Shown here: piece by piece, positions 1-64,000 of the stretch
How positions within the stretch are numbered: position 1 is the stretch's first letter
How the letters are laid out: every line of letters starts with the position of its first letter
NCBI GenBank assembly: GCA_902762385.1
Contig: CACWNQ010000002.1
Span: 1 to 64,000 of the forward strand
Length of the DNA stretch: 64,000 nt
Reading direction: 5' to 3'
From: an uncultured Bacteroidales bacterium
Lineage (GTDB): Bacteria > Bacteroidota > Bacteroidia > Bacteroidales > Muribaculaceae
Translations under genes and position numbers: made by a program
The notes under the pieces: model-generated
The model's database searches: none
Seen by the model: only the letters and a program-made list of their open reading frames with translations
What the model was told of the DNA's origin: nothing

Positions 1-827
1 TTGAGCACAGGGATTCAAAACTTTCATCTTTTTATTTCAAATCTCCATTTATTTAAAGCATGGGACACGCCATTTTTGCAAATTCCTACAAGTAAATAGT
101 TGATTGTCAAGTAATATTTTTTTAAATAAAGAACAATGCGGAAAACAAGAGACGATGCATGGTGCCAGTTTTTTTATATCCAAAAGTATCTCATTTTTCG
201 ATGGTGATTATTGACGAGACTATAACACAGTCGAAATGTGTTAAAATCAAAAATGTTAATTTGCCATCATTTTTAACAACCCAATGTAACGACAAGCAAT
301 CATGGCACTATAACAATTGATAGCAAAACGGTTTTAATCTCAACAATCTGAATCCGTTTTAATTTATTAAGTATAAGATATTTGCAATAGCAACATCAAG
401 CTAATTACAAGGTATCATGAGCAAGCTTGATTTAATGAAAAACAAAGGCTATCACCCTATAAACAAAAACATCTAATTAAATCTCAAGCCACACTCACAA
501 AGTTAAAACAATAGAGAATAGTTTTATTTTATAATTAAATATATTAATTTTGCAACGCTTAAAATTTATTAATCGGGCCACAAGAGTGTGGCTTGCATAA
601 CTTTTTGAAACGAGAGAATACACAAAAAACCAAAACTTTAAAACATTTACTGAACCCTTTACCTCCACATCTCACACGTTAGGCCTGCAATAGCAATAGC
701 TATGGGCTATGAGTGCGTGTTTTTGTATTAAAATCAACTTAATAAACCCACTGGTTTTTTCAAGTTTTTGGAACATTATGACTATTAATCATAATTATTT
801 GAAGTTTAATCATTAATTGTTTACTGT
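1..827. other. Intergenic region and long leader of first SusC/D operon
   Basis: No credible gene is visible; the stretch is A/T-rich with many stops in all frames. A promoter of Bacteroidetes type lies at about 521-552. The roughly 270-nt leader that follows contains a 6-bp hairpin (GCCACA 577-582 / TGTGGC 587-592) and a looser fold at about 674-725 ending in a T run. The last 27 nt before the start codon are shared with the leader of the second SusC gene. I see nothing supportable in the first 500 nt. Confidence 0.6.
521..552 (+). promoter_or_regulatory. Predicted promoter of SusC/D operon 1
   Basis: TAATTTTG at 545-552 matches the Bacteroidetes -7 consensus TAnnTTTG, with a T-rich stretch about 20 nt upstream. 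It would give a 5' leader of about 270 nt before the SusC start at 828. Inferred from consensus only. Confidence 0.5.
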
Positions 828-868
828 ATGAAGAGACTTTTGTCAACTCTGATGGCCGTGTGCATCAT
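801..868 (+). repeat. Direct repeat, copy 1: SusC leader and signal-peptide start
   Basis: These 68 nt (leader from GAAGTTTAAT through codon 14) match 6161-6228 with a single mismatch (842 versus 6202). The coding parts diverge soon after. The pattern suggests duplication or gene conversion of the 5' end, which would give both SusC genes the same translation initiation region. Confidence 0.9.
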
Positions 869-3800
869 AGCTATGGGTGCGTCGGCTAGCAAGATCGTTA
901 AAGGTAAGGTCATCGATGCCGCAAACAATGAGCCACTGATTGGCGCTAGCGTCCAAGCTATAGGCTCAAATCAGGGCACCGGTACCGACATTAACGGTGA
1001 ATTCACAGTAACCGTCAACGACAACGTTAAGCAGCTTCGCGTTAGCTACGTGGGCTACAAGGAGCAAATCGTTGCGGTTGCAAGTTATGTAACAGTAGCT
1101 CTTGAGAGCGACGACCTCACTCTCGACGAGGTAATGGTTGTGGCCTATGGTCAAACCAAGAAGACCTCGTTCACTGGTTCGGCACAAGCCGTTAACAACA
1201 AGAAGATTGAGACCCGTCCTATCACAAGTGCCACCAAGGCCCTTGAGGGTAACGTGGGTGGTATCCAGGTGGGCGGCACATCAGGTCAGCCTGGTGCCGA
1301 TGTTGCTATCCGCATTCGCGGTTTTGGCTCTATCAACGCCAGCAACAATCCTCTCTATGTAGTTGATGGTATTCCTTATGATGGTGCATTGAGCGATATC
1401 AACCCCAACGATATCGAGAGCATGACCGTCTTGAAGGACGCATCGGCTGCCGCCCTTTATGGTGCTCGTGGTGCCAACGGTGTCATCATGATTCAAACCA
1501 AGAAGGGTAATGAGGGGCGCACCAATGTCACTTGGCGCTCTACTGTAGGTTGGTCTAACCGTGCCACTCCACGCTACGAGACCGTTAACCAGAAGGAGTT
1601 TGTACAACTCTTCTATGAGGGCTTGAGAAGCTACTTTGAGGTTGACAACGGTATGGACCGTGCAACTGCCGACACCTATAGCCAGTATTATCTGAGTGGT
1701 GAGCTCGGAGGCGAGATGTACAACCCCTTCAAGAACTACACCTTCGACACCATCATCAATCCTGAAACTGGCATGGTATATGACGACGTTCAAAGCGCAT
1801 GGAACGAAGACTGGTATGACAGTGTGATTCGCAAGAGCGCTTTCCGTCACGAGCACGTGTTCTCGGTTAACGGTGGTACACAGAAGACTCAATACATGTT
1901 TTCTCTCGGTTACTTGAAAGAAAACGGTTTCTTGAAGACCACAAGCTTCGAGCGCTACAGCGCACGTGCTAATGTCAACAGCCAAATCAACGACTGGTTT
2001 GCTGCTAACATCAACACTTCACTGGGTCACTCTAAGAGTAACTTCAGTGACTATGACGACACCAGCTACAGCAACCCCTGGTTTACAGCACAGTTCATCA
2101 ACCCATTGTTCCCAGTTTATCTCAAGGACGAGAATGGCAACAACCAACTAGATTCTGAGGGCAAAATCCAGTATGACTGGGGCGAGGGCGGCCGTGTTGG
2201 TAACTTGAACGATTTCAACTCACTCGGCATGCTTCTCATGGACAAGGCTAGCAACGTTCGCGATATCGCAGGTTTGCGTACCGGTATCGTTATTGGTAGC
2301 GACCTCGAGAAATACGGTTGGCGTCAGGGTATCAAGTTCGCCGTTAACTTCGGTATGGACTATGTGAACCGCAACCGCTTGTTCTATATGAACTCACAAC
2401 ACGGTAACCAGGCCAACGCTCACGGCTTGCTTGAGAAGATGAATTATCGCACACAGAGCTATACCTTCAACCAGTTGCTCACTTGGACTCGTTCTTTCAA
2501 CAAAGTTCACAACATTGACTTCCTGATTGGTCACGAGTGGTATGCCTACAAGTGGAACTACCTGTTTGCTGAGCGCACCAACATCGTTGATGGTATCTAC
2601 GACCTCAGTGGTGGTGCCAACGTTTCAGACAACAACTCTTATCAATATGATTATCGCATCAACTCTTTCTTGAGTCGTTTCAACTACAATTACGACGACC
2701 GTTACTATCTGTCGGCATCAATCCGTAGCGATGCCTCTTCACGCTTCCACAAGAAACACCACACTGGCACATTCTGGTCGGTGGGTGCCAACTGGCGTGT
2801 ATCGAAAGAGGCTTTCATGCAGAACATTGACTGGATTCACAACCTGAGCGTTAAGGTTAGCTATGGTGAGCAAGGTAACGACAACATCGGTACTTACTAT
2901 GCATGGCAACAGCTCTTCGACTTGGGTTACACCAACTCAAGCAATGTGGGTGCTTTTGTTCAGTCTCTTGAGAACCAAGAAGTAAGCTGGGAGAAGAACT
3001 CTAACCTCAATGCCGGATTCGAGGCTGCCCTCTTTGCAGGCCGCCTGCGCATCGACTTCGAGTACTTCTATAAGAAGACTACCGACATGCTGCTTAACTT
3101 CCCTATGGCTCTCTCTACTGGTTTCACCGGATATCTTGACAACGTGGGTGACATGCGCAATACTGGTTTTGAGTTGAAACTCGGCGCTACTCCAGTTCGC
3201 ACTGCCGACTTTGAGTGGAACATCGACGTGATGCTCAACCGCACCAACAACAAGGTGCTTAAGCTTACTGGCGACACCGACGAAATTCTGAACGGTTTCC
3301 GCTCAATCAAGGTAGGCATGCCTATCTACACCTATTATATGAGTAAGGGTGCTGGTGTTGATCCCGACACAGGTCTGCCTCTGTACTGGGCCGTTGATGA
3401 AGAAGGCAATGAATACAAGACCAGCGACTACTATGAGGCTAACGCCAACAAGTTCTACCTTGGCAGCCGAATTCCTAAGTTCTATGGTAGCATTGGTACC
3501 GACCTCACCTGGAAGGGCTTTGGTCTCTCAATTTTGACCACTTATTCATTAGGAGGAAAAGTTTATGACTCTCTTTATGCCGGCATCATGATGGGCCTTA
3601 GCAGTGGCAACAGCACTTGGCACAAAGACGCTTTAAAGCGTTGGCAGAATCCTGGCGACATCACCGATGTTCCACGCATCCAGCTTGACGACTATCGCGA
3701 CTGGCCCGAGGTTACCAGCGACCGCTACCTCATCGATGCGTCTTACTTCGCAATCAAGAACATCACTCTTTCTTACAATCTACCACGCACATTCTTGAAC

Positions 3801-3962
3801 AAGATTGGCATTCAGGGCGCCAAGGTATTTGCTTCGGGCGACAACTTGTGCTTGTTCACTCATCTCAAGGGTATGGATCCCCAGTACAACTTCACTGGTG
3901 GTACCAACTATGACTACAGTCCTAACCGCACCTATACAATTGGTCTAGAGGTTAACTTCTAA
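828..3962 (+). CDS. SusC/RagA-family TonB-linked outer membrane transporter 1
   Basis: A 1044-aa TonB-dependent outer-membrane transporter of the SusC type, which imports a glycan or other nutrient bound by its SusD partner. The signal peptide covers residues 1-20. A carboxypeptidase-regulatory-like beta-sandwich follows (about 23-105, with KGKVIDAANNEPLIGASVQ). The plug domain (about 110-235) shows PLYVVDG and VLKDASAAALYGARGANGVI, typical of the family. The rest is a 22-strand-type barrel ending in Phe (GLEVNF). The length is normal for the family. The SusD gene starts 21 nt downstream, so they are one operon. No glycoside hydrolase or dedicated regulator is adjacent, so the substrate cannot be inferred. 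The start is ATG, with the same leader as the second SusC. Confidence 0.95.
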   Translation: MKRLLSTLMAVCIIAMGASASKIVKGKVIDAANNEPLIGASVQAIGSNQGTGTDINGEFTVTVNDNVKQLRVSYVGYKEQIVAVASYVTVALESDDLTLDEVMVVAYGQTKKTSFTGSAQAVNNKKIETRPITSATKALEGNVGGIQVGGTSGQPGADVAIRIRGFGSINASNNPLYVVDGIPYDGALSDINPNDIESMTVLKDASAAALYGARGANGVIMIQTKKGNEGRTNVTWRSTVGWSNRATPRYETVNQKEFVQLFYEGLRSYFEVDNGMDRATADTYSQYYLSGELGGEMYNPFKNYTFDTIINPETGMVYDDVQSAWNEDWYDSVIRKSAFRHEHVFSVNGGTQKTQYMFSLGYLKENGFLKTTSFERYSARANVNSQINDWFAANINTSLGHSKSNFSDYDDTSYSNPWFTAQFINPLFPVYLKDENGNNQLDSEGKIQYDWGEGGRVGNLNDFNSLGMLLMDKASNVRDIAGLRTGIVIGSDLEKYGWRQGIKFAVNFGMDYVNRNRLFYMNSQHGNQANAHGLLEKMNYRTQSYTFNQLLTWTRSFNKVHNIDFLIGHEWYAYKWNYLFAERTNIVDGIYDLSGGANVSDNNSYQYDYRINSFLSRFNYNYDDRYYLSASIRSDASSRFHKKHHTGTFWSVGANWRVSKEAFMQNIDWIHNLSVKVSYGEQGNDNIGTYYAWQQLFDLGYTNSSNVGAFVQSLENQEVSWEKNSNLNAGFEAALFAGRLRIDFEYFYKKTTDMLLNFPMALSTGFTGYLDNVGDMRNTGFELKLGATPVRTADFEWNIDVMLNRTNNKVLKLTGDTDEILNGFRSIKVGMPIYTYYMSKGAGVDPDTGLPLYWAVDEEGNEYKTSDYYEANANKFYLGSRIPKFYGSIGTDLTWKGFGLSILTTYSLGGKVYDSLYAGIMMGLSSGNSTWHKDALKRWQNPGDITDVPRIQLDDYRDWPEVTSDRYLIDASYFAIKNITLSYNLPRTFLNKIGIQGAKVFASGDNLCLFTHLKGMDPQYNFTGGTNYDYSPNRTYTIGLEVNF

Positions 3963-3983
3963 TTAAAAGAAAGGAGACATACA

Positions 3984-5537
3984 ATGAAAAAATTTATATA
4001 TGCTATTATAGCTATTGGTGGACTTCTCTCGTTGAGCGCCTGCTCCGAAGATAGTCTTGTCACTACTCCCACCGATGCACTCGACTATGGAACCATGATG
4101 AGTGATCCCGATCATGCCATGGTGGCTATTGATGGTGTTTACCGTTCAATGTACACTGCTGGATGGTCTACCGAGTTCAATATTCATCAGTGCTTCGGTA
4201 TTAGTGCCTACAATTTGGCAGCCGAACTCATGGGTGACGACATGATGATGGGAGCCGCTGGTTCGGGTTGGTTCTGGTATGATCACGTTTACAATGTAAA
4301 AGCGCGCTACACAAGTAATGGATGGCGTTCTTATGACTTGTGGAATGGCCATTACAAATGGATTGCCAATGCCAACTATGTTATCGACGCAATGGAGAAA
4401 TATGTAGCCACCGAGAACGATGCTGTGACTAAAGACTATGTGCTTGGTCAAGCCTACGCAATTCGTGCTTACAGTTACTTCATGCTTTCTCAGTGGTTTG
4501 CCCGTACCTATAAGGGGCATGAAAGTGACCCATGCGTGCCCATTTATACTCAACCCACTTATAAGGGTACAACAGGTCAGAAACGTGCAACAGTTGCCGA
4601 GGTTTATGCACAAATCGACAACGACCTCAACCGTGCTGTTGAATTGCTTGAAGGAATATCTCAGCAACATTCAACTAACATGAGCTATGAAGTTGCTCAG
4701 GGTATCCGCGCACGTGTGGCTCTCGTTGAAGAGAATTGGGCAGCTGCCGAGAATGCAGCCGAGTTGGCTATCGCAAATACAAGTGCACAAATCATCGGCA
4801 CTAAGGACTTTGAGGGCAACAACGACGTGAAGAACGACAATGTGATGTGGGGTGCCGAGATTATCGCACCTCAAGCTGGTGGTTATGCAAGCTTCTATGC
4901 TCACATGGACACATGCGCAAGCTATGGATTCCGCGCGCCCAAGTTGATGACACAATCACTCTACGACAAGATGTCGGAGACCGATACCCGCAAGGCTATC
5001 TGGTTCCCCGTAATGCCAAAGGGCAGCGTTGGTTATGGGAAGCACCTGCAGCGCAAGCTCACATTTAGCGACCCAGCACAGTGGCTTGGCGACTACATCT
5101 GGATGCGTGTTGAGGAAATGTACCTCATCGCTGCCGAGGCTGAGTGCCGTCAAGGTAAAGAAGCTGAAGCTAAAGAGCACCTCATGGCTCTGATGGAGAA
5201 ACGCGATCCTAACTACACTTGCGAAAAGACTGGTACTGCTTTGGGAGCTCTCACTAGTGATGAGACAGGTTCACTGCTCGAGGAGATAATACTGCAACGC
5301 CGTATTGAGTTGTGGGGTGAAGCAGGTCGTATCTTCGATATCAAGCGTCTGCACCAAGGATTTGTACGCAACCCAGCCGATGGATGGGCTACTGCCGCAA
5401 GACTTGCCAACCATCCTGCAACCGCCGATCCCGAAAGCTACTGCTGGGTTCTCACAATTCCACAGGCCGAGTTTGACGGAAACGCCAACTTGACTCTTGA
5501 GAACGACCAGAACCCACTTGGTGACTATCCCAATTAA
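3984..5537 (+). CDS. SusD/RagB-family nutrient-binding lipoprotein 1
   Basis: A 517-aa surface lipoprotein that acts as the ligand-binding lid of the SusC transporter encoded 21 nt upstream. The signal peptide ends in the lipobox LSAC with Cys20, followed by SED, an acidic lipoprotein export-type sequence. The body has the helical TPR-like pattern of SusD (ATVAEVYAQIDNDLNRAVELL, ARVALVEENWAAAENAAELAI) and the C-terminal RRIELWGEAGRIFDIKRL motif common in RagB/SusD proteins. The operon ends in a strong hairpin at 5568-5605. The ligand is unknown. Confidence 0.95.
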   Translation: MKKFIYAIIAIGGLLSLSACSEDSLVTTPTDALDYGTMMSDPDHAMVAIDGVYRSMYTAGWSTEFNIHQCFGISAYNLAAELMGDDMMMGAAGSGWFWYDHVYNVKARYTSNGWRSYDLWNGHYKWIANANYVIDAMEKYVATENDAVTKDYVLGQAYAIRAYSYFMLSQWFARTYKGHESDPCVPIYTQPTYKGTTGQKRATVAEVYAQIDNDLNRAVELLEGISQQHSTNMSYEVAQGIRARVALVEENWAAAENAAELAIANTSAQIIGTKDFEGNNDVKNDNVMWGAEIIAPQAGGYASFYAHMDTCASYGFRAPKLMTQSLYDKMSETDTRKAIWFPVMPKGSVGYGKHLQRKLTFSDPAQWLGDYIWMRVEEMYLIAAEAECRQGKEAEAKEHLMALMEKRDPNYTCEKTGTALGALTSDETGSLLEEIILQRRIELWGEAGRIFDIKRLHQGFVRNPADGWATAARLANHPATADPESYCWVLTIPQAEFDGNANLTLENDQNPLGDYPN

Positions 5538-5567
5538 TTTGGAATAAAGTAACAAAAACATAATCAT

Positions 5568-5605
5568 CAAGGGCCGCACAACTCACTGTGCGACCCTTGA
5601 TTTTT
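5568..5605 (+). terminator. Rho-independent terminator of SusC/D operon 1
   Basis: A 13-bp stem with one mismatch (5568-5580 / 5587-5599), a 6-nt loop, then ATTTTT. The stem is almost identical in sequence to the terminator of operon 2 at 12205-12236. Confidence 0.9.
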
Positions 5606-6001
5606 ACACCTCAAACACAAACTAAATACCTGCAAGAGCGGAAGCTACAACCACTAACTATTCCTATCATTTTGGTAGGAAAAAAGCTAAATCTTTAATT
5701 GTTAAAAAAACAATTGTTAAATTGCGAGAAAATTAACAATCGGACAAACTGAGAAAAGTGTATAAACTTAAGTTTTGAAGATTTGGACAAGGCAAGGTGT
5801 GAAATATTGTTTTGGAACCAGTAAAACAATAATTATCAAGAATATAAGGTAGTGAAGGACATTGACTCCAAAGTAGATGAAAAGTAGTAATTTTGCCGAA
5901 TTAAGTAGGTATTTGTAAAAATATTGAAAAATATGTATAAAAAATGGAAATACAAACGTTTGAAAACAAACGGCAAGCCAAAAGTTAAAGATTAAATTAA
6001 T

Positions 6002-6033
6002 TTTGCTACATTTCTTAATAATATATAACTTTG
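6002..6033 (+). promoter_or_regulatory. Predicted promoter of SusC/D operon 2
   Basis: TTTG at 6002-6005 and TAACTTTG at 6026-6033 are separated by 20 nt, matching both Bacteroidetes promoter elements. The predicted 5' leader to the start at 6188 is about 150 nt. Confidence 0.7.
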
Positions 6034-6160
6034 CATTCGTTGTTCCCGTCTATTTAGCCTGCTTTAAGCCTCTCCACAAGCCGGAAACCATAGGAACAAC
6101 ACGTGTTTTTCATAACCAAGAGAACAATTTTAGGGATTTTATTATTCGAGTATAAAGTTT

Positions 6161-6228
6161 GAAGTTTAATCATTAATTGTTTACTGTATGAAGAGACTTT
6201 TATCAACTCTGATGGCCGTGTGCATCAT
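6161..6228 (+). repeat. Direct repeat, copy 2: SusC leader and signal-peptide start
   Basis: The second copy of the 68-nt block at 801-868, with one mismatch. It covers the last 27 nt of the leader and the first 14 codons of the second SusC gene. Confidence 0.9.
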
Positions 6229-9200
6229 TGCTTTAGGTGCAGCGGCTAACAAGACCGTTAAAGGTAAAGTCGTAAGTGCAAGTGATCAGGAACCACTCAT
6301 TGGCGCCAGCGTGCAAGCAGTGGGTTCTAATCAAGGCACCGCGACCGACATTAACGGTGAATTCTCGCTGACCGTAAACGACAATGTGACACAGCTGAAA
6401 GTTAGTTATGTAGGCTATGTTACACAGTTCGTTGCGGTCGCAAGTAACATAACAGTAGCCCTTGAGGAGGAAGACAACACCCTCGAGGAGGTTGTTGTGA
6501 CTGCGCTGGGTATCACTCGCAAAGAGAAATCCATCGGTTACGCTGCCACGGCAGTGAAAGGCGAGGACCTTGTGAAATCTCGCACAAGCGACGTGATGTC
6601 TAGTTTGGCCGGTAAAGTTGCCGGTGTGCAGATCGCAGCAACATCTTCCGACCCTGGTGCTTCTAACTCTGTTATCATCCGTGGCTTCAGCTCTCTGAGC
6701 GGTAGCAACCAACCACTGTATGTTGTCGACGGTGTTCCCTTGAACAACTCGGCAGTTTACAGTAATGATGGTTTGAATAGCGGTTATGACTTTGGTAACG
6801 GTGCCAACATGGTTAACCCCGACGATGTTGAGAACATGACCGTGCTTAAGGGTGCAGCCGCTACCGCCCTCTATGGTAGCCGTGCCGCCAATGGTGTTAT
6901 CCTTATCACCACCAAGAGCGGTAAGAAACAAAAAGGCATCGGTATCGAGTACAATGGCGGCATGCAGTTCGAGAACGTTCTGAGGCTGCCACAAGTACAG
7001 AATGAATTCGGTCAGGGCTGGTATGGTGCCAAGACCATGGACGAGAACGGTTCGTGGGGTCCTAGATTTGATGGCGCTTATCTGCGTTATGGTAAAGAGT
7101 GGAACCACTCTCAGCAGCGCAAGAGCTATGTGGCTATACCAAGCAACATGAAGGACTTCTTCGACACTGGTGTTCGTTACAGCAACAGCATCTCGTTTAA
7201 CGGTGCTACCAACCAGAGTACTTACTTCCTGTCGCTGTCGCAATTGACTGATGACGGTATCATCCCAACCAGCAGCGACAAGTACACCAAGTACACATTC
7301 TCGGCTCGCGCAAGCCACCGCATCAACAAGGTTATGCTGAGCACATCGCTCAACTATGCTTACAACCGTAACAGCTTCGTTAGCACTGGACAGAAGACCG
7401 CTTCAATGTACAATGCTATCATGCAGACTCCTCGCGATATCTCTATCGTTGAGCTTAAGGACCTCAGCTATCCATTTGCAAGCCCTGGTTACTACTACAC
7501 ACCTTATGGCGTAACCAACCCATATTATATTCTTGAAAACTATGAGAACAAGTATGAGGCAGAGCGCTTCTATGGTAAGATGCAGGCCGACTACGACTTC
7601 GCTAAAAACTTCAAGTTGATTTACCGCTTTGGTTTGGATACTTCAACCGGTCACCACAACACAGGACAACCTAACCTTGAGACCCTCTTTGCCGGCACAG
7701 CCAATGGCGAGGACCTCGTGGGTGAGACTGGTAGCGTTACTCAACAGACCACTCGTCGTCGTGAGATTAACCACGACTTGATGGTAACTTACGACAACAG
7801 CGAGCTCACCGACTGGATGGGACTTAACGCTGTAGTTGGTTTCAACGGTAACGAGCGCAAGCTCTCTTACCTATATTCAGGTATCACTAACTTGACTATC
7901 CCAACATGGTATGACCTGGGCAACACTTCTGAGAAGCCCGAGGTTGACCAGTACCGCTGGCACCGTCGCTTGATCGGTGTTTACGGACAGGCCGAGTTTG
8001 CGTTCAAGAACCAAGTGTTCCTCACGCTCACTGCACGTAACGACTGGTCTTCTACTCTGCCTAAGGGTAACCGCTCGTTCTTCTATCCTGGCGTAACACT
8101 GAGCTGGGTATTCACCGAGCTTCTTCCCAACGACCTTCGTGACTGGATCTCTTATGGTAAAGCACGCTTTGCTTGGGGTAAGACCGGTAACGATGCCGAC
8201 GTTTATATGACTCAATCAATCTATGGTCAAGCTTCGGCCAGCTCTGGTGGTTGGGGATCTAGTGCATTCCCATTCTCAAGAACTGGTACTAACGCCTACA
8301 CAGCAGGCAATGTGCTTGGTAGTGCTTCTCTGAGTCCTGAGATGTCGACCGAGACTGAGGTTGGTCTTAACATGGCCTTCTTCCAGCACCGTCTGTCGTT
8401 TGACTTCTCTTGGTACAACCGTGTATCCGACAAGCAAATCTTCTCGTTGAACATGGATCCTGCTACTGGCTACACCGCACAGAACACCAACCTTGGTAAG
8501 ATTCGCAACCGCGGTATTGAGTTGTTGATCAATGTTACTCCTGTCAAGATTGCCGACTTCCAGTGGGATTTGACCTGGAACTTCACTAAGAACAAAAACA
8601 AGGTGCTCGAGCTGCCCGACGAGATGGGTGACGAGGCTTTGATCTACGGTTTCTCTGGTGGTACTGGTCTCTATGCTGTTGAAGGTGATGAGATGGGTGT
8701 ATTCAAGGCCTATACTTCACAGCGCGATCCTAACGGCAACGTGATTGTTGATGACAGTGGTCTTCCCGTAGCTACTGGCGATGTTGTGAAGATTGGTACT
8801 ATGAACTATAAGTATCAAATGGGCTTCGGCACCACTTTGAGCTATAAGGGTGTGAGCCTGGGCATCAACTTCGACTACCGCAAGGGTGGCTTGATGTTCT
8901 CGCGCACCAAGGACATCCAGTACTTCACTGGTAACGCTATCCAGACTGCCTACAACGATCGTAACCCATGGATTATTCCTAACTCGGTTATCGACAATGG
9001 CGATGGAACCTACAGTCCTAACACTACTCCATTGAACCCAACAACCATCTACAACTACTGGGATGCTGGTGGCAACGAGATGGATGCTGCGTTCCTTGTT
9101 GACAAGACCTACCTCAAGTTGCGTTCGGTAACCCTCACTTGGGACATGCCAAGCCAGTGGTTCAAGAACATCTTCCTTACCGGCGTTTCAGTTTCGCTCT

Positions 9201-9355
9201 TCGGTAACAACTTGTGGCTCTGGACTCCTAAGAGCAACACATTCATTGATCCCGAGACCACTTCATTTGGTAACGACCTCGAAGGTCAATTCGGTGAATA
9301 TTCGACCAACCCAACTTCTCGCAAGTTAGGTTTCAACGTTAATATTAAATTCTAA
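6188..9355 (+). CDS. SusC/RagA-family TonB-linked outer membrane transporter 2
   Basis: A 1055-aa SusC-type TonB-dependent transporter. The signal peptide (residues 1-20) is nearly identical to that of the SusC at 828. The regulatory beta-sandwich domain is at about 23-105. The plug carries PLYVVDGVPLNNSAV and VLKGAAATALYGSRAANGVI, and the barrel ends in NVNIKF. After the signal peptide the protein differs substantially from the first SusC, so the shared 5' end looks like conversion rather than a recent whole-gene copy. It is first in a five-cistron-or-less operon with a SusD (gap 15 nt) and two small lipoproteins. The substrate is not deducible. Confidence 0.95.
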   Translation: MKRLLSTLMAVCIIALGAAANKTVKGKVVSASDQEPLIGASVQAVGSNQGTATDINGEFSLTVNDNVTQLKVSYVGYVTQFVAVASNITVALEEEDNTLEEVVVTALGITRKEKSIGYAATAVKGEDLVKSRTSDVMSSLAGKVAGVQIAATSSDPGASNSVIIRGFSSLSGSNQPLYVVDGVPLNNSAVYSNDGLNSGYDFGNGANMVNPDDVENMTVLKGAAATALYGSRAANGVILITTKSGKKQKGIGIEYNGGMQFENVLRLPQVQNEFGQGWYGAKTMDENGSWGPRFDGAYLRYGKEWNHSQQRKSYVAIPSNMKDFFDTGVRYSNSISFNGATNQSTYFLSLSQLTDDGIIPTSSDKYTKYTFSARASHRINKVMLSTSLNYAYNRNSFVSTGQKTASMYNAIMQTPRDISIVELKDLSYPFASPGYYYTPYGVTNPYYILENYENKYEAERFYGKMQADYDFAKNFKLIYRFGLDTSTGHHNTGQPNLETLFAGTANGEDLVGETGSVTQQTTRRREINHDLMVTYDNSELTDWMGLNAVVGFNGNERKLSYLYSGITNLTIPTWYDLGNTSEKPEVDQYRWHRRLIGVYGQAEFAFKNQVFLTLTARNDWSSTLPKGNRSFFYPGVTLSWVFTELLPNDLRDWISYGKARFAWGKTGNDADVYMTQSIYGQASASSGGWGSSAFPFSRTGTNAYTAGNVLGSASLSPEMSTETEVGLNMAFFQHRLSFDFSWYNRVSDKQIFSLNMDPATGYTAQNTNLGKIRNRGIELLINVTPVKIADFQWDLTWNFTKNKNKVLELPDEMGDEALIYGFSGGTGLYAVEGDEMGVFKAYTSQRDPNGNVIVDDSGLPVATGDVVKIGTMNYKYQMGFGTTLSYKGVSLGINFDYRKGGLMFSRTKDIQYFTGNAIQTAYNDRNPWIIPNSVIDNGDGTYSPNTTPLNPTTIYNYWDAGGNEMDAAFLVDKTYLKLRSVTLTWDMPSQWFKNIFLTGVSVSLFGNNLWLWTPKSNTFIDPETTSFGNDLEGQFGEYSTNPTSRKLGFNVNIKF

Positions 9356-9370
9356 ACAGGACACAGAATT

Positions 9371-10864
9371 ATGAAAAAGATATTTTTATTAATGTTTGCT
9401 GCTGGAATGATGGCACTCACCAGCTGTGACCTGGATATAAATGAGAATCCAAACTTTCCTTCGAGTTCCTCGATTACTGCCGACCTGATGTTCCCAGCTG
9501 TCGAGAATTCGATTGCCGATGTCGTTGGTGACCAAATGTTCAACTATGGTGGTTTCTTTGCCCAGTACTTTGAACAAGCACCTACCGCCAACCAGTATAA
9601 CGACCTGGCTGAACTCAACATTAATGAAGGTTCCGACCTCTTCAACCGTTGCTACAGCCTGCTTTATGCTGGCGCGCTTGCCGACATCAAAGATATTATG
9701 ACTAAGACCGACAACAAGTCCGACCTCTTTGCTTGCACCGTAATGCGTGCTCAAGCTTTACAGCTTGTTGTCGACAACCTCAGCGACGCGCCTTACACCG
9801 AGGCCCTGCAAGGTAGCAGCAATGCTATGCCTGCATGGGACGATGGTAAGACCGTGTATGAGGGTGTACTTAAAGAACTCGACGATGCCGAGGCCGAACT
9901 AGAAGGTGACCCAATCACCATGACCGATCCATTGCTCAACAAGAACTTGAACCAGTGGAAGGGATATGCCAACGCTCTGCGTCTGCGCATGTATCTGCGC
10001 ATGATTGATGGTGGCATCAATGCAGCCGAATACACCGCTAAGGTTAAGGCTCTTGTTGCCGACGATGAGTTCTTCACTGGAGATGTAGCATGGAATGTTT
10101 ACAGCAACGCTGCCGGACAATACAACCCCTGGTATGATGGTTACTATTCATTAGGAACCCGCAACCACTGTGCTGCTTATCCTATCGTTAGCTACATGAA
10201 ACTCACAAGCGACCCACGCATTGGCTACGCTTTCAACAAGAGCGCTAAGACCTCTGACTACGAAGGCCAAATGCCAGGTAGCAAGACCCTCACTGGTGAC
10301 TGGATGGGTATCTCTTCAAGCTATGGCAACGACTATGTAAGTCTTGCTAGTTATGCAACAGCTACTGCAATGCCTATCTACCTGTTCACTCAGAGTGAGC
10401 TCCAGTTCCTTATCGCCGAGGTTGAACTTCGCTTCAACAACAACGACGGAGCTGCCAAGGCTTCCTATGAGGCTGGTGTAATTGCCGACTTCGATACTAA
10501 AGTTGATGCCGATGTTGCTGGGTTCCTTTCTGGTTCTCGCGTAGCATGGGGTGGTACAACAACCGAGAAGCTCCACAAGATTTATATGCAAAAGTGGGTT
10601 GCCTTGCTCATGAGAGACCACATGGAGGCATGGTCCGAGATTCGTCGTACCGACGTTCCTGCATTGTCGGCATTGTCGGCAAAACAAGTGTTTGACGACC
10701 CAACAGCCTACAACGCTGGCGACATGATCAATCCTGGTGTTAACCACATCAATGGCGGTGGCCTTGCCAAGCGCGTTCCTTATCCAAGCAACGCTCGCAC
10801 TCTTAACAAGAACACCCCACCAGTTAAATTGTTAAGTGACCCAGTGTTCTGGGATATTCATTAA
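9371..10864 (+). CDS. SusD/RagB-like lipoprotein 2 (SusD-like group 2)
   Basis: A 497-aa surface lipoprotein, the partner of the SusC directly upstream. The signal peptide ends at lipobox LTSC with Cys19. The DLDINENPNFP start, the SDAPYTEAL and NQWKGYANALRLRMYLRM segments, and the late position of VALLMRDHMEAWSEIRRT match the SusD/RagB subgroup often annotated SusD-like_2, rather than the classic RagB type of gene 3984. It binds the imported ligand at the cell surface. ATG start 16 nt after the SusC stop. Confidence 0.9.
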   Translation: MKKIFLLMFAAGMMALTSCDLDINENPNFPSSSSITADLMFPAVENSIADVVGDQMFNYGGFFAQYFEQAPTANQYNDLAELNINEGSDLFNRCYSLLYAGALADIKDIMTKTDNKSDLFACTVMRAQALQLVVDNLSDAPYTEALQGSSNAMPAWDDGKTVYEGVLKELDDAEAELEGDPITMTDPLLNKNLNQWKGYANALRLRMYLRMIDGGINAAEYTAKVKALVADDEFFTGDVAWNVYSNAAGQYNPWYDGYYSLGTRNHCAAYPIVSYMKLTSDPRIGYAFNKSAKTSDYEGQMPGSKTLTGDWMGISSSYGNDYVSLASYATATAMPIYLFTQSELQFLIAEVELRFNNNDGAAKASYEAGVIADFDTKVDADVAGFLSGSRVAWGGTTTEKLHKIYMQKWVALLMRDHMEAWSEIRRTDVPALSALSAKQVFDDPTAYNAGDMINPGVNHINGGGLAKRVPYPSNARTLNKNTPPVKLLSDPVFWDIH

Positions 10865-10904
10865 TGTCTAACACTGCTATAAATTATTTATTATGGAAAT
10901 TAAC

Positions 10905-11621
10905 ATGAAGAAAATATTTTATACACTGGCAGCTTGTCTGTTTGCATTAGGATTCTCTGCTTGCAGTGATGACAATGATGCTTTGACCGACACCACTCTC
11001 ACACACTATGTGTCGTTCGAGCTGCTCGGTGATGCGTTTGTTGAAGTTCCTCTGGGAACTGAATATGTAGATCCCGGTGTAAGGGCCGAGCTCGATGGCG
11101 AGGACTATACATCACAGGTGACTGTTGAAGGTCTTGAAGACATTGATGTAAACCAACTTGGTCTTTATGAAGTAACCTATTCGGCAGTTAGCCCCGATGG
11201 TTATCCATCGTCGATTACCCGCACCGTTGCTGTGTGTGACCCAACTGTTAAGACCGATATCTCGGGTAAATATGTATCTCAAACTGGTTCTGGCATTTTG
11301 GGAACTAGCGTTTCATTGGCCGGTTACGATTTCACTATCAAGAAGGCTGCCTCGGGCATCTTCTTCATCAGTGATATGATTGGCGGTCTGTATGCACAAC
11401 GCGCTGGTTATGGTTCTAAATATGCTTTGCAGGGCTACATCTCACTCGACAATGATAACAACATCGATGTTATCTCGGGTATTGTTCCTGGATGGGGCGA
11501 CTCTTATGAGTATTTCGAGAATGGTGTCTATGATCCAGATACTAAGACCATCACTTATGATATTGGTTATTACGTATACGATTTCCACATCATTCTTAAG
11601 TATAACAAACCATTAGAATAA
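10905..11621 (+). CDS. Ig-like surface lipoprotein of the SusC/D operon (DUF5011/5012-like)
   Basis: A probable 238-aa lipoprotein. I start it at ATG 10905 rather than 10893 because the later ATG begins a standard signal peptide with lipobox FSAC (Cys20) followed by SDDND. Residues about 40-110 look like an immunoglobulin-like repeat (VEVPLGTEYVDPGV, YTVTYSA-type strands), as in DUF5011/DUF5012-type proteins that sit next to SusC/D pairs. The C-terminal half (SGKYVSQTGS onward) resembles the BT_2262-like domain and ends IILKYNKP. Role inferred: an accessory surface glycan-binding or scaffold lipoprotein of the same operon. Confidence 0.75.
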   Translation: MKKIFYTLAACLFALGFSACSDDNDALTDTTLTHYVSFELLGDAFVEVPLGTEYVDPGVRAELDGEDYTSQVTVEGLEDIDVNQLGLYEVTYSAVSPDGYPSSITRTVAVCDPTVKTDISGKYVSQTGSGILGTSVSLAGYDFTIKKAASGIFFISDMIGGLYAQRAGYGSKYALQGYISLDNDNNIDVISGIVPGWGDSYEYFENGVYDPDTKTITYDIGYYVYDFHIILKYNKPLE

Positions 11622-11632
11622 TTTTGACTATT

Positions 11633-12154
11633 ATGAGAAAGTATATATTTATCATAGCTTTAGCTCTGCTGGCTATTCCCGCTTTTACCTCTTGCGACAC
11701 TGAGACCAACGAGGAACCAGGCGGAACAGCAATAGAGAAAATGTGTGGATACTGGGATGTCTCTTATGATGTTGTTGACGAGAATGGTGAAGTGCTTGAT
11801 CATTATGCTGATGGCATTCTCTACACCTACAATCTTGTCGACAATGGAACTCAGTACATGTGGCTTGACGACCAAGAGACATTCTGGGCCTACAAGATGA
11901 TTGTAAATATCAACTATGAGAGTCGCACATTCTGGTGTGACTGGAAGGATTATGATGCCGCTGGCACTGGCCAGGCTATCATAACCGACGGTAAGATTAT
12001 TGAGAATGGTGGCGTTAACGAGCATGGCAAGCCCACCGACAGCATCTCGTTCTACATCGTGTTCAGCGATGAGAATCCCGACACCCAGGCATTCTACGAC
12101 AGAATCTGGTGCCATGGCGTTCGCCACTCTGGCTTCTCGCCCGACACCGAGTAA
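11633..12154 (+). CDS. Putative lipid-binding-family lipoprotein of the SusC/D operon
   Basis: A 173-aa lipoprotein starting at ATG 11633. The upstream TTG at 11624 is in frame but less likely. The signal peptide has lipobox FTSC (Cys21), then DTETNEE. The sequence GYWDVSYDVVDENG with FWAYKMIVNINYESRTF and the closing RIWCHGVRHSGF resembles the lipocalin-like putative lipid-binding family (PF12888) found in Bacteroidetes SusC/D operons. It is the last gene of operon 2, 11 nt after the previous stop, followed by a perfect hairpin terminator. The true ligand is unknown. Confidence 0.75.
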   Translation: MRKYIFIIALALLAIPAFTSCDTETNEEPGGTAIEKMCGYWDVSYDVVDENGEVLDHYADGILYTYNLVDNGTQYMWLDDQETFWAYKMIVNINYESRTFWCDWKDYDAAGTGQAIITDGKIIENGGVNEHGKPTDSISFYIVFSDENPDTQAFYDRIWCHGVRHSGFSPDTE

Positions 12155-12204
12155 TATCGCTTAGCACATTGCAAAGGTTTCTAAAACCTTTCAACCTATA
12201 ACCT

Positions 12205-12240
12205 CAAGGGTCGCACTACTTGCTGTGCGACCCTTGTTAT
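12205..12240 (+). terminator. Rho-independent terminator of SusC/D operon 2
   Basis: A perfect 12-bp stem CAAGGGTCGCAC (12205-12216) / GTGCGACCCTTG (12225-12236), an 8-nt loop, then TTATTT. It is nearly the same stem as the terminator of operon 1. Confidence 0.9.
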
Positions 12241-12254
12241 TTACAGCTATAACT

Positions 12255-12285
12255 AAAAAAGGGCCGCGCATCACTGCGAAGCCCT
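12255..12285 (-). terminator. Rho-independent terminator of phage-type unit A
   Basis: On the minus strand AGGGC (12285-12281) pairs with GCCCT (12264-12260), with an inner CGCA/TGCG pairing, followed by a run of six T. It lies 37 nt past the capsid-type gene stop and faces the operon 2 terminator. Confidence 0.8.
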
Positions 12286-12321
12286 CTCGTTGAGAACAGT
12301 TATGAGCTAGAAACATTATTG

Positions 12322-13734
12322 TTATACTTTGATGATGCGCATGTGTGCCTTAGGGTAGCGCAGCACTAGGCATGAGGCCTCGGTGAGCACTGTTGCATCG
12401 ACGTTGCGCACTCCACTGGCCTTGAGGTTGAGGGTCTCGGCGCTGAAGGGCACGTGGGTGTACTTCTGCAAGTACTCTGGGTCGATAATCATGCCAGCAT
12501 CCTGCATTCCACACTCGTCGAATACCTCGCTCAGCAGCACATAGAGCGTGCCGAACTTCGAGCGCAACTCGGTGAAGTCGATGCCCCACTTGGTCACGGT
12601 GTCGCTAGCAGTGATTACTCGGTTATAGTCGAGCTTGTTTAGGCTGCCTATGAGTTGCGAGCCGCCAATCAGAATCTTACGCTTGCTGCCGGCATTGCCA
12701 GTGAATGCCTCGCGCATGAGGTCGATGATGGTCTCCTGCGAGAATCCCTCGTCACCATAGGGGAACTCCTTGCCGGCCTGGTGCCATATGCCACCGGTGA
12801 ACATCACGTTTTCCTTCTTGTTGTTGTCCCACACGCGAGCCTTCACACCGAAGAGGAAACTCTTCTCCATGCCCAATCGCATGTCGTAGATGGCAGCTTC
12901 TTCCTGATCGTTCATAGTCCACTCCACCTCCTTGTTTGCAAGCTTGTGCATAGTCGATTCCTCGACCTGCATCTTAAATATCTGGCAAAATTGCTGTGCC
13001 TTCTGTGGCAGAGACTCAAACTGCGGCGACATGACATCGAGTTCGGTCGCAGCACGACCCATGCGAATGAGCACGGCACCACGCGAAATGGAAGGTACAC
13101 ATCCCTGCTGGTCGCCAATCTTCTTCCCGTTCACGGCCTGCACGCGCAGTCCATTGTTAGAGTCACGCGACAGCACATAAAGCACCAGTTCTTGCTGGCT
13201 TAGGGTGACACCGTCGGGTTCATAGCCATAGTTGCCTTGCACAAGAATAGTGTCGGAGGTGTCAAAAATCTCATCATTGGCAGTTGCAAGCACAGGGCAG
13301 GTACTGTCGGCACCGGCGTCACCGGCATCGGGCTCGACATAGGCCTGACTCAACGTTGTGAAAGTTGGCTTGGTGTCGACGTTATGGTAATCGACAATCA
13401 TGCTCCCTGAGTGTTTTGAGCCTGCACAGCGCGAGAGCTGGTCGATGGGTGTCGCCATAGGGCGAATTTTCACAATCTGCTGGTCAATCTCATTGAGCAG
13501 CAATCCAGGGGCCGCCTCTCGAGTGATGTCGGTGGTGAGTGGTTCGTCCACCACATGTTTGCCACCTGCCACGCCGCCTATCACAATGGCAAGCATGGCA
13601 TTGTGGTCGCCCATGTAGCAACCTCCCAGAATCAGCATTATCACAATTGCCAGCAACAGCATGAGAAGCTGGCGATGGGCCTTGACCCAATTGCGCGCAT
13701 TCTTGGCGCGCCTGATAGTGTTTTTGAATAGCAT
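12322..13734 (-). CDS. Phage-type major capsid protein (SU10/HK97-like) with N-terminal membrane segment
   Basis: A predicted 470-aa protein. I choose ATG 13734 (MLFKNTIRRAKNARNW) because the longer reading frame upstream only translates a GA-rich repeat and untranslated spacer. From about residue 65 the protein reads like a tailed-phage major capsid protein of the SU10/DUF5309 kind: a PGLLLNEIDQQIVKIRPMATPIDQL start, a long helical/beta body with many polar acidic segments, and GSKRKILIGGSQLIGSL near the C-terminus. Odd: residues 1-21 are strongly basic, and 22-39 form a hydrophobic segment ending in a lipobox-like LILGGC (Cys39), then a second hydrophobic patch (47-57). Capsid proteins normally lack this. 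It is the second gene of unit A and has no phage neighbours. The capsid call is from recognition, not a search. Confidence 0.6.
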   Translation of the reverse strand: MLFKNTIRRAKNARNWVKAHRQLLMLLLAIVIMLILGGCYMGDHNAMLAIVIGGVAGGKHVVDEPLTTDITREAAPGLLLNEIDQQIVKIRPMATPIDQLSRCAGSKHSGSMIVDYHNVDTKPTFTTLSQAYVEPDAGDAGADSTCPVLATANDEIFDTSDTILVQGNYGYEPDGVTLSQQELVLYVLSRDSNNGLRVQAVNGKKIGDQQGCVPSISRGAVLIRMGRAATELDVMSPQFESLPQKAQQFCQIFKMQVEESTMHKLANKEVEWTMNDQEEAAIYDMRLGMEKSFLFGVKARVWDNNKKENVMFTGGIWHQAGKEFPYGDEGFSQETIIDLMREAFTGNAGSKRKILIGGSQLIGSLNKLDYNRVITASDTVTKWGIDFTELRSKFGTLYVLLSEVFDECGMQDAGMIIDPEYLQKYTHVPFSAETLNLKASGVRNVDATVLTEASCLVLRYPKAHMRIIKV

Positions 13735-13880
13735 AGAAATTAAGTTTTTTAAAAATAGTGTTGTTGAATAATTAAAATGTAGTGACAAGCCGTGCCTTGT
13801 CCGAAATGGGCGTGTCAAGTTGAGCAGTTGAATAGTTGAGTTGTTAAAGAGCCCCCTCTCCCCTCTCCCCTCTCCCCTCT
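13735..13880 (-). other. Intercistronic spacer of unit A with GA-rich repeat
   Basis: A 146-nt gap between the stop of the small acidic gene and the capsid-type start. It contains a 28-nt heptamer array (13853-13880), then an A/T-rich segment with no hairpin terminator that I can see. Both genes are probably cotranscribed, with the capsid-type gene translated from its own start. Confidence 0.6.
13853..13880 (+). repeat. Heptamer tandem array CCCCTCT x4
   Basis: Four perfect 7-bp units CCCCTCT, flush with the TGA stop (minus strand, 13883-13881) of the preceding gene. On the minus strand this is G5/G4/G4/G4 tracts separated by AGA, a canonical G-quadruplex pattern that would be present in the mRNA. 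Confidence 0.95.
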
Positions 13881-14255
13881 TCAATCCCAAAAGCTTCGCT
13901 TGCGATACACCGGGAAGTTCACTGGTTTCGGGGCCGATTCATCCATTTTTGTTGCTGTCTCGATCACTTCGTTACGGCCTCGCACGTAACCTGCCGCCTC
14001 GGCATTCTTGATGTCCTCGTCGTGATTGAGAGCGTTGACAATAAGCTTTACAAAATTCTCACCCGGAGTCTTTCCCGCCTCAAGCGAGTCGATGATTGCT
14101 CTTGCCGACGTGGCAATGCTCTCGCTCACTCCCAGCTTCTCGAGAATCGTCGCTACAGCATCTGGCTGAGTAGCGTCGTCGTCATGTTGCGACTCGAGTG
14201 CAGCATCATGTTGCAGTTCATCGCATGGTTGCTTGGTGATTTCGTCTTCATTCAT
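13881..14255 (-). CDS. Small acidic protein preceding the capsid gene (possible scaffold)
   Basis: A predicted 124-aa protein from ATG 14255 (MNEDEITKQP). The N-terminal third is very acidic (Asp/Glu/Gln-rich). A predicted helical middle follows (VATILEKLGVSESIATSARAII), then a basic tail ending VYRKRSFWD. I do not recognise a named family. A short acidic helical protein with a basic tail encoded directly upstream of a major capsid gene fits a scaffolding or head-decoration role, but that rests on position and composition only. First gene of unit A, about 50 nt downstream of the shared 16-mer promoter. Confidence 0.6.
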   Translation of the reverse strand: MNEDEITKQPCDELQHDAALESQHDDDATQPDAVATILEKLGVSESIATSARAIIDSLEAGKTPGENFVKLIVNALNHDEDIKNAEAAGYVRGRNEVIETATKMDESAPKPVNFPVYRKRSFWD

Positions 14256-14310
14256 TACAATTAACAAATTTAAGGGTTAATAAAATCGGTGCTTACTAAT
14301 TATCACGTTG

Positions 14311-14357
14311 CAAAGTTAGAACCGACGGGACCCAAGAAACCACATTAAAAAAACACA
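14311..14357 (-). promoter_or_regulatory. Shared 16-mer promoter of phage-type unit A
   Basis: On the minus strand TGTGTTTTTTTAATGT (14357-14342) is followed by exactly 23 nt and then TAACTTTG (14318-14311), a -7 box. The same 16-mer at the same spacing stands before units B (32277-32323) and C (52600-52646). The conservation exceeds what the general promoter consensus needs, so the 16-mer is probably a regulator or special sigma contact site. Confidence 0.85.
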
Positions 14358-14602
14358 ATCTACACAAGCAGCTAATATCACTATTAATCAGCTACATATC
14401 ATTGAGCTAAGTAGTACTTGATTATACATAACTCTCACACAAACACCTCATGAATTGCACTTAAACTTTATTATTTCAACAACAAAAAAGGCAAACTCAA
14501 CTTGGTAGATTAAAAACGTGTGTTCTTCTATGTTAAGGCCAAGTTTTGTCTATCTGATTTAATAATGTGTTATTAATGTGCTATTTTTGCAAATAATTTC
14601 AT

Positions 14603-14610
14603 TATCTTTG
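14603..14610 (+). promoter_or_regulatory. -7 box of the LytS-type kinase; possibly leaderless
   Basis: TATCTTTG ends only 4 nt before the ATG at 14615. If transcription starts at the usual distance the mRNA would begin at or just before the start codon. Confidence 0.55.
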
Positions 14611-14614
14611 CACT

Positions 14615-15691
14615 ATGGGCAAGAAACTTACTTTTAACCGAACCACTCTCATCCACCTGTTGTGCTGGGGACTGCTACTGGCATTCCCGCTCTTTACCTA
14701 CCGGCAGAACGACACCATGACCGACATGTTGCGACACTATCTGCGTTCGATAGGAGGTACTATGGCATGGATGGTAATTTTTTACTTAAACTATTGCTAT
14801 CTTGTGCCAAAGATGCTCTTTGAGAACAAGCGCAAGCGTTTTATCGCCTACAACTTCCTGGCTATATTTCTACTTGTGGCTACCATGACATGGTGGTGGC
14901 ACCTGATGGGCAATCTGTTTCCCAGCTCAATGCCCAATCCTGCAAAATTTAACGCACCTCCCAAGTGGACTCGTTTTGTGCAAATGACATTGATGCTTAT
15001 CCTTGTAGTGGGATTGAGTGTGGCTATTCGCATGAGTCAGCGCTGGCACAAACTTCAAGAAACAAAAAAAGATGCTGAGCGCATTCGTACCGATGCCGAA
15101 CTCAAGAACCTGCGCAACCAGCTCAACCCACACTTCCTGCTCAACACTCTCAACAACATTTATGCCCTAATTGCATTTGATCCTGAAAAAGCTCAAACGG
15201 CAGTGGGCGAGCTAAGTAAACTCTTGCGGCATGCTCTCTACGACAACCAAAAGCGATTCGTTCCACTCTACAAGGAGGTGGAATTTATCAAGAACTATAT
15301 CGAACTGATGAAGATTCGTGTTACCAACAACGTGAAAATCGACACCAGCATCAATATCGACAATGACGATTCAACACCCATTGCACCCCTCATCTTCATC
15401 TCTCTAATCGAGAACGCATTCAAGCATGGCATTTCGCAGGCGGGAGATGGTGAGATTAGCATTGCAATGAGCAATGACGATGATAAGATAATATGCGAGA
15501 TTATCAATACCAACCACCCAAAGCACGACAACGACAAGAGCGGCTCGGGCATTGGACTTGAACAGGTGGCAAAGCGACTTGAACTCATGTATCCCGGACG
15601 CTACGATTGGCAAAAGGGTATTGATAGCGACACCAATAAATATTTCTCTAAAATAATTCTTTACAATGATAATAAAGTGCGCAATAATTGA
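14615..15691 (+). CDS. LytS/YehU-type sensor histidine kinase
   Basis: A 358-aa membrane kinase. Four hydrophobic segments occupy the first 150 residues (LIHLLCWGLLLAFPLFTY, GGTMAWMVIFYLNYCYLV, FLAIFLLVATMTWWWHL, MTLMLILVVGLSVAI). A linker follows, then the His_kinase domain with NLRNQLNPHFLLNTLNNIYAL, where the His of NPHFL is the phosphoacceptor. The HATPase has the N box LIENAFKHGI and G box GSGIGLEQVAKRL. No large sensory domain is present. It overlaps the LytTR regulator by 26 nt, so the two form one module that phosphorylates and activates that regulator. The signal is unknown. Confidence 0.95.
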   Translation: MGKKLTFNRTTLIHLLCWGLLLAFPLFTYRQNDTMTDMLRHYLRSIGGTMAWMVIFYLNYCYLVPKMLFENKRKRFIAYNFLAIFLLVATMTWWWHLMGNLFPSSMPNPAKFNAPPKWTRFVQMTLMLILVVGLSVAIRMSQRWHKLQETKKDAERIRTDAELKNLRNQLNPHFLLNTLNNIYALIAFDPEKAQTAVGELSKLLRHALYDNQKRFVPLYKEVEFIKNYIELMKIRVTNNVKIDTSINIDNDDSTPIAPLIFISLIENAFKHGISQAGDGEISIAMSNDDDKIICEIINTNHPKHDNDKSGSGIGLEQVAKRLELMYPGRYDWQKGIDSDTNKYFSKIILYNDNKVRNN

Positions 15692-16376
15692 CGACGAGCC
15701 ATTGGCAATAGAGCTGCTGGTGAGTTATGTGAAAAAAATACCGTTCATGGAACTGCACGGCAAGTATTCTAATGCTGTCGATGCCATGAAAGGCATTGCC
15801 GACGACCCCGTCGAACTTGTGTTCCTCGACATCCAAATGCCTGAACTCAACGGGCTCGAACTCTCGCGCATGCTGCCCGAGTCAACTCGAGTGGTCTTTA
15901 CCACAGCATTTGAGCAATATGCAGTCGACGGATACCGAATCAATGCTCTCGACTACCTGCTCAAACCCATTGCCTACCCCGAGTTTCTCGAGGCATGCAA
16001 CAAGGCGCTGCAATGGTTCATGATGGTGCAGCAAGCCGAGGAACCACGCACACCCGAAGCCACAAGCATCTTTGTGAAGAGTGAGTACAAACTGCTGCAA
16101 ATCGACCTCGACGACATACGCTATATCGAGGGTCTGAAGGACTATGTGAAAATCTATACCGAGCAGTCGCCCCACCCCATCCTGTCACTGATGAACATGA
16201 AAGCCATTGAGCAAATGCTGCCATCATCGAGATTCATCAGGGTGCACCGCTCCTACATCGTGCAGAAGAGCAAAATCAAGGAAATCGACCGCAACCGAAT
16301 AGTCTACGACGATGAACTCTACATCCCCATTGGCGACAGCTACAAGCAGGCTTTCCTCGACTTCTTGGGACAGTAA
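15666..16376 (+). CDS. LytTR-family response regulator
   Basis: A 236-aa DNA-binding response regulator paired with the overlapping kinase. The receiver domain (1-120) has the acidic pair IDDEP, the phosphoacceptor Asp in LVFLDIQMPELNG, and the conserved Thr and Lys (VVFTTAFEQYA, LDYLLKPI). The LytTR domain (about 140-236) has the pattern IRYIEGLKDYVKIYT, RFIRVHRSYIVQKSKI and PIGDSYKQAF. It likely binds direct repeats at target promoters; the two CotH genes immediately downstream are candidate targets by position only. Confidence 0.95.
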   Translation: MIIKCAIIDDEPLAIELLVSYVKKIPFMELHGKYSNAVDAMKGIADDPVELVFLDIQMPELNGLELSRMLPESTRVVFTTAFEQYAVDGYRINALDYLLKPIAYPEFLEACNKALQWFMMVQQAEEPRTPEATSIFVKSEYKLLQIDLDDIRYIEGLKDYVKIYTEQSPHPILSLMNMKAIEQMLPSSRFIRVHRSYIVQKSKIKEIDRNRIVYDDELYIPIGDSYKQAFLDFLGQ

Positions 16377-16471
16377 ATCGCCTCGCGCGATATAAAAATA
16401 CTATTTTAGTGCAATAGATGCACGGCATTCAACGTTTTATAAGTTAGGGAAAATAGGCTCTTTCTTATAGA

Positions 16472-18208
16472 ATGTTGATTTGTTGTTTACATAAGACCCG
16501 TTCACAAAGCACCCGCAATGCGATGGTGCTGGCTGTGTGGTTGCTCACGGTCATCAGTGCTCAAGCGCAGGTGATTATCAACGGCAATCGGGCCTTTAGC
16601 GACAACTGTTCCAACATCATCCTCTATTCCATTCCTCAAGAGTGTTTCGGCAGCGACTTTACTGCAGTAGTTCAAGTCGATACTGCCTGCCACTGGCGAA
16701 ACATCACAGTCAACGGCAAATCGCTCACCAACAACCCCATCACATTTGAGGATGTGAGTGGCGACAAAGTCTATATCTTGAGAGCAATTGATGGACACCA
16801 GCAATTAGTCAAGCGAATCATGTTCACATTCTTGCCCATTATGAGCCTTGAGGGTGACATAGGTTATGACTACGTTGATGCCCTAGTCACGCTAGCTCCA
16901 CCCGATGGCAATACCGAGTCAGGCATGACAGCCCATGTGAAATGGCGTGGCGGATACACCAACGGCGAGGGTCGCCACAAGCGCAACTACAGTATTAAGT
17001 TTGTCGATGAGAATGGCAACAAGCAGAACCGCAGATTGCTCGGCATGCGTCGCGACAACCACTGGAAACTCGACGCTGCGCAGGTCGACCTATCACGTGT
17101 GCGCAACCGTGTAGCCACCGAGCTGTGGCTCGACATGGCACGTGAACCCTATTACTACGATGATGCCCCCGACGCTATCATGGCTGCACGTGGAAAACCA
17201 GTCGAGGTGTTTACCAATGGTGGCTACATGGGCATTTATTACCTGCTTGAGAGCATCGATCGCAAGCAGTTGCAAGTAAAGAAATATGACGAGGAAGCAC
17301 AGCAATTTCATGGCATGATTTGGAATGCCACAAGCTGGACCAAGGTGGCAGCTTTTAAGTCTTCACCCAATTATAATAACAACAATGCTGAATATAGCAG
17401 TTTCATAGTAGAATACCCCGACTTCGAAGAGGTTAACCCCACCAATCACCAGGACCTTTATAACGCTGTGCACTTTGTCGCTTACGGTTCAGTCAATAGC
17501 TTCAATGCCAAAGCCCACACCTACTTCGACATGCCGGTAATCATCGACTATGCTATCCTAAACCAGTTGCTAACCTCGATTGACAATGAGGTTAACAACA
17601 TCTATTGGGTAATCTATGACTGCCAGGTCGACAAGAAACTGACCCTTGCGGCATGGGATCTTGACTGGTCGCTTGGAACCGACCGTAACTCACCCACTTT
17701 CAGAGGTGAAAGAGCACAGCCCGACTACGATTTTGAGTTCTCGAACCGAGTGCTTTACATGCTACAAATGCATAACTGCATCTACTACAGGGAGATGGTA
17801 AACCGTTATTGGGAACTTCGAAAAACTTGGCTCAGCGTGCAGAGCCTCACAGAGCGCGTGAACAACGCCGTCAATCTTTTAGTACAATGCGGTGCTATGG
17901 CACGAGAGCAGGCTCGATGGAGTGGCGACAGCGATATCAATGGCCTACCACTCGACATTGTGGCCGAGAAAGATTATATCATCGACTGGATTAAGAAGCG
18001 GTTGGCGTTTCTCGACCGTACCCTCATGCGACACCCTTACGACGTGGATAGCGACGGTTCAATCACCAGCTCCGACATTGTTGCCATAACCCAGCATTTG
18101 CTCAAGGGGGGCAGCTATAACCATAACCTCGACATCAATGGCGATGGTCACGTCACAGCCAACGACCTATACTTGATTTATCATTATATTCTCGACGAAA
18201 TAAAATAA
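16472..18208 (+). CDS. Secreted CotH-family protein with C-terminal dockerin-like repeats, 1
   Basis: A 578-aa exported protein. The signal peptide is about 1-33 (ends SAQAQ). A short beta domain follows, then the CotH kinase-like domain: HVKWRGGYTNGEGRHKRNYSIKF, LLGMRRDNHWKLDAAQVDLSRVRNRVATELWLDM, and the catalytic-type LAAWDLDWSLGTD. The C-terminal 60 residues hold two Ca-binding dockerin/EF-like loops (DVDSDGSITSSDI, DINGDGHVTANDL). CotH homologues are atypical protein kinases that phosphorylate secreted proteins; activity here is inferred. The next gene is a paralogue 5 nt away. The ATG at 16472 is used although the basic N-terminus is longer than usual; M18 could also serve. Confidence 0.85.
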   Translation: MLICCLHKTRSQSTRNAMVLAVWLLTVISAQAQVIINGNRAFSDNCSNIILYSIPQECFGSDFTAVVQVDTACHWRNITVNGKSLTNNPITFEDVSGDKVYILRAIDGHQQLVKRIMFTFLPIMSLEGDIGYDYVDALVTLAPPDGNTESGMTAHVKWRGGYTNGEGRHKRNYSIKFVDENGNKQNRRLLGMRRDNHWKLDAAQVDLSRVRNRVATELWLDMAREPYYYDDAPDAIMAARGKPVEVFTNGGYMGIYYLLESIDRKQLQVKKYDEEAQQFHGMIWNATSWTKVAAFKSSPNYNNNNAEYSSFIVEYPDFEEVNPTNHQDLYNAVHFVAYGSVNSFNAKAHTYFDMPVIIDYAILNQLLTSIDNEVNNIYWVIYDCQVDKKLTLAAWDLDWSLGTDRNSPTFRGERAQPDYDFEFSNRVLYMLQMHNCIYYREMVNRYWELRKTWLSVQSLTERVNNAVNLLVQCGAMAREQARWSGDSDINGLPLDIVAEKDYIIDWIKKRLAFLDRTLMRHPYDVDSDGSITSSDIVAITQHLLKGGSYNHNLDINGDGHVTANDLYLIYHYILDEIK

Positions 18209-18213
18209 GCGTT

Positions 18214-19944
18214 ATGAATAATTACACCCATCTATCATTCCTGAAAACATTCACTGCTATAGTGCTTGCAATTATTGGCTTAAACAACACTGCAGCCACT
18301 ACAGTAATTAACGTGAATCAGTGCACAGCCTTTGCCGACTCGACTACGCACATGCTTCTAGTGTCGGTTCCTCAATCTTGGTTTGGCTCAACTGTGACAG
18401 CCTCCATTAGCAGTATCGATGCTCAAGTTCTGACTATCGATGGCATGGAGCTCGGCGAGGACAACACTTTCACTTTTACCGATATAACTGGTGATAAGAG
18501 TTGGCAAGTAACTTGTCTTGACAACAACGAAGAAACCATTCTCTACACGCTGCAGTTCACATTTCTGCCCATAGTGCACCTAGTCGGTGACTTCGGCAAC
18601 GACTACACAAGCGGCACAATGGTGCTTGCCGAGCCAGGAAAGCCTGCAAGCGAGGTGATGACAGCACAAGTGAAATGGCGAGGCCAATCAACCAACACGC
18701 CCGATAAGCACAAGCGCAACTACAGCATCAAGTTTGTAAATGCCAATGGCGAGAGCCAGAACCGTAAGTTGCTCGACATGCGTCGCGACAACCACTGGAT
18801 TCTCGATGCCGGGCAAGCCGACATGGCACGAGTGCGCAACCGTGTAGCCACCGAGCTCTGGCTCGACATGGCACATGAACCACACTATTACGACCAAGCC
18901 CCCGATGCTCTCTCTGGCGTCAGAGGCAAAATGATCGAAGTATTTCTTGGCAATGAGTATCGTGGAATCTATGCCTTAACTGAGGCTATGGATCGCAAGC
19001 AACTGCAACTCGTCAAGCATGACACTATCAACAACATTTTTCATGGTGGACTGTGGAAAACCAACTTGTTTAACGACGAGTCGGGATTCCGCTGGGCCCG
19101 TGACTTTAACAACACTCGTCCCGACTACTATGGCTTTGAAACCAAATATCCCGAGCTCGACGAGGTGTTCCCTACTAGTTATGAAGTGCTCTACGATGCT
19201 ATACATACCATAGCCCTTGCCGAGGATTACGTGACCTATAACAACGTAGTAGATAACCACATCGACATTCCAGTGGCTATCGACTACACAATCTTCTATC
19301 TCACACTCAATGCTCTCGATAACTCGGCAAAAAACATCTACTGGCTGTGCTACGACCGGGCAGTTGACAGCAGGCTAAGTATTGCCGTGTGGGACCTCGA
19401 CGCAACGGCGGGAGGTTCATGGACGCCCAACAACTGGCGACCACCCACCGTAGCCTATAACAGCTTCCGCAAACCTTACAATTGGGTATTTTTGATGTTT
19501 TTCCACAACCGCTGCAAGTATCGCCAGCAGTTCCTCGACCGATACGACGAACTGCGCACCACGTGGCTCAGCGTCGAGAGCCTTGTTAACCGATATTCCA
19601 CAGCCATCGACAGACTCATCGAGTGTGGAGCTGCCACACGCGAGCAGAACCGATGGAACGGCGACAGCGACCTCTATGGACACCCTCTCGACTTCGAAGA
19701 CGAGAAGCAGTACATTACCGAGTGGTTTACCAACCGCATGCCACTACTCGACGTGTGGATTCATCATCACTTATGCGATGTCAATAACGACGGCGCCGTC
19801 AATGCCGCTGACATTTCCACAATCTACGACTTCATAATGAATAGCACAGGCACCTATAGTGATATGCTCGACACCAACTACGACGGAGTTATCAATGCTG
19901 CCGACATCACCAGCATATATGATGTGCTGCTTAATGGAGACTAA
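18214..19944 (+). CDS. Secreted CotH-family protein with C-terminal dockerin-like repeats, 2
   Basis: A 576-aa tandem paralogue of the protein encoded at 16472, with the same architecture: signal peptide about 1-28, N-terminal beta domain, CotH core (VKWRGQSTNTPDKHKRNYSIKF, LLDMRRDNHWILDAGQADMARVRNRVATELWLDM, IAVWDLDATAGGSW), and two dockerin-like loops (DVNNDGAVNAADI, DTNYDGVINAADI). The gap of 5 nt implies one transcript. The aspartate-rich loop differs slightly from the partner (DLDATAG versus DLDWSLG), so the two may differ in activity or target. Bacteroidales do not build cellulosomes, so the dockerin-like loops may serve calcium binding or another anchor. Confidence 0.85.
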   Translation: MNNYTHLSFLKTFTAIVLAIIGLNNTAATTVINVNQCTAFADSTTHMLLVSVPQSWFGSTVTASISSIDAQVLTIDGMELGEDNTFTFTDITGDKSWQVTCLDNNEETILYTLQFTFLPIVHLVGDFGNDYTSGTMVLAEPGKPASEVMTAQVKWRGQSTNTPDKHKRNYSIKFVNANGESQNRKLLDMRRDNHWILDAGQADMARVRNRVATELWLDMAHEPHYYDQAPDALSGVRGKMIEVFLGNEYRGIYALTEAMDRKQLQLVKHDTINNIFHGGLWKTNLFNDESGFRWARDFNNTRPDYYGFETKYPELDEVFPTSYEVLYDAIHTIALAEDYVTYNNVVDNHIDIPVAIDYTIFYLTLNALDNSAKNIYWLCYDRAVDSRLSIAVWDLDATAGGSWTPNNWRPPTVAYNSFRKPYNWVFLMFFHNRCKYRQQFLDRYDELRTTWLSVESLVNRYSTAIDRLIECGAATREQNRWNGDSDLYGHPLDFEDEKQYITEWFTNRMPLLDVWIHHHLCDVNNDGAVNAADISTIYDFIMNSTGTYSDMLDTNYDGVINAADITSIYDVLLNGD

Positions 19945-20000
19945 TACGTTATGGGCTGGATTTTCAATGCTTAATAGTTGCAAAAACTCTAGTAATTAGT

Positions 20001-20008
20001 TATCTTTG
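20001..20008 (+). promoter_or_regulatory. -7 box of the small secreted protein
   Basis: TATCTTTG at 20001-20008, 15 nt before the ATG at 20024; matches TAnnTTTG. Confidence 0.6.
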
Positions 20009-20023
20009 CACAATCATCATTCC

Positions 20024-20578
20024 ATGAAATCAGTTTTACTTATGAAACGATTTGCAATTATTCTCTTATCGATAGTAGTCGCTATGGCAGCCAACTTGGG
20101 AGCAAGCGCAAAGGTAAAGCGCAGCCATGCCAAGGGGAAACGCACCATCACAACACAGAGCGTAAAAAAAGCCTATCTCAACAAGATTTATAGTCTTTCC
20201 AAGTTTCAAGATGATGGATATTTCCTTACCGACATCACTGGCGACGGCATTCCTGAACTATGGGTAAAGTATGGCACCTGTGAGGCCGACTATTTGCTCG
20301 ATGTTTACACCTACACCCGATCGGGACTGAAACGAATTTTGCACACTGGCGCAAGTCACACTGGCTACTATGGTGACCCCAATGGAAATTATGTGATTGC
20401 ACAAAATGCACACATGGGCTATGAGGTGCACACACGCATTACCTACTCGCGTAATAAATTGCGTGAGAAAATAATTTATGAGAGCCCAGGAGAAGTAGAA
20501 AACTACAAAGACCTGAGTGAACCCATTTTCAACTTTACTCCATTTAACGACACTAGCGCAATATACCTATTATTCTGA
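20024..20578 (+). CDS. Small secreted protein of unknown function
   Basis: A predicted 184-aa protein from ATG 20024. The in-frame TTG at 20006 lies inside the promoter and is not used; ATG 20042 (MKRFAIILL) is also possible. The signal peptide is followed by a basic stretch and then a domain with FLTDITGDGIPELWVKYG, an Asp-rich loop like those of FG-GAP/VCBS or EF-type calcium sites, and LLDVYTYTRSGLKRIL. Similar arrangements occur in secreted proteins that carry a read-out of a text-like property, but I do not recognise the family. Monocistronic, with its own promoter. Confidence 0.6.
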   Translation: MKSVLLMKRFAIILLSIVVAMAANLGASAKVKRSHAKGKRTITTQSVKKAYLNKIYSLSKFQDDGYFLTDITGDGIPELWVKYGTCEADYLLDVYTYTRSGLKRILHTGASHTGYYGDPNGNYVIAQNAHMGYEVHTRITYSRNKLREKIIYESPGEVENYKDLSEPIFNFTPFNDTSAIYLLF

Positions 20579-20631
20579 AACTGGTAATAATATATCATCA
20601 AATCATACTTTAACCCTTAAAATTCAATATT

Positions 20632-21456
20632 ATGGCACTTTTTTGTACCAACTGTGGTAGTCAAATTCCTGAGGGTGCACGATTCTGCGCTGCTTGCGGT
20701 AGCCCAGCACCTGTGCAACAGCAACCACCTGCTCAACAACCACCCTATGAGCAGCAACCGGCGCAACAGCCTGTTCAGCAACCACCCTATCAGCAAGCGC
20801 CTTATCAGCAAGCGCCTTATCAGCAACCTGCGCCTTATCCTGGCTACGATCCTAACATGCCACCCACACTTCCTCCCAAGAAGAAATCAAATGCCGGCAT
20901 AATCGTTCTCATCACCTTGCTCGCACTTGCCGCACTGGGAGCTGGAGGATGGGCTCTTTACAAATATGTGCTCAAGCCATCGGCACCACAAGAGAACACC
21001 GAGTCTTCAACCTCATTCAGCAGCGAGGAGGATAACACCAGTTTCTCAACGGTTGAGTCAAGCGACAACGATGACGAGTCATTCGCCACCGACTCGGTAG
21101 CCGACGATGAGTTAGAGAATCAACCTATCGACGATAAGCCCGAACCCAATGTGCCCAATGTGTCCAATGTACCCAGTATCCCAAAAGAAAAGGCCAAACC
21201 AAGTAGGCCCAACGAACCTTTCGGCATGACCGATGAGGAAGCAGCACAAATGAGGCGGAACAGCAGCCGCAACGTGCCAAGCATTCCACGCACCAGGCCG
21301 TCACGCAACAACGGCGAACCCTGGGGAATGACCGACGAGGAAGCGGCACAAATGAATGACAACTACGGCATGCCCATGGGTATGACCGATGAGGAGGCTG
21401 CTATGATGCGACAGATGCAGCGCCAGCAGCGCAAAGCCAGGAGATATCGACGCTAG
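20632..21456 (+). CDS. Zinc-ribbon membrane protein with Q/P-rich linker and GMTDEEAAQM repeats
   Basis: A 274-aa protein. The N-terminal zinc ribbon (residues 3-23, CTNC and CAAC pairs) precedes a Gln/Pro-rich low-complexity linker (25-80). One transmembrane helix follows (about 87-107, AGIIVLITLLALAALGAGGW), then an acidic Ser-rich region. The C-terminal part repeats a short motif three times (FGMTDEEAAQM, WGMTDEEAAQM, MGMTDEEAAMM) before a basic tail. The topology predicts a cytosolic ribbon and an outside repeat region or the reverse. The function is unknown. The Q/P linker resembles those of the GYF_2 proteins at 32-35 kb. Confidence 0.7.
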   Translation: MALFCTNCGSQIPEGARFCAACGSPAPVQQQPPAQQPPYEQQPAQQPVQQPPYQQAPYQQAPYQQPAPYPGYDPNMPPTLPPKKKSNAGIIVLITLLALAALGAGGWALYKYVLKPSAPQENTESSTSFSSEEDNTSFSTVESSDNDDESFATDSVADDELENQPIDDKPEPNVPNVSNVPSIPKEKAKPSRPNEPFGMTDEEAAQMRRNSSRNVPSIPRTRPSRNNGEPWGMTDEEAAQMNDNYGMPMGMTDEEAAMMRQMQRQQRKARRYRR

Positions 21457-21491
21457 GGCGCTATAAGATAAACCTATCAAACACCCCAAAA

Positions 21492-21530
21492 AAGAGGTTG
21501 CACCACAATCCAAATGATGCAACCTCTTAT
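21492..21530 (+). terminator. Terminator of the zinc-ribbon gene
   Basis: An 11-bp perfect stem AAGAGGTTGCA (21492-21502) / TGCAACCTCTT (21518-21528) with a 15-nt loop and a T-rich tail. Confidence 0.8.
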
Positions 21531-21552
21531 TCTTGTATTATACCCTAACTTA

Positions 21553-21631
21553 AACCTGAATCGGTCATTAGGATTTATGTAATAACAGACCAAAAAATAA
21601 CCTTTCGTCGGCCTAATGACCGATTCGGGTT
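21553..21631. mobile_element. MITE-like palindromic element, short copy
   Basis: A 79-bp element with 20-bp terminal inverted repeats (AACCTGAATCGGTCATTAGG 21553-21572; its complement at 21612-21631, one mismatch). The interior matches the two ends of the 186-bp copy at 33295-33480 but lacks that copy's inner palindrome. Its right end supplies the stop codon of the minus-strand gene at 21630. Confidence 0.85.
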
Positions 21632-22193
21632 AAATTACAAATGTTGAGTCGTAATACTTCTGCACGTCGCTGGCTTCTATATCGAAGTCTTTCTCCTTGC
21701 TCAGTATCTCCATGTTCTCGCTGTTGCGGCAGCGACAGCGAATAATGTTGTTGCTGCTTGGAACATAGAGGATAACCTCTTCCTGAATTGGGTCGACATA
21801 CACATTGCTCAACTTCACCATATAGAAATCGGTGCCATTGTGGTTAAACTTATAGGCCGAGCCACTCAGACCTCCTATCTGCTCGAGCAATGGGGCAATC
21901 TCAGCGCGGTTAACAAAAAACTCATTGGCAACCAGGTTGCGAATGGGTTGTTTTGTGCCTTCTTTACCCACGGCTGCAGCTATGAGTTCCTCAATGGATT
22001 TTTCGTTAGAGTAAGATGAAGCCACAGCAGCGTCGGCACCACGGTCGGTGGGCATCTCCAGTCCTGGACGAGCCTTTGCAACCTTTGTGGTCGATGCTTT
22101 CTTCTTGGTCACTTTCTTCTTAGTGGCCGCATCAAGCGAGAATGTTACTGCAAGTGCCAGCATGCAAACGAGGATTGTTGTGATTTTCTTCAT
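21630..22193 (-). CDS. Secreted protein of unknown function
   Basis: A 187-aa protein with a signal peptide (1-22, ends LDAA), a Lys/Thr-rich basic spacer (TKKKVTKKKASTTKVAKA), and a C-terminal domain about 120 residues long (SIEELIAAAVGKEG to KYYDSTFVI) with two Cys in IIRCRCRN. I do not recognise a family. It has its own promoter at 22237-22244. The TAA stop is contributed by the end of a MITE-like element, so the last residues may have been changed by that insertion. Confidence 0.6.
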   Translation of the reverse strand: MKKITTILVCMLALAVTFSLDAATKKKVTKKKASTTKVAKARPGLEMPTDRGADAAVASSYSNEKSIEELIAAAVGKEGTKQPIRNLVANEFFVNRAEIAPLLEQIGGLSGSAYKFNHNGTDFYMVKLSNVYVDPIQEEVILYVPSSNNIIRCRCRNSENMEILSKEKDFDIEASDVQKYYDSTFVI

Positions 22194-22236
22194 TTTAGTG
22201 TGATTTTAAGTTTATAATACCGTCATTTTTATTGTG

Positions 22237-22244
22237 CAAATATA
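22237..22244 (-). promoter_or_regulatory. -7 box of the minus-strand secreted protein
   Basis: TATATTTG on the minus strand, 43 nt before the start codon. Confidence 0.55.
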
Positions 22245-22283
22245 GCATTTTTTTGTTACACAACTCTCTTTAAGGCAATAAAA

Positions 22284-22317
22284 AAAGCCCCAACACCATG
22301 TGATGTTGAGGCTTTTG
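22284..22317 (-). terminator. Terminator of tRNA-Tyr
   Basis: On the minus strand AAGCCTCAACATCA pairs with TGGTGTTGGGGCTT across a short CATG loop (wobbles included), followed by a T run (plus-strand A run 22280-22286). Confidence 0.8.
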
Positions 22318-22323
22318 GAAGCG

Positions 22324-22403
22324 TGGGAAGAGGTGGACTCGAACCACCGAACCCGAAGGAGCGGATTTACAGTCCGCCGCAATTGCCACTATGCGATCTT
22401 CCC
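22324..22403 (-). tRNA. tRNA-Tyr (GTA)
   Basis: A minus-strand cloverleaf: acceptor GGGAAGA (22403-22397) pairs with TCTTCCC plus discriminator A (22324). The anticodon loop CTGTAAA gives GTA. A long variable arm follows, as in class II tRNA-Tyr, and the T arm reads GGTTCGAGTCC. CCA is not encoded. A promoter (TACCTTTG, 22429-22422) precedes it and a hairpin terminator follows. Confidence 0.95.
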
Positions 22404-22421
22404 AAGCATTAATAGCGACTG

Positions 22422-22429
22422 CAAAGGTA
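22422..22429 (-). promoter_or_regulatory. -7 box of tRNA-Tyr
   Basis: TACCTTTG on the minus strand, 18 nt before the tRNA 5' end; matches TAnnTTTG. Confidence 0.65.
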
Positions 22430-22537
22430 ATACATTTTTTTTAATCTGCAAATTTTTCGGCTATTCTAGAATATTTTTTCTTGTAATTCCCATAAAAAAA
22501 CACGCTAAAACATCCCCTTTCTAGAGAAATAAAACAC

Positions 22538-22545
22538 TATCTTTG
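22538..22545 (+). promoter_or_regulatory. -7 box of the LtaS-like/rdgB/SDR operon
   Basis: TATCTTTG at 22538-22545, 30 nt upstream of the ATG at 22576. Confidence 0.65.
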
Positions 22546-22575
22546 CACGTAATTTCAATACATAGCAAGAAATAA

Positions 22576-24540
22576 ATGAAGAACAAGATACTCACATCAC
22601 GTTTTGCGCCACTAGTGGCACTTGCGTTGAATTTGATAATGGCCTATGTCGTCTACTTCATTGCACGAGTGGCCTATCTGCTTGAGAATTATAGCATTTT
22701 CTCACAGGGATTAGACACCAATGGACTTATTAGTGCCTTTCAAGGGGGACTGATGTTCGACTCCTCGGCAATCATGTACACTTGTTCGCTCTACATCGCC
22801 ATGATGATACTGCCTCTGCACCTCAAGGAGCGACAGGCCTATCACAAGGTGTGCAAGTGGATATTTGTCATTGTCAACGCTATAGGACTGGTGCTCAACC
22901 TGATGGACACCGTCTATTTTCAGTACACAAGTCGACGCACCACCAGCACGGTCTTCAGCGAGTTTGGCAACGAGGGTAACTTGGCTGGCATTTTCGGCAC
23001 TGAACTGCTCCACCACTGGTACCTTGTGCTGCTGGCCATCGTAGTTGTGTGGCTCATGTGGAAACTCTATGTTACACCACGCCTCACTGTGCAGCATGCA
23101 CGTTCCTGGCGATACTATACCATCATGGTGGCTGGGGTGCTTTTAATGGTGCCTGTCATGATTGGCGGCATGCGAGGCGGCCTGGCCATCGCAGTGCGCC
23201 CCATTACCGTGAGCAACGCCAACCAGTATGTCGACCGTCCTGTCGATGCTGCATTAGTTCTCAACACACCGTTCGCACTGCTGCGCACAATGGGTAAAGA
23301 TGTGTTCAGCAACCCTCACTATTTCGACAACGAGACGCAACTCGAAGCAGTCTACACCCCTGTCCACACCCCCGACTCCACCGCCCACTTCACTCCCAAA
23401 AATGTGGTAGTCATTATTGTCGAGAGTTATGGCAAGGAATATCTTGGATTCTTCAACCACGACCTCGATGGTGGCAAGTATAAAGGCTACACACCGTTCA
23501 TCGACTCACTCATGGCCAAGTCGCTCACATTCAAGTACAGCTACGCCAACGGCCGCAAGAGCATCGATGCCATGCCTAGCGTGCTTTCGGGAATTCCCAT
23601 GATGGTTGAACCATTCTTCGTCACTCCAGCGTCGATGAACAGCCTTAGTGGACTGGCACGGCAACTCGATGGCAAGGGCTACACCACAGCGTTCTTCCAT
23701 GGTGCGCAAAACGGATCGATGGGATTCCAAGCCTTTGCAAGAGCAACCGGCTATCAGCAATACCTTGGACGCAGCGAGTTTAACAACGACCCGAGCACCA
23801 ACGGCGACGACGACTTCGATGGAACTTGGGCAATATGGGACGAGCCATTCCTGCAATTTATGGTGCATAAGCTAAACAGCTACAAGCAACCTTTCATGGC
23901 TACGGTATTCACTGCCTCAAGCCATCACCCGTTCAAGGTGCCAAAGAATCTCGAGAATCAGTTCCCCGACGAAGGCACACAACCAATTCACAAGTGCGTG
24001 CGTTACACCGATATGGCTCTGCGACACTTCTTTGAAGAAGCCGCCAAGCAGCCTTGGTTCAACAACACCATCTTTGTCTTCACTGCCGACCACACCAACC
24101 AAACCACACACGACGTTTACAAGACTGACCTAGGGCTTTACTCAATCCCAATTGCCTTCTACACCCCCGACGGTTCGTTGCAACCCGCTGTGCGCGACGA
24201 TGTGGTTATGCAGCAGGCCAATGTAATGCCCACCCTCATGGGACTGTTAGGATATGATAAGCCCTATCTCGCCTTCGGATGCGACGTGCTCAATACACCA
24301 CCTGAACAAACTTGGGCTTTCAACTATAACAACGGCATCTTCCAGTTACTTCAGGGCGAATGGATGTTGCAATTCGACGGCGAGAAAACCAAGGCCTTGT
24401 ATCGCTTCAAGCAAGACCCCATGCTACGCAACAATTTGGCAGGAAAAGTCCCTGAGCAGGCTCAAATGGAGCGTATGCTCAAGGCCATCATTCAGCAGTA
24501 CATGACACGCATGACCGAAAACCGATTAACAACCAAATAA
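22576..24540 (+). CDS. LtaS-like membrane sulfatase-family phosphoglycerol/phosphoethanolamine-type transferase
   Basis: A 654-aa inner-membrane enzyme. Five hydrophobic segments occupy the first 210 residues. The alkaline-phosphatase/sulfatase fold follows, with VVVIIVESYGKEYLG (metal ligand Glu), the nucleophile region ANGRKSIDAMPSVLSGIP (Ser in place of the usual Thr), SSHHPFKVP, and FVFTADHTN (metal ligands Asp/His). This fold transfers phosphoglycerol or similar head groups, or cleaves sulfate or phosphate esters, on the periplasmic side. Gram-negative Bacteroidales lack lipoteichoic acid, so the acceptor is unknown. First of three close genes, with rdgB 13 nt downstream. Confidence 0.85.
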   Translation: MKNKILTSRFAPLVALALNLIMAYVVYFIARVAYLLENYSIFSQGLDTNGLISAFQGGLMFDSSAIMYTCSLYIAMMILPLHLKERQAYHKVCKWIFVIVNAIGLVLNLMDTVYFQYTSRRTTSTVFSEFGNEGNLAGIFGTELLHHWYLVLLAIVVVWLMWKLYVTPRLTVQHARSWRYYTIMVAGVLLMVPVMIGGMRGGLAIAVRPITVSNANQYVDRPVDAALVLNTPFALLRTMGKDVFSNPHYFDNETQLEAVYTPVHTPDSTAHFTPKNVVVIIVESYGKEYLGFFNHDLDGGKYKGYTPFIDSLMAKSLTFKYSYANGRKSIDAMPSVLSGIPMMVEPFFVTPASMNSLSGLARQLDGKGYTTAFFHGAQNGSMGFQAFARATGYQQYLGRSEFNNDPSTNGDDDFDGTWAIWDEPFLQFMVHKLNSYKQPFMATVFTASSHHPFKVPKNLENQFPDEGTQPIHKCVRYTDMALRHFFEEAAKQPWFNNTIFVFTADHTNQTTHDVYKTDLGLYSIPIAFYTPDGSLQPAVRDDVVMQQANVMPTLMGLLGYDKPYLAFGCDVLNTPPEQTWAFNYNNGIFQLLQGEWMLQFDGEKTKALYRFKQDPMLRNNLAGKVPEQAQMERMLKAIIQQYMTRMTENRLTTK

Positions 24541-24553
24541 TATTCAACACAAT

Positions 24554-25138
24554 ATGAAAGATATAGTTTTTGCCACTAATAATGAGCACAAACTCACTGA
24601 ATTAAGACAGATAATGGCAGGCAAGTACAATGTGCTGAGCCTTGCCGACATTGGTTGCCACGACGATATTCCCGAAACGGCATCTACCATCGAGGGAAAT
24701 GCAATGATTAAGGCACAATGGGTAAAAGAGCATTACGGTTACGACTGCTTCAGCGACGATACGGGTCTCGAAATCGACGCCCTGGGAGGTGAACCCGGCG
24801 TGCACTCGGCACGCTATGGTGGCGTGGCACACGACAGTGAGCGCAACATCGACAAAGTGTTGCGACTGCTCGACGGAGTGCCTATGGAGGAGCGCACTGC
24901 ACGCTTCCGCACAGCCATCGTGCTCATTTTCGACGGTGAGACTCACACCTTCGAGGGACGCGTCGAGGGGCACATCCTCACCGAGCGACATGGCACTGGA
25001 GGCTTTGGCTACGATCCCATTTTCAAGCCCGATGAGGCATGTTGCGCATTTGGCGAGATGAGCGCCGAGGAGAAAAACCGCATCAGTCACCGTGGCCGTG
25101 CTGTGGCAAAACTTACTGCCTATCTATCGTCTCTCTGA
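24554..25138 (+). CDS. rdgB: XTP/dITP (non-canonical purine NTP) pyrophosphatase
   Basis: A 194-aa house-cleaning enzyme that hydrolyses dITP, ITP and XTP to the monophosphate and pyrophosphate, preventing deaminated purines from entering DNA and RNA. Hallmarks: the N-terminal FATNNEHKLTELRQIM, the substrate/metal motif CFSDDTGLEIDALGGEPGVHSARYGG, GTGGFGYDPIF and the C-terminal ISHRGRAV. The length is standard. It lies between the sulfatase gene and the dehydrogenase gene (gap 3 nt), so it is cotranscribed. Confidence 0.97.
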   Translation: MKDIVFATNNEHKLTELRQIMAGKYNVLSLADIGCHDDIPETASTIEGNAMIKAQWVKEHYGYDCFSDDTGLEIDALGGEPGVHSARYGGVAHDSERNIDKVLRLLDGVPMEERTARFRTAIVLIFDGETHTFEGRVEGHILTERHGTGGFGYDPIFKPDEACCAFGEMSAEEKNRISHRGRAVAKLTAYLSSL

Positions 25139-25141
25139 GCC

Positions 25142-25867
25142 ATGCAAAAAGTAATAATTATTGGTGCCTCATCGGGACTTGGTAAAGAAGTTGCCAAGTT
25201 ATTGATTGCCGACGGATATACCCTGGGACTTGCAGCAAGGCGCACCCAACCACTTGAAGATCTCAAGGCACTAGCACCTGAGCGTGTAATGGTTCATGCC
25301 ATCGACGTCACAAGCGATGATGCACCTCAAGAGCTCGAGCATCTCATCGACATGGTGGGTGGTATCGACTTGTTTATCTATACCGCTGGGGTAGGATTCC
25401 AAAATATGGAACTCGAACCCGATATCGAGCTCAAAACCGTTAACACCAACGCCTTGGGGTTCACACGCATGATAGGAGCGGCCTACCGTTACATGGCAGA
25501 ACATGGAGGAGGACACATTGCAGCAATCAGCAGCATTGCAGGCACTAAAGGACTAGGTGCGGCACCCTCCTACTCGGCAACCAAGGCTATGCAGAACACC
25601 TATCTTCAAGCTCTTGAGCAGCAGGCTCACATGCGCAACCTCAACATCACATTCACCGACCTAAGGCCAGGTTTCGTTGCCACTCCACTGCTAGGTGACA
25701 ACCCTCAATACCCTATGCTTCTAAAAACCGAGCGCGTGGCAAAAGAAATCGTAACCGCGATAAAGCATCACCGCCACGTGTGGGTCATTGATTGGCGCTG
25801 GCGCATCGCCACAGCATTGTGGCGTCGCATCCCTCGATGCCTATGGCGCCACCTTAAAGTGAAATAA
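25142..25867 (+). CDS. Short-chain dehydrogenase/reductase
   Basis: A 241-aa NAD(P)-dependent oxidoreductase with a classical SDR fold: the nucleotide-binding GASSGLGKEVAKLL at 8-21, NTNALGFTRM, catalytic Ser in ISSIAG and the catalytic YSATKA (Tyr/Lys). The basic tail RWRIATALWRRIPRCLWRHLKVK is unusual and may associate with the membrane. The substrate is unknown. Last gene of the operon, 3 nt after rdgB, ended by the bidirectional hairpin at 25906-25938. Confidence 0.92.
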   Translation: MQKVIIIGASSGLGKEVAKLLIADGYTLGLAARRTQPLEDLKALAPERVMVHAIDVTSDDAPQELEHLIDMVGGIDLFIYTAGVGFQNMELEPDIELKTVNTNALGFTRMIGAAYRYMAEHGGGHIAAISSIAGTKGLGAAPSYSATKAMQNTYLQALEQQAHMRNLNITFTDLRPGFVATPLLGDNPQYPMLLKTERVAKEIVTAIKHHRHVWVIDWRWRIATALWRRIPRCLWRHLKVK

Positions 25868-25905
25868 GCACCAATTGAGTTATTAAATTGCAACCACTAT
25901 ATAAC

Positions 25906-25940
25906 AATGCACAATCCCACTTAGCGGGATTGTGCATTTT
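25906..25940. terminator. Bidirectional terminator between convergent genes
   Basis: A perfect 13-bp stem AATGCACAATCCC (25906-25918) / GGGATTGTGCATT (25926-25938), a 7-nt loop, and T runs on the plus side. It separates the SDR gene (+) and the glycosyltransferase gene (-). Confidence 0.85.
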
Positions 25941-25961
25941 GAATTTGGAATTATGCTTTAA
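25934..25961 (+). repeat. Degenerate heptamer array (GCATTTT/GAATTTG/GAATTAT/GCTTTAA)
   Basis: Four 7-nt units in phase and flush with the stop codon (TTA at 25962) of the minus-strand glycosyltransferase. The units resemble the GCATTGT/GAATTAT array at 35561-35637, so this looks like a decayed relic. Confidence 0.6.
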
Positions 25962-27098
25962 TTACGCTTTTCCTCGTGCTTTATCGTAGGTGAGCATGGT
26001 ATTCTGCGCCAACGCTTGTTGCGAGAATTTTGCTGCATGTTCCATTCCAGCCTTCGACATTGCTTCTCGTTTTTCGTCGCTCGAGAGCACCTTATTGAGA
26101 TGTGCAGCAAGTTCGTCGGCACTATCAGGCTTGAAATAGAGTGCAGCATCGCCTCCCACCTCACGGTGGCAACCACTGTCGCTGGCCACAACGGGAGTTC
26201 CCATAATCATGGCCTCAATCACTGTCTGCCCCATGCCATCTTGCAGCGATGGGTCAACAAATGCCTGTGACAACGAATATAAAGCACTGAAATTATGCTT
26301 ATTAACCGACGACACCCTTACCACACGGTCATCAATATTGAGCTCATAAGCAAGTTTCTTCATGCGACGATAATAGTCGTTCTTCTCCCCTATCAGCACC
26401 AAGTCAATCTTCTTATCTTCAAGTTTAGCAATGGCACGATACAGGGTCTCCATGTTGCCAAGCGAGCTGAAATCGGTAATGGCAAGAATAAATCGTGATG
26501 GCATGTGATACTTTGCCCTCACATTGTTGAGCATTACCTCATCATCACGGCGTTCAACATATTCGTCACGGAATGCAGTGTACACCACATCGACCTTATC
26601 GGAACTTATCTTGTAGCGGTCAACTATCTGCTTCTTGACAAACTCGCTGGTGGCAATAACCCTATCGGCACGGCGGCAAGCCTTCTTGATGCGAGAATTG
26701 CGCCTGATGCGCTCCAACCAAGTGTAGTCATTCATAAAGCGCTTAAAGGTGAGGTCGCGAATGGTATTTACCATTCTCACACGCTCTTTGCCCTTGCCCG
26801 AGGGAAGCACAGCATCCATGCCATGATACACCTTAACTCCATGACGATGAAAATCGCGGAAGATGCCACTGCGGTTTCGCCAAGCCCATTTGTTGATTGC
26901 CTTATATGGGGTCTTATTATGCACGTTAGCTATCGAGAGCAGCCACGACATACCACGATCGTCGGTGCTGTAGGGTGAATACACCATAAATGTGTCACGT
27001 GGATATTCCATTCCAAGTGATGCTATAACTAGCCTATCGTAATAACTCAATGGTGAGTCGCCATCTACGGTTCTAATTCCGTCAAATCCTACTGTCAT
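25962..27098 (-). CDS. Glycosyltransferase family 4-type
   Basis: A 378-aa GT-B-fold glycosyltransferase. The N-terminal half binds the acceptor. The C-terminal Rossmann half shows SRFILAITDFSSLGNMETL, VLIGEKNDYYRRMKKLA and the nucleotide-sugar motif SLQDGMGQTVIEAMIMGTPVVASDSGCHREVGGDAALYF (E-x7-E-like region). It probably adds a hexose to a surface glycan or lipid. No other glycan genes flank it, so the pathway is unknown. ATG start at 27098. The next gene upstream on this strand is the MscS channel, whose stop is 51 nt away. Confidence 0.88.
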   Translation of the reverse strand: MTVGFDGIRTVDGDSPLSYYDRLVIASLGMEYPRDTFMVYSPYSTDDRGMSWLLSIANVHNKTPYKAINKWAWRNRSGIFRDFHRHGVKVYHGMDAVLPSGKGKERVRMVNTIRDLTFKRFMNDYTWLERIRRNSRIKKACRRADRVIATSEFVKKQIVDRYKISSDKVDVVYTAFRDEYVERRDDEVMLNNVRAKYHMPSRFILAITDFSSLGNMETLYRAIAKLEDKKIDLVLIGEKNDYYRRMKKLAYELNIDDRVVRVSSVNKHNFSALYSLSQAFVDPSLQDGMGQTVIEAMIMGTPVVASDSGCHREVGGDAALYFKPDSADELAAHLNKVLSSDEKREAMSKAGMEHAAKFSQQALAQNTMLTYDKARGKA

Positions 27099-27149
27099 AT
27101 TATCTATACTTCAATTAGTTGTTTACTATCGTTATATATTATGAGTTAA

Positions 27150-29942
27150 TTATTTATTTTGTTTTGAGGGTTTCTCGGGTGCGCTCATCTGCCTGATGTA
27201 GACATCGCGCTGCGGGAATGGTATCTCAATGTTATTCTTCTGCAATGTGTTGTAGATAGTCTCTTTCACTTTGTAAACAAAGCTTATTCTTTCCTCAACG
27301 AGCACCCAGAATGCAACAAGCAAGTCGACCGAATTGTCACCAAAGTCGTTGAAGAAGACACTGAATCCTTGCTTCTTTTGGGTAATGGGACGACCACTTG
27401 CCGAGGTGAGAGTATTTAACTTGTTCAGTTCCTCGACCAGGAGGTTGCGCACTTTCTCTACATCTACACCATAGGCCACTCCCACAGGCAACTTCACATA
27501 CTCATAACTATGATTCTTGGTCATGTTCTTGAAGTTCTTGTTAAAGAGCTGAGTGTTGAGGAATGCTATGATGCTGCCATCGAGGGTAACAATCTGCGTG
27601 CTCTGATAACCAATGCTCTCAATCTTGCCGAAGATGCCTTCGCACTCAATGTAGTCGCCCACTCTCACACGGCCCGACATTAGCGACAGTCCATAGATGA
27701 AGTTCTCCAGAATGTCCTTCATGGCAAATCCCAAACCAGTGGCAAGTCCTGCCGAGATTAGTGAGATTCCATTCTTGGGCACTTTGAAGAGAACCAGCGC
27801 AAAGATGAAGAAACTACCCCACACCAGAATAGTGATGATATTGTTAGCAAGAGTGATATTGGGGCGACGCGAAGGTGATGTCTTGGCATACTGCTTGAGC
27901 TTGTAACGGCGATACACCGAGTGTATCACATAGTTCAAGTAGTAGAACACAAAGAACAATGCGCTCACCAGCACAATCTTGTAGAGGGACACCTGTATCA
28001 GGCCTTCCTGGTCAATGAAATTGTAGAAGAATGCCTTAACAAGAAGTTCGTTCATGTCAAACATGTTGGCGGCAAAACTGATACTCATCAGCACCGAGAG
28101 CACAGCAAGAACTGGTACCACCACCTTGACAATCAAATCGAAGAACCAGGTGCGGGTAATATAATCGCCCTTCTTAGCCTGCTCCAGAATCTTTGACTTC
28201 TGCTTCTCCTCGGCATTTTTCTTCTTATTGCGCCACTTGGTCGTGCGTTCCTGCAGCAAAGAGTCTTTCTTGATGCGTCGCAGCAAGTTTTTCTCCTCAT
28301 AGATGCGAGCCAAGTCATAAATGCATATAATGGTCTGGATACAAGCCAGCTGGAACGACCACCATACAATGTTTTGCACAGCAAGCAGCGTGTAGCCTAT
28401 CCATGCAAGCACACATCCCACAATCATAGCCATGAGCGAGATGAATGAGAACACCACATCGCTCAGCGGCAATTTCACCTTTCGGTGAGTGATTACCCTG
28501 AATTGCCATATTGTGAACAGTAACAGTAATGGTGGGAACAACAAGTTCGCCAAGTTGTTGGGTATGAAGACGATGCGGAACACTATCACCACAAATGCCA
28601 TGAGCATGAATGGGGTATAGGCCATCACACCTGTCTTAATCTGCTCGCTATTGAGCCTAATCAGCAGCGATACCAGTATCACAAGCAACAACCACGAGTA
28701 GTTGAGCGTGATGCCCACTGCCATGTTGATGAAATTGTGATGTACCACCGACTTGGCTATGGTAATGAACAAGGTGAACAAGAACACACCGCAGGCCAAA
28801 CCAATAATCACACCCTTGCCCTTGAAACCAGGCTTTTGCCTTATCTTCTTGGGGACAAGCCACCTCAAAATAACCACACTTAACAACGATGCAATGAAGA
28901 TATAGAACAGTATGAACACCGAGGTCATTATAATCACTGGACCTCGCCACTGGCTCTTCACACGCAGCTGCTCGCGCTTGAGTTCGCTGTATTTATCTTT
29001 CAGGTCGCCTTGAATGCGGTTAGAGTTCTGTCCAAGCGACGCCAGCAAGCTGAAGTAGTTGCTACCTCCATTGCGGAATATGCTGTTCTGCAGTTCCTCA
29101 TATTTCTTGAGTGCATAGCTGTTCAGCGACTCAAGTTTGTTTTTCACCTCATCGTAGTATTCCTTATCCGAACTCATCTTGTTCTTGATGCGAATAAGGT
29201 TGTTGCGCAAGGCTTGAGCGTAAATCAAGCACAACTCACGAATCTCTTTCTCCTTGTCGTTGAGCACATACAGTGCCTGTCTGTCGCCTTGAGCACCTAT
29301 TTCCATTTTAGGTTTCTCGCCCAAAGGTGCATCGAGCGATTCACTATTCTTGTGTGTCGCCTGCTTGCTTTGCATGATGCTGTCGGCCACTGCCTCGATC
29401 GCCAACAACGAGTCGTTCTTCTCTTCAACAGCTGGTTGAGACGATGCTTTACCTTTATTTGACAACGACTTGCTGCTTGCCGAGTTCTTCAATAACGTAA
29501 TGTCATCGTCGGTAATAGCTGGCGAAATATGCTTAAGCACATAAATCAAACTATCGTAACGCTCTATCTCCGAGTCAAAACGGGCCATGATTTTGTTAAA
29601 CGGCACATGACTCACCATGCTGTTGTGATACAAGTCGGTTGCCTGCTGGCAAGCATAGGCCATATCGAAGGTGAACTCGCTGCTCTGTGAGTAAAGGATA
29701 AGCGAAATCTGGTCGATTTGCTGCATCGTGGCAACGAGCATTTGGTGCTGTGTTTTGGCATTCTGCTCATATCGCTGCATGATTTCTTTCTGCTCTTTGT
29801 ACTTGAGTTCAAGCTCAGCGCATAGCACGTCGATGGTCTTTCCAAAGTCACGTTCTTTGAAAACAGCAACGCCATGGGTAACTCCCACTATGAGGAGAAT
29901 CACCAGCAGCAGCAATCTGAGATTTATGGTTGTCTTTTTCAT
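27150..29942 (-). CDS. Large MscS-family mechanosensitive ion channel
   Basis: A predicted 930-aa protein from ATG 29942 (MKKTTINLRLL); the longer frame upstream lacks a good start context. A signal/TM segment comes first, then a long periplasmic helical/coiled-coil domain (about 30-340, Gln/Lys-rich, with a polyserine-like linker). About nine membrane segments follow. The C-terminal MscS core contains the pore helix (LISAGLATGLGFAMKDILENFIYGL) and the beta domain (VGDYIECEGIFGKIESIGYQSTQIVTLDG). It releases solutes under osmotic downshock, as in large MscK/YbiO-type members. A hairpin sits in its short leader. Confidence 0.92.
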   Translation of the reverse strand: MKKTTINLRLLLLVILLIVGVTHGVAVFKERDFGKTIDVLCAELELKYKEQKEIMQRYEQNAKTQHQMLVATMQQIDQISLILYSQSSEFTFDMAYACQQATDLYHNSMVSHVPFNKIMARFDSEIERYDSLIYVLKHISPAITDDDITLLKNSASSKSLSNKGKASSQPAVEEKNDSLLAIEAVADSIMQSKQATHKNSESLDAPLGEKPKMEIGAQGDRQALYVLNDKEKEIRELCLIYAQALRNNLIRIKNKMSSDKEYYDEVKNKLESLNSYALKKYEELQNSIFRNGGSNYFSLLASLGQNSNRIQGDLKDKYSELKREQLRVKSQWRGPVIIMTSVFILFYIFIASLLSVVILRWLVPKKIRQKPGFKGKGVIIGLACGVFLFTLFITIAKSVVHHNFINMAVGITLNYSWLLLVILVSLLIRLNSEQIKTGVMAYTPFMLMAFVVIVFRIVFIPNNLANLLFPPLLLLFTIWQFRVITHRKVKLPLSDVVFSFISLMAMIVGCVLAWIGYTLLAVQNIVWWSFQLACIQTIICIYDLARIYEEKNLLRRIKKDSLLQERTTKWRNKKKNAEEKQKSKILEQAKKGDYITRTWFFDLIVKVVVPVLAVLSVLMSISFAANMFDMNELLVKAFFYNFIDQEGLIQVSLYKIVLVSALFFVFYYLNYVIHSVYRRYKLKQYAKTSPSRRPNITLANNIITILVWGSFFIFALVLFKVPKNGISLISAGLATGLGFAMKDILENFIYGLSLMSGRVRVGDYIECEGIFGKIESIGYQSTQIVTLDGSIIAFLNTQLFNKNFKNMTKNHSYEYVKLPVGVAYGVDVEKVRNLLVEELNKLNTLTSASGRPITQKKQGFSVFFNDFGDNSVDLLVAFWVLVEERISFVYKVKETIYNTLQKNNIEIPFPQRDVYIRQMSAPEKPSKQNK

Positions 29943-30005
29943 TATCAAAGTCTTGTTCGCATCCCTTGTTAATGGTGATGACTGATGCAAGTAAAACTTT
30001 TAAAA

Positions 30006-30065
30006 GCGCACTTAACAGCCCTGCCACTCTATCTCTCAATGAAGTGCAGGAGCCATTAAGTGCGC
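30006..30065 (-). promoter_or_regulatory. Leader hairpin of the MscS-family gene
   Basis: The inverted repeat GCGCACTTAA (30006-30015) / TTAAGTGCGC (30056-30065) has a further CCTGC/GCAGG-type pairing inside. It lies between the -7 box (30072-30065) and the start codon (29942), so the mRNA would begin with this hairpin. Role inferred: 5' stabiliser or regulatory leader. Confidence 0.6.
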
Positions 30066-30072
30066 AAATTTA
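30065..30072 (-). promoter_or_regulatory. -7 box of the MscS-family gene
   Basis: TAAATTTG on the minus strand, matching TAnnTTTG; abuts the leader inverted repeat. Confidence 0.55.
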
Positions 30073-30181
30073 ATGATAAATTATTAATTGAATACTTATT
30101 TAGGAAAGAAAAATACTAATAATATTTAATTGTTTTAGGTTTTAGGATTATTCATAGCCCCACATGCAGTGCAAAGCGCAA

Positions 30182-31573
30182 TTACAGCGATGCTATTTTT
30201 TCGTCGCGGTTGCTTCGCCAGTTACTGAACGAACCGAAGATGTCGCTCAATGCTATTACGGCATTGGTTGTTTCGTTTTGGTAGAGCGTAGCACTATTAC
30301 CGGTCACCGTGCTTTTTCCTTGCAACGCGCCTGTCACTCCCGAAATCTCTTCGAGCAGCTGCATCTGTAATTTAACCATTTCATAGGCGCCAATGTTGGT
30401 ATTGTTTACCGAGATTTGCTCCGGTTTGCTGGAGCCATAGTTTGGGTTGTAGGGCAATATGCCGTTGCAGTCGCGCCACACTCGGCGTATGTCCTCCCAC
30501 GTGAATCCATCGGGCAATGCTGTCTCAGGAAAGACCAGCACACCCTTGGCACTTGCCATCATGATGTTGTTGATGAGCGTGATAATTTGATTCACAGCCT
30601 TTTGCTGGTCAATAATATCTTCAACAAATGAGTGAACTTCACCATCGGTCAACGGGTAAAACTTAATCACAAACGGATGTGAACCATGTGCCCATGGCGA
30701 GTCCCACTCGGCAAGCAAGTCGCCCATGGGCGAGAACCAGCGGCAATGCCAAGTCGATACTATGTCGTAACTGATGTTGACATTATCGCCACTTTTAATT
30801 CGAGATGTCGCAGGCAGTATCGACACCTGCGCAGTGCTGCGATCATGACATAGCACAACCTCGCGGCTCTCGAGCGTCCACACCTCGATGGCACGGCACT
30901 TAGCAGCATCGCTGGCATGCCAGAAACTCATCCCCTGATGTGTGTCGGCGCCTATGGCGTGTGAGAAGTTGATGATGCGCTCATCGCGGTTGTTGCAATA
31001 AATGCTCCTTATCCATCGTGCCTTGCTACGCGAGCCACCAGCCACCACCTTGATAAGCTGAGGCAAACTCATATCGTGCAACTGACCCACCATTTCGCAG
31101 TCACGTGCCAGTGGATCCTCAATTGCGTTGATAAAGAAGTTGTTGAGATTCACATTAGTTACTTTAACCTGCCGCTGGCACAGCTCTATCGACGGGTCGA
31201 TGCGCTGCACAGCAGTACCCGATATCAATAATTCCTCGAGTGCCCGGCTGTCGAGTTCATCAAGTTGATTGCGACGGTGCACCATTGCCACATTTCTGCT
31301 CGATGGCATCTGCCCAGTGATATACTCGGCACGGTATCGTCCCACTATGGTCTTAACCATCTGGCGAATGAGGTTATTAGTCTGCGGCGGAGTTCCGTCT
31401 TTCATGAACGACTCATATTCGCTCACCACAGCCCCATCTCTCGTGGTGATGATGTCGCTCCACTGGTCGCCATAGGTAAAACGCTTGTTACGCAGCCTGC
31501 GTTTTCGCAACTGCCCAGCTTGGCACCAAGCCTTATAGGCATCATGTAAAATCAATTGGTCGTTGTTAATCAT
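30182..31573 (-). CDS. Phage portal-type protein
   Basis: A predicted 463-aa protein from ATG 31573 (MINNDQLILHDAY). It reads like a P22/crAss-type portal protein: an N-terminal RNKRFTYGDQWSDI helix, NNLIRQMVKTIVGRYRAEY, central wing segments with many Trp, the VEDIIDQQKAVNQIITLINNIMMASAKGVLVFPE stretch, and the C-terminal ISGVTGALQGKSTVTGNSATLYQNE motif typical of portals. Portals form the dodecameric DNA-entry ring of the capsid. No terminase, capsid or tail gene is adjacent. It stands alone downstream of the M15 peptidase gene, separated by a heptamer array. Many portals run longer at the C-terminus, so truncation is possible. No terminator hairpin is obvious downstream. Confidence 0.75.
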   Translation of the reverse strand: MINNDQLILHDAYKAWCQAGQLRKRRLRNKRFTYGDQWSDIITTRDGAVVSEYESFMKDGTPPQTNNLIRQMVKTIVGRYRAEYITGQMPSSRNVAMVHRRNQLDELDSRALEELLISGTAVQRIDPSIELCQRQVKVTNVNLNNFFINAIEDPLARDCEMVGQLHDMSLPQLIKVVAGGSRSKARWIRSIYCNNRDERIINFSHAIGADTHQGMSFWHASDAAKCRAIEVWTLESREVVLCHDRSTAQVSILPATSRIKSGDNVNISYDIVSTWHCRWFSPMGDLLAEWDSPWAHGSHPFVIKFYPLTDGEVHSFVEDIIDQQKAVNQIITLINNIMMASAKGVLVFPETALPDGFTWEDIRRVWRDCNGILPYNPNYGSSKPEQISVNNTNIGAYEMVKLQMQLLEEISGVTGALQGKSTVTGNSATLYQNETTNAVIALSDIFGSFSNWRSNRDEKIASL

Positions 31574-31810
31574 AGTCACTTTGTTTTTAAAGAATTAATG
31601 AAATTAATAACACATGAAATACTCTCTCCTCTCACCTCTTCCCTCTTCCCTCTTCCCTCTTCCCTCTTCCCTCTCACCTCTTCCCTCTCACCTCTCACCT
31701 CTCACCTCTCACCTCTTCCCTCTCACCTCTCACCTCTCACCTCTTCCCTCTCACCTCTCACCTCTCACCTCTCACCTCTCACCTCTTCCCTCTCACCTCT
31801 CCCCTCCCTA
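31574..31810 (-). other. Intercistronic spacer of unit B with long GA-rich array
   Basis: The 237-nt gap between the M15 peptidase stop and the portal start consists mostly of the heptamer array 31628-31809, plus a short A/T-rich segment with no hairpin. The genes are probably one transcript with an unusual purine-rich spacer. Confidence 0.65.
31628..31809 (+). repeat. Heptamer tandem array (CCTCTCA/CCTCTTC), about 26 units
   Basis: Units of 7 bp run in one phase from 31628 to 31802 (25 units), ending with a degenerate CCTCCCT (31803-31809). One A separates it from the stop codon of the M15 gene (CTA at 31811). The two unit types are interspersed. The minus strand has four GGG tracts separated by AAGA at about 31641-31670, a G-quadruplex-prone pattern. 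Confidence 0.97.
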
Positions 31811-32209
31811 CTAGCGAATCGCAAAATAGTGGCGACGGTGACGTGGCCCGTAGGACACGTGAATCCATTGGAAATCATGCTCGTTGATGGCCTGATCAAC
31901 AGGCAAGTTAAGGCCACGCAGTAGCGAGTAGAGTTGTCTATTGGCATCACGACTGCCAGCGGTGATATCTGCAGCTTCACCTCGCATGTGCTGACTTGCC
32001 GGCACGCCACCCACCGCCTTGTTGAGTGCCTGGCAGCGATAACCGCTGTTTACTCTAATGGGTTTCCTCCACGCTTCGCGCAGTGGGTCAAGCACATTGT
32101 CGACGAGTGCCGTTAGGTTTTCAATTACTTGCTGCGACGGTGTGTTGTCGATATTGCGCAGCCTTGCTGTTGTTGAGCGAGTAAGCTCTTCGATAGTGAA
32201 ATACTCCAT
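31811..32209 (-). CDS. M15-family peptidase (endolysin-type, Peptidase_M15_3)
   Basis: A predicted 132-aa protein from ATG 32209 ([12 protein letters not shown]); the longer frame upstream reads through the promoter. It has the small M15 peptidase fold: the [17 protein letters not shown] substrate loop, Zn ligands His/Asp in [11 protein letters not shown] and the last His in FQWIHVSYG. Small cytoplasmic M15_3 proteins without a signal peptide are common phage endolysins that cleave peptidoglycan stem peptides. First gene of unit B, followed by the portal gene. No holin is visible. Leader about 62 nt downstream of the shared 16-mer promoter. Confidence 0.85.
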
Positions 32210-32276
32210 GATGAAATTTAAATTTAAGGTTAATACCAGCAAGCACTTGATGTCTTGCACATTAATAATCTCGATG

Positions 32277-32323
32277 CAAAGTAACAATCAGCATCGTCTA
32301 GTAAACAACATTAAAAAAACACA
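32277..32323 (-). promoter_or_regulatory. Shared 16-mer promoter of phage-type unit B
   Basis: On the minus strand TGTGTTTTTTTAATGT (32323-32308) stands 23 nt upstream of TTACTTTG (32284-32277), a -7-like box. It is identical in sequence and spacing to the elements of units A and C. Confidence 0.85.
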
Positions 32324-32416
32324 CCCCTAAACTCTAAAAACAATTCCATTTTGTTCAAAAACACAAGAAAAATCAAAAAAATTCAACAAACTTTTGTAAA
32401 ATTTAAATTAATTGTT

Positions 32417-32424
32417 TACTTTTG
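32417..32424 (+). promoter_or_regulatory. -7 box of the first GYF_2/DUF805 gene
   Basis: TACTTTTG at 32417-32424, 43 nt upstream of the ATG at 32468; divergent to the unit B promoter. Confidence 0.6.
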
Positions 32425-32467
32425 TGCTATAGAAAAAACTAATATTAATCACTAATTTCTAACTATT

Positions 32468-33286
32468 ATGGCACAATACTATTTAGTAAAAGACGGACAG
32501 AGGGTTGGCCCACTGTCGATCGAACAATTGGTTCAGAATGGTTTAACTCCCGATTCTTTGGTTTGGACCGAAGGTATGACCGATTGGGTACAAGCTAATC
32601 AAGTTGCTGAGCTCGCTCCAGTGTTTGCTCCTGCACCTGCTCCAGCACCTGCACCTGCCCCAGCACCTGCCCCAGCGCCACAACCTCAGTATCAGCAACC
32701 TGCTCCTCAACCACAGTATCAGGCTCCACAGCCTCAATATCAACAGCCATATCAGCAAGCTTACCAGCAACAACCCATGGGCAACTATGTGGCAAAACCA
32801 CAACTTGGCTTCATGGAGGCAGTGAAGATTTGCTTGAAGAAGTATTTCGACTTCAGTGGACGCGCTCGTCGCAGCGAGTACTGGTGGTTCATGCTTGCTA
32901 TTTATATCGTTAATGCTGTTATTAATGGTGCTCTATACTCAATTTTGGGTGGTCTGATGGCAAAGAAACAAGCTCTTCAGCAAGCAGCTATTAATGACAT
33001 ATTCAGTGGAAACAGTATTGATACTGCTGCAATCGAGTCTCAAGATCCTACAACTACGATTATCATCCTTGGTATTTTGATGTTTATCATTTTCTTAGTT
33101 CTTTTCATTCCACAACTCTCGGCAACTGCCCGCCGCTTGCACGATGTGGGCAAGAGCGGTCACCTGCAGTGGCTCTATCTCTTGTGTGGTATTGGAGGCC
33201 CTCTCTGTATGATTCTCTGTATTCCTGAAGGCAAGCCCGAACCCAACAAGTATGGTGAATCACCTAAATATGTACTGCAACAATAA
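32468..33286 (+). CDS. GYF_2 and DUF805 domain membrane protein 1
   Basis: A 272-aa protein. The N-terminal GYF_2 domain (1-52: YYLVKDGQRVGPLSIEQLVQNGLTPDSLVWTEGMTDW) is a peptide-binding-type module. A long Ala/Pro then Gln/Tyr/Pro-rich linker follows (about 53-110). The C-terminal DUF805 membrane domain has FSGRARRSEYWWFMLA, three to four TM helices and ATARRLHDVGKSGHLQWLYLL. The function is unknown. Paralogues with the same front half lie downstream at 33616 and 34524, separated by a MITE-like element and repeats. Confidence 0.85.
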   Translation: MAQYYLVKDGQRVGPLSIEQLVQNGLTPDSLVWTEGMTDWVQANQVAELAPVFAPAPAPAPAPAPAPAPAPQPQYQQPAPQPQYQAPQPQYQQPYQQAYQQQPMGNYVAKPQLGFMEAVKICLKKYFDFSGRARRSEYWWFMLAIYIVNAVINGALYSILGGLMAKKQALQQAAINDIFSGNSIDTAAIESQDPTTTIIILGILMFIIFLVLFIPQLSATARRLHDVGKSGHLQWLYLLCGIGGPLCMILCIPEGKPEPNKYGESPKYVLQQ

Positions 33287-33615
33287 TATAATTTAACCCG
33301 AATCGATCATTAGGATTTATGTGAGAACAGAATTTATTTTGAGCAGGTTGTAAAGATATTGTCGAAGACATAGCGGGCTATGACAAGACAATATCCGCAA
33401 CAAGATGTCAAAATAAAACTGTTATGGCATAAAAGACCCCAAAAAATAACCTATCGTCGGCCTAATGACCGATTTGGGTTTATACTAACCATATATCAAG
33501 CAAGCAAGGTGCAAGCAACAACTCTCTTGCTTGCTTGATTTAACAATGCACGGCATTTGTGTGGCATACTTTTTGCTAAGGATTGTTTTAGTTACACTCT
33601 AAATCATTCACTACT
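33287..33615. other. Intergenic region with MITE-like element
   Basis: No gene is visible. Most of it is the 186-bp palindromic element at 33295-33480. The rest is A/T-rich, with direct repeats of AGCAAGCAAG/CTTGCTTG type at about 33502-33540 that could form a hairpin (AGCAAGCAAG / CTTGCTTGC). Confidence 0.75.
33295..33480. mobile_element. MITE-like nested palindrome, full copy
   Basis: A 186-bp element with 20-bp terminal inverted repeats (33295-33314 and 33461-33480, two mismatches) and an inner imperfect palindrome with arms of about 48 nt (about 33326-33374 and 33375-33422). The end segments match the 79-bp copy at 21553-21631, which lacks the inner palindrome. No open reading frame is inside. 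It starts 8 nt after the stop of the first GYF_2 gene. Confidence 0.85.
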
Positions 33616-34398
33616 ATGGCAAAATATTATATTGGAAAGAACAATCAGCGCACGGGACCGTTCCCTTTAGAGCAGTTATTGGCTAATGGACTGACCCCCG
33701 ACTCACTGGTGTGGTGCTCGGGAATGCCTGGATGGCAAAAGGCAACCGAGGTGCCCGAGGTTGCTGCTCTTTTTGCACCTCAACCACCCGTTCTACCACA
33801 GCAAGGCTACATGCCCCCTGCACAAGGCTATCAGCAACCTTACCAGCAACCACAGTATCAGCAGCCACCATATCAACAACCCTATGGCCAGTATGGCTAC
33901 GGTGTCGACTACAAGCAGCAGATGAGCGACCAGCATTTTGCCACCTACGGCTATCGCCCACAGATGGAGTTTGGTGAGTCAATCAAGGTTTGCTTCAACA
34001 AGTTTACCGACTTCACTGGCCGTGCTCGCCGCAGCGAGTACTGGTGGTTCTACCTCTTCTACACACTGGTTGGCTCTTTCACTTGTGGCATTGGAACCCT
34101 AGTGTGCTTCATCCCCATGATAGCCGTGTCGGTACGTCGTCTTCACGACACCAACCGCAGTGGCTGGTGGTATTTCTTGCCACTGATTTTATCTTTGGCA
34201 TTTGTTGCTGTAATGATTCCTATAGCAATAACTGCCGATGCCGCTAACAATAAAGACTGGATAATGGGAACTGGCGCTGTGATTTACTTAGTATTCTGCC
34301 TCGCAATGCTCGTTTGGAGCATCTTACTGCTAGTGTACTTCTGCACCGACAGCGACCGAGAACCCAACCGCTATGGCCCCTCACCCAAGTATGAATAA
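33616..34398 (+). CDS. GYF_2 and DUF805 domain membrane protein 2
   Basis: A 260-aa paralogue of the protein encoded at 32468. The GYF_2 domain (YYIGKNNQRTGPFPLEQLLANGLTPDSLVWCSGMPGW) is followed by a shorter Pro/Gln/Tyr linker and a DUF805 domain (FTGRARRSEYWWFYLF, VSVRRLHDTNRSGWWYFL, closing DREPNRYGPSPKY). The GYF_2 half is closer to that of gene 34524 than to 32468. The TAA stop is directly followed by a degenerate heptamer array. Confidence 0.85.
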   Translation: MAKYYIGKNNQRTGPFPLEQLLANGLTPDSLVWCSGMPGWQKATEVPEVAALFAPQPPVLPQQGYMPPAQGYQQPYQQPQYQQPPYQQPYGQYGYGVDYKQQMSDQHFATYGYRPQMEFGESIKVCFNKFTDFTGRARRSEYWWFYLFYTLVGSFTCGIGTLVCFIPMIAVSVRRLHDTNRSGWWYFLPLILSLAFVAVMIPIAITADAANNKDWIMGTGAVIYLVFCLAMLVWSILLLVYFCTDSDREPNRYGPSPKYE

Positions 34399-34433
34399 GA
34401 GGCTAGATGTCAGAGGTCAGATGTCAGACTGTG
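34399..34433 (+). repeat. Degenerate heptamer array (GAGGCTA/GATGTCA/GAGGTCA)
   Basis: Five 7-nt units flush with the preceding TAA stop (34396-34398). It is followed by GTCAGAC and a tandem ACAAAGTCGG repeat of 10 bp (about 34439-34460). Confidence 0.75.
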
Positions 34434-34477
34434 GTCAGACAAAGTCGGACAAAGTCGGACTTAGGCAAGAGATCAGT

Positions 34478-34523
34478 AACTCATAACTCACAACTCATAA
34501 CTCATAACTCATAACTCATAACT
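34478..34523 (+). repeat. Heptamer array (AACTCAT) flush with a start codon
   Basis: Six AACTCAT units (the second is AACTCAC) run from 34478 to 34519, then AACT, then the ATG of the next gene at 34524. The array occupies the translation initiation region, so a change in copy number would shift that region. Confidence 0.95.
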
Positions 34524-35123
34524 ATGTCACAATATTATATTGGCAAAAACAACCAACGAATGGGTCCCTACCCACTTGAGCAACTTTTATCCTATGGCTT
34601 AACCCCCGATACTCTCGTGTGGTGCAATGGTATGCCCGGATGGCAAAAGGCCATCGAGGTTCCCGAAGTGGCAGCCCTCTTTGCTCCACAGCAACCACAG
34701 TATCAGGCTCCACAGCAACCACAGTATCAGGCTCCACAGCCACAGTATCAACAGCCTGCTCCTCAACCACAGTATCAGGCCCCACAGCCACAGTATCAGC
34801 AACCCGCTTACCAGCAGCCTGCTTATCAGCAGCCACAGTATGGATATAGCAATCTTCCTCCACGTCCCGACAGCAACATGGTGTGGGCCATTCTGAGCAC
34901 CATCTTGTGCTGCTTGCCTTTAGGCATTGTGGCAATAATAAAGGCTTCGAGTGTTAATGGCCTCTACGACCGTGGCGATTATGCTGGAGCCGAAGCTGCT
35001 GCCAAGAGCGCCAAGACATGGGCTCTGTGGGGTGCAGGAATAGCACTTATTGGAACTATCCTCTACATCCTGCTTGTAGTAGTGTTTGGCGTTGCTGCAG
35101 GCATAGGAGCTTCGGGCTATTAG
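34524..35123 (+). CDS. GYF_2 and CD225/dispanin-like membrane protein
   Basis: A 199-aa protein. The GYF_2 domain (1-50: YYIGKNNQRMGPYPLEQLLSYGLTPDTLVWCNGMPGW) is followed by a Gln/Tyr/Pro-rich linker made of PQYQAPQ-type repeats (about 55-110). The C-terminal CD225/dispanin domain has two TM helices around NMVWAILSTILCCLPLGIVAIIKASSVNGLYDRGDYAGAEAAAKSAKTWALW. The family is the bacterial counterpart of IFITM-type proteins; its role in bacteria is unknown. The DUF2752 gene begins 13 nt downstream. Confidence 0.85.
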   Translation: MSQYYIGKNNQRMGPYPLEQLLSYGLTPDTLVWCNGMPGWQKAIEVPEVAALFAPQQPQYQAPQQPQYQAPQPQYQQPAPQPQYQAPQPQYQQPAYQQPAYQQPQYGYSNLPPRPDSNMVWAILSTILCCLPLGIVAIIKASSVNGLYDRGDYAGAEAAAKSAKTWALWGAGIALIGTILYILLVVVFGVAAGIGASGY

Positions 35124-35136
35124 TCATTAGTCGACA

Positions 35137-35514
35137 TTGAAGAAATCGTTGATATGGGTTGGGACTGCTATCGCTGTCACGGTTGTGATGATAGTGTATT
35201 TCCAGTTCAGCCCCGAAGCACGATGGTTCCCGCAATGTCCAGTGAAAATGCTCACTGGGCTTAGTTGCCCGGGGTGTGGAGTGCAACGCGCATTCCATGC
35301 TCTGTTGCATGGCAATGTGGGCCAAGCTCTGAACTACAACTACTTCTTTGTCATCAGCATCCCCTACCTGGCACTATCATGCCTCGCATTGCTGTTAAGG
35401 AAAATAAATAGGGGCGAAAAAATAGCCAGCATCCTCGACGGGAGGGTGCTGGCTTGGATTTATGTCGCGGCATTCATTGCGTGGTTTATAATCCGAAACA
35501 TCTTAAAGATATAG
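35137..35514 (+). CDS. DUF2752 membrane protein
   Basis: A 125-aa membrane protein. TTG at 35137 is the only in-frame start after a stop at 35128-35130. The core FPQCPVKMLTGLSCPGCGVQRAFHALLHGNVGQALNYNYFF is the signature of DUF2752, with two Cys (CPGC) and paired TM helices. DUF2752 genes often neighbour CD225/TM2-type genes in Bacteroidetes, which fits this cluster. The function is unknown. The stop is 47 nt before the GCATTGT heptamer array. Confidence 0.85.
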   Translation: MKKSLIWVGTAIAVTVVMIVYFQFSPEARWFPQCPVKMLTGLSCPGCGVQRAFHALLHGNVGQALNYNYFFVISIPYLALSCLALLLRKINRGEKIASILDGRVLAWIYVAAFIAWFIIRNILKI

Positions 35515-35560
35515 AAAGTATATTCCAGAAACCAAAGAATGTATTAAACATTAAAATTGT

Positions 35561-35637
35561 GCATTGTGCATTGTGAATTATGCATTGTGAATTATGCATT
35601 GTGAATTATGCATTATGCATTGTGCATTGTGCATTGT
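35561..35637 (+). repeat. Heptamer array (GCATTGT/GAATTAT), 11 units
   Basis: Eleven 7-nt units in phase exactly fill 35561-35637. The last T is the first plus-strand base of the stop codon (TCA 35637-35639) of the minus-strand DUF4294 gene. Relics of the same units lie next to dnaX and the glycosyltransferase. Confidence 0.97.
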
Positions 35638-36269
35638 CATAGCGATCCCTGCTCGATGCGCACACATATGCGCTCAATCAGAGCATCATTTTTGTTGCTC
35701 TCGGGATGGAAACCTTCACGCATGTTCACGCCGAAGAAACGACCAAACGTCTGCCAGAATCCTGCCCTGAAAGCACCCATAAATGCTTTCACAATGAAGT
35801 AACTGCGCTGATTGGTCTCACGGTTCACGAGTTTTATTAGCGTCTTACCCTGATTCTTGGTAAGTTTCTTCATTTCAGGCTTATATTGGGCAAAAATCGC
35901 CTTCTCAAACTGCTTCAAGTATTCTTCCTTCTCCTTCTGAGTCGAGAACGTCTGCAGGTACTCATAAGTTTCTTGCAGCGTGGTGTTAATAAGCTTTGCA
36001 TAAGGCAGTGTGCGCTTCACGTCACGAACCGTCTTCCAGTAGAATTCCTCCTCGGCCTTATTCTTAAAGCGCTCGGCAGGATACACCTTTATAGTGTTGA
36101 GAATCACCTTGTAGATGGTATCACCATTAGCGCTCACTGTAAATCCCCACTTGGCCACCGCTTTGTTGAGAACCGATGGCAATGGAATTGATGAATCTTG
36201 CGCCTTAGCAACAGGAGCACAGGCGAAGACAGCAAACAAAAGCAGCAATATGGGAAGCTTTTTCTTCAT
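35637..36269 (-). CDS. DUF4294 domain secreted protein
   Basis: A 210-aa exported protein with a signal peptide (1-23, ends AKA) and the DUF4294 pattern (GDTIYKVILNTIKVYPAERFKNKAEEEFYWKTVRDVKRTLPYAKLI, LIKLVNRETNQRSYFIVKAFMGAFRAGFWQTFGRFFGVNMREGFHPE). The family is confined to Bacteroidetes and its function is unknown. It has its own promoter (36307-36300). The stop codon abuts the GCATTGT heptamer array. Confidence 0.88.
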   Translation of the reverse strand: MKKKLPILLLLFAVFACAPVAKAQDSSIPLPSVLNKAVAKWGFTVSANGDTIYKVILNTIKVYPAERFKNKAEEEFYWKTVRDVKRTLPYAKLINTTLQETYEYLQTFSTQKEKEEYLKQFEKAIFAQYKPEMKKLTKNQGKTLIKLVNRETNQRSYFIVKAFMGAFRAGFWQTFGRFFGVNMREGFHPESNKNDALIERICVRIEQGSL

Positions 36270-36299
36270 CTCAATACCATCTCATTTTAATATCGGATG

Positions 36300-36307
36300 C
36301 AAATGTA
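36300..36307 (-). promoter_or_regulatory. -7 box of the DUF4294 gene
   Basis: TACATTTG on the minus strand, 30 nt before the start codon. Confidence 0.55.
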
Positions 36308-36397
36308 GAATAAAGTTTTAGAATTGAGCAAAAATCAACAATTAAAAAAATTAAAATAACGGTTAAAGATAAGGATTGAATGCGTTTATTTGACTGT

Positions 36398-36427
36398 TAG
36401 TCATTCCTAGCTACTCCTAGTCATTCC
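36398..36427 (+). repeat. Decamer array TAGTCATTCC x3
   Basis: Three 10-bp units (TAGTCATTCC, TAGCTACTCC, TAGTCATTCC) end 2 nt before the stop codon (TCA 36430) of the minus-strand gene. This is the same stop-flush placement as the heptamer arrays but with a period of 10. Confidence 0.8.
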
Positions 36428-36429
36428 TA

Positions 36430-37599
36430 TCACAATCTAAACAGCCTAGCAAGGCCCAGGTAGCTGATATTGATGCCCACATGCATGCCACTCACTGTGG
36501 GTACACACTTGTTGAAACGGCTTGCTGCAACCCACGGAGTGATGCGCAGCGACGATGTCCAGCGCTCACGGTGAGTCGAGCCTGTGAGCGACGTGTTGGT
36601 AACCTTGCTGCTAAAGTTGATGTCAAAGTCGACCGATGCTATAAAGTTGAAATTGTTCAGGTTACGCTTCTCGACGCTAGTGATGGTGCGCACATCATGG
36701 CCATCATCGTCCTTATCCCAGCTGTAGTTGGCAATATCCCATCCATAGTGGTTGTAGAATCCACCCACATTGGGCGTGATACTCAATCGACCATGGTTGA
36801 GAACGGTGTAACCCAGTTGCACACTGGCCATGATGTGGGTTGCACTGCTCGAGTTGTTGCCTTGCAGGGGGCGTCCTTCTTCATCGGGAGCAATGTCGAA
36901 AATATTGTCGTTGCGGTAAGATGGCTGGCCAAATGCCACATCGGCCTTAAGGCGCACACGCTTGTAACCGCCTGTTAGGCCCACATGAAACATAACGCTG
37001 CCGCCAAAGTTGTCATGTAGCTTGCCAGTGGGCAAGTCGTAGCCCACACCGGCATACACGCCATAACAACCCTGCATTGCGCTCACCTGTGGCACACGTG
37101 GTGTACCAATAGCTGCAAGTTGGCTATCGATGTTCTCTTCCCAGCTTGCTACTGCTGCCTCCAGACTGCCATTCTTAGTCTCCTGGGCAATCTGGCGCAC
37201 ACGCTGCCTATACAAGTCCTGATAGTATTTCAAGCGCTTCTCGACCGAGGCTCCATCGATGCCGCCATTTATCTCCTCCTGAAGGTTTCGCCGCATCAAC
37301 TCAAGCAAGTCAAACTGCAACTGGTGGTAGCGCAATCGCTCGGGAGTGCTCAACGCACTGCTGGTGACCGAGGCATCGCGATGCATTATTGCCCTGGCTT
37401 CAAGCTTGGCAGTGCTTCCACTCTCCTGAGGGGTAGCGCTCAATTCCACCTCAAGTTTCGATGGCTCACTCGATGTAGGCGGCAGCAACTTGTGGAAGTC
37501 GCTCCACGTGAGAGGTCCCTCGCTCCATAGCTTAATGTCGTCGTTAGCAATGCTTGGCAAAGCCATCACAACACATATTAAGAATAAAAATTTCCTCAT
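36430..37599 (-). CDS. Secreted protein: degenerate DUF922-like domain plus outer-membrane-type barrel
   Basis: A 389-aa exported protein with a signal peptide (1-18). The N-terminal half (about 25-170) looks like a DUF922-type secreted peptidase domain: LTWSDFHKLLPP, RLRYHQLQFDLLELMRRNLQEEI, then YRQRVRQIAQETKNGSLEAAVASWEENI. In active relatives the second block carries HExxH; here it reads YHQLQ, so the catalytic residues look lost. The C-terminal half (about 180-389) alternates in a beta pattern (YGVYAGVGYDLPTGKLHDNF, LTGGYKRVRLKADVAFGQP) like an 8- to 10-strand outer-membrane barrel. Family assignment is from pattern memory and is tentative. The gene downstream on this strand is DUF4294. 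Confidence 0.55.
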   Translation of the reverse strand: MRKFLFLICVVMALPSIANDDIKLWSEGPLTWSDFHKLLPPTSSEPSKLEVELSATPQESGSTAKLEARAIMHRDASVTSSALSTPERLRYHQLQFDLLELMRRNLQEEINGGIDGASVEKRLKYYQDLYRQRVRQIAQETKNGSLEAAVASWEENIDSQLAAIGTPRVPQVSAMQGCYGVYAGVGYDLPTGKLHDNFGGSVMFHVGLTGGYKRVRLKADVAFGQPSYRNDNIFDIAPDEEGRPLQGNNSSSATHIMASVQLGYTVLNHGRLSITPNVGGFYNHYGWDIANYSWDKDDDGHDVRTITSVEKRNLNNFNFIASVDFDINFSSKVTNTSLTGSTHRERWTSSLRITPWVAASRFNKCVPTVSGMHVGINISYLGLARLFRL

Positions 37600-37711
37600 G
37601 ACTATAGTCTTTTTTTATAAAACGTGAGAAACCCGTTAATATTTTAGCGAGTCGCCACAAACCCATGACAACTCGCTATATTTCTGGACATAGAACTTAA
37701 AACGAACCAAG

Positions 37712-37759
37712 AACTATGAACTCAAAACTCATAACTCAAAACTCATAACTCATAACTCT
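37712..37759 (+). repeat. Heptamer array (AACTCAT/AACTCAA), 7 units
   Basis: Seven 7-nt units (AACTATG, AACTCAA, AACTCAT, AACTCAA, AACTCAT, AACTCAT, AACTCTC) end at 37760, the first base of the stop codon (CTA 37760-37762) of the minus-strand gene. The same unit family as 34478-34523. Confidence 0.92.
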
Positions 37760-40747
37760 CTAGAATGGTGGGCGTCCACCACCGAATCCGCCACGGCCAC
37801 CACCTGGAGGAGGACCACCAGGTCCGCCAGGTCCACGACGGAAGTCATCGTTGCGGCTCTTTGGCTCCTGACCCTTAGCAAAGGTAGTGAAGCGATAGGT
37901 GAACGTGAGCATTCCGTAGCGTCCAAGCGAGTTGTAGATGGCATCCTGAATGTAGCTTGCTGTCTGGGTGCGCATCACTGGTTTCTGCTGGCCTAGGATA
38001 TCGTAAACCGAGATTTGGATTGATGCCTCCTTGTTCCTCAGGAACTGATAGGCAATCGAGCCGTTCCAAATCCACTGGTTAGTGTTATAGCCGTTAGAGT
38101 AACCTCTTGTAGAGCTGAAATTGAGGTCGGTGCTTATTACCAGTCCAAATGGCGACGAGTAGGTGCCATTGAACATTGCTCCCCAGGTGTGAACATTGCG
38201 GTCACGACTGGTTTGCATGGTGTTGTGAGTGAGCTGATAACCATAGCGTGGACGCAACTCCAAGTCGAAGAATGCAGTGCGGTAGGCAATACCAGGTGCC
38301 ACGTTCAGGTTCAGGCCGATGCTGCGGTTGTATTCACCGTCGCTGTAACCCTTAGTCTGCGACATGCGTGCAAACACGTTGCTAGTAAAGTACCAAGCCT
38401 TGCTTGCACTGAATGGGAAGCTAATCATGTTCATAGCCATAGCGTCCCACACGCCATTAGTGTTGGCATAGGTAGTTATCTGTCCACCAGTGGTTGGATC
38501 GTTGAGGATGGTAGAGATAATACTGTTTTGCTGCACGTTCACATTAACCATTGCCATAAGGCTTCGCTGGTTGTCTTGGTTGAAGTCGCTGAAACGCACA
38601 CTCATGCGATGGTTGAAAGTGGGCTTCAACTCTGGATTACCAATCACGATGTTCAATGGGTTGCTAATGTCGGCCACTGGCTGCAACTGTGCTATGCTGG
38701 GCTGGTTGCTGCGCATGCGGTAGTCGATTGCAATGTTGCGTGTCTTACTAAATTTGTAACGGAAGCGTGCAAAAGGTGCAACGGCCCATGCCCAGCGTGT
38801 AGGGATGTTTCGCTCGCTATTGATAAGGTCGGTGCTCTTCGACATTGCCGAGGTTACCGAGAAGCCCACATTAAGGTTATATTCCTTAGTAACCTTTTGG
38901 TAACCAATCTGGAAGTCCTGATTGAAGAACTTGTTGCGGAAGTCGTTACTCTGCTCCTCGTTGAATATGCGGTCAAGCTCATCGCCAAGTTCCACATCGA
39001 TAATCTCGCTAAGCAGTGCCCCGTCTTGCAGAGCATAGGTGCCATAGGTGCCGGCAATCATGCTGCGCAGAGTGGGATTAGTTGCAAAGTCGAGCATAAC
39101 GTCATTCATTGTGAGCTGTGGCACAGGCATTACCTGGTTAGCATAGCGTGTGATATCATACACACTCTTGGTCGCCTTGGTCACGCTGTAGTTGGCACTG
39201 TAAGACAACGTCAAGAACTGTGCCTTCTTCACATCGCCCAGAGGTTCTGTCCAGCTCAATCGTCCATTAATGCGATTGGTCTTACGCAAGTTGTCATACA
39301 CCTGATCGATGGTCTCATCCTCACCCTTTAAATAATAGGTGTTGCGGGTAAAGGTGTTTCCATCCTCGTCAATGTTGCTATAGTTGTAGTTAAGGAACAA
39401 GCTGTAGCTGCGTCCCGGATGCGACTGGAACTTGTGGTTGTAGATGAAACGACCACCAAACTCATAGCTCTTTCCATGGTTGTCATAGTAACTGAGGCTT
39501 CGGTTCACGGGTGTGCGCATTGCATCACCGGCGCGAGTCATCGAGGTGTCGCTGCTCTCGCTGTGCGAGAAGTTGAACGAGAAGTTTGGGCGGAATTCGA
39601 TGGTGTTAAACGAGTCAACCTCCCATTTCAAGCGGAAGTTACCACGAATGTTGTGAGTCTTATCTAGAGCCATCGAGAGGGCGTCGCGATAGCTTGTCGA
39701 GTCGGTGAAGATGTTCTGGCGGCTTGTGCGGGTGCGTGTGTCGCGACTAGTGTGCGAGTAGGTCAAGTCACCACCCACACGAAAGTGCTCATCTTCCTTC
39801 GAGCCCACATTGAAGTTCACACCAAGCATTTGCGAAGTAGTGATGCCACGGTCGCCACCGAAGCGACGGAAACGCGACGCACCACCGTCGGTGAATCCCA
39901 CATTGTTGGTGTTGTTGGCATTGCCGGTGAAGGTGAACTGGTTGCCGTTGTTGAAGTAGTTGGCAATCACGTTGCCTAGGTAGCGCTTGTTGGTACCATA
40001 TCCAGCTGTCACAGTGCCAAACCAGCCATTGTTCATTCCCTTCTTCACAGTGAGGTTGATAACCGTTTCATCTTCGCCGTCATCAACACCGGTCAGGCGT
40101 GCAAGGTCGCTCTTGCGATCAACCACCTGCAGCTTGTCAATCATGTCGGCAGGTATGTTCTTCGATGCCATTGTAGGGTCATCGCTGAAGAACTCCTTGC
40201 CGTCGATAAGGATTTTCTTCACCTCCTTGCCATTGGCAGTGATTTTGCCGTCGCTGCCCACTTCCACACCAGGCAGGCGCTTCAGCAGGTCCTCGACCAC
40301 AGCGTTGGCCTGAGTCTTATAGGTGTCGGCATTATATTCTATGGTGTCTTCCTTCACTGTAATGGCTGTCTTAACACCCATAACCACGGTCTCCTTAAGC
40401 ACCACGGTGTTCTGGTTCAAGTAAATCATGCCCATGTTCACATCGCGGCCATCGGCACCCACACTCACGCGCTTCACAGTGGGTTCATAGCCTATGTAAC
40501 TGCACTTCAGGTAGTAGCGACCTTCGGGCACATCCTCAAGGTTAAACACACCATTGAAGTCGGTAATGGTGCCTTTCACATAGGTGCTGTCCTTGTCCAT
40601 CTGCAGCAGCGCCACGTTGGCTTGCATGAGTTCGGTGGTATCGGTGGCATCAACGAGGATTCCGTTGATGATTGTCGCATTGGCTTTTCCTGCCGCGACA
40701 GCCACCATAACCATCATAATAATTAAAAATTTTGATAAGTTCTTCAT
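37760..40747 (-). CDS. TonB-dependent-receptor-like outer-membrane beta-barrel protein
   Basis: A 995-aa outer-membrane protein. After the signal peptide (about 1-24), a carboxypeptidase-regulatory-like domain (about 26-105, INGILVDATDTTELMQANVAL) is followed by a plug-like region (DTIEYNADTYKTQANAVVEDLLKRLPGVEVGSDGKITANGKEVKKILIDGKEFF) and a long barrel. The C-terminal tail is Gly/Pro/Arg-rich (GPGGPGGPPPGGGRGGFGGG). This matches the Bacteroidetes OMP_b-brl_3-type family, whose members are often involved in adhesion or transport. No SusD is paired with it. Promoter -7 box at 40834-40841. Confidence 0.9.
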   Translation of the reverse strand: MKNLSKFLIIMMVMVAVAAGKANATIINGILVDATDTTELMQANVALLQMDKDSTYVKGTITDFNGVFNLEDVPEGRYYLKCSYIGYEPTVKRVSVGADGRDVNMGMIYLNQNTVVLKETVVMGVKTAITVKEDTIEYNADTYKTQANAVVEDLLKRLPGVEVGSDGKITANGKEVKKILIDGKEFFSDDPTMASKNIPADMIDKLQVVDRKSDLARLTGVDDGEDETVINLTVKKGMNNGWFGTVTAGYGTNKRYLGNVIANYFNNGNQFTFTGNANNTNNVGFTDGGASRFRRFGGDRGITTSQMLGVNFNVGSKEDEHFRVGGDLTYSHTSRDTRTRTSRQNIFTDSTSYRDALSMALDKTHNIRGNFRLKWEVDSFNTIEFRPNFSFNFSHSESSDTSMTRAGDAMRTPVNRSLSYYDNHGKSYEFGGRFIYNHKFQSHPGRSYSLFLNYNYSNIDEDGNTFTRNTYYLKGEDETIDQVYDNLRKTNRINGRLSWTEPLGDVKKAQFLTLSYSANYSVTKATKSVYDITRYANQVMPVPQLTMNDVMLDFATNPTLRSMIAGTYGTYALQDGALLSEIIDVELGDELDRIFNEEQSNDFRNKFFNQDFQIGYQKVTKEYNLNVGFSVTSAMSKSTDLINSERNIPTRWAWAVAPFARFRYKFSKTRNIAIDYRMRSNQPSIAQLQPVADISNPLNIVIGNPELKPTFNHRMSVRFSDFNQDNQRSLMAMVNVNVQQNSIISTILNDPTTGGQITTYANTNGVWDAMAMNMISFPFSASKAWYFTSNVFARMSQTKGYSDGEYNRSIGLNLNVAPGIAYRTAFFDLELRPRYGYQLTHNTMQTSRDRNVHTWGAMFNGTYSSPFGLVISTDLNFSSTRGYSNGYNTNQWIWNGSIAYQFLRNKEASIQISVYDILGQQKPVMRTQTASYIQDAIYNSLGRYGMLTFTYRFTTFAKGQEPKSRNDDFRRGPGGPGGPPPGGGRGGFGGGRPPF

Positions 40748-41264
40748 CTATATCAATGAGTTTTGGTTTATATTCTTGTTGATTTCATCCCACATCGGCT
40801 ATAATTCTCCAACGCGGGTTTATAATTACGACACAAAGGTAGTGCTTTTAGTTTAAATGACCCACAACAAATATACAATCACTCATTTTTTATAGATAAA
40901 AACCAATTGACGATTATGGAGACCCAACTTTAAGCAGCAGCATTGTGAGTTTTCTTAAAAATGAGTCAAAGAATATTAATTTAGCGCCACTAAAATTCAA
41001 AAAATCAAGACCCTATTATATTATATTTATAATTATAAAATATGAATGAAAAAACATGTTTTACAACATCTTTGTTAACTTTTAATTAGATTTTTAGTAT
41101 TTTTTTTGGAAAAAAGTTGCAAATAAGAAAATAATTAGTCATTTTTGCATTTGATTTTGAGGTTTACATCTAATTCCAAATCAATTTACACTGCTACTGA
41201 GAGAGAGAAAAAAGTATTGAAATTTACTTTATAATCTATTAATAATTAACAAAAACATGTGCGT
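40748..41264. other. Intergenic region upstream of SusC/D operon 3
   Basis: No gene is visible. It holds the -7 box of the minus-strand barrel gene at 40834-40841 and a poorly matched T-rich -7-like sequence at about 41141-41147 for the plus-strand SusC. The stretch 41020-41130 is very A/T-rich. Confidence 0.65.
40834..40841 (-). promoter_or_regulatory. -7 box of the barrel gene at 37760-40747
   Basis: TACCTTTG on the minus strand, about 87 nt before the start codon; matches TAnnTTTG. Confidence 0.6.
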
Positions 41265-44200
41265 ATGAAAAAGTATTTTGCATTGTTAGGTGCATTGTTA
41301 CTGGCATTTGGTAGCGCAAGCTACTCACATGCCGAGCAAGCGCCACAAGCCATGTCGACACAGTTAACCAATGTGTCGGGTATCGTGACCGATGAGAATG
41401 GCGAGCCCGTCATTGGCGCTACTGTTTCAGAGATTGGTACTACTCGCGCCACTGCTACCGACATCAACGGTCGCTTTAACCTGCGTGCCAGTGGCAATGG
41501 TAAGATTCAAATCTCTTACGTCGGCTACAAGACTGTGACTGTTAACCCAGGCACTAACATCAATGTTAAGCTCACCGAGGACAACGCTCTCCTCGACGAG
41601 GTAGTTGTTGTGGGTTATGGTCAACAAAAGAAAGTGAACCTCACCGGTGCAGTTTCGGTTGTTGACGTCGACAAGACCCTCACCTCTCGTCCCGAGCAGG
41701 ATGTATCGAAAGCCCTGCAGGGTGCCGTTCCTGGCCTCACCGTGCTTAGCACTAGCGGTGACATTGGCGAGTCGCCAACACTCACCATTCGTGGCGTGGG
41801 AACATTGAGTAATGGTGCTGCCTCCAACCCACTTATCGTGGTAGACGGTGTAGTTGTTGACGACCTCACTATGATTAATGGTAACGACATCGCAAGCATC
41901 AGCGTACTCAAGGATGCCGCCTCAAGTGCCATCTATGGTACTCGTGCCGCATTTGGTGTAATCCTTATCACCACCAAGACCGGTAAGAAGGACGACCGCA
42001 TCAACATCCGTTACAGCAACAACTTCTCATGGGATCACGCTACCTATCTGCCCGACTTCCCCGATGTGCCCACTCAGCTCAAGAGTGCCATCCTGGCTAA
42101 GGCTCGCGCTGGTAGCGGTTCGGTAGAGCTCTTCGGTATGTATTTCGACCTGCTTCTCCCCTATGCCGAGAAGTGGAAAGAGCAGAATAGTGGCCGTAAG
42201 GGCTACGGCGAGATGCGTCCCTATGTTGACGAGAACGACGTGGGCGACTACCGCTTCATTGGCGGACAGCCCATGTACTACGCCGACTTCGACGTTCCTG
42301 GCATTTGGTACAGAAAGGCTGCTCCCGCTCAGAGCCACAACGTGAGCGTTGACGGTTCAAGCGGACGCACCACCTTCCGTATAGCCTTCGGCTACAGCGG
42401 TAAGGAAGACTTGATGCCTTGGAACACCACCAAGCGTACTCGCTACAACGCTGTTGCTAACATCCAGACCGACTTTACCGATTGGTTGACCGTGGGTGCC
42501 CGCATCAGCTACAACCGTCGTTTCACAGGTCGTGCCGAAACTTGGAACAACATGTACCAGTACATTTGGCGCTGGGGTTCATTCTTTATTCCAAGCGGCA
42601 CTATCGATGGTCTTGACTTCCGTGTAATCGCTATGCAGAAGGATGCCGACCGCCGTCGCATCACTCACGATGAGATGAAGGCTACTGCATTCTTCAAAGC
42701 TCACATCACCAAAGACCTTACCCTGAATGGTGACTTCACTTGGCAAGTTAACGATGCCAACATGAGCTGGAGCGACTTCCCAGTTTACAGCTGGAACTGG
42801 AATGGCGTTAACCCAACCTACGTTGTTGGTAACGGTTCAGTAGGTACTTCTCGCAGCAATGCCAAGGCTCAAACCTGGATTGGCAACATCTATGCTGAGT
42901 ATATGAAGAGCATCAACGACGCTCACAACTTCAAGCTGATGGTTGGTGCCACCGGTGAGAAGCGCAAATTCGACGAGTTTGACGCTTATCGCATGCTGCT
43001 TTATGACACAGCTTATCCCGAGCTTAACCTTACCTATGGTGACAACAACACCTGGGCTATTGGCAGCAGCACCAGTGGCTACATCAGCCGCTTCGTGCCC
43101 TGGATGCGTGGCGACTATGCTACCGCAGGTTACTTTGCTCGTTTCAACTACGACTACAAGGGCATCTATCTGTTTGAGGCTAATGGCCGTTACGACGGCT
43201 CTTCGAGCTTCCCCAAGGATGACCGCTGGGCATTCTTCCCATCATTCTCTCTTGGCTATCGTTTCAGCGAGGAGGCTTACTTTGAGAAAGCTCGCGACAT
43301 CGTTTCTAACGGTAAGGTTCGCTTCTCTTATGGTACCATCGGCAACGAGGCTGTGGGACAAAATATGTTCATCTCTACAATTACTGCTGGTCAGCTGAGT
43401 TACCTTGATGGCAGCGGTGCCAAGTACAACTACTTTGGCTTGCCAACATGGGTGTCTCCAACTCTCACTTGGGAGAAGATTAAGACTATCAACGTGGGTC
43501 TCGACCTCGGCTTCCTCAACGACATGATTACCTTGAGCGCCGAGTGGTTCCAGCGCACCACCAACGACATGCTCGCTCCTGGTGTGGCTCTGCCAGCTAG
43601 TGTGGGTGCTACCAGTCCTTATCGCAACAACGGCTCGCTCCGCTCACGCGGATGGGAGGTAACAGTTAACTGGCGCAAGCAGTTCAACCGCGACCTGGGT
43701 CTCTATGCTAACTTCAGCATTGGCGATAGCAAGGTGAAGGTTACCAAATGGGACAGTGCAAAAAGGGAAATCGGCCATCCTCTCGACACCAGTAACGCTT
43801 ACGAAGGCGAGACTTGGGGCGACATCTGGGGCTTTGAGACCGACCGCTACTTCACCGAGGCCGACTTCACTGGCAAGAACCCCAACGGCTCTTGGATCTA
43901 CGCTCCTGGCGTAGCCGACCAAACCGGCCTGCAAACCGATAACTTCGTTTATGGCCCTGGTGACATCAAGTTCAAGGACCTCAACGGTGACGGCGTAATC
44001 GACGGTGGCGAAAGCACTCCCGAGAACCATGGTGACCTTAAGGTGATTGGTAACTGCCTGCCACGTTACGAGTACAGCTTCCACATTGGTGGTACCTACA
44101 AGGGCTTCGACCTCGACCTGTTCTTCCAAGGCGTGGGCAAGCGCGACATGTGGACTCAGTCAGCTTTCGTATTCCCAATGATGCGTAACGCCGACCTTGC

Positions 44201-44633
44201 AATCTTTGCTAACCAAACTAAGTACAATGTTTATGATCCAGCCAATGGCATCGTAAACATCAGCGAGAGCAACGACTTCCCATGCTTGTGGCCAGGTAAT
44301 GAGGTTGGTGGCAATGTTGATGGTATCTCTAGTGAGGGTGGTTGCCACAACTACTACCCACAGACCAAGTACTTGGTTGACATGAGCTACCTGCGCTTGA
44401 AGAACATCACCCTTGGTTACACCATTCCACAGGCACTCACCAAGAAGATTTACATCCAGAACTTGCGTCTATATGCTAGTGTCAACAACCTGTGCCTGCT
44501 CTACAAGGGCAGTGGTGACCTCCCAATCGATCCTGAGATGAATGCCGGACAAGGCGCTCTGGGCTATGGTACTTGGGGACGTACTTATCCTGTAACCCGC
44601 AGCTGGTCTGTTGGCTTGCAAGTGACTTTCTAA
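41265..44633 (+). CDS. SusC/RagA-family TonB-linked outer membrane transporter 3
   Basis: A 1122-aa SusC-type transporter from ATG 41265 (the GTG at 41259 is in frame but weaker). The signal peptide (about 1-24, ends SHA) is followed by the regulatory domain (VSGIVTDENGEPVIGATVSEIGTTRATATDINGRF), the plug with PLIVVDG and VLKDAASSAIYGTRAAFGVILITTK, and the barrel ending WSVGLQVTF. Paired with the SusD gene 65 nt downstream. No enzyme or regulator is adjacent. Confidence 0.95.
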   Translation: MKKYFALLGALLLAFGSASYSHAEQAPQAMSTQLTNVSGIVTDENGEPVIGATVSEIGTTRATATDINGRFNLRASGNGKIQISYVGYKTVTVNPGTNINVKLTEDNALLDEVVVVGYGQQKKVNLTGAVSVVDVDKTLTSRPEQDVSKALQGAVPGLTVLSTSGDIGESPTLTIRGVGTLSNGAASNPLIVVDGVVVDDLTMINGNDIASISVLKDAASSAIYGTRAAFGVILITTKTGKKDDRINIRYSNNFSWDHATYLPDFPDVPTQLKSAILAKARAGSGSVELFGMYFDLLLPYAEKWKEQNSGRKGYGEMRPYVDENDVGDYRFIGGQPMYYADFDVPGIWYRKAAPAQSHNVSVDGSSGRTTFRIAFGYSGKEDLMPWNTTKRTRYNAVANIQTDFTDWLTVGARISYNRRFTGRAETWNNMYQYIWRWGSFFIPSGTIDGLDFRVIAMQKDADRRRITHDEMKATAFFKAHITKDLTLNGDFTWQVNDANMSWSDFPVYSWNWNGVNPTYVVGNGSVGTSRSNAKAQTWIGNIYAEYMKSINDAHNFKLMVGATGEKRKFDEFDAYRMLLYDTAYPELNLTYGDNNTWAIGSSTSGYISRFVPWMRGDYATAGYFARFNYDYKGIYLFEANGRYDGSSSFPKDDRWAFFPSFSLGYRFSEEAYFEKARDIVSNGKVRFSYGTIGNEAVGQNMFISTITAGQLSYLDGSGAKYNYFGLPTWVSPTLTWEKIKTINVGLDLGFLNDMITLSAEWFQRTTNDMLAPGVALPASVGATSPYRNNGSLRSRGWEVTVNWRKQFNRDLGLYANFSIGDSKVKVTKWDSAKREIGHPLDTSNAYEGETWGDIWGFETDRYFTEADFTGKNPNGSWIYAPGVADQTGLQTDNFVYGPGDIKFKDLNGDGVIDGGESTPENHGDLKVIGNCLPRYEYSFHIGGTYKGFDLDLFFQGVGKRDMWTQSAFVFPMMRNADLAIFANQTKYNVYDPANGIVNISESNDFPCLWPGNEVGGNVDGISSEGGCHNYYPQTKYLVDMSYLRLKNITLGYTIPQALTKKIYIQNLRLYASVNNLCLLYKGSGDLPIDPEMNAGQGALGYGTWGRTYPVTRSWSVGLQVTF

Positions 44634-44698
44634 TGTGAGACTCTTAAACTTGTAAGTATAAGTATTAGATTATTAACATTCAATAAATTTTGAAGTTT

Positions 44699-46477
44699 AT
44701 GAAAAAAACATATTTATTAGGACTTGCTGGTCTCGCATTGCTCTTCGCTAGTTGCAACGACATGCTCGATGTGAATCCACGCGACAAGTTCACTAATGAT
44801 CCCGAATTCTGGAATGACCAGAACAGAGTATTGAATTATACCAATACTATGTATTCTTACAATTTCTCGGGATATGGTACCGGTATTGAAGATCCTTACT
44901 TCAGCAGTTTGACCGATGACCAAGCCAACCCTGAATTTGACAATTGGACATTTACCAGTGTTCCAGGCTCTTCGGGCTACTGGTCTAATCCTTACACCGA
45001 GATTCGTCGCTGCAACTATTTGCTCGACAACATGCAGACTTCTACTATTGCCGATGCCACTAAAAACAGGTTCTGTGCTATTGCTCGCCTGATGCGTGCT
45101 CGCAACTATTTCCTACTTGTGAAACGCTATGGCGACGTGCAGTGGCAAGATCATGCGATTACCGACGTGAACGATGAAATCATTAAGGGCCCACGCGACG
45201 ACCGCGACTTCGTGATGGACAAGGTGCTTGAGGACATTAACTATGCTATCGCCAACATTGGCTCGGGCGACAAGGCTTCGTGGAACAAAGACCTTGCTCT
45301 GGCTATGAAGAGCGACATCTGCCTCTATGAGGGCACCTACTGCAAGTATCGCACCCAGGCCGACAACGGCAAGAGTCCCGACAACGCTCGTGCACAGAAG
45401 TATCTCAACGAGTGTGTTAACGCTTCGCAGCAACTGATGGAAGGTGGATATGAGCTCACCAAAAACTATGGTGAGATTTACAACTCTATCAACCTGAGTA
45501 ACAATAAAGAAGTTATCTTCTACCGCAACTATGAGAAGGACATGCTCGGTCACAGCACTGTTGACTACACCAGCGGTTCTACTGCTCAGCGCGGTATCAC
45601 CAAGGACGCTATCGACGCATTCCTCTTCCTCGATGGCAAGCCATTGGCTACCACAACTATGGATAAGAGTGACAAGCCTGAGAGAGTGCCTTACTTCATG
45701 ATTGGCCTCGACGGCAAAATCGTTAAGACCGAAGATGGACGCGACTCTATCCGCGTTGATTCTGAGGAAAATCCACTTTGGGTTTACTCAATGGAGCAAC
45801 CATTTAGCGTTCGCGACAAGCGCCTCTCGGTAATTGTTGACAAATTCCTTGCCTTCAAGGGTTACGGACATGCCCGCACTTGGCTCGCCGAGATGACTTC
45901 GTCTACTGGCTACACCATTGGCAAGTACTACACCACTGCTATGGGTGCTTCTCCACAAGAGCAGCTCACCTACTGCAACGAGATTGGCAAGGGCTACACC
46001 GATGCTCCTATCTACTACCTCTCGCGTGTTCTCTTGAACTATGCTGAGGCTAAGGCAGAGCTTGGCAACGCCTCTCAGGCCGACCTCGACAAGAGTGTTA
46101 ACCTGCTCCAGGTGCGTGCTGGCCTTCCTGGCATGACTCTCAATCCCGAGGCCGACCCAGCCAACACCTTTGGCGTTAGCAGCCTCATTTGGGAGATTCG
46201 CCGCGCTCGTCGCTGCGAGCTCATGACCGACGGCTTCCGCTACTGGGACCTCGTGCGCTGGCACATGCTCGACAAGCTCGACACCAGCAAGTATCCCGCC
46301 ATCCGTCTAGGTGCTAACTTGAGTGATGTTGAGGGTTGCGAAGTTGCACTCGATGGTGGATATGCTGTTCCTTACACTGCTACCCGCACATTCGACAAGA
46401 AGTACTACTTCTATCCAATCCCTTCTAGTCAGATTAATGCTAGCCAAGGCGGCACTACTCAGAATCCAGGTTGGTAA
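44699..46477 (+). CDS. SusD/RagB-family nutrient-binding lipoprotein 3
   Basis: A 592-aa surface lipoprotein, partner of the SusC at 41265. I start it at ATG 44699; the TTG at 44690 lengthens it by only three residues. The signal peptide has lipobox LFASC (Cys19) followed by NDMLDVNPRDKF, a typical RagB/SusD start. Family motifs include NRFCAIARLMRARNYFLLVKRYG and SLIWEIRRARRCELMTDGFRYWDLVRW. A strong hairpin terminator follows at 46529-46563. Confidence 0.95.
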   Translation: MKKTYLLGLAGLALLFASCNDMLDVNPRDKFTNDPEFWNDQNRVLNYTNTMYSYNFSGYGTGIEDPYFSSLTDDQANPEFDNWTFTSVPGSSGYWSNPYTEIRRCNYLLDNMQTSTIADATKNRFCAIARLMRARNYFLLVKRYGDVQWQDHAITDVNDEIIKGPRDDRDFVMDKVLEDINYAIANIGSGDKASWNKDLALAMKSDICLYEGTYCKYRTQADNGKSPDNARAQKYLNECVNASQQLMEGGYELTKNYGEIYNSINLSNNKEVIFYRNYEKDMLGHSTVDYTSGSTAQRGITKDAIDAFLFLDGKPLATTTMDKSDKPERVPYFMIGLDGKIVKTEDGRDSIRVDSEENPLWVYSMEQPFSVRDKRLSVIVDKFLAFKGYGHARTWLAEMTSSTGYTIGKYYTTAMGASPQEQLTYCNEIGKGYTDAPIYYLSRVLLNYAEAKAELGNASQADLDKSVNLLQVRAGLPGMTLNPEADPANTFGVSSLIWEIRRARRCELMTDGFRYWDLVRWHMLDKLDTSKYPAIRLGANLSDVEGCEVALDGGYAVPYTATRTFDKKYYFYPIPSSQINASQGGTTQNPGW

Positions 46478-46789
46478 TCAACTTGCTGAAACAAAGCAGA
46501 ATTCTGCTCTAGTATAACATAACATCTCGAGTGGCTGCATCGTGTTGATGCAGCCACTCTTGTTTATTCGTCATACACCACAAAAATCGAACAAAAGAGG
46601 CGGTTTTTTCGTTCTATTTTTGGCGGCACAATCATCACAATCGCCTTTTCTCAACCACATTACAAATTATTACACTTTTGATTTATCAACATTTTTTTAA
46701 TTTTTTTAGCGACTAAGACACATTTTTTCTTTTAGATTTTTTTGCATAAATCAAAAAATATCTTCAAATTTGCACTTTGATTTAATAAC
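46478..46789. other. Intergenic region between SusC/D operons 3 and 4
   Basis: No gene is visible. It holds a strong terminator at 46529-46563, an A/T-rich tract, and a weak -7-like box CAAATTTG at 46765-46772 before the fourth SusC. Confidence 0.7.
46529..46563 (+). terminator. Terminator of SusC/D operon 3
   Basis: A perfect 13-bp stem GAGTGGCTGCATC (46529-46541) / GATGCAGCCACTC (46547-46559), loop GTGTT, then TTGTTT. Confidence 0.9.
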
Positions 46790-49700
46790 ATGAGAAAATT
46801 TTGTATAAAAAACGAGGTTGGCTGCGTTAGTGCTGGCATGTGGAGCTCCTATTGGCACTGCCTCGTGGCAGAGCACTGGCTTTACTGCAAGCGCGCAGAA
46901 CAACAAAGTGACCGGTGTCGTTCGTGACGGCAACGGTGAGCCGCTAATCGGTGCCACTGTTCAAGTGAAGGGCACTAACCGTGTCACTGCTACCGACATC
47001 GACGGCAAGTATTCAATCCAGGCAGCTCCTGGTAGCACCTTGGAAATCAAGTATGTGGGCTCACCCACTAAAGAGGTTCGCGTTAGTGGCAACACCATGG
47101 ACATCAGCATGGACGATGCCAACAACACCCTCAACGAGGTGGTAGTTACAGCCCTCGGTATCAAGAAAGATCGCAAGTCGCTCGGTTATGCCGTTGAGGA
47201 CTTGAAGGCCGAAGAGCTTATGCGTAACAAGAACACCAATGCCATCAACTCGCTCGCCGGTAAGATTGCCGGTGTGAGCGTTACTCAGTCAAGTGGTGCC
47301 GCTGGTTCGGGTGCTCAAATCATCCTGCGTGGTGGTACTTCACTCGAGCGCGACAACCAACCTCTGTTTGTTGTCGACGGTGTTATCTATGACAACTCGG
47401 CATCGGTAATCGGTAACTCAGCATTCGACGGTATGCTTTCTACTGCAACCACTAATGCCAACCGTGTAATGGATATCAACCCCGAGGATATCGAAAACAT
47501 GAGCGTGCTGAAAGGCCCTGCCGCTTCGGCACTTTATGGTTCGCGTGCTGCCAACGGTGTTGTTATCATCACCACCAAGAAAGGTCAGGAAGGTCATGTT
47601 GAAATTAACTTGAACGCTAAGTACATCACCACTTGGGCTAAATATCTGCCTGAGACTCAGAAGAAGTACAAGCGCGGTTACATCGAGCAGCACTTCAATG
47701 CCGATGGCTCATTCAAGGACTTCAGCTACGACGATCGCTCTTACAACGCTTGGGGTGCTCCTGCAGCCGCTGGCGAGGAGAGCTTCGACAACATTGGCAA
47801 CTTCTTCCAGCACGGTGGCGCTTGGGACACCAACCTGAGCATCAGCGGCGGTACTAAGACCGGTAGCTTCTTCCTCTCGGGTTCGTTCTACGATCAGGAC
47901 GGTATCATCCCAACCACTGGCTATAAGAAAGCTACATTCCGCTTCAACGGCGAGCAGAAGTATAAAATCTTCACATTCGGTGCCAACGTAGCCTACAGCC
48001 AGGCTCGCACCGTGAAGACCCTCACCAGTGCACAGCTCTATGGCGATGCTGGTGGTGGTACTATGTACTCGGTTTACAACTGGAACCCATTTGACGACAT
48101 GAGGCACTATCTCAACGAGGATGGAAGTCGCTACATTCTGCGTCCCGACCTCGATCCATGGGATGAGCGCAACAATCCTTACTGGATTCTCAATAAGGAC
48201 CGTCTCACCGATAACACCGAGCGTTTCACCGGTAACTTCAACATCAAGGCCGACCTCTTTGACTGGTGGTGGGTAAGCTACCGCATGGGTATCGACTCTT
48301 ATACTACCGAGAACGCCAACCGCCTCGCTGCTGGTGGTACTCACAAGGAGTTGTGGAAGAATGGTATGTATAGTGAGAACTCACTCCGTTATCAATACCT
48401 CTCAACCAACTTGATGACCAACTTCAACAAGCAATTTGGTGACTTCAACTTCAACTTGATGCTGGGTACTGCTACCGAGTACACCAAGAACACTCGCAAC
48501 TCGCGCATGGCTTGGAACTTCCAGGTGCCCGACTTCTTCTCGTTTGACAATGCTCTGAAAGAGGACCGCGACTTCAGCAACTACAAGAGCCGCAAGCGCC
48601 TCGTGGGTGTGTTTGGCGAGTTCCGTGTTGACTGGCGCAACGCCATCTTCTTGACTGTTACAGGACGTAACGACTGGTCTTCTACTCTGCCTAAGGAGAA
48701 CCGTAGCTACTTCTATCCATCAGTAAGTGGTGCTGTTGTATTCACCGAGCTCATGGGCGACGCTCGTCCCGACTGGCTCACCTTCGGTAAGATTCGCGCT
48801 AGCTGGGCACGCGTGGGTAAAGACACTAGCCCCTATGTTACCAACACCTATCTGTGGCCCGTTGGTACCTATCTGAATGGCATGACTGGTGTGGGTAACA
48901 CCTGGACAACTGGTAACCCCTTCCTCAAGCCTGAGATCACTGAGTCTACTGAGATTGGTCTTGAGATGCGTTTCTTGAACAACCGTCTGCACTTCGACTA
49001 CGCGTTCTACACCAACAACTCTTACAACCAAATCATGGAGCCACGCCTCTCGAACTACATTGGCTACATCCTGCGCAAGGTTAACGCCGGTGACGTTTAC
49101 AACAAGGGTATGGAACTCACCATCGGTGGTATACCCGTTCAAACTCAGGACTTCACTTGGGAGACCAGCTTGAACCTCTATGGCAACCGTGGTACTGTTA
49201 AGAACCTGCTCGATGGTATGAACATCCTCTATGTTACCGACGTTCAGGTAGGTAGCGCTCGCGCTGCTTCGTTCAACGATGGTAACTTCATGGCTATCAG
49301 TGGTAGCGAGTTCGACCGTGACCCCAATGGCAACATCGTGCTCGACACTAACAACATGCCTGTTGGTGGTACTAACGACAAGCTCGAGATTGGTAACCGT
49401 GAGCCTCGCGTGGCTGGTGGTTGGAACAACACCCTCACCTGGAAGAACTGGTCGTTCAACATGTTGTGGGAGTTCCGTGTAGGCGGTCACGTTTACAATG
49501 GTACTCACTATGCTATGGTGGCTACTGGTAACGCTAAGCTCACTGAGAATCGCGATGCCCTTACTATTAGCGGTGTTCACGTAACTGGTCAAGATGCTGA
49601 TGGTAATAATGTATATAGCGGTGTTGAGAACTACACCTTCGAGGCTGGCAAGCTCTATGAGTACAATGGCAAGCAGACTCCAGGTGAGTGGATTATCAAT

Positions 49701-50006
49701 AACTACTACCAGACCTACTATCTGCGCGAGAGTGCAAACTTCATGAAGAAAGTTAACGCTCTGCGTCTGCGCACCATCTCTCTCTCTTACAGCCTGCCTA
49801 AGTCATTGCTCGAAAAGAGCAAGTTCATCAAGGGCTGTACTCTGAGTGCTGTTGCCAACAACCTGCTGCTCTTCACCAACTACGACGGTGATCCCGAGGT
49901 TGCTGCTGCTGGTGCTGGTTCTATTGGTTCTTCTTCGGTGGGTATCGACTACTGTGGTGTTCCTTCTACATCTAGTTTCGCATTTGGTGTTAACCTCACA
50001 TTCTAA
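46790..50006 (+). CDS. SusC/RagA-family transporter 4 with frameshift in signal peptide
   Basis: A SusC-type transporter of about 1070 aa. The obvious start ATG at 46790 (MRKFCIK...) runs into the wrong frame because of an A6 run at 46807-46812. Removing one A gives a continuous signal peptide MRKFCIKTRLAALVLACG followed by PIGTASWQ. As written, the in-frame sequence before TTG 46818 is closed by a TAA at 46806. The rest is intact: regulatory domain (VTGVVRDGNGEPLIGATVQVKGTNR), plug (PLFVVDG, VLKGPAASALYGSRAANGVV) and barrel ending FAFGVNLTF. It is upstream of a SusD gene. Either a phase-variable or broken gene, or a sequence error. Confidence 0.85.
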
Positions 50007-50056
50007 TGCACCCGTTACTTTATTAATAGTTAAGAACTTACTAAACATTATAGAAT

Positions 50057-51913
50057 ATGAAATTTTTCAAAGTTTTATTGATAGCGGGTGTAGCTGCCAT
50101 GTCGCTCACTTCATGCAACGACTGGCTTGACGTTAACAACGACCCTAACACCCCAACTTCGGCCGATGCTAGCTTGAATGCACGCTGCGTTTACATGCAG
50201 CACTACAGCATTGCATCCTATATGATTCCTTCGTCCAACACCGCTTACTATTGCGGTCAGTTGGCCACTGCTTCTGGTTCTCAGCAACCTGCAGCCATGA
50301 ACTGGAACCTGGGTGGCGCCAACCGTGCCAACAATGCCCAGCAGTGGTTCCTCGTTCCCGTGGGCGGTAACTTGCCCGACCTTTATAACCAAGCTATGGA
50401 GAAGGGCGCTTACCACTATGCAGCTATGGCTTGCTACATGAAGGCCTTCGGTTTCATGAACCTTGCCGACCTCTTCGGCGAGTGCCCATTTGACGAGGCC
50501 CTTGGTGATGCTACCAATCCCAAATACAACACTGGTAAAGAGGTGTTCATGGGCTGCATCGACCTTATCGATGAGGCTATCGAGCTCTTCCAGCGTCCAC
50601 AAGATCCTGCTGTTACTGCACTGAGCGCTGGCGACATGTGGAACGGTGGTGACACTGGCAAGTGGATTAAGCTCTGCTACATGCTCAAGGCACGTTGGCT
50701 CAACCACCTCAGCAAGAAGGCTGCCGGCAGCTACAAGGATGGCAAGTATGACCAAGCCGAAATTCTTGCTTGCCTCGACAAGGCTATGAAGAGCAATGCC
50801 GACAACACCGTTGTTTACCACGAGGATAATAACAGCAGCACTTGGGACCATGAGGGATGGAACGAGCCTGTTGACTACTCAACTCTCTACTCTTGCATCG
50901 GCATGAACAACAACCGTATGTTCGTTTCGAAGTGCTTCTACGACAACCTCACCAACTTCGACAACAAGGGCATCGAAGACCCACGCGCCGACAAGTTCAT
51001 CCCATGGTGCCGCTCGGCAAGGAGTGCTAATACCCCCTCAGAGGTTAAGTGGAGCGAAGACGGCAAGTGGCGCCGCTCGCTGGGTGTTGACCTCAACAGC
51101 AACATTATCAGCACAGGTGGTCCTAAGGTTTCTACTTTCTCTAATGGAGGTTGGACCTGTGGCAATGTAGATGCTGAGCACGTTCGCGACACTCTCTATG
51201 TTCAGGGACAATCTGGTTCTACTGGCTACGGCGGTGGCAAGGACATGCTCATGCGCAAAGCAGCTGGTAATGACGCTAGCGCACTCTCGGGTGTGTTCTG
51301 GACTCGTCCAACCAGCCCAACAGTTGTTGGTTCTTATGCTGAGTGCTGCTTCATCAAGGCCGAGGTTCTCTTCCGTCAGGGCAACAAGGCTGCTGCCTTC
51401 GAAGCTTACAAGGCTGGTATCAAGGCTCACATCGATTATGTGAACAGTGTTTGTGCAATGTGGGTTGCTGGCGATGCTTCGCTCGCCGAGATTCCTTCGT
51501 TCAAGGCTATGAAACAATCCGACATCGACAACTACATGAACAACGCCATTGGTACTGCTGGTGACCTCACCATGGGTAAGATTATGACTCAAAAGCAGTT
51601 TGCTGTGTTCTTCACCACCGAGATGTGGCTCGACATGCGTCGCTTCGACTACGATCCTAGCATCTTCATGAGATGGCACAAGCCTTACATGTATGAGAAC
51701 ACCGCCAGCTACTGGACCTACTGCCCACAAGGCAAGTATCCACGTCGCTGGAACCAGGCTAGCTATGAGAAGGACTACAACGCTGCCAACCTCGAGGCAA
51801 TCGGAGCACTCGTTCCTGGCGCTCTCGACCTGCCAGTTGGTTCTAACGGCCTGTGGTACCTCAGTGACCAAATCTGCACACTCCCAGTTTGGTGGGACAG
51901 TACACAAGAGTAA
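50057..51913 (+). CDS. SusD/RagB-family nutrient-binding lipoprotein 4
   Basis: A 618-aa surface lipoprotein partner of the SusC at 46790, ATG at 50057. The signal peptide has lipobox SLTSC (Cys20), followed by NDWLDVNNDPNTPTSA, the standard start of the SusD-like_2 type. Later motifs include LVPVGGNLPDLYNQAMEKGAYHYAAMACYMKAFGFMNLADLFGECPFDEAL. A hairpin terminator follows at 51961-51993. The gap to the SusC stop is 50 nt. Confidence 0.95.
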   Translation: MKFFKVLLIAGVAAMSLTSCNDWLDVNNDPNTPTSADASLNARCVYMQHYSIASYMIPSSNTAYYCGQLATASGSQQPAAMNWNLGGANRANNAQQWFLVPVGGNLPDLYNQAMEKGAYHYAAMACYMKAFGFMNLADLFGECPFDEALGDATNPKYNTGKEVFMGCIDLIDEAIELFQRPQDPAVTALSAGDMWNGGDTGKWIKLCYMLKARWLNHLSKKAAGSYKDGKYDQAEILACLDKAMKSNADNTVVYHEDNNSSTWDHEGWNEPVDYSTLYSCIGMNNNRMFVSKCFYDNLTNFDNKGIEDPRADKFIPWCRSARSANTPSEVKWSEDGKWRRSLGVDLNSNIISTGGPKVSTFSNGGWTCGNVDAEHVRDTLYVQGQSGSTGYGGGKDMLMRKAAGNDASALSGVFWTRPTSPTVVGSYAECCFIKAEVLFRQGNKAAAFEAYKAGIKAHIDYVNSVCAMWVAGDASLAEIPSFKAMKQSDIDNYMNNAIGTAGDLTMGKIMTQKQFAVFFTTEMWLDMRRFDYDPSIFMRWHKPYMYENTASYWTYCPQGKYPRRWNQASYEKDYNAANLEAIGALVPGALDLPVGSNGLWYLSDQICTLPVWWDSTQE

Positions 51914-51960
51914 TCTCTAAGGTCATATAACCTTGGCAACAAGGTAAAACCTAAATCAAT

Positions 51961-51993
51961 AAAAGGTGTGACACACAACGTGCCACACCTTTT
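51961..51993. terminator. Terminator between SusC/D operon 4 and unit C
   Basis: AAAAGGTGTG (51961-51970) / CACACCTTTT (51984-51993) form a 10-bp stem with A and T tails on both sides, so it can end the SusD transcript (+) and that of unit C (-), whose stop codon is at 51995. Confidence 0.85.
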
Positions 51994-51994
51994 T

Positions 51995-52567
51995 CTATAC
52001 CAGTGGGTTGGGGAGACTCTGTTCCCACTCGGGGATAGTGCTCAGCAGCGAAGCGTGAAACTGGTAAGAGCCGTCGGCAGGGCGCACCACGCAGCGGGCA
52101 AGTTCGAGCTGTGGCGAGGCGCTGGCTGTGCTCATCATCAGCAGTTGGAACCCATAGTCGATAATAGCGGGATTATAGGCACCCCCACGATTCCACTCGT
52201 TGAGCTGCAGCATCGCTTCGTGACTGCATGGGTCGAGAAAAGTGGTGACGCTACGCTGCCACTCGGCAAGCTTCCACTCCACAGGCCTCACGCTCTGCTC
52301 GGGCGACGTGGCTATTACCATACCATCGCGCGTGGTTAATTCAACATCACTTGCCAGGTCCTCGATGGGCAGCAAGTGAGCAGGAGCAGTGTTTAGCAGG
52401 TGGGCATACCATTGTTTTATGTGTGTGATGAGCAGTGCATCGAGGTCAATCCCATCATCCCACTCCACTGTGCAGTCGCGACGTGGCGTCGCCAGGCGCA
52501 TTACCTGCTTCCACAGGTCGAGCATCTCACTTTCAGTTAGGTTGTAGAATTGATTGCGGTTTTCCAT
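51995..52567 (-). CDS. Unknown 190-aa protein of unit C, sharing the phage-type promoter
   Basis: A 190-aa protein I do not recognise. It has no signal peptide or membrane segment, is Trp-rich (DLWKQVM, VEWDD, QWYAHLL, VEWKLAEWQRSV, LNEWNRGG, IPEWEQSL) and mixes acidic and hydrophobic stretches, as head-tail connector or neck proteins of phages often do, but that is a guess. The reason to link it with the capsid and portal units is its promoter: the same 16-mer and 23-nt spacing, with no other match in the window. ATG start at 52567, about 26 nt of leader. Confidence 0.65.
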   Translation of the reverse strand: MENRNQFYNLTESEMLDLWKQVMRLATPRRDCTVEWDDGIDLDALLITHIKQWYAHLLNTAPAHLLPIEDLASDVELTTRDGMVIATSPEQSVRPVEWKLAEWQRSVTTFLDPCSHEAMLQLNEWNRGGAYNPAIIDYGFQLLMMSTASASPQLELARCVVRPADGSYQFHASLLSTIPEWEQSLPNPLV

Positions 52568-52599
52568 GTGTAATAAATTTTAAGCGTTAATAATCACCG

Positions 52600-52646
52600 C
52601 AAAATTACCCTACACCATTTTCCAAAAACAACATTAAAAAAACACA
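52600..52646 (-). promoter_or_regulatory. Shared 16-mer promoter of unit C
   Basis: On the minus strand TGTGTTTTTTTAATGT (52646-52631) stands 23 nt upstream of TAATTTTG (52607-52600). The third copy of the element of units A and B. It lies about 50 nt from the divergent dapF promoter. Confidence 0.85.
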
Positions 52647-52693
52647 GCGTCACTTTTCAGCAACTAAATGCGTGCCAAGTGAAACTATTTGCC

Positions 52694-52701
52694 TAACTTT
52701 G
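52694..52701 (+). promoter_or_regulatory. -7 box of dapF
   Basis: TAACTTTG at 52694-52701, 30 nt before the ATG at 52732; matches TAnnTTTG. Confidence 0.65.
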
Positions 52702-52731
52702 TGGGCACAACCACACATTTATTATACACAT

Positions 52732-53559
52732 ATGGACAACAACAAGAAAAAGATACATTTCCTTAAAATGCATGGCCTGGGCAACGACTACATCTTTGTC
52801 GATACCGAATATAATCACATCCCCGACCCTTCCAAGGCTTCAATCGCCTGGAGTAAGCCCCACACGGGCATCGGCAGCGACGGACTTATCCTGGTGGGAC
52901 GCTCACCCGAGGCCGATTTCACTATGCGCATAATCAATGCCGACGGACTTGAAGGACAAATGTGTGGCAACGCCAGTCGCTGCGTCGGCAAGCTAGTGTA
53001 TGAGCGAGGCCTTACCCGCAAGACCACCATCAGCATGCTCACTCGCGCCGGCATCAAGATGCTTTACCTCGACGTCGACGACAACGACACTGTGCAGAGC
53101 GTGACGGTCGACCTCATGGAACCAGTGCTCACCGATCCCACTCAATTCCACACCGAGGGCGAACCTCTGCCCGACGGCGTGTTCGTCTCTATAGGAAATC
53201 CCAATTATGTGATTTTTGTCGACGACATCAACGATATCGACCTGGCAAAGGTAGGTCCCGGTCTAGAGTTCCACTCTCGCTTCCCACAGCGCTGCAACAT
53301 CGAGTTTGCGCAAGTGCTTAGCCCCAATGAGATAAGGATGCGAGTGTGGGAGCGCGGCAGCGGCATCACTATGGCATGTGGCACCGGAGCTTGTGCTACG
53401 CTTGTGGCTGCAGCACTCACCGGGCGCACCGAGCGCAGCGCAACAATCAATATGGACGGTGGCTCGCTACACATCGAGTGGCGCGAGAGCGACAACCACA
53501 TCTACATGCGAGGCCCTGCCACACTCGCCTTCGAGGGAGACATTGAGCTGCCTGAATAG
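52732..53559 (+). CDS. dapF: Diaminopimelate epimerase
   Basis: A 275-aa enzyme from ATG 52732 (MDNNKKKIHFLKMHGLGNDYIFVD). It interconverts LL- and meso-diaminopimelate for lysine and peptidoglycan synthesis. The two catalytic Cys are in the motifs GLEGQMCGNASRCVGKL and GSGITMACGTGACATLVAA; the substrate loop HGLGNDYIFV is at the N-terminus. Monocistronic with its own promoter and terminator, immediately next to unit C. Confidence 0.97.
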   Translation: MDNNKKKIHFLKMHGLGNDYIFVDTEYNHIPDPSKASIAWSKPHTGIGSDGLILVGRSPEADFTMRIINADGLEGQMCGNASRCVGKLVYERGLTRKTTISMLTRAGIKMLYLDVDDNDTVQSVTVDLMEPVLTDPTQFHTEGEPLPDGVFVSIGNPNYVIFVDDINDIDLAKVGPGLEFHSRFPQRCNIEFAQVLSPNEIRMRVWERGSGITMACGTGACATLVAAALTGRTERSATINMDGGSLHIEWRESDNHIYMRGPATLAFEGDIELPE

Positions 53560-53592
53560 TTCCTAGCAATAGCAAACAACACTATTAAAATA

Positions 53593-53637
53593 ATGAGACT
53601 CAGAATTATTAAATTCCGAGTCTCATATTATTATTTT
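53593..53637 (+). terminator. Terminator of dapF
   Basis: A 14-bp stem with one mismatch ATGAGACTCAGAAT (53593-53606) / ATTCCGAGTCTCAT (53613-53626) with an A/T-rich loop, then a T-rich tail. Confidence 0.85.
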
Positions 53638-53654
53638 TGCATCACGCAGGCCAT

Positions 53655-53677
53655 CAATTGTGAATTATGCATTGAAT
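53655..53677 (+). repeat. Heptamer relic (GAATTAT/GCATTGA) next to dnaX stop
   Basis: AATTGT, GAATTAT and GCATTGA followed by AT sit directly before the stop codon (TCA 53678-53680) of the minus-strand dnaX gene. The units belong to the GCATTGT family of 35561-35637. Confidence 0.6.
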
Positions 53678-55462
53678 TCACGCCATCGACAGCTTAAAAT
53701 CTTTTATCATCTGTGCAAACTGAGGGTTTCGGTCACGCATGTCCTCCACTATCTCGCGGTCGGTTTTTGCCATCGTCGACACACCTTTGGGCGAGAGTTT
53801 TATGTCGAGCGACACCATGTCGTTGCCCACCTCATCGCGCAAGAATTGCAGCAGCTTGTTCATATTACTGCTCAGAGCCTCGACCTGCACATTATTCTCA
53901 ACCTCTATCTGATAAGTTCCCTCGTCAATCTTGGTGGGAACAGAGTTGCTCATCGCGCTCAGCAAGATTATCTCCTTGGGATTCTGTTGAATGAAGTGCT
54001 GCCACGCTGTCACCAACTGCTCCGAGGTGAACGACGCATTGCGCACAACATGAGTTGCTTGCGATGGTCCGTTCTCACTGCTGGTAGCAGGCTGCTTATT
54101 TATCAAGATGCGGCGTGACGCATTTGCTGGCTGACCTTTTTGAGTAGAAGAGGGGCGAGCGGCAGCCGGCATCACACGCTGCACAGGAGCCACCGAGGGC
54201 TGCACGGGTTGCGCAGGTGCGGCAGGCTGAACAGGCTGAGCCGCCTTAACAGGTTGCTGCGCCTGAGCTACTGGTTGAGCGGGCTGGGCCTGAGCCACAG
54301 GCGCACTAGGTGCCGGCGCTGTCACCTTCTGCACTCGGGGTTGCGATGGCTGCTGCACTGGCGTGCCTCCCATCAGCTGACACAGCTTAATGAGCGTGAG
54401 CTCGACCACAAACTGCTTATTGCTAGTCTCGCGATATTGCAGGTCGCAAGTGTTACACAAGTCCATCGCCATGTAGAAAAAGCGAGCATTGAAGCGCGAT
54501 GCCTGAGCAATGTGCTGCTGGGCAATGTCGCTGTTCATCTCGAGCAGCCCCACGGTTTGCGGAGTGGCAGCAACCATCAAGTCACGCAAGTGCTGAGCAA
54601 GTCCGTTCACAAAGTATAACGAATCAAAGCCCTTGTCCCTGATTTCCTTATAGATGAGTAGCGCCTGAGGCACGTCACCGGTCTGGAACGCCTCATCCAG
54701 GCGGAAGTAATAGTCATAGTCGAGCACATTCAGGTTCTCGATTGCGCTCTGATAGGTGATGTTGCCCTCACTCGAGGCAAGCACCTGGTCATAAATCGAG
54801 AGGGCGTCGCGCATGGCGCCATCGGCCTTCTGCGCTATCACATTGAGTGCAGCTGGCTCGGCTGTAACACCCTTGTCGGCGCTGATGCGCTGCAACTGCT
54901 CCACAATATCAGGAACCGTGATGCGTGCAAAGTCATAAATTTGGCAACGCGACAAGATGGTGGGTATAATCTTCTGCTTCTCGGTCGTTGCAAGGATGAA
55001 GATGGCATATTCGGGTGGCTCCTCAAGAGTCTTAAGGAATGCATTGAATGCTGCCTGCGACAACATGTGAACCTCATCGATGATGAACACACGGTAACGG
55101 CCCACCTGAGGCGGAACGCGCACTTGGTCGGTAAGGTTGCGAATCTCCTCTACCGAGTTATTGCTCGCCGCATCAAGCTCTAGGATGTTGTAGGAGCGCT
55201 GCTCGTTGAACGCCTTGCACGACTCACACTCGTTACATGGCTCACCGTCGGCTCCCAGGTGCTCGCAGTTAATAGCCTTGGCAAATATGCGAGCGCAAGT
55301 AGTCTTACCCACGCCTCGAGGACCGCAAAAAAGGTAGGCATGAGCCAGCTGCTCATTCTTGATTGCCGTCTTCAGGGTGTGAGTCAAGGCCTTCTGGCCC
55401 ACCACGGTCGAAAAACTCGATGGACGGTACTTACGCGCCGATACTATGTAATTCTCGCTCAT
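53678..55462 (-). CDS. dnaX: DNA polymerase III subunits gamma and tau
   Basis: A 594-aa clamp-loader ATPase. Walker A GPRGVGKTT (47-55), the Cys4 zinc module (Cys66, Cys76, Cys79, Cys82), Walker B VFIIDEVHML and sensor SRC motif (ILSRCQIYDF) are present. A Pro/Ala/Gln-rich linker (about 370-465) leads to a C-terminal domain. The Bacteroidales dnaX is usually one product without a gamma frameshift; I see no strong slippery site but did not model it. Promoter TATCTTTG (55495-55488), leader about 20 nt. Confidence 0.97.
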   Translation of the reverse strand: MSENYIVSARKYRPSSFSTVVGQKALTHTLKTAIKNEQLAHAYLFCGPRGVGKTTCARIFAKAINCEHLGADGEPCNECESCKAFNEQRSYNILELDAASNNSVEEIRNLTDQVRVPPQVGRYRVFIIDEVHMLSQAAFNAFLKTLEEPPEYAIFILATTEKQKIIPTILSRCQIYDFARITVPDIVEQLQRISADKGVTAEPAALNVIAQKADGAMRDALSIYDQVLASSEGNITYQSAIENLNVLDYDYYFRLDEAFQTGDVPQALLIYKEIRDKGFDSLYFVNGLAQHLRDLMVAATPQTVGLLEMNSDIAQQHIAQASRFNARFFYMAMDLCNTCDLQYRETSNKQFVVELTLIKLCQLMGGTPVQQPSQPRVQKVTAPAPSAPVAQAQPAQPVAQAQQPVKAAQPVQPAAPAQPVQPSVAPVQRVMPAAARPSSTQKGQPANASRRILINKQPATSSENGPSQATHVVRNASFTSEQLVTAWQHFIQQNPKEIILLSAMSNSVPTKIDEGTYQIEVENNVQVEALSSNMNKLLQFLRDEVGNDMVSLDIKLSPKGVSTMAKTDREIVEDMRDRNPQFAQMIKDFKLSMA

Positions 55463-55487
55463 GAAATACTGATTTGTTTTAACTTTA

Positions 55488-55495
55488 CAAAGATA
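55488..55495 (-). promoter_or_regulatory. -7 box of dnaX
   Basis: TATCTTTG on the minus strand, 25 nt before the start codon. Confidence 0.65.
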
Positions 55496-55631
55496 CTATT
55501 TTTACTCCAAAATTTCATCCCTTCTACATTTTTTTTGAAAAAACTTGATTTTTAGTGTAACATTTTGTGCTACCTTTACGTCATCATTGGTGAGACGACA
55601 ATTTTATTACACAACAAAACATATTTAAATC

Positions 55632-56087
55632 ATGAAGAAATTTTTAGTTTTAGCTCTCGTGGCAATGATTAGCGCCACAGGCTTCAGTAAGACAATCGAC
55701 GAGGTTTTCAACGCTTTTCCTAAAGCCGACAATGTGCAGGAAATGACTCTTGACAAGGCTATGCTAGCCATGGCAAGAAGTGCCGGTGGCGAGCAGGCCA
55801 AGCAAATGAAGGACATCGATGTAATGAGAGTTATCGCCATTGAGAAGGCTACTGCCGATCAAGTCAAGATTGCCAATGACTTAATGAACGAAGGAGTTGA
55901 TGGCTTTGACATTATGGTCGATGCCGATGAAAATGGTGAACACGCATTAATCCTCACCCAAGGCGATGAAAAAGTGATTAGCAAAATGCTCATCATTGCC
56001 ACTGCTAAAGAAGAGGTGGCAGTCGTCTTGATTGAAGGCAATATCGATCCCGAAAACGCCACAAATTTGGCAAACATAGCAAAATAA
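55632..56087 (+). CDS. DUF4252 secreted protein 1
   Basis: A 151-aa exported protein: signal peptide (1-19), then the DUF4252 pattern (FNAFPKADNVQEMTLDKAMLAMA; MRVIAIEKATADQVKIANDLMNE; ILTQGDEKVISKMLIIATAKEEVAVVLIEGNI). DUF4252 proteins are found beside sigma/anti-sigma genes in Bacteroidetes. It begins the four-gene cluster that includes the ECF sigma factor (14-nt gap), its putative anti-sigma and a second DUF4252 gene. The role is unknown; cell-envelope sensing is a reasonable guess. Confidence 0.85.
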   Translation: MKKFLVLALVAMISATGFSKTIDEVFNAFPKADNVQEMTLDKAMLAMARSAGGEQAKQMKDIDVMRVIAIEKATADQVKIANDLMNEGVDGFDIMVDADENGEHALILTQGDEKVISKMLIIATAKEEVAVVLIEGNIDPENATNLANIAK

Positions 56088-56101
56088 TCGGTAAAAAGTA
56101 G

Positions 56102-56605
56102 ATGAACGCAACCGAGTTTAAACAGCAACTCCTTCCACTCAACGCGAGCCTCTACCGCATGGCTTTCAAGCTAATGGGTAATGAGGATGACGCCAAGGAT
56201 GTGGTACAGGATGCCTACCTTAAACTCTGGAAAATGCGCGACAATATATCCAATGTTGACAACCCTCTCGCCTACTGCCTCACTATCGTCAAGAACATGT
56301 GCCTAGACCGGCACCGGGCGGCAAGCCTCAACCTAATCGACAAGCCACCCGAGCAGCTGCCCATTGCAGGCGACGACAGCGCATCGAGGCACATCGAGCA
56401 ACAGCAAACTAACCAATTGCTCAACCAATGCCTGGCACGGCTCCCGGTGCAGCAGCAACAAGTGCTGCGAATGCGCGACCTAGCAGGATGCTCAATGCAG
56501 GAGATAGAGAAAGCCACAGGCCTCACTGCAATCAACGCGAGAGTGCTCCTGAGTCGAGCAAGAAAATCACTGAGAAACCAATTTCTAACACACCAATCAT
56601 CATGA
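56102..56605 (+). CDS. ECF RNA polymerase sigma factor
   Basis: A 167-aa sigma-70-family factor. Region 2 (NASLYRMAFKLMGNEDDAKDVVQDAYLKLW) contacts the -10 element. Region 4 (LARLPVQQQQVLRMRDLAGCSMQEIEKATGLTAINARVLLSRARKSLRNQF) has the helix-turn-helix. The stop TGA overlaps the next start ATG by 4 nt (ATGA), so the two are translationally coupled. It probably directs transcription of its own operon. Confidence 0.95.
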   Translation: MNATEFKQQLLPLNASLYRMAFKLMGNEDDAKDVVQDAYLKLWKMRDNISNVDNPLAYCLTIVKNMCLDRHRAASLNLIDKPPEQLPIAGDDSASRHIEQQQTNQLLNQCLARLPVQQQQVLRMRDLAGCSMQEIEKATGLTAINARVLLSRARKSLRNQFLTHQSS

Positions 56606-57324
56606 ACAAGAACGACATAGACCAATTGCTGAGCAAGTACTACCGCGGCGAGACCACTCTCGACGAGGAGCAACAGCTGCTGGGCGCCCTCAGCGACGAT
56701 AGCGTCGACGCCTTGCTCATGAAGGAGCTTGAGGGTGTGGACAACGAGATTGAGGTACCTGCCGACTTGGAATCGAGTCTCAGCGACCTTATCGACCAGT
56801 GGGATGACGAGGAGCAGCAAGAGGCAAAAATCGCTCCGTCGATGTGGCGACGCACATCATGGATAGCAGCAGCTGCAAGCGTGGCTATCATCGCCACTGT
56901 GGGAATATGGCACCTGCGCAACCAGCATCAACCAGTCCAACCGGGCACACAGCAACTGGTGATTGCACGTGTCGAAGAACCCAAAACTCCTCCAGTAGTT
57001 GAAGAGGTGTCAACGGCCGAAAATCAGCCCGAGCAACAACCTGCTGTTCAACCTGAACCTAAGTCAACCCCCAAGGCACAACAACCCAAGCCCAATCCTG
57101 CTCGTGCGATCAACAACAAAGTTGAACTCATAGCACAAGCAAAGCCTCAAGTAAAGGTCAAAACTCAAGCACAAGCTCAGCCCGAGCTGAGTGCCAGCGA
57201 CGAGCAGCTCGCCCTGGCAGCCCTCGAGAAGTTCGCCACAACTCTCAACAAGGGCATGGATCAGCTCGACGATGCTGGCGAGAAAATCGATAATATCAAC
57301 AATACTATTAAGCAATATTTATAA
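56602..57324 (+). CDS. Putative anti-sigma factor (single-pass membrane protein)
   Basis: A predicted 240-aa protein from ATG 56602, coupled to the sigma gene. The acidic N-terminus (1-85, LLSKYYRGETTLDEEQQLLGALSDDS) is followed by one TM helix (about 92-110, WIAAAASVAIIATVGIWHL). The periplasmic part is Pro/Gln/Lys/Ala-rich and low-complexity (QPEQQPAVQPEPKSTPKAQQPKPN). This is the usual topology of anti-sigma factors, but the zinc-binding His/Cys motif of the classic ZAS type is not visible, so the anti-sigma call rests on position and topology. Confidence 0.75.
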   Translation: MNKNDIDQLLSKYYRGETTLDEEQQLLGALSDDSVDALLMKELEGVDNEIEVPADLESSLSDLIDQWDDEEQQEAKIAPSMWRRTSWIAAAASVAIIATVGIWHLRNQHQPVQPGTQQLVIARVEEPKTPPVVEEVSTAENQPEQQPAVQPEPKSTPKAQQPKPNPARAINNKVELIAQAKPQVKVKTQAQAQPELSASDEQLALAALEKFATTLNKGMDQLDDAGEKIDNINNTIKQYL

Positions 57325-57334
57325 CATAACAATT

Positions 57335-57814
57335 ATGAAAAAGAATATATCCATACTAATTCTCATGCTATTGGTTAGCATGGCGGCAAGCGCGCAAGAG
57401 CCGTTTGCCAAGCAATTCAAGGGAAAGGAAGGTTTTGCTTGTGTCACGATTGGCAAGGCAGCGATGAAGATGATGAGTTCAAGAGGCAAGCTTGGCCGTG
57501 AAGGCTTCAGTGGCAATCTGAAGATAGGCAATTTTGCCGACAAAATCGACCGCCTCGAAATCGTTGCAGCGAGCACATCCCAAGCTTCCTATGAACTATT
57601 GACTGCCTGTCACAAGTTTATTGAGAGCGAAGATTTCGAGAGCGTCATCGACGTTGATGAAAGTGGCCAGCAGGCATCAATCTACGCCAAGACGGGTAAT
57701 GACAATAAGAACATCTTCCTGCTGCTCGCTCAAGACAAGGAGACCTCGGTCATCATCATCTACGGCACCATGACCCTCGAAGACCTCCAAGGTGGCGTCA
57801 CCGGCAGCAAATAA
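57335..57814 (+). CDS. DUF4252 secreted protein 2
   Basis: A predicted 159-aa protein from ATG 57335: signal peptide (1-20, ends SAQ), then a DUF4252-like pattern (KEGFACVTIGKAAMKMMSS, DKIDRLEIVAASTSQASYELL, IYAKTGNDNKNIFLLLAQDKETSVIIIYGTMTLEDL). The fourth gene of the sigma cluster and a paralogue of the protein at 55632. A degenerate CCCTCTC heptamer array begins 3 nt after its stop. Confidence 0.85.
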   Translation: MKKNISILILMLLVSMAASAQEPFAKQFKGKEGFACVTIGKAAMKMMSSRGKLGREGFSGNLKIGNFADKIDRLEIVAASTSQASYELLTACHKFIESEDFESVIDVDESGQQASIYAKTGNDNKNIFLLLAQDKETSVIIIYGTMTLEDLQGGVTGSK

Positions 57815-57817
57815 TTG

Positions 57818-57845
57818 CCCTCTTCACTCTCCCCTCTCCCCTATA
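57818..57845 (+). repeat. Degenerate heptamer array (CCCTCTT/CACTCTC/CCCTCTC/CCCTATA)
   Basis: Four 7-nt units begin 3 nt after the TAA stop of the plus-strand DUF4252 gene. They resemble the CCCCTCT array at 13853-13880. Confidence 0.75.
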
Positions 57846-57883
57846 AAAAAACATCCCTCATGAGCATGCTCGTGAGGGATGTT
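57845..57883 (-). terminator. Terminator of tRNA-Asp
   Basis: A 15-bp stem ACATCCCTCATGAGC (57851-57865) / GCTCGTGAGGGATGT (57868-57882), one wobble, with a T run after it on the minus strand. Confidence 0.85.
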
Positions 57884-57889
57884 TCGTTG

Positions 57890-57963
57890 CGGTGCGTACA
57901 GGACTCGAACCAGCGACCTCCTGCGTGACAGGCAGGCATTCTAACCAACTGAACTAACGCACC
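57890..57963 (-). tRNA. tRNA-Asp (GTC)
   Basis: A minus-strand cloverleaf: acceptor GGTGCGT (57963-57957) pairs with ACGCACC (57897-57891), discriminator G at 57890. The anticodon loop CTGTCAC gives GTC. D arm GTTCAGTTGGTTAGAAT and T arm GGTTCGAGTCC are present. CCA is not encoded. A promoter (58004-57997) precedes it. Confidence 0.95.
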
Positions 57964-57996
57964 GTTCAGCAATAGTCATTTTCAACTTTTGCGCTG

Positions 57997-58004
57997 CAAA
58001 GTTA
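57997..58004 (-). promoter_or_regulatory. -7 box of tRNA-Asp
   Basis: TAACTTTG on the minus strand, 33 nt before the tRNA 5' end. Confidence 0.65.
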
Positions 58005-58061
58005 TATCAAATTTTTGAATTACCAAAAAAACCGCCGATTTTTTCTAATCGCCACAAGATT

Positions 58062-58580
58062 TTAGTCATGCGGATTGTATAGACTAAATGACAATCCACC
58101 ACCACGCACACTATAGAATGTGCCGTCATAAGAGCTCAAGTATTCACCATCGGCGCTGTAAGTTCCTTTGAACTTTCCAATGTATTTTCCACGCAGATAA
58201 GCTTTTACTTCCATGTATCCATTACCTCTCGACACTACCCTGAGTGTGCGGCGAGCGCCTCCAGTTTCGTAATAGCCACTTCCGTCCCTGTTAATCATGA
58301 AAGGTGACACATATTGACCATAATCACCGCCCACAGTGCCATACAAGTCGCCATGAACCATGCTCTCGTAGGTCTTGACTGGTGCTGGCGACGTGAGCGA
58401 AGTAGTTTTTGATTCAACTACGACCGTGTCAACCACATGGGTTGTAGTCTCTTTAGAATCAGTATCATCACTACCCTTGTCCTTTCCGTAATTGTAGGCA
58501 AGAAGTCCCACAAGTGCCAGCAGCAACACTCCTACTAGGCTGCCAAGCACCACAATGATATTTTTACTCTTATTATCCAT
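58062..58580 (-). CDS. Single-pass membrane protein of unknown function
   Basis: A 172-aa protein. One N-terminal TM helix (about 8-30, IIVVLGSLVGVLLLALVGLLAYNYG) is followed by a Thr/Asp-rich linker and a C-terminal beta-rich domain (YGTVGGDYGQYVSPFMINRDGSGYYETGG, VRGGGLSFSLYNPHD) about 85 residues long. I do not recognise the family. It follows panB on the same strand (12-nt gap), so the two are probably cotranscribed. Confidence 0.65.
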   Translation of the reverse strand: MDNKSKNIIVVLGSLVGVLLLALVGLLAYNYGKDKGSDDTDSKETTTHVVDTVVVESKTTSLTSPAPVKTYESMVHGDLYGTVGGDYGQYVSPFMINRDGSGYYETGGARRTLRVVSRGNGYMEVKAYLRGKYIGKFKGTYSADGEYLSSYDGTFYSVRGGGLSFSLYNPHD

Positions 58581-58592
58581 ATATTCACTCTA

Positions 58593-59411
58593 TTAGTAGC
58601 TCTCACTCTCGCCTGGGAAGAGACCCTTCTTCACATCCTCGACGTAGTGGTTCACCGAGTCGATAATCTGCTCGCCCAGGTTATTGTAATGGCGCAGGAA
58701 TTTGGGTTTGAATCCCATGTTCATGCCCAGCATGTCCTGAACCACAAGCACCTGACCATCACAGTGCACACCAGCCCCAATGCCTATGGTGGGGATGCCC
58801 ACACTCTCGGTCACGAGCTTGGCAAGCGCTGCCGGAATCTTCTCGAGCACAACGGCATAGCAACCTATCTCCTCGAGCATCTTAGCGTCGTCGATGAGCT
58901 TCTGTGCCTCGGCCTCCTCTTGAGCGCGAAGGGCGTAAGTGCCAAACTGATAAATGCTTTGTGGCGTCAATCCCAGGTGGCCACACACGGGGATACCTGC
59001 ACGGATTATCAGCTCCAAAGCCTCGCGAATCTCGCTACCTCCCTCGCATTTCACCGAGTCGATGCCAGTGCTCTGAATTAGGCGCACGGCATTCTCCTGA
59101 GCTTTATAGGGATCGCCCTGATAAGTGCCAAACGGCATGTCAATGCAGGTGATGGCGCGCTTGCAGGCACGAGCCACTGTGCGGCCATACACTATCATGT
59201 CGTCAAGTGTGATGGGCACTGTGGTGGCGTTGCCCTGCATCACGTTCGACGCGCTGTCGCCCACGTGTATCATGTCTATGCCGCCTTGCTCCACCAGACT
59301 TGCGATGGTGTAATCATAACTAGTCAATACTGATATCTTCTCACCTGTGTGCTTCATCTCGCGGATGCGCTTGGTGGTAATCTTCTTGTTATCACTAACC
59401 AAATAAGCCAT
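58593..59411 (-). CDS. panB: 3-methyl-2-oxobutanoate hydroxymethyltransferase
   Basis: A 272-aa enzyme that transfers a one-carbon unit from methylene-THF to 3-methyl-2-oxobutanoate, giving ketopantoate for pantothenate and CoA synthesis. The motifs SVLTSYDYTIASLVEQGGIDMIHVGDSASNVMQG, IDMPFGTYQ, CGHLGLTPQSIYQFGTY and IPTIGIGAGVHCDGQVLVVQDMLGM are diagnostic. The ATG at 59411 has a -7 box TACTTTTG at 59484-59491. No panC or panD is in the window. Confidence 0.97.
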   Translation of the reverse strand: MAYLVSDNKKITTKRIREMKHTGEKISVLTSYDYTIASLVEQGGIDMIHVGDSASNVMQGNATTVPITLDDMIVYGRTVARACKRAITCIDMPFGTYQGDPYKAQENAVRLIQSTGIDSVKCEGGSEIREALELIIRAGIPVCGHLGLTPQSIYQFGTYALRAQEEAEAQKLIDDAKMLEEIGCYAVVLEKIPAALAKLVTESVGIPTIGIGAGVHCDGQVLVVQDMLGMNMGFKPKFLRHYNNLGEQIIDSVNHYVEDVKKGLFPGESESY

Positions 59412-59483
59412 AATTAGTTTTTAGTTGTCAGTTATTATTATCTAGAATAACCAGTAATTCCAGTATATCTAGAATGAACGTGG

Positions 59484-59491
59484 CAAAAGTA
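59484..59491 (-). promoter_or_regulatory. -7 box of panB
   Basis: TACTTTTG on the minus strand, 72 nt before the panB start. Confidence 0.55.
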
Positions 59492-59597
59492 CAAGTTTTT
59501 TCTAAATAATAGCAAGTTTATATTATAGTTTATTGAATTTAATCGCATTTTTTTGAAACTTTTTTTATTAATCGTCTAAGATTTGAGTAATATTTTC

Positions 59598-59605
59598 TAT
59601 CTTTG
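59598..59605 (+). promoter_or_regulatory. -7 box of the acyltransferase operon
   Basis: TATCTTTG at 59598-59605, 23 nt before the ATG at 59629. Confidence 0.65.
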
Positions 59606-59628
59606 TAGGTTAAAAAACAATTTGCTAC

Positions 59629-60459
59629 ATGGAGACAAAGCCACTTCGCATCGATGTTGACAGCGTGATTAGGCAACGATTGCCTCGTCACTACCGTTAC
59701 ATCCCAAAGTGGCTCATCCGCTGGATTGAACGCACAATCCACCAGGAGGGTTTGAACAAGATTCTCGCCGACATGGGCGACAAGAAAGGCGTCGAAGCAG
59801 CCGATATCGCACTCAACGACCTCAACGTCAAGTATAAAGCTGTGGGTATCGACAACATCCCTAGCGACGGGCGATTCATCTTTGCCAGCAACCATCCACT
59901 GGGTGGCCTCGACGGCATGGCTCTCATCTCGCTCATCGGGCATCACTATGGTAGCGACAACATCAAGTTTATCGTCAACGACCTACTCATGGCTGTCAAA
60001 CCTCTCGACAACGTGTTCTTGCCCATCAACAAGCACGGACGTCAGTCACGGCATAGCGCACAGGAAATCGAAGAGCAATACCAGAGTGACCGACAGATGA
60101 TAACCTTCCCGGCAGGGCTGTGCTCACGCAAGCTCAAAGGCGGCAAGATTGGCGATTTGGAGTGGAAAAAGTTTGTTGTCACTCATGCTGTGTCTTCGCA
60201 GCGCGACATCATCCCTATCTTTTTCGATGGCCAAAACAGCAAGAAGTTTTACCGCATGGCACGATGGCGCGAGCGACTAGGCATAAAGTTAAACATCGAG
60301 ATGGTGATGCTACCAGGCGAGATGTTCAAGTCAAGCGGAAGCACATTCAATGTCTACTTTGGCAAACCAGTTAAATGGCAAGAACTCAACACTAAGGATG
60401 CCCGTGGCGAGGCAGAACGCCTGCGCAACATGGTATATGAGTTGAAACAATCCTATTAA
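59629..60459 (+). CDS. PlsC-type O-acyltransferase (GlsA/OlsA-like)
   Basis: A 276-aa PlsC-family acyltransferase. Conserved motifs: FIFASNHPLGGLDGMALI (NHPxxxxD, catalytic His/Asp) and ITFPAGLCSRKLKG. The Gly of the acceptor loop is conserved. In Bacteroidetes this gene next to a GNAT-type acyltransferase gene builds glycine (or ornithine) lipids, with this enzyme adding the second, ester-linked acyl chain. The pairing here (15-nt gap) supports GlsA, but other acyl acceptors are possible. Confidence 0.8.
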   Translation: METKPLRIDVDSVIRQRLPRHYRYIPKWLIRWIERTIHQEGLNKILADMGDKKGVEAADIALNDLNVKYKAVGIDNIPSDGRFIFASNHPLGGLDGMALISLIGHHYGSDNIKFIVNDLLMAVKPLDNVFLPINKHGRQSRHSAQEIEEQYQSDRQMITFPAGLCSRKLKGGKIGDLEWKKFVVTHAVSSQRDIIPIFFDGQNSKKFYRMARWRERLGIKLNIEMVMLPGEMFKSSGSTFNVYFGKPVKWQELNTKDARGEAERLRNMVYELKQSY

Positions 60460-60474
60460 TTGATAGTAACGGCA

Positions 60475-61407
60475 ATGAAACAGGAGAAGATTATAGACCC
60501 CATCGACATTAGGCTCATTGAACAGGAACTCACACCCGAGCGATTCTTGCGCAAGACCAACAAAGCCGGCAACGAGATCTATGTCATCGATGCACACAAC
60601 TCGCCACATGTCATGCAAGAGATTGGACGACTGCGAGAGATCGCCTTCCGTCACGCTGGTGGCGGCACAGGCAAGGCATGCGACATCGACGAGTTCGACC
60701 TCATGCAGCCAGCATGCCAGCAACTGCTGGTGTGGAACCCCGACGACCGAGAAATCATTGGTGCCTACCGCTTCATTCTGGGCAGCGACATGCGTTTCGA
60801 CAACAACGGGTCGCCCATTATTGCCATGGCTCACATGTTCAATTTCTCACCACAGTTTGTCAGTGAGTACTTGCCATGCACTCTCGAGCTCGGACGTTCT
60901 TTCGTTACTCCCGAGTACCAGTCGAGCCGTGTGGGAGCCAGGGGAATCTTCGCACTCGACAACCTGTGGGACGGACTGGGTGCTCTCACCGTCCTCCATC
61001 CCGAGATTAAGTACCTCTTCGGCAAGATGACTATGTACACCACCTATCCCGTCGACTGCCGCAACATGCTGCTCGCATTCCTGCACCTCTACTTCCCCGA
61101 CAATGAGAGACTTGTCACACCCATTCACCCGCTAGACACAGGGCGCGACCTCAACGAGGTGGCTTCTACATTCTTAGGCAATAATTTCAAGAAAGACTAT
61201 CTGCTCCTCAACAGCTACATTCGCAGCAAGGGCATCAACATTCCGCCTCTAGTGAATGCCTACATGAGTCTTTCACCCACCATGCGAATGCTGGGAACTG
61301 CTATCAACCATGAGTTTGGTGATGTTGAAGAAAGCGGCATCCTAATCAAGATTGATGAGATTGCCGACACCAAAAAGAGTCGTCACATCGACACATTCCA
61401 GGGATAA
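60475..61407 (+). CDS. GNAT-family N-acyltransferase (GlsB/OlsB-like)
   Basis: A 310-aa protein from ATG 60475 (the TTG at 60460 is in frame but weaker). It reads like the acyl-ACP-dependent GNAT N-acyltransferase of glycine/ornithine lipid synthesis: GNEIYVIDAHNSPHVMQEIGRLREIAFRHAGGGTGKACDIDEFD, IIGAYRFILG, LELGRSFVTPEYQ. It attaches the first, amide-linked 3-hydroxy acyl chain to the amino acid. Its neighbour supplies the second chain. Followed 40 nt on by a PAP2-type gene. Confidence 0.8.
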   Translation: MKQEKIIDPIDIRLIEQELTPERFLRKTNKAGNEIYVIDAHNSPHVMQEIGRLREIAFRHAGGGTGKACDIDEFDLMQPACQQLLVWNPDDREIIGAYRFILGSDMRFDNNGSPIIAMAHMFNFSPQFVSEYLPCTLELGRSFVTPEYQSSRVGARGIFALDNLWDGLGALTVLHPEIKYLFGKMTMYTTYPVDCRNMLLAFLHLYFPDNERLVTPIHPLDTGRDLNEVASTFLGNNFKKDYLLLNSYIRSKGINIPPLVNAYMSLSPTMRMLGTAINHEFGDVEESGILIKIDEIADTKKSRHIDTFQG

Positions 61408-61447
61408 ACTATCTCTTATTATAAATATTAGTATAAACTTATCATAT

Positions 61448-63223
61448 ATGTTTGATTATTTACGACACCTAGTGTCAATTTCATTTGTAATAGCAAGTTT
61501 TGCTCTGAGTGCACAGTCACCCGACATTGCTCTCGACAATGTTGTCGACTCGGCTTGCACACAGAGCGAGAACGTTGCACCTGTCGATGAATGTCAACCT
61601 CTTGAAACTCAAGAATCCATCACAACAATGGCCCATGACGACAACGAACAACACGTGACTGCGACTCGCGACATCAAGTTATATGAGCCCCCAAAGGCTC
61701 CCGACTTCAACTTCATCAAGAGTCGCACCAACCCCGCAGTCAAGCCCTATAAGTCCCTCGACGACCAAACTTGGGTGGGAATTCCACTCTTCTTATCCGG
61801 ACTCATTGCCAAGAGTGAAAAAACGGCTTTCCGTCAGGACTACAATAACCCTAATACCAAGATTCGTCTCATAAAGACCAATTTCCATAATGAGATTGAC
61901 AACTACACTCAATATGTGCCTCTTGCACTGGCGATAGGTCTCAAACTTGGAGGAGTGGAGAGCCGTAGCGACTGGCCCAGGTTTTGGGCATCGTCGGCCG
62001 CATCGGCTGCAATAATGGCTGGCTTAGTCAACGGCATCAAATATACAACCAGCGAGATGCGACCAGATGGTTCTACTAGGAATTCATGGCCTAGCGGACA
62101 CACCGCCACAGCATTCCTTGCAGCTACAATCTTGCACAAGGAGTATGGCCTCACGCGTTCGCCATGGTACTCAGTAGGAGCCTACACCCTTGCCACTGCC
62201 ACTGGCGTGATGCGTGTTCTTAACAACCGGCACTGGATTAGCGATGTGCTCTCAGGAGCAGGAATTGGCATCCTGTCTGTTGAGCTCGGCTATGGCTTGA
62301 TGGACCTGCTGTTCAAGAATCGTGGCCTTCAGCGTGGCGACTTGGCAATCTACCCCGATTTGCGCACCAATCCTTCGTTCTTTGCCATCTCGATGGGTAT
62401 AGGTCTTGGCAACAAGCACCTGACGCTGCCGGCATTTAACTTTGACATCCCTGACGACTTCGTCGACGGCGAAGATATAACCAATGGCGAACCACTGGAG
62501 CTCAAGTTCCGCTCGGCGACGGTAGTGGGGGTTGAGGGCGCTTATTTCTTCAACCCATATATTGGCGTTGGAGGACGCTTGCGTGTAAAGGCTACTCCTA
62601 TCAATGGATGGAGCAAGTTCGCCTTGAGCGAGGAAGCTGAAATGAAGGAGTTTTTTAATGATCCGTTGTTTGTCAATTCATCCCAGAATATTGCTCTTAA
62701 AATCGAAAGCGACCATATCACCGAGTTTGCCGCCGATGCAGGTGTGTATTTCAGCTGGCCATTGTCATCGCGTTTTGCATTAGGTTCAAAACTGCTCTTT
62801 GGTCGCAGCGTGATGGACGATATTGACATCAACGCAAGCTACTCAGGCAATCAGCTCGAATTCAATTTTTCGAGCATAGTAGATGATAGCCAACCAATGT
62901 TCTTGCCTAGTGAAAACGTCATAGATTACACGTGGGACTATATCAACGTCTCGGCTTCCAATTCATTCAAATTGGGCTCTGGCATCTCGCTTACTTATGC
63001 CCATAAGAACCACTTCTCGTGGCGAGTGTTCTGCGACTATGACTACTCTCGCAAAACCTTCACCGCCACCTATCATCCGCTGGGACTGATAGAAGGTCTC
63101 TCGCCCGACATGATAGAATTCATGAATATCTTTGGCTGGGAGATGACTAAGCCTGCCTCTTCGAGCGTGAAGAAAAATCTGCACCAATGGGTGCTCGGTG
63201 GTGCACTATGTGTATCTTTTTAA
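61448..63223 (+). CDS. PAP2-family phosphatase fused to an outer-membrane-type barrel
   Basis: A predicted 591-aa protein from ATG 61448. The signal peptide (about 1-23) is followed by an acidic linker, then the PAP2 domain (about 115-300) with KYTTSEMRP (KX6RP), NSWPSGHTATAF and NRHWISDVLSG, the three phosphatase signatures. The last 290 residues alternate in a beta-strand pattern, as in an outer-membrane barrel (FFAISMGIGLGNKHLTLPAF to LGGALCVSF). PAP2 phosphatases remove phosphate from lipids such as undecaprenyl pyrophosphate or lipid A. The barrel would place the enzyme at the outer membrane. Fourth gene-block of the lipid operon. Confidence 0.85.
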   Translation: MFDYLRHLVSISFVIASFALSAQSPDIALDNVVDSACTQSENVAPVDECQPLETQESITTMAHDDNEQHVTATRDIKLYEPPKAPDFNFIKSRTNPAVKPYKSLDDQTWVGIPLFLSGLIAKSEKTAFRQDYNNPNTKIRLIKTNFHNEIDNYTQYVPLALAIGLKLGGVESRSDWPRFWASSAASAAIMAGLVNGIKYTTSEMRPDGSTRNSWPSGHTATAFLAATILHKEYGLTRSPWYSVGAYTLATATGVMRVLNNRHWISDVLSGAGIGILSVELGYGLMDLLFKNRGLQRGDLAIYPDLRTNPSFFAISMGIGLGNKHLTLPAFNFDIPDDFVDGEDITNGEPLELKFRSATVVGVEGAYFFNPYIGVGGRLRVKATPINGWSKFALSEEAEMKEFFNDPLFVNSSQNIALKIESDHITEFAADAGVYFSWPLSSRFALGSKLLFGRSVMDDIDINASYSGNQLEFNFSSIVDDSQPMFLPSENVIDYTWDYINVSASNSFKLGSGISLTYAHKNHFSWRVFCDYDYSRKTFTATYHPLGLIEGLSPDMIEFMNIFGWEMTKPASSSVKKNLHQWVLGGALCVSF

Positions 63224-63253
63224 ATAAGAATAATATCAATAAAATTTAAGTAT

Positions 63254-63985
63254 ATGAGAAAAAGGATTTTTACACTATTCATTATGGCTTTCACTCTCGC
63301 CATGGGATGGGCTCAGCAAACTAATAGCTACATCCCTTACAAGACATTTGACGGCGAGCACAAGAACGAAATTTCGGGCTATGCGATGGGTGGTAACAAC
63401 GTTGTCACCGATGGTTTTGGAGGACTTGCGGTTTCTTACACGCGTCACCTCACTCCACGCTGGCATGTGGGTGGAGATGCCCAAATGCAGTTTGGCAAGG
63501 AATTGTTCTCAGTTGACGTGCAGGGCGGTTACCGCTTGCCGTTAAAATATGGTAACATTTCTTTCGATGGTAAAGTTATGTATAACTTCTATCATAAGTT
63601 TGGTTTCCATGAGATGGCCTATAACATCTCGGCAACTTGGGAGAGCGCTTACGTTGATATTCGTCTTGGCGAGACACTGGTTCACTACCATAGCCATGTG
63701 TGGGGCATAGGATGGGGCTATACCGAGACCCCACTGCTCACCTTTGGATTTGGTGTTAATGTCCGTCACCGCGACAATCCCTGGAACTTGGGACTCTTCT
63801 TCCGCAACTACGACGATTTCTACTACGAGAACTGGAACATCAACTGGGGTATCCGTTGGTATGCTAAGATTAAGGAGCGTTGGAATCTCTTTGGAGAGTT
63901 CAACATTCGTCCGGCAGGTTCTATGAGCCAGTTGGCAAGTAAATATGAGGGTTCAGTTAAGGTTGGTTTAAAATATAAATGGTAA
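63254..63985 (+). CDS. Small outer-membrane beta-barrel protein
   Basis: A 243-aa protein: signal peptide (1-20, ends AQQ), then alternating strands with many aromatic residues (SYTRHLTPRWHVGGDAQMQFGKELFSVDVQGGYRLPL, GIGWGYTETPLLTFGFGVNVRHRDNPWNLGLFFRNYDD) and the closing KVGLKYKW with a final aromatic residue, as in an outer-membrane barrel. It follows the PAP2-barrel gene by 30 nt in the same operon. The function is unknown. Confidence 0.8.
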   Translation: MRKRIFTLFIMAFTLAMGWAQQTNSYIPYKTFDGEHKNEISGYAMGGNNVVTDGFGGLAVSYTRHLTPRWHVGGDAQMQFGKELFSVDVQGGYRLPLKYGNISFDGKVMYNFYHKFGFHEMAYNISATWESAYVDIRLGETLVHYHSHVWGIGWGYTETPLLTFGFGVNVRHRDNPWNLGLFFRNYDDFYYENWNINWGIRWYAKIKERWNLFGEFNIRPAGSMSQLASKYEGSVKVGLKYKW

Positions 63986-63990
63986 CGACA

Positions 63991-64000
63991 ATGAAAGCAA
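63991..64000 (+). CDS. Start of a further gene (partial, cut by window end)
   Basis: ATGAAAGCAA begins 5 nt after the barrel gene stop and runs off the window. Only M-K-A can be read. Position suggests the next gene of the lipid operon, but nothing can be said about its product. Confidence 0.4.

Follow-up and report, generated by a model that had tools for sequence, protein, structure and literature searches.

Dispersed phage-type genes behind a shared promoter element suggest a gene transfer agent-like system in Bacteroidales

Why should phage-type genes that stand singly or in pairs on a chromosome share one promoter element? The question arises from a 64,000-nucleotide stretch of an uncultured Bacteroidales genome, all of which was analysed and which we call the window. 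The original prediction described three units in it that carry an identical 16-mer, TGTGTTTTTTTAATGT, exactly 23 nt ahead of a -7 box, and both the arrangement and its coordinates are correct (Table 1). All three copies lie on the minus strand, and the 64-kb window holds no extra copy when up to two mismatches are allowed. The chance expectation for the 16-mer in the window is 0.06, none of 100 shuffles gave three copies, and among 96 T[AT]NNTTTG boxes in the window it is the only 16-mer that recurs at the 23-nt distance.

Table 1. Promoters and genes of the phage-type set in the window (unprefixed coordinates) and on contigs C2 and C3
Feature	Location	Strand	Details
Unit A promoter	14311..14357	-	TGTGTTTTTTTAATGT (14342-14357), 23 nt, TAACTTTG
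Small acidic protein, 124 aa	13881..14255	-	25 D+E, 13 K+R; scaffold candidate
Major capsid protein (MCP), 470 aa	12322..13734	-	SU10_MCP, E 1e-47
Unit B promoter	32277..32323	-	TGTGTTTTTTTAATGT (32308-32323), 23 nt, TTACTTTG
M15 peptidase, endolysin type, 132 aa	31811..32209	-	phrog_894, E 1e-37
Portal protein, 463 aa	30182..31573	-	phrog_156, E 3e-35; P22_portal, 4e-16
Unit C promoter	52600..52646	-	TGTGTTTTTTTAATGT (52631-52646), 23 nt, TAATTTTG
190-aa protein	51995..52567	-	relative of BF1-TP2 gp54, profile E 5e-6
Terminase large subunit (TerL)	C2:79713-81686		element with 1 mismatch; weak -7 box CTTCTTTG
812-aa phage-type protein	C3:121619-124054		element with 2 mismatches

The capsid, portal and M15 peptidase assignments, proposed from the letters alone, correspond to real homologues in phage families. 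The MCP, which starts at the ATG at 13734 rather than at the TTG of the mechanical open reading frame, is 41% identical to that of Bacteroides phage BF1-TP2, and in a search of solved structures its profile matches a VP1 major capsid protein (E 2e-8); the portal is 35% identical to its BF1-TP2 counterpart. The acidic protein weakly matches phrog_22323 (E 0.008), to which the phage gene immediately upstream of the phage MCP belongs. In compact clusters, genes of the 190-aa type adjoin that for MCP or for portal, and in phages they lie near MCP; the protein is a candidate head-tail adaptor; the solved-structure search with its profile returned just two unrelated weak matches. A prophage would be an unbroken phage genome that includes genes for integration and replication. 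Here the ten flanking window proteins examined belong to ordinary chromosomal families, including a histidine kinase, MscS, diaminopimelate epimerase and a clamp loader; none is an integrase or a phage replication protein, and throughout the genome the phage-type genes are single or paired.

A scattered virion-like gene set under one regulator, of the kind found in gene transfer agents (GTAs), had been proposed, with sites expected before terminase and other virion genes as well. Near-copies of the element do precede the genes for TerL and an 812-aa phage-type protein, which supports the proposal. TerL is 42% identical to that of BF1-TP2 and retains KARQWGGS, VAVDVG and HDD, which we take to be its ATPase and nuclease motifs. 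The 812-aa protein has a relative in BF1-TP2 (E 7e-12), and its profile has no match at E 1 among solved structures. A sixth locus, the p149-p147 operon, encodes a TerL-neighbour type protein and a 147-aa-type protein; it lacks the element and differs in its upstream region. A single-sequence search of 25 genomes with seven further open reading frames from phage contigs found none in this genome (G000) at E 0.01 and three weak matches elsewhere, two of them p149, which in G014 adjoins the 190-aa gene; a later profile search detected two of the seven, p149 and p147. The tally for the genome is thus nine genes at six chromosomal places on three contigs, with the element at five of the six. The reading frames are intact, and most of the genes have homologues in one group of phages. 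Judged from sequence, this gut or rumen bacterium has the genes of an almost complete phage head, dispersed among ordinary ones.

The closest phages are organised differently. The MCPs of Bacteroides phages BF1-TP2, BKO1-TP3 and BS-TP4 are all homologous to the chromosomal MCP, and BF1-TP2 also shares portal, TerL, relatives of gp54, gp58 and gp33, and a weak link to gp57 (gp53, gp55, gp58 and gp59 were compared with the fetched stretches). Unlike the dispersed chromosomal set, these are phage genomes of 64-68 kb, with 83 annotated features in BF1-TP2, where MCP, portal and TerL lie within 7.3 kb.

The element was also said to be confined to these units. This holds within the window and fails genome-wide: there are four exact copies, the fourth (C4:101930) belonging to a non-coding repeat with no gene close downstream, and the composite pattern has 16 matches, against none in a reversed control, of which two stand before virion genes under that strict pattern. 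The prediction had named numerous copies before housekeeping genes as evidence against it, and this was found in part: 14 of the 16 strict matches are non-virion, and in 12 of these the next open reading frame of at least 120 aa on the same strand is 532-8385 nt away. Most of the other strict genomic copies are non-coding sequence, largely of one repeat family (9 of the 14 non-virion matches are repeat members, counted by eye), and a scan of nine stretches for known RNAs in the repeat copies found two tRNAs and nothing else. In the window and 17 fetched stretches, which were picked for containing the motif, a relaxed element lies within 200 nt upstream of 7 of 209 open reading frames of at least 120 aa, and five of the seven are virion genes. 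An AAA_25 ATPase gene behind another near-copy (C15:17174-18430) was dropped as a member of the set for want of conservation; it has a match of any kind in 6 of 15 other genomes of the genus, and the long matches reach at most 43% identity. The virion gene set does not have the element to itself.

These observations raise the possibility that the 16-mer is just a strong variant of a housekeeping promoter and marks no regulon. The -7 box has the canonical TAnnTTTG form recognised by the primary sigma factor (PMC7366714, in part), and the element also heads many non-coding repeats. We nevertheless regard this explanation as unlikely, since the element common to the virion loci is a different one in most of the lineages tested. 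Promoter tests, with intergenic sequences containing a TTTG box as background, covered 11 of the 25 genus genomes and eight genomes from other genera. In the genus, upstream elements within a genome resembled each other more than did random intergenic sets in nine of the 11 genomes (at most 16 of 2000), the other two giving 28/2000 and 106/2000. In other genera, a shared upstream element was found at 0/2000 in both G259 and G316 and was weakly supported in G283 (83/2000); it was not significant in G045 (756/2000) or G052 (277/2000). Some start codons were moved by hand in G001, G010, G012, G015, G045, G052, G092, G283 and G380, and the tests left aside locus A of G011 (acidic reading frame not called), all p149 loci, G163 and G401 and, for other genera, the divergent 812-type loci and the G316 190-aa gene. 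The lineage-specific elements include TGCGAAGTTGCGGGTTCA in G259, TGCCATAAAA in G380 and TTTTTGACATGG at the portal locus of the G018 group, and the spacing is exact, 17 nt in both G259 and G380 and 18 nt in G316; in the fetched stretches of these last three genomes the element occurs at virion loci only, three in each. In most lineages tested, then, the virion loci have a common lineage-specific element, often at fixed spacing. A general sigma factor is not expected to alter its preference for one gene set, so such lineage-by-lineage change argues against it, and is the pattern expected of a dedicated activator that evolves together with its sites.

The genes themselves are widely kept. Across the genus (this genome and 24 others), MCP, TerL, portal and 812-type genes are each present in 24 of 25 genomes; p149 is in all 25 and p147 in 24 by profile search, and the 190-aa gene in 11 by single-sequence search. 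Most are single-copy within the genus, and loci A, B and C are syntenic with three relatives, with rearrangements, in a comparison of four genomes. For seven genes dN/dS is 0.03-0.24 (33 of 39 pairs with computable dS), and these seven are under purifying selection. Beyond the genus, MCP occurs in 33 of 393 Bacteroidales genomes and 14 of 207 genera, and the set is present in at least seven families. It is very unlikely, and was already disfavoured, that the genes are functionless prophage remnants dispersed by genome rearrangement. Phage homology fits such an origin, as do the MCP copies of G007, G015 and G016, which are split or stop-bearing through either assembly error or decay; purifying selection, shared loci, presence across genera and families, and the likeness of promoter elements within genomes are unexpected of decay. 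Copies that probably do belong to prophages (G008:C283, G024:C13) look unlike the set, being more distant and on separate contigs.

Dispersal varies among relatives, whose gene neighbourhoods were read in 19 of 20 cases (the G197 stretch gave no labelled reading frame, owing to caller overlap). The single contig of G316 carries MCP at 1.395, TerL at 1.427, portal at 1.149 and p149 at 1.294 Mb. The genes span about 280 kb in G316, 433 kb in G380 and 956 kb in G259, far more than in the phage relatives, yet G163, from another genus of the same family, holds eight of the nine in one 10.5-kb cluster (812-type, TerL, acidic, MCP, 190-aa, portal, p149, p147). A scan of viral contigs with the MCP sequence alone found no match, and the MCP profile gave 102, of which 80 were kept. 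Two of the viral contigs, L123 and L124, show overlapping portions of the G163 gene order. Such clustering speaks for a single functional set. Few genes, and compact clusters within a viral contig collection, could indicate a phage satellite or other mobile element that has its own capsid and parasitises helper phages. We consider this extremely unlikely: the genes are dispersed, loci A, B and C are common to relatives, the ten window neighbours include none of the integrase or replication genes sought, and L123, L124 and L126, all compact contigs, fall together with the chromosomal G163.

For each gene, the tree took in the 34 distinct viral rows with the best scores (from 82 matches for MCP and 75 for TerL), together with 10 (MCP) and 12 (TerL) rows from the genus. 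The genus is monophyletic in both (support 99 for MCP, 93 for TerL). A single change does not suffice in either tree for family f60 or for the other genera of f1, nor in the MCP tree for f22. Chromosomal MCPs occupy a separate side of their tree (support 100, branch 1.6), where long branches are a caution, and chromosomal TerL rows form no single group of their own. Distances of MCP and TerL correlate over 24 genomes (r 0.81; 0 of 5000 permutations).

We conclude that these are probably domesticated phage genes that form a DNA-packaging, phage-like particle, a GTA-like system of Bacteroidales. We also lean, with less confidence, towards an ancient and independently domesticated GTA in at least seven families, its loci of one or two genes united only by a short promoter code with a dedicated activator, code and reader having diverged in step in each lineage. 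The 16-mer overlaps the -33 region, and such an activator, bound to it at a constant spacing from the canonical -7 box, would bring in RNA polymerase carrying the primary sigma factor and switch on all structural loci simultaneously. Scaffold and MCP would build a procapsid on the portal, and TerL would load host DNA into it; the proteins of 190 and 812 aa might seal the neck and make a short tail, roles that are guesses, and the M15 enzyme would lyse the producer cell. Delivery of the DNA to kin, the usual outcome for a GTA, is assumed. A particle of the same origin could serve without gene transfer, as a protein or DNA compartment or in lysis-coupled killing or the release of public goods, and no tail-tube or receptor-binding gene, among the few looked for, was identified in the genome. 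That alternative is improbable in our judgement: TerL with motifs of ATPase and nuclease type, portal and the TerL-neighbour type protein, all of which serve DNA packaging, are conserved jointly, and G283 (f60) retains near TerL a relative of phage gp68 (E 1.6e-19).

GTAs are characterised by caudoviricete-derived proteins, full endogenisation, often at several loci, and mainly vertical inheritance with co-diversification alongside the host; they form caudovirion-like particles that carry mostly random host DNA to other cells and cannot take up all of the GTA's own genes in one particle (PMC9662315, in part). In the Bacteroidales set, MCP, portal and TerL belong to such families and have phage homologues, and the genes occupy six loci on three contigs. 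RcGTA, BaGTA and BhGTA are likewise chromosome-fixed phage structural genes, often at more than one locus, with TerL kept (PMC9662315, same parts). BhGTA (16.3 kb) and CcGTA (14 kb) each have one main structural cluster, whereas here the genes for MCP, portal, TerL and the 190-aa and 812-aa proteins each have a locus of their own, separated in one relative by as much as about 956 kb, with an SU10-type capsid, a P22-type portal and a host of a different phylum. Parts of PMC11150451 describe how, in Caulobacter, the dedicated activators GafY, GafZ and IHF act with the primary sigma factor at CcGTA promoters, a parallel to our proposal; unlike CcGTA, the scattered loci here bear a single short element whose letters vary by lineage. 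Excerpts of PMC12946183 describe a gut bacterial capsid that packages host DNA, the Faecalibacterium FpGTA, whose 10.5-kb operon encodes TerS, TerL, portal, scaffold and MCP; they ascribe packaging in Bacteroides lateral transduction to prophage and do not mention a Bacteroidales GTA. No description of one appeared among the matches listed in open-access literature searches on GTAs or domesticated prophages in this order, which did not extend to preprints or to the majority of subscription titles.

Some of these clusters are catalogued as viruses in a public collection of viral contigs, which makes the set relevant to virome annotation. If our reading is correct, the set would be a GTA lineage apart from the three families classified in PMC9662315, with extreme gene dispersal, and a natural experiment in regulon evolution, in which the same scattered genes are united by a binding site that varies per lineage. 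High gene exchange has been reported among Bacteroidales (PMC12946183, in part); if particles are made, several families of this dominant gut and rumen order would own a GTA, which may be a route for part of that exchange.

The original observation that units A, B and C each carry the same 16-mer, at the positions stated and exactly 23 nt before a TAnnTTTG-like box, was borne out by a scan of the window, as was the claimed absence of other copies, none being added even at up to two mismatches. Three copies were reached in 0 of 100 shuffles of the window, and only this 16-mer recurs at its distance from a box (96 T[AT]NNTTTG boxes). The whole genome (G000) holds four exact 16-mers and 24 places with at most two mismatches, versus 10 in a reversed control, and the further sites anticipated before virion genes were found at two places outside the window, before the terminase large subunit (TerL) and an 812-aa phage-type protein. 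The proposed confinement to virion units stands within the window and fails genome-wide: a strict composite pattern occurs at 16 places in G000 and none in the control, and 14 of the 16 do not belong to virion genes. For 12 of these, one has to go 532-8385 nt to reach a same-strand ORF of 120 aa or more; of the other two, one is followed after 93 nt by a low-complexity ORF of 132 aa and one sits at a contig end. Nine of the 14, counted by eye, share CATTGA(C/T)AT..TGC after the -7 box, often followed by low-complexity repeats. When 209 ORFs of 120 aa or longer were taken from the window and from fetched stretches picked for holding the motif, seven had a relaxed element within 200 nt: five virion genes, the 132-aa ORF just named and a non-conserved ATPase.

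G000 contains a dispersed non-coding repeat family with this same promoter-like element at its start, then CATTGAYAT..TGC and often low-complexity GAGTCAG-type runs; it has no Rfam match, and some of its members sit roughly 0.7-1.2 kb upstream of ordinary genes. The ATPase is of the AAA_25 family, has a helix-turn-helix region and is patchy in the genus; its gene follows a near-copy of the element with 22-nt spacing.

Features of G000 (C numbers are contigs; E values are for the family or profile named)
Feature	Location	Element copy	Match
Unit A: acidic protein + major capsid protein (MCP)	window	exact	MCP: SU10_MCP, E 1e-47
Unit B: M15 endolysin + portal	window	exact	phrog_894, E 1e-37; phrog_156, E 3e-35
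Unit C: 190-aa protein	window	exact	
TerL	C2:79713-81686	C2:79649, one mismatch	phrog_2, E 3e-21
812-aa protein		C3:124106, two mismatches	phrog_32516, E 1e-16
p149-p147	C24:15739-16632		profile match
CTCTCAC tandem repeat, 26 copies	window 31622-31806		
AAA_25 ATPase	C15:17174-18430	near-copy	
Repeat-family examples (stretches L063, L065, L071, L072)	C1:506506, C34:29, C34:3698, C35:3407, C4:101899		

Several products resemble those of Bacteroides phage BF1-TP2: the MCP, portal and TerL are 41%, 35% and 42% identical (TerL to gp60), and the 812-aa protein is related to gp33 (profile E 7e-12). The 190-aa protein had no family match in protein-family and PHROG profile comparison. Neck and tail roles are candidate assignments, drawn from which genes lie nearby and from weak hits of a phage relative to PHROG families. 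All ten flanking window proteins examined are of ordinary types (BT_2262-like, histidine kinase, CotH, MscS, two DUF805, SusD-like, diaminopimelate epimerase, DNA polymerase III clamp loader and glycosyltransferase). Public records matched by the unit A MCP are labelled Muribaculaceae, Bacteroidales, Prevotellaceae or unlabelled, several being from ruminants. The CTCTCAC repeat, with its 7-bp unit, separates the endolysin and portal genes, and similar runs lie near further virion genes in G000 and relatives.

In one compared genome, G163, a single 10.5-kb cluster has the order 812-type, TerL, acidic, MCP, 190-aa, portal, p149, p147, the last two being small genes. Two IMG/VR contigs follow this order over overlapping stretches, L123 from the end of TerL to p147 and L124 from 812-type to the start of p149. 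In G014, p149 falls in the same PHROG as BF1-TP2 gp58 (phrog_27246, E 8e-6), whose gene is two away from that of the phage TerL, which suggests p149 as a small-terminase or regulator candidate. Profile search found p149 in 25/25 and p147 in 24/25 genus genomes; with both present in G000, its set comprises nine genes at six loci. The region upstream of the p149-p147 locus is conserved and different from the element. Across the genus this operon has its own upstream motif, AATTTGCATTTTACC-like ... TATCTTTG, just above C24:16632 in G000, and p149 upstreams in some other families carry palindromes such as TTGTAATATTACAA (relatives compared: L282-L285, L296, L303, L360, L365, L419). These would mark a second, separate control point.

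Among G000 and 24 genus genomes, MCP, TerL, portal and the 812-type protein are each present in 24 of 25 and the 190-aa protein in 11; the genomes lacking one of the former four are G020 and G023, 74 and 62% complete. No match was found in the 16 genomes of other families from the same draw. Some genus members keep portal, acidic, MCP and M15 together and 812-type and TerL together at another place; in G000, G001, G010 and G011 the groups are split further. Loci A, B and C of G000 share homologous flanking genes with the other three, with rearrangements and in some cases on a single side. dN/dS is 0.03-0.24 over seven genes (33/39 pairs with computable dS), dS often being near saturation. More distant additional MCP or TerL copies (G008:C283, G024:C13, G159:C32) are probably true prophages of the related phage group.

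The element's letters vary by lineage: most G000 loci have TTTTTTTAATGT(T/G)G, the G018 group TTTTTGACATGG at portal and TTTTGTGCTGG at 812-type, and G015 TGTGCGATTG at three loci. When positions -40 to -20 of virion promoters in 11 genus genomes were compared with random same-genome intergenic promoter sets, none of 2000 sets was as alike in G000, G009, G010, G011, G012 and G015, and 2, 10, 16, 28 and 106 were in G001, G019, G018, G024 and G021. Eight genomes of other genera were treated likewise. G259 has TGCGAAGTTRCGGGTTCA at three loci that are separated by hundreds of kb, always 17 nt from the box (0/2000), G316 a common CTGCCAYAAA at 18 nt (0/2000) and G380 a common TGCCATAAAA at 17 nt (7/2000); counts for G092, G283, G052 and G045 were 29, 83, 277 and 756, and that for G049, 0, carries little weight because the match takes in the -7 box itself. 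TAnnTTTG is described as the -7 box of the primary Bacteroides sigma factor, with TTTG as the -33 motif (PMC7366714). A putative activator bound over -33 would act with this primary sigma factor.

In a sample of 393 genomes drawn evenly across the order, the MCP (E 1e-10) occurs in 33 genomes and 14/207 genera (30/326 among better genomes), concentrated in families f1, f22, f28, f60, f68, f88 and f109; two weaker matches, in G043 and G335, may be phages. Members of all seven families also have TerL and portal (17 genomes searched), often away from the MCP, as in G316 (single contig; MCP 1.395, TerL 1.427, portal 1.149 Mb) and G259 (one contig; MCP ~604, 812-type ~831, TerL ~1560 kb). In 17 of 19 neighbourhoods read, the MCP has at least one of the acidic and 190-aa genes close by, with ordinary genes around, among them a fumarate hydratase-like one identified by eye. 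Apparent ribosomal L21 genes, also by eye, lie near the G052 portal and the G092 and G357 TerL, and in G283 (f60) a gene related to gp68 (E 1.6e-19) is found close to TerL.

Quick trees of selected rows fit one old domestication, without proving it. The MCP tree sets 29 chromosomal rows and four compact contigs against 30 phage contigs (support 100, branch 1.6, with a warning of long branches meeting), the genus being monophyletic (99); in the TerL tree, 32 phage rows cluster together (100) and chromosomal rows are divided among several groups, with the prophage-like G159 row among them. MCP distances correlate with those of TerL (r 0.81 over all 24 genomes, 0.95 in nine genus members and 0.86 in the 15 others). 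Four contigs listed as viral in IMG/VR (L122, L123, L124, L126) fall on the side of the chromosomal sets in the MCP tree and are probably mis-filed chromosomal clusters resembling gene transfer agents (GTAs).

By the GTA definition of PMC9662315, the set shows two of seven defining features, proteins derived from caudoviricetes and endogenisation at several loci. BhGTA is reported to have its sole identifiable terL outside its cluster, a milder form of the dispersal in G000. Our claim goes as far as GTA-like working and stops short of proven membership: this set would work like a GTA, with particles, packaging and delivery as predicted features.
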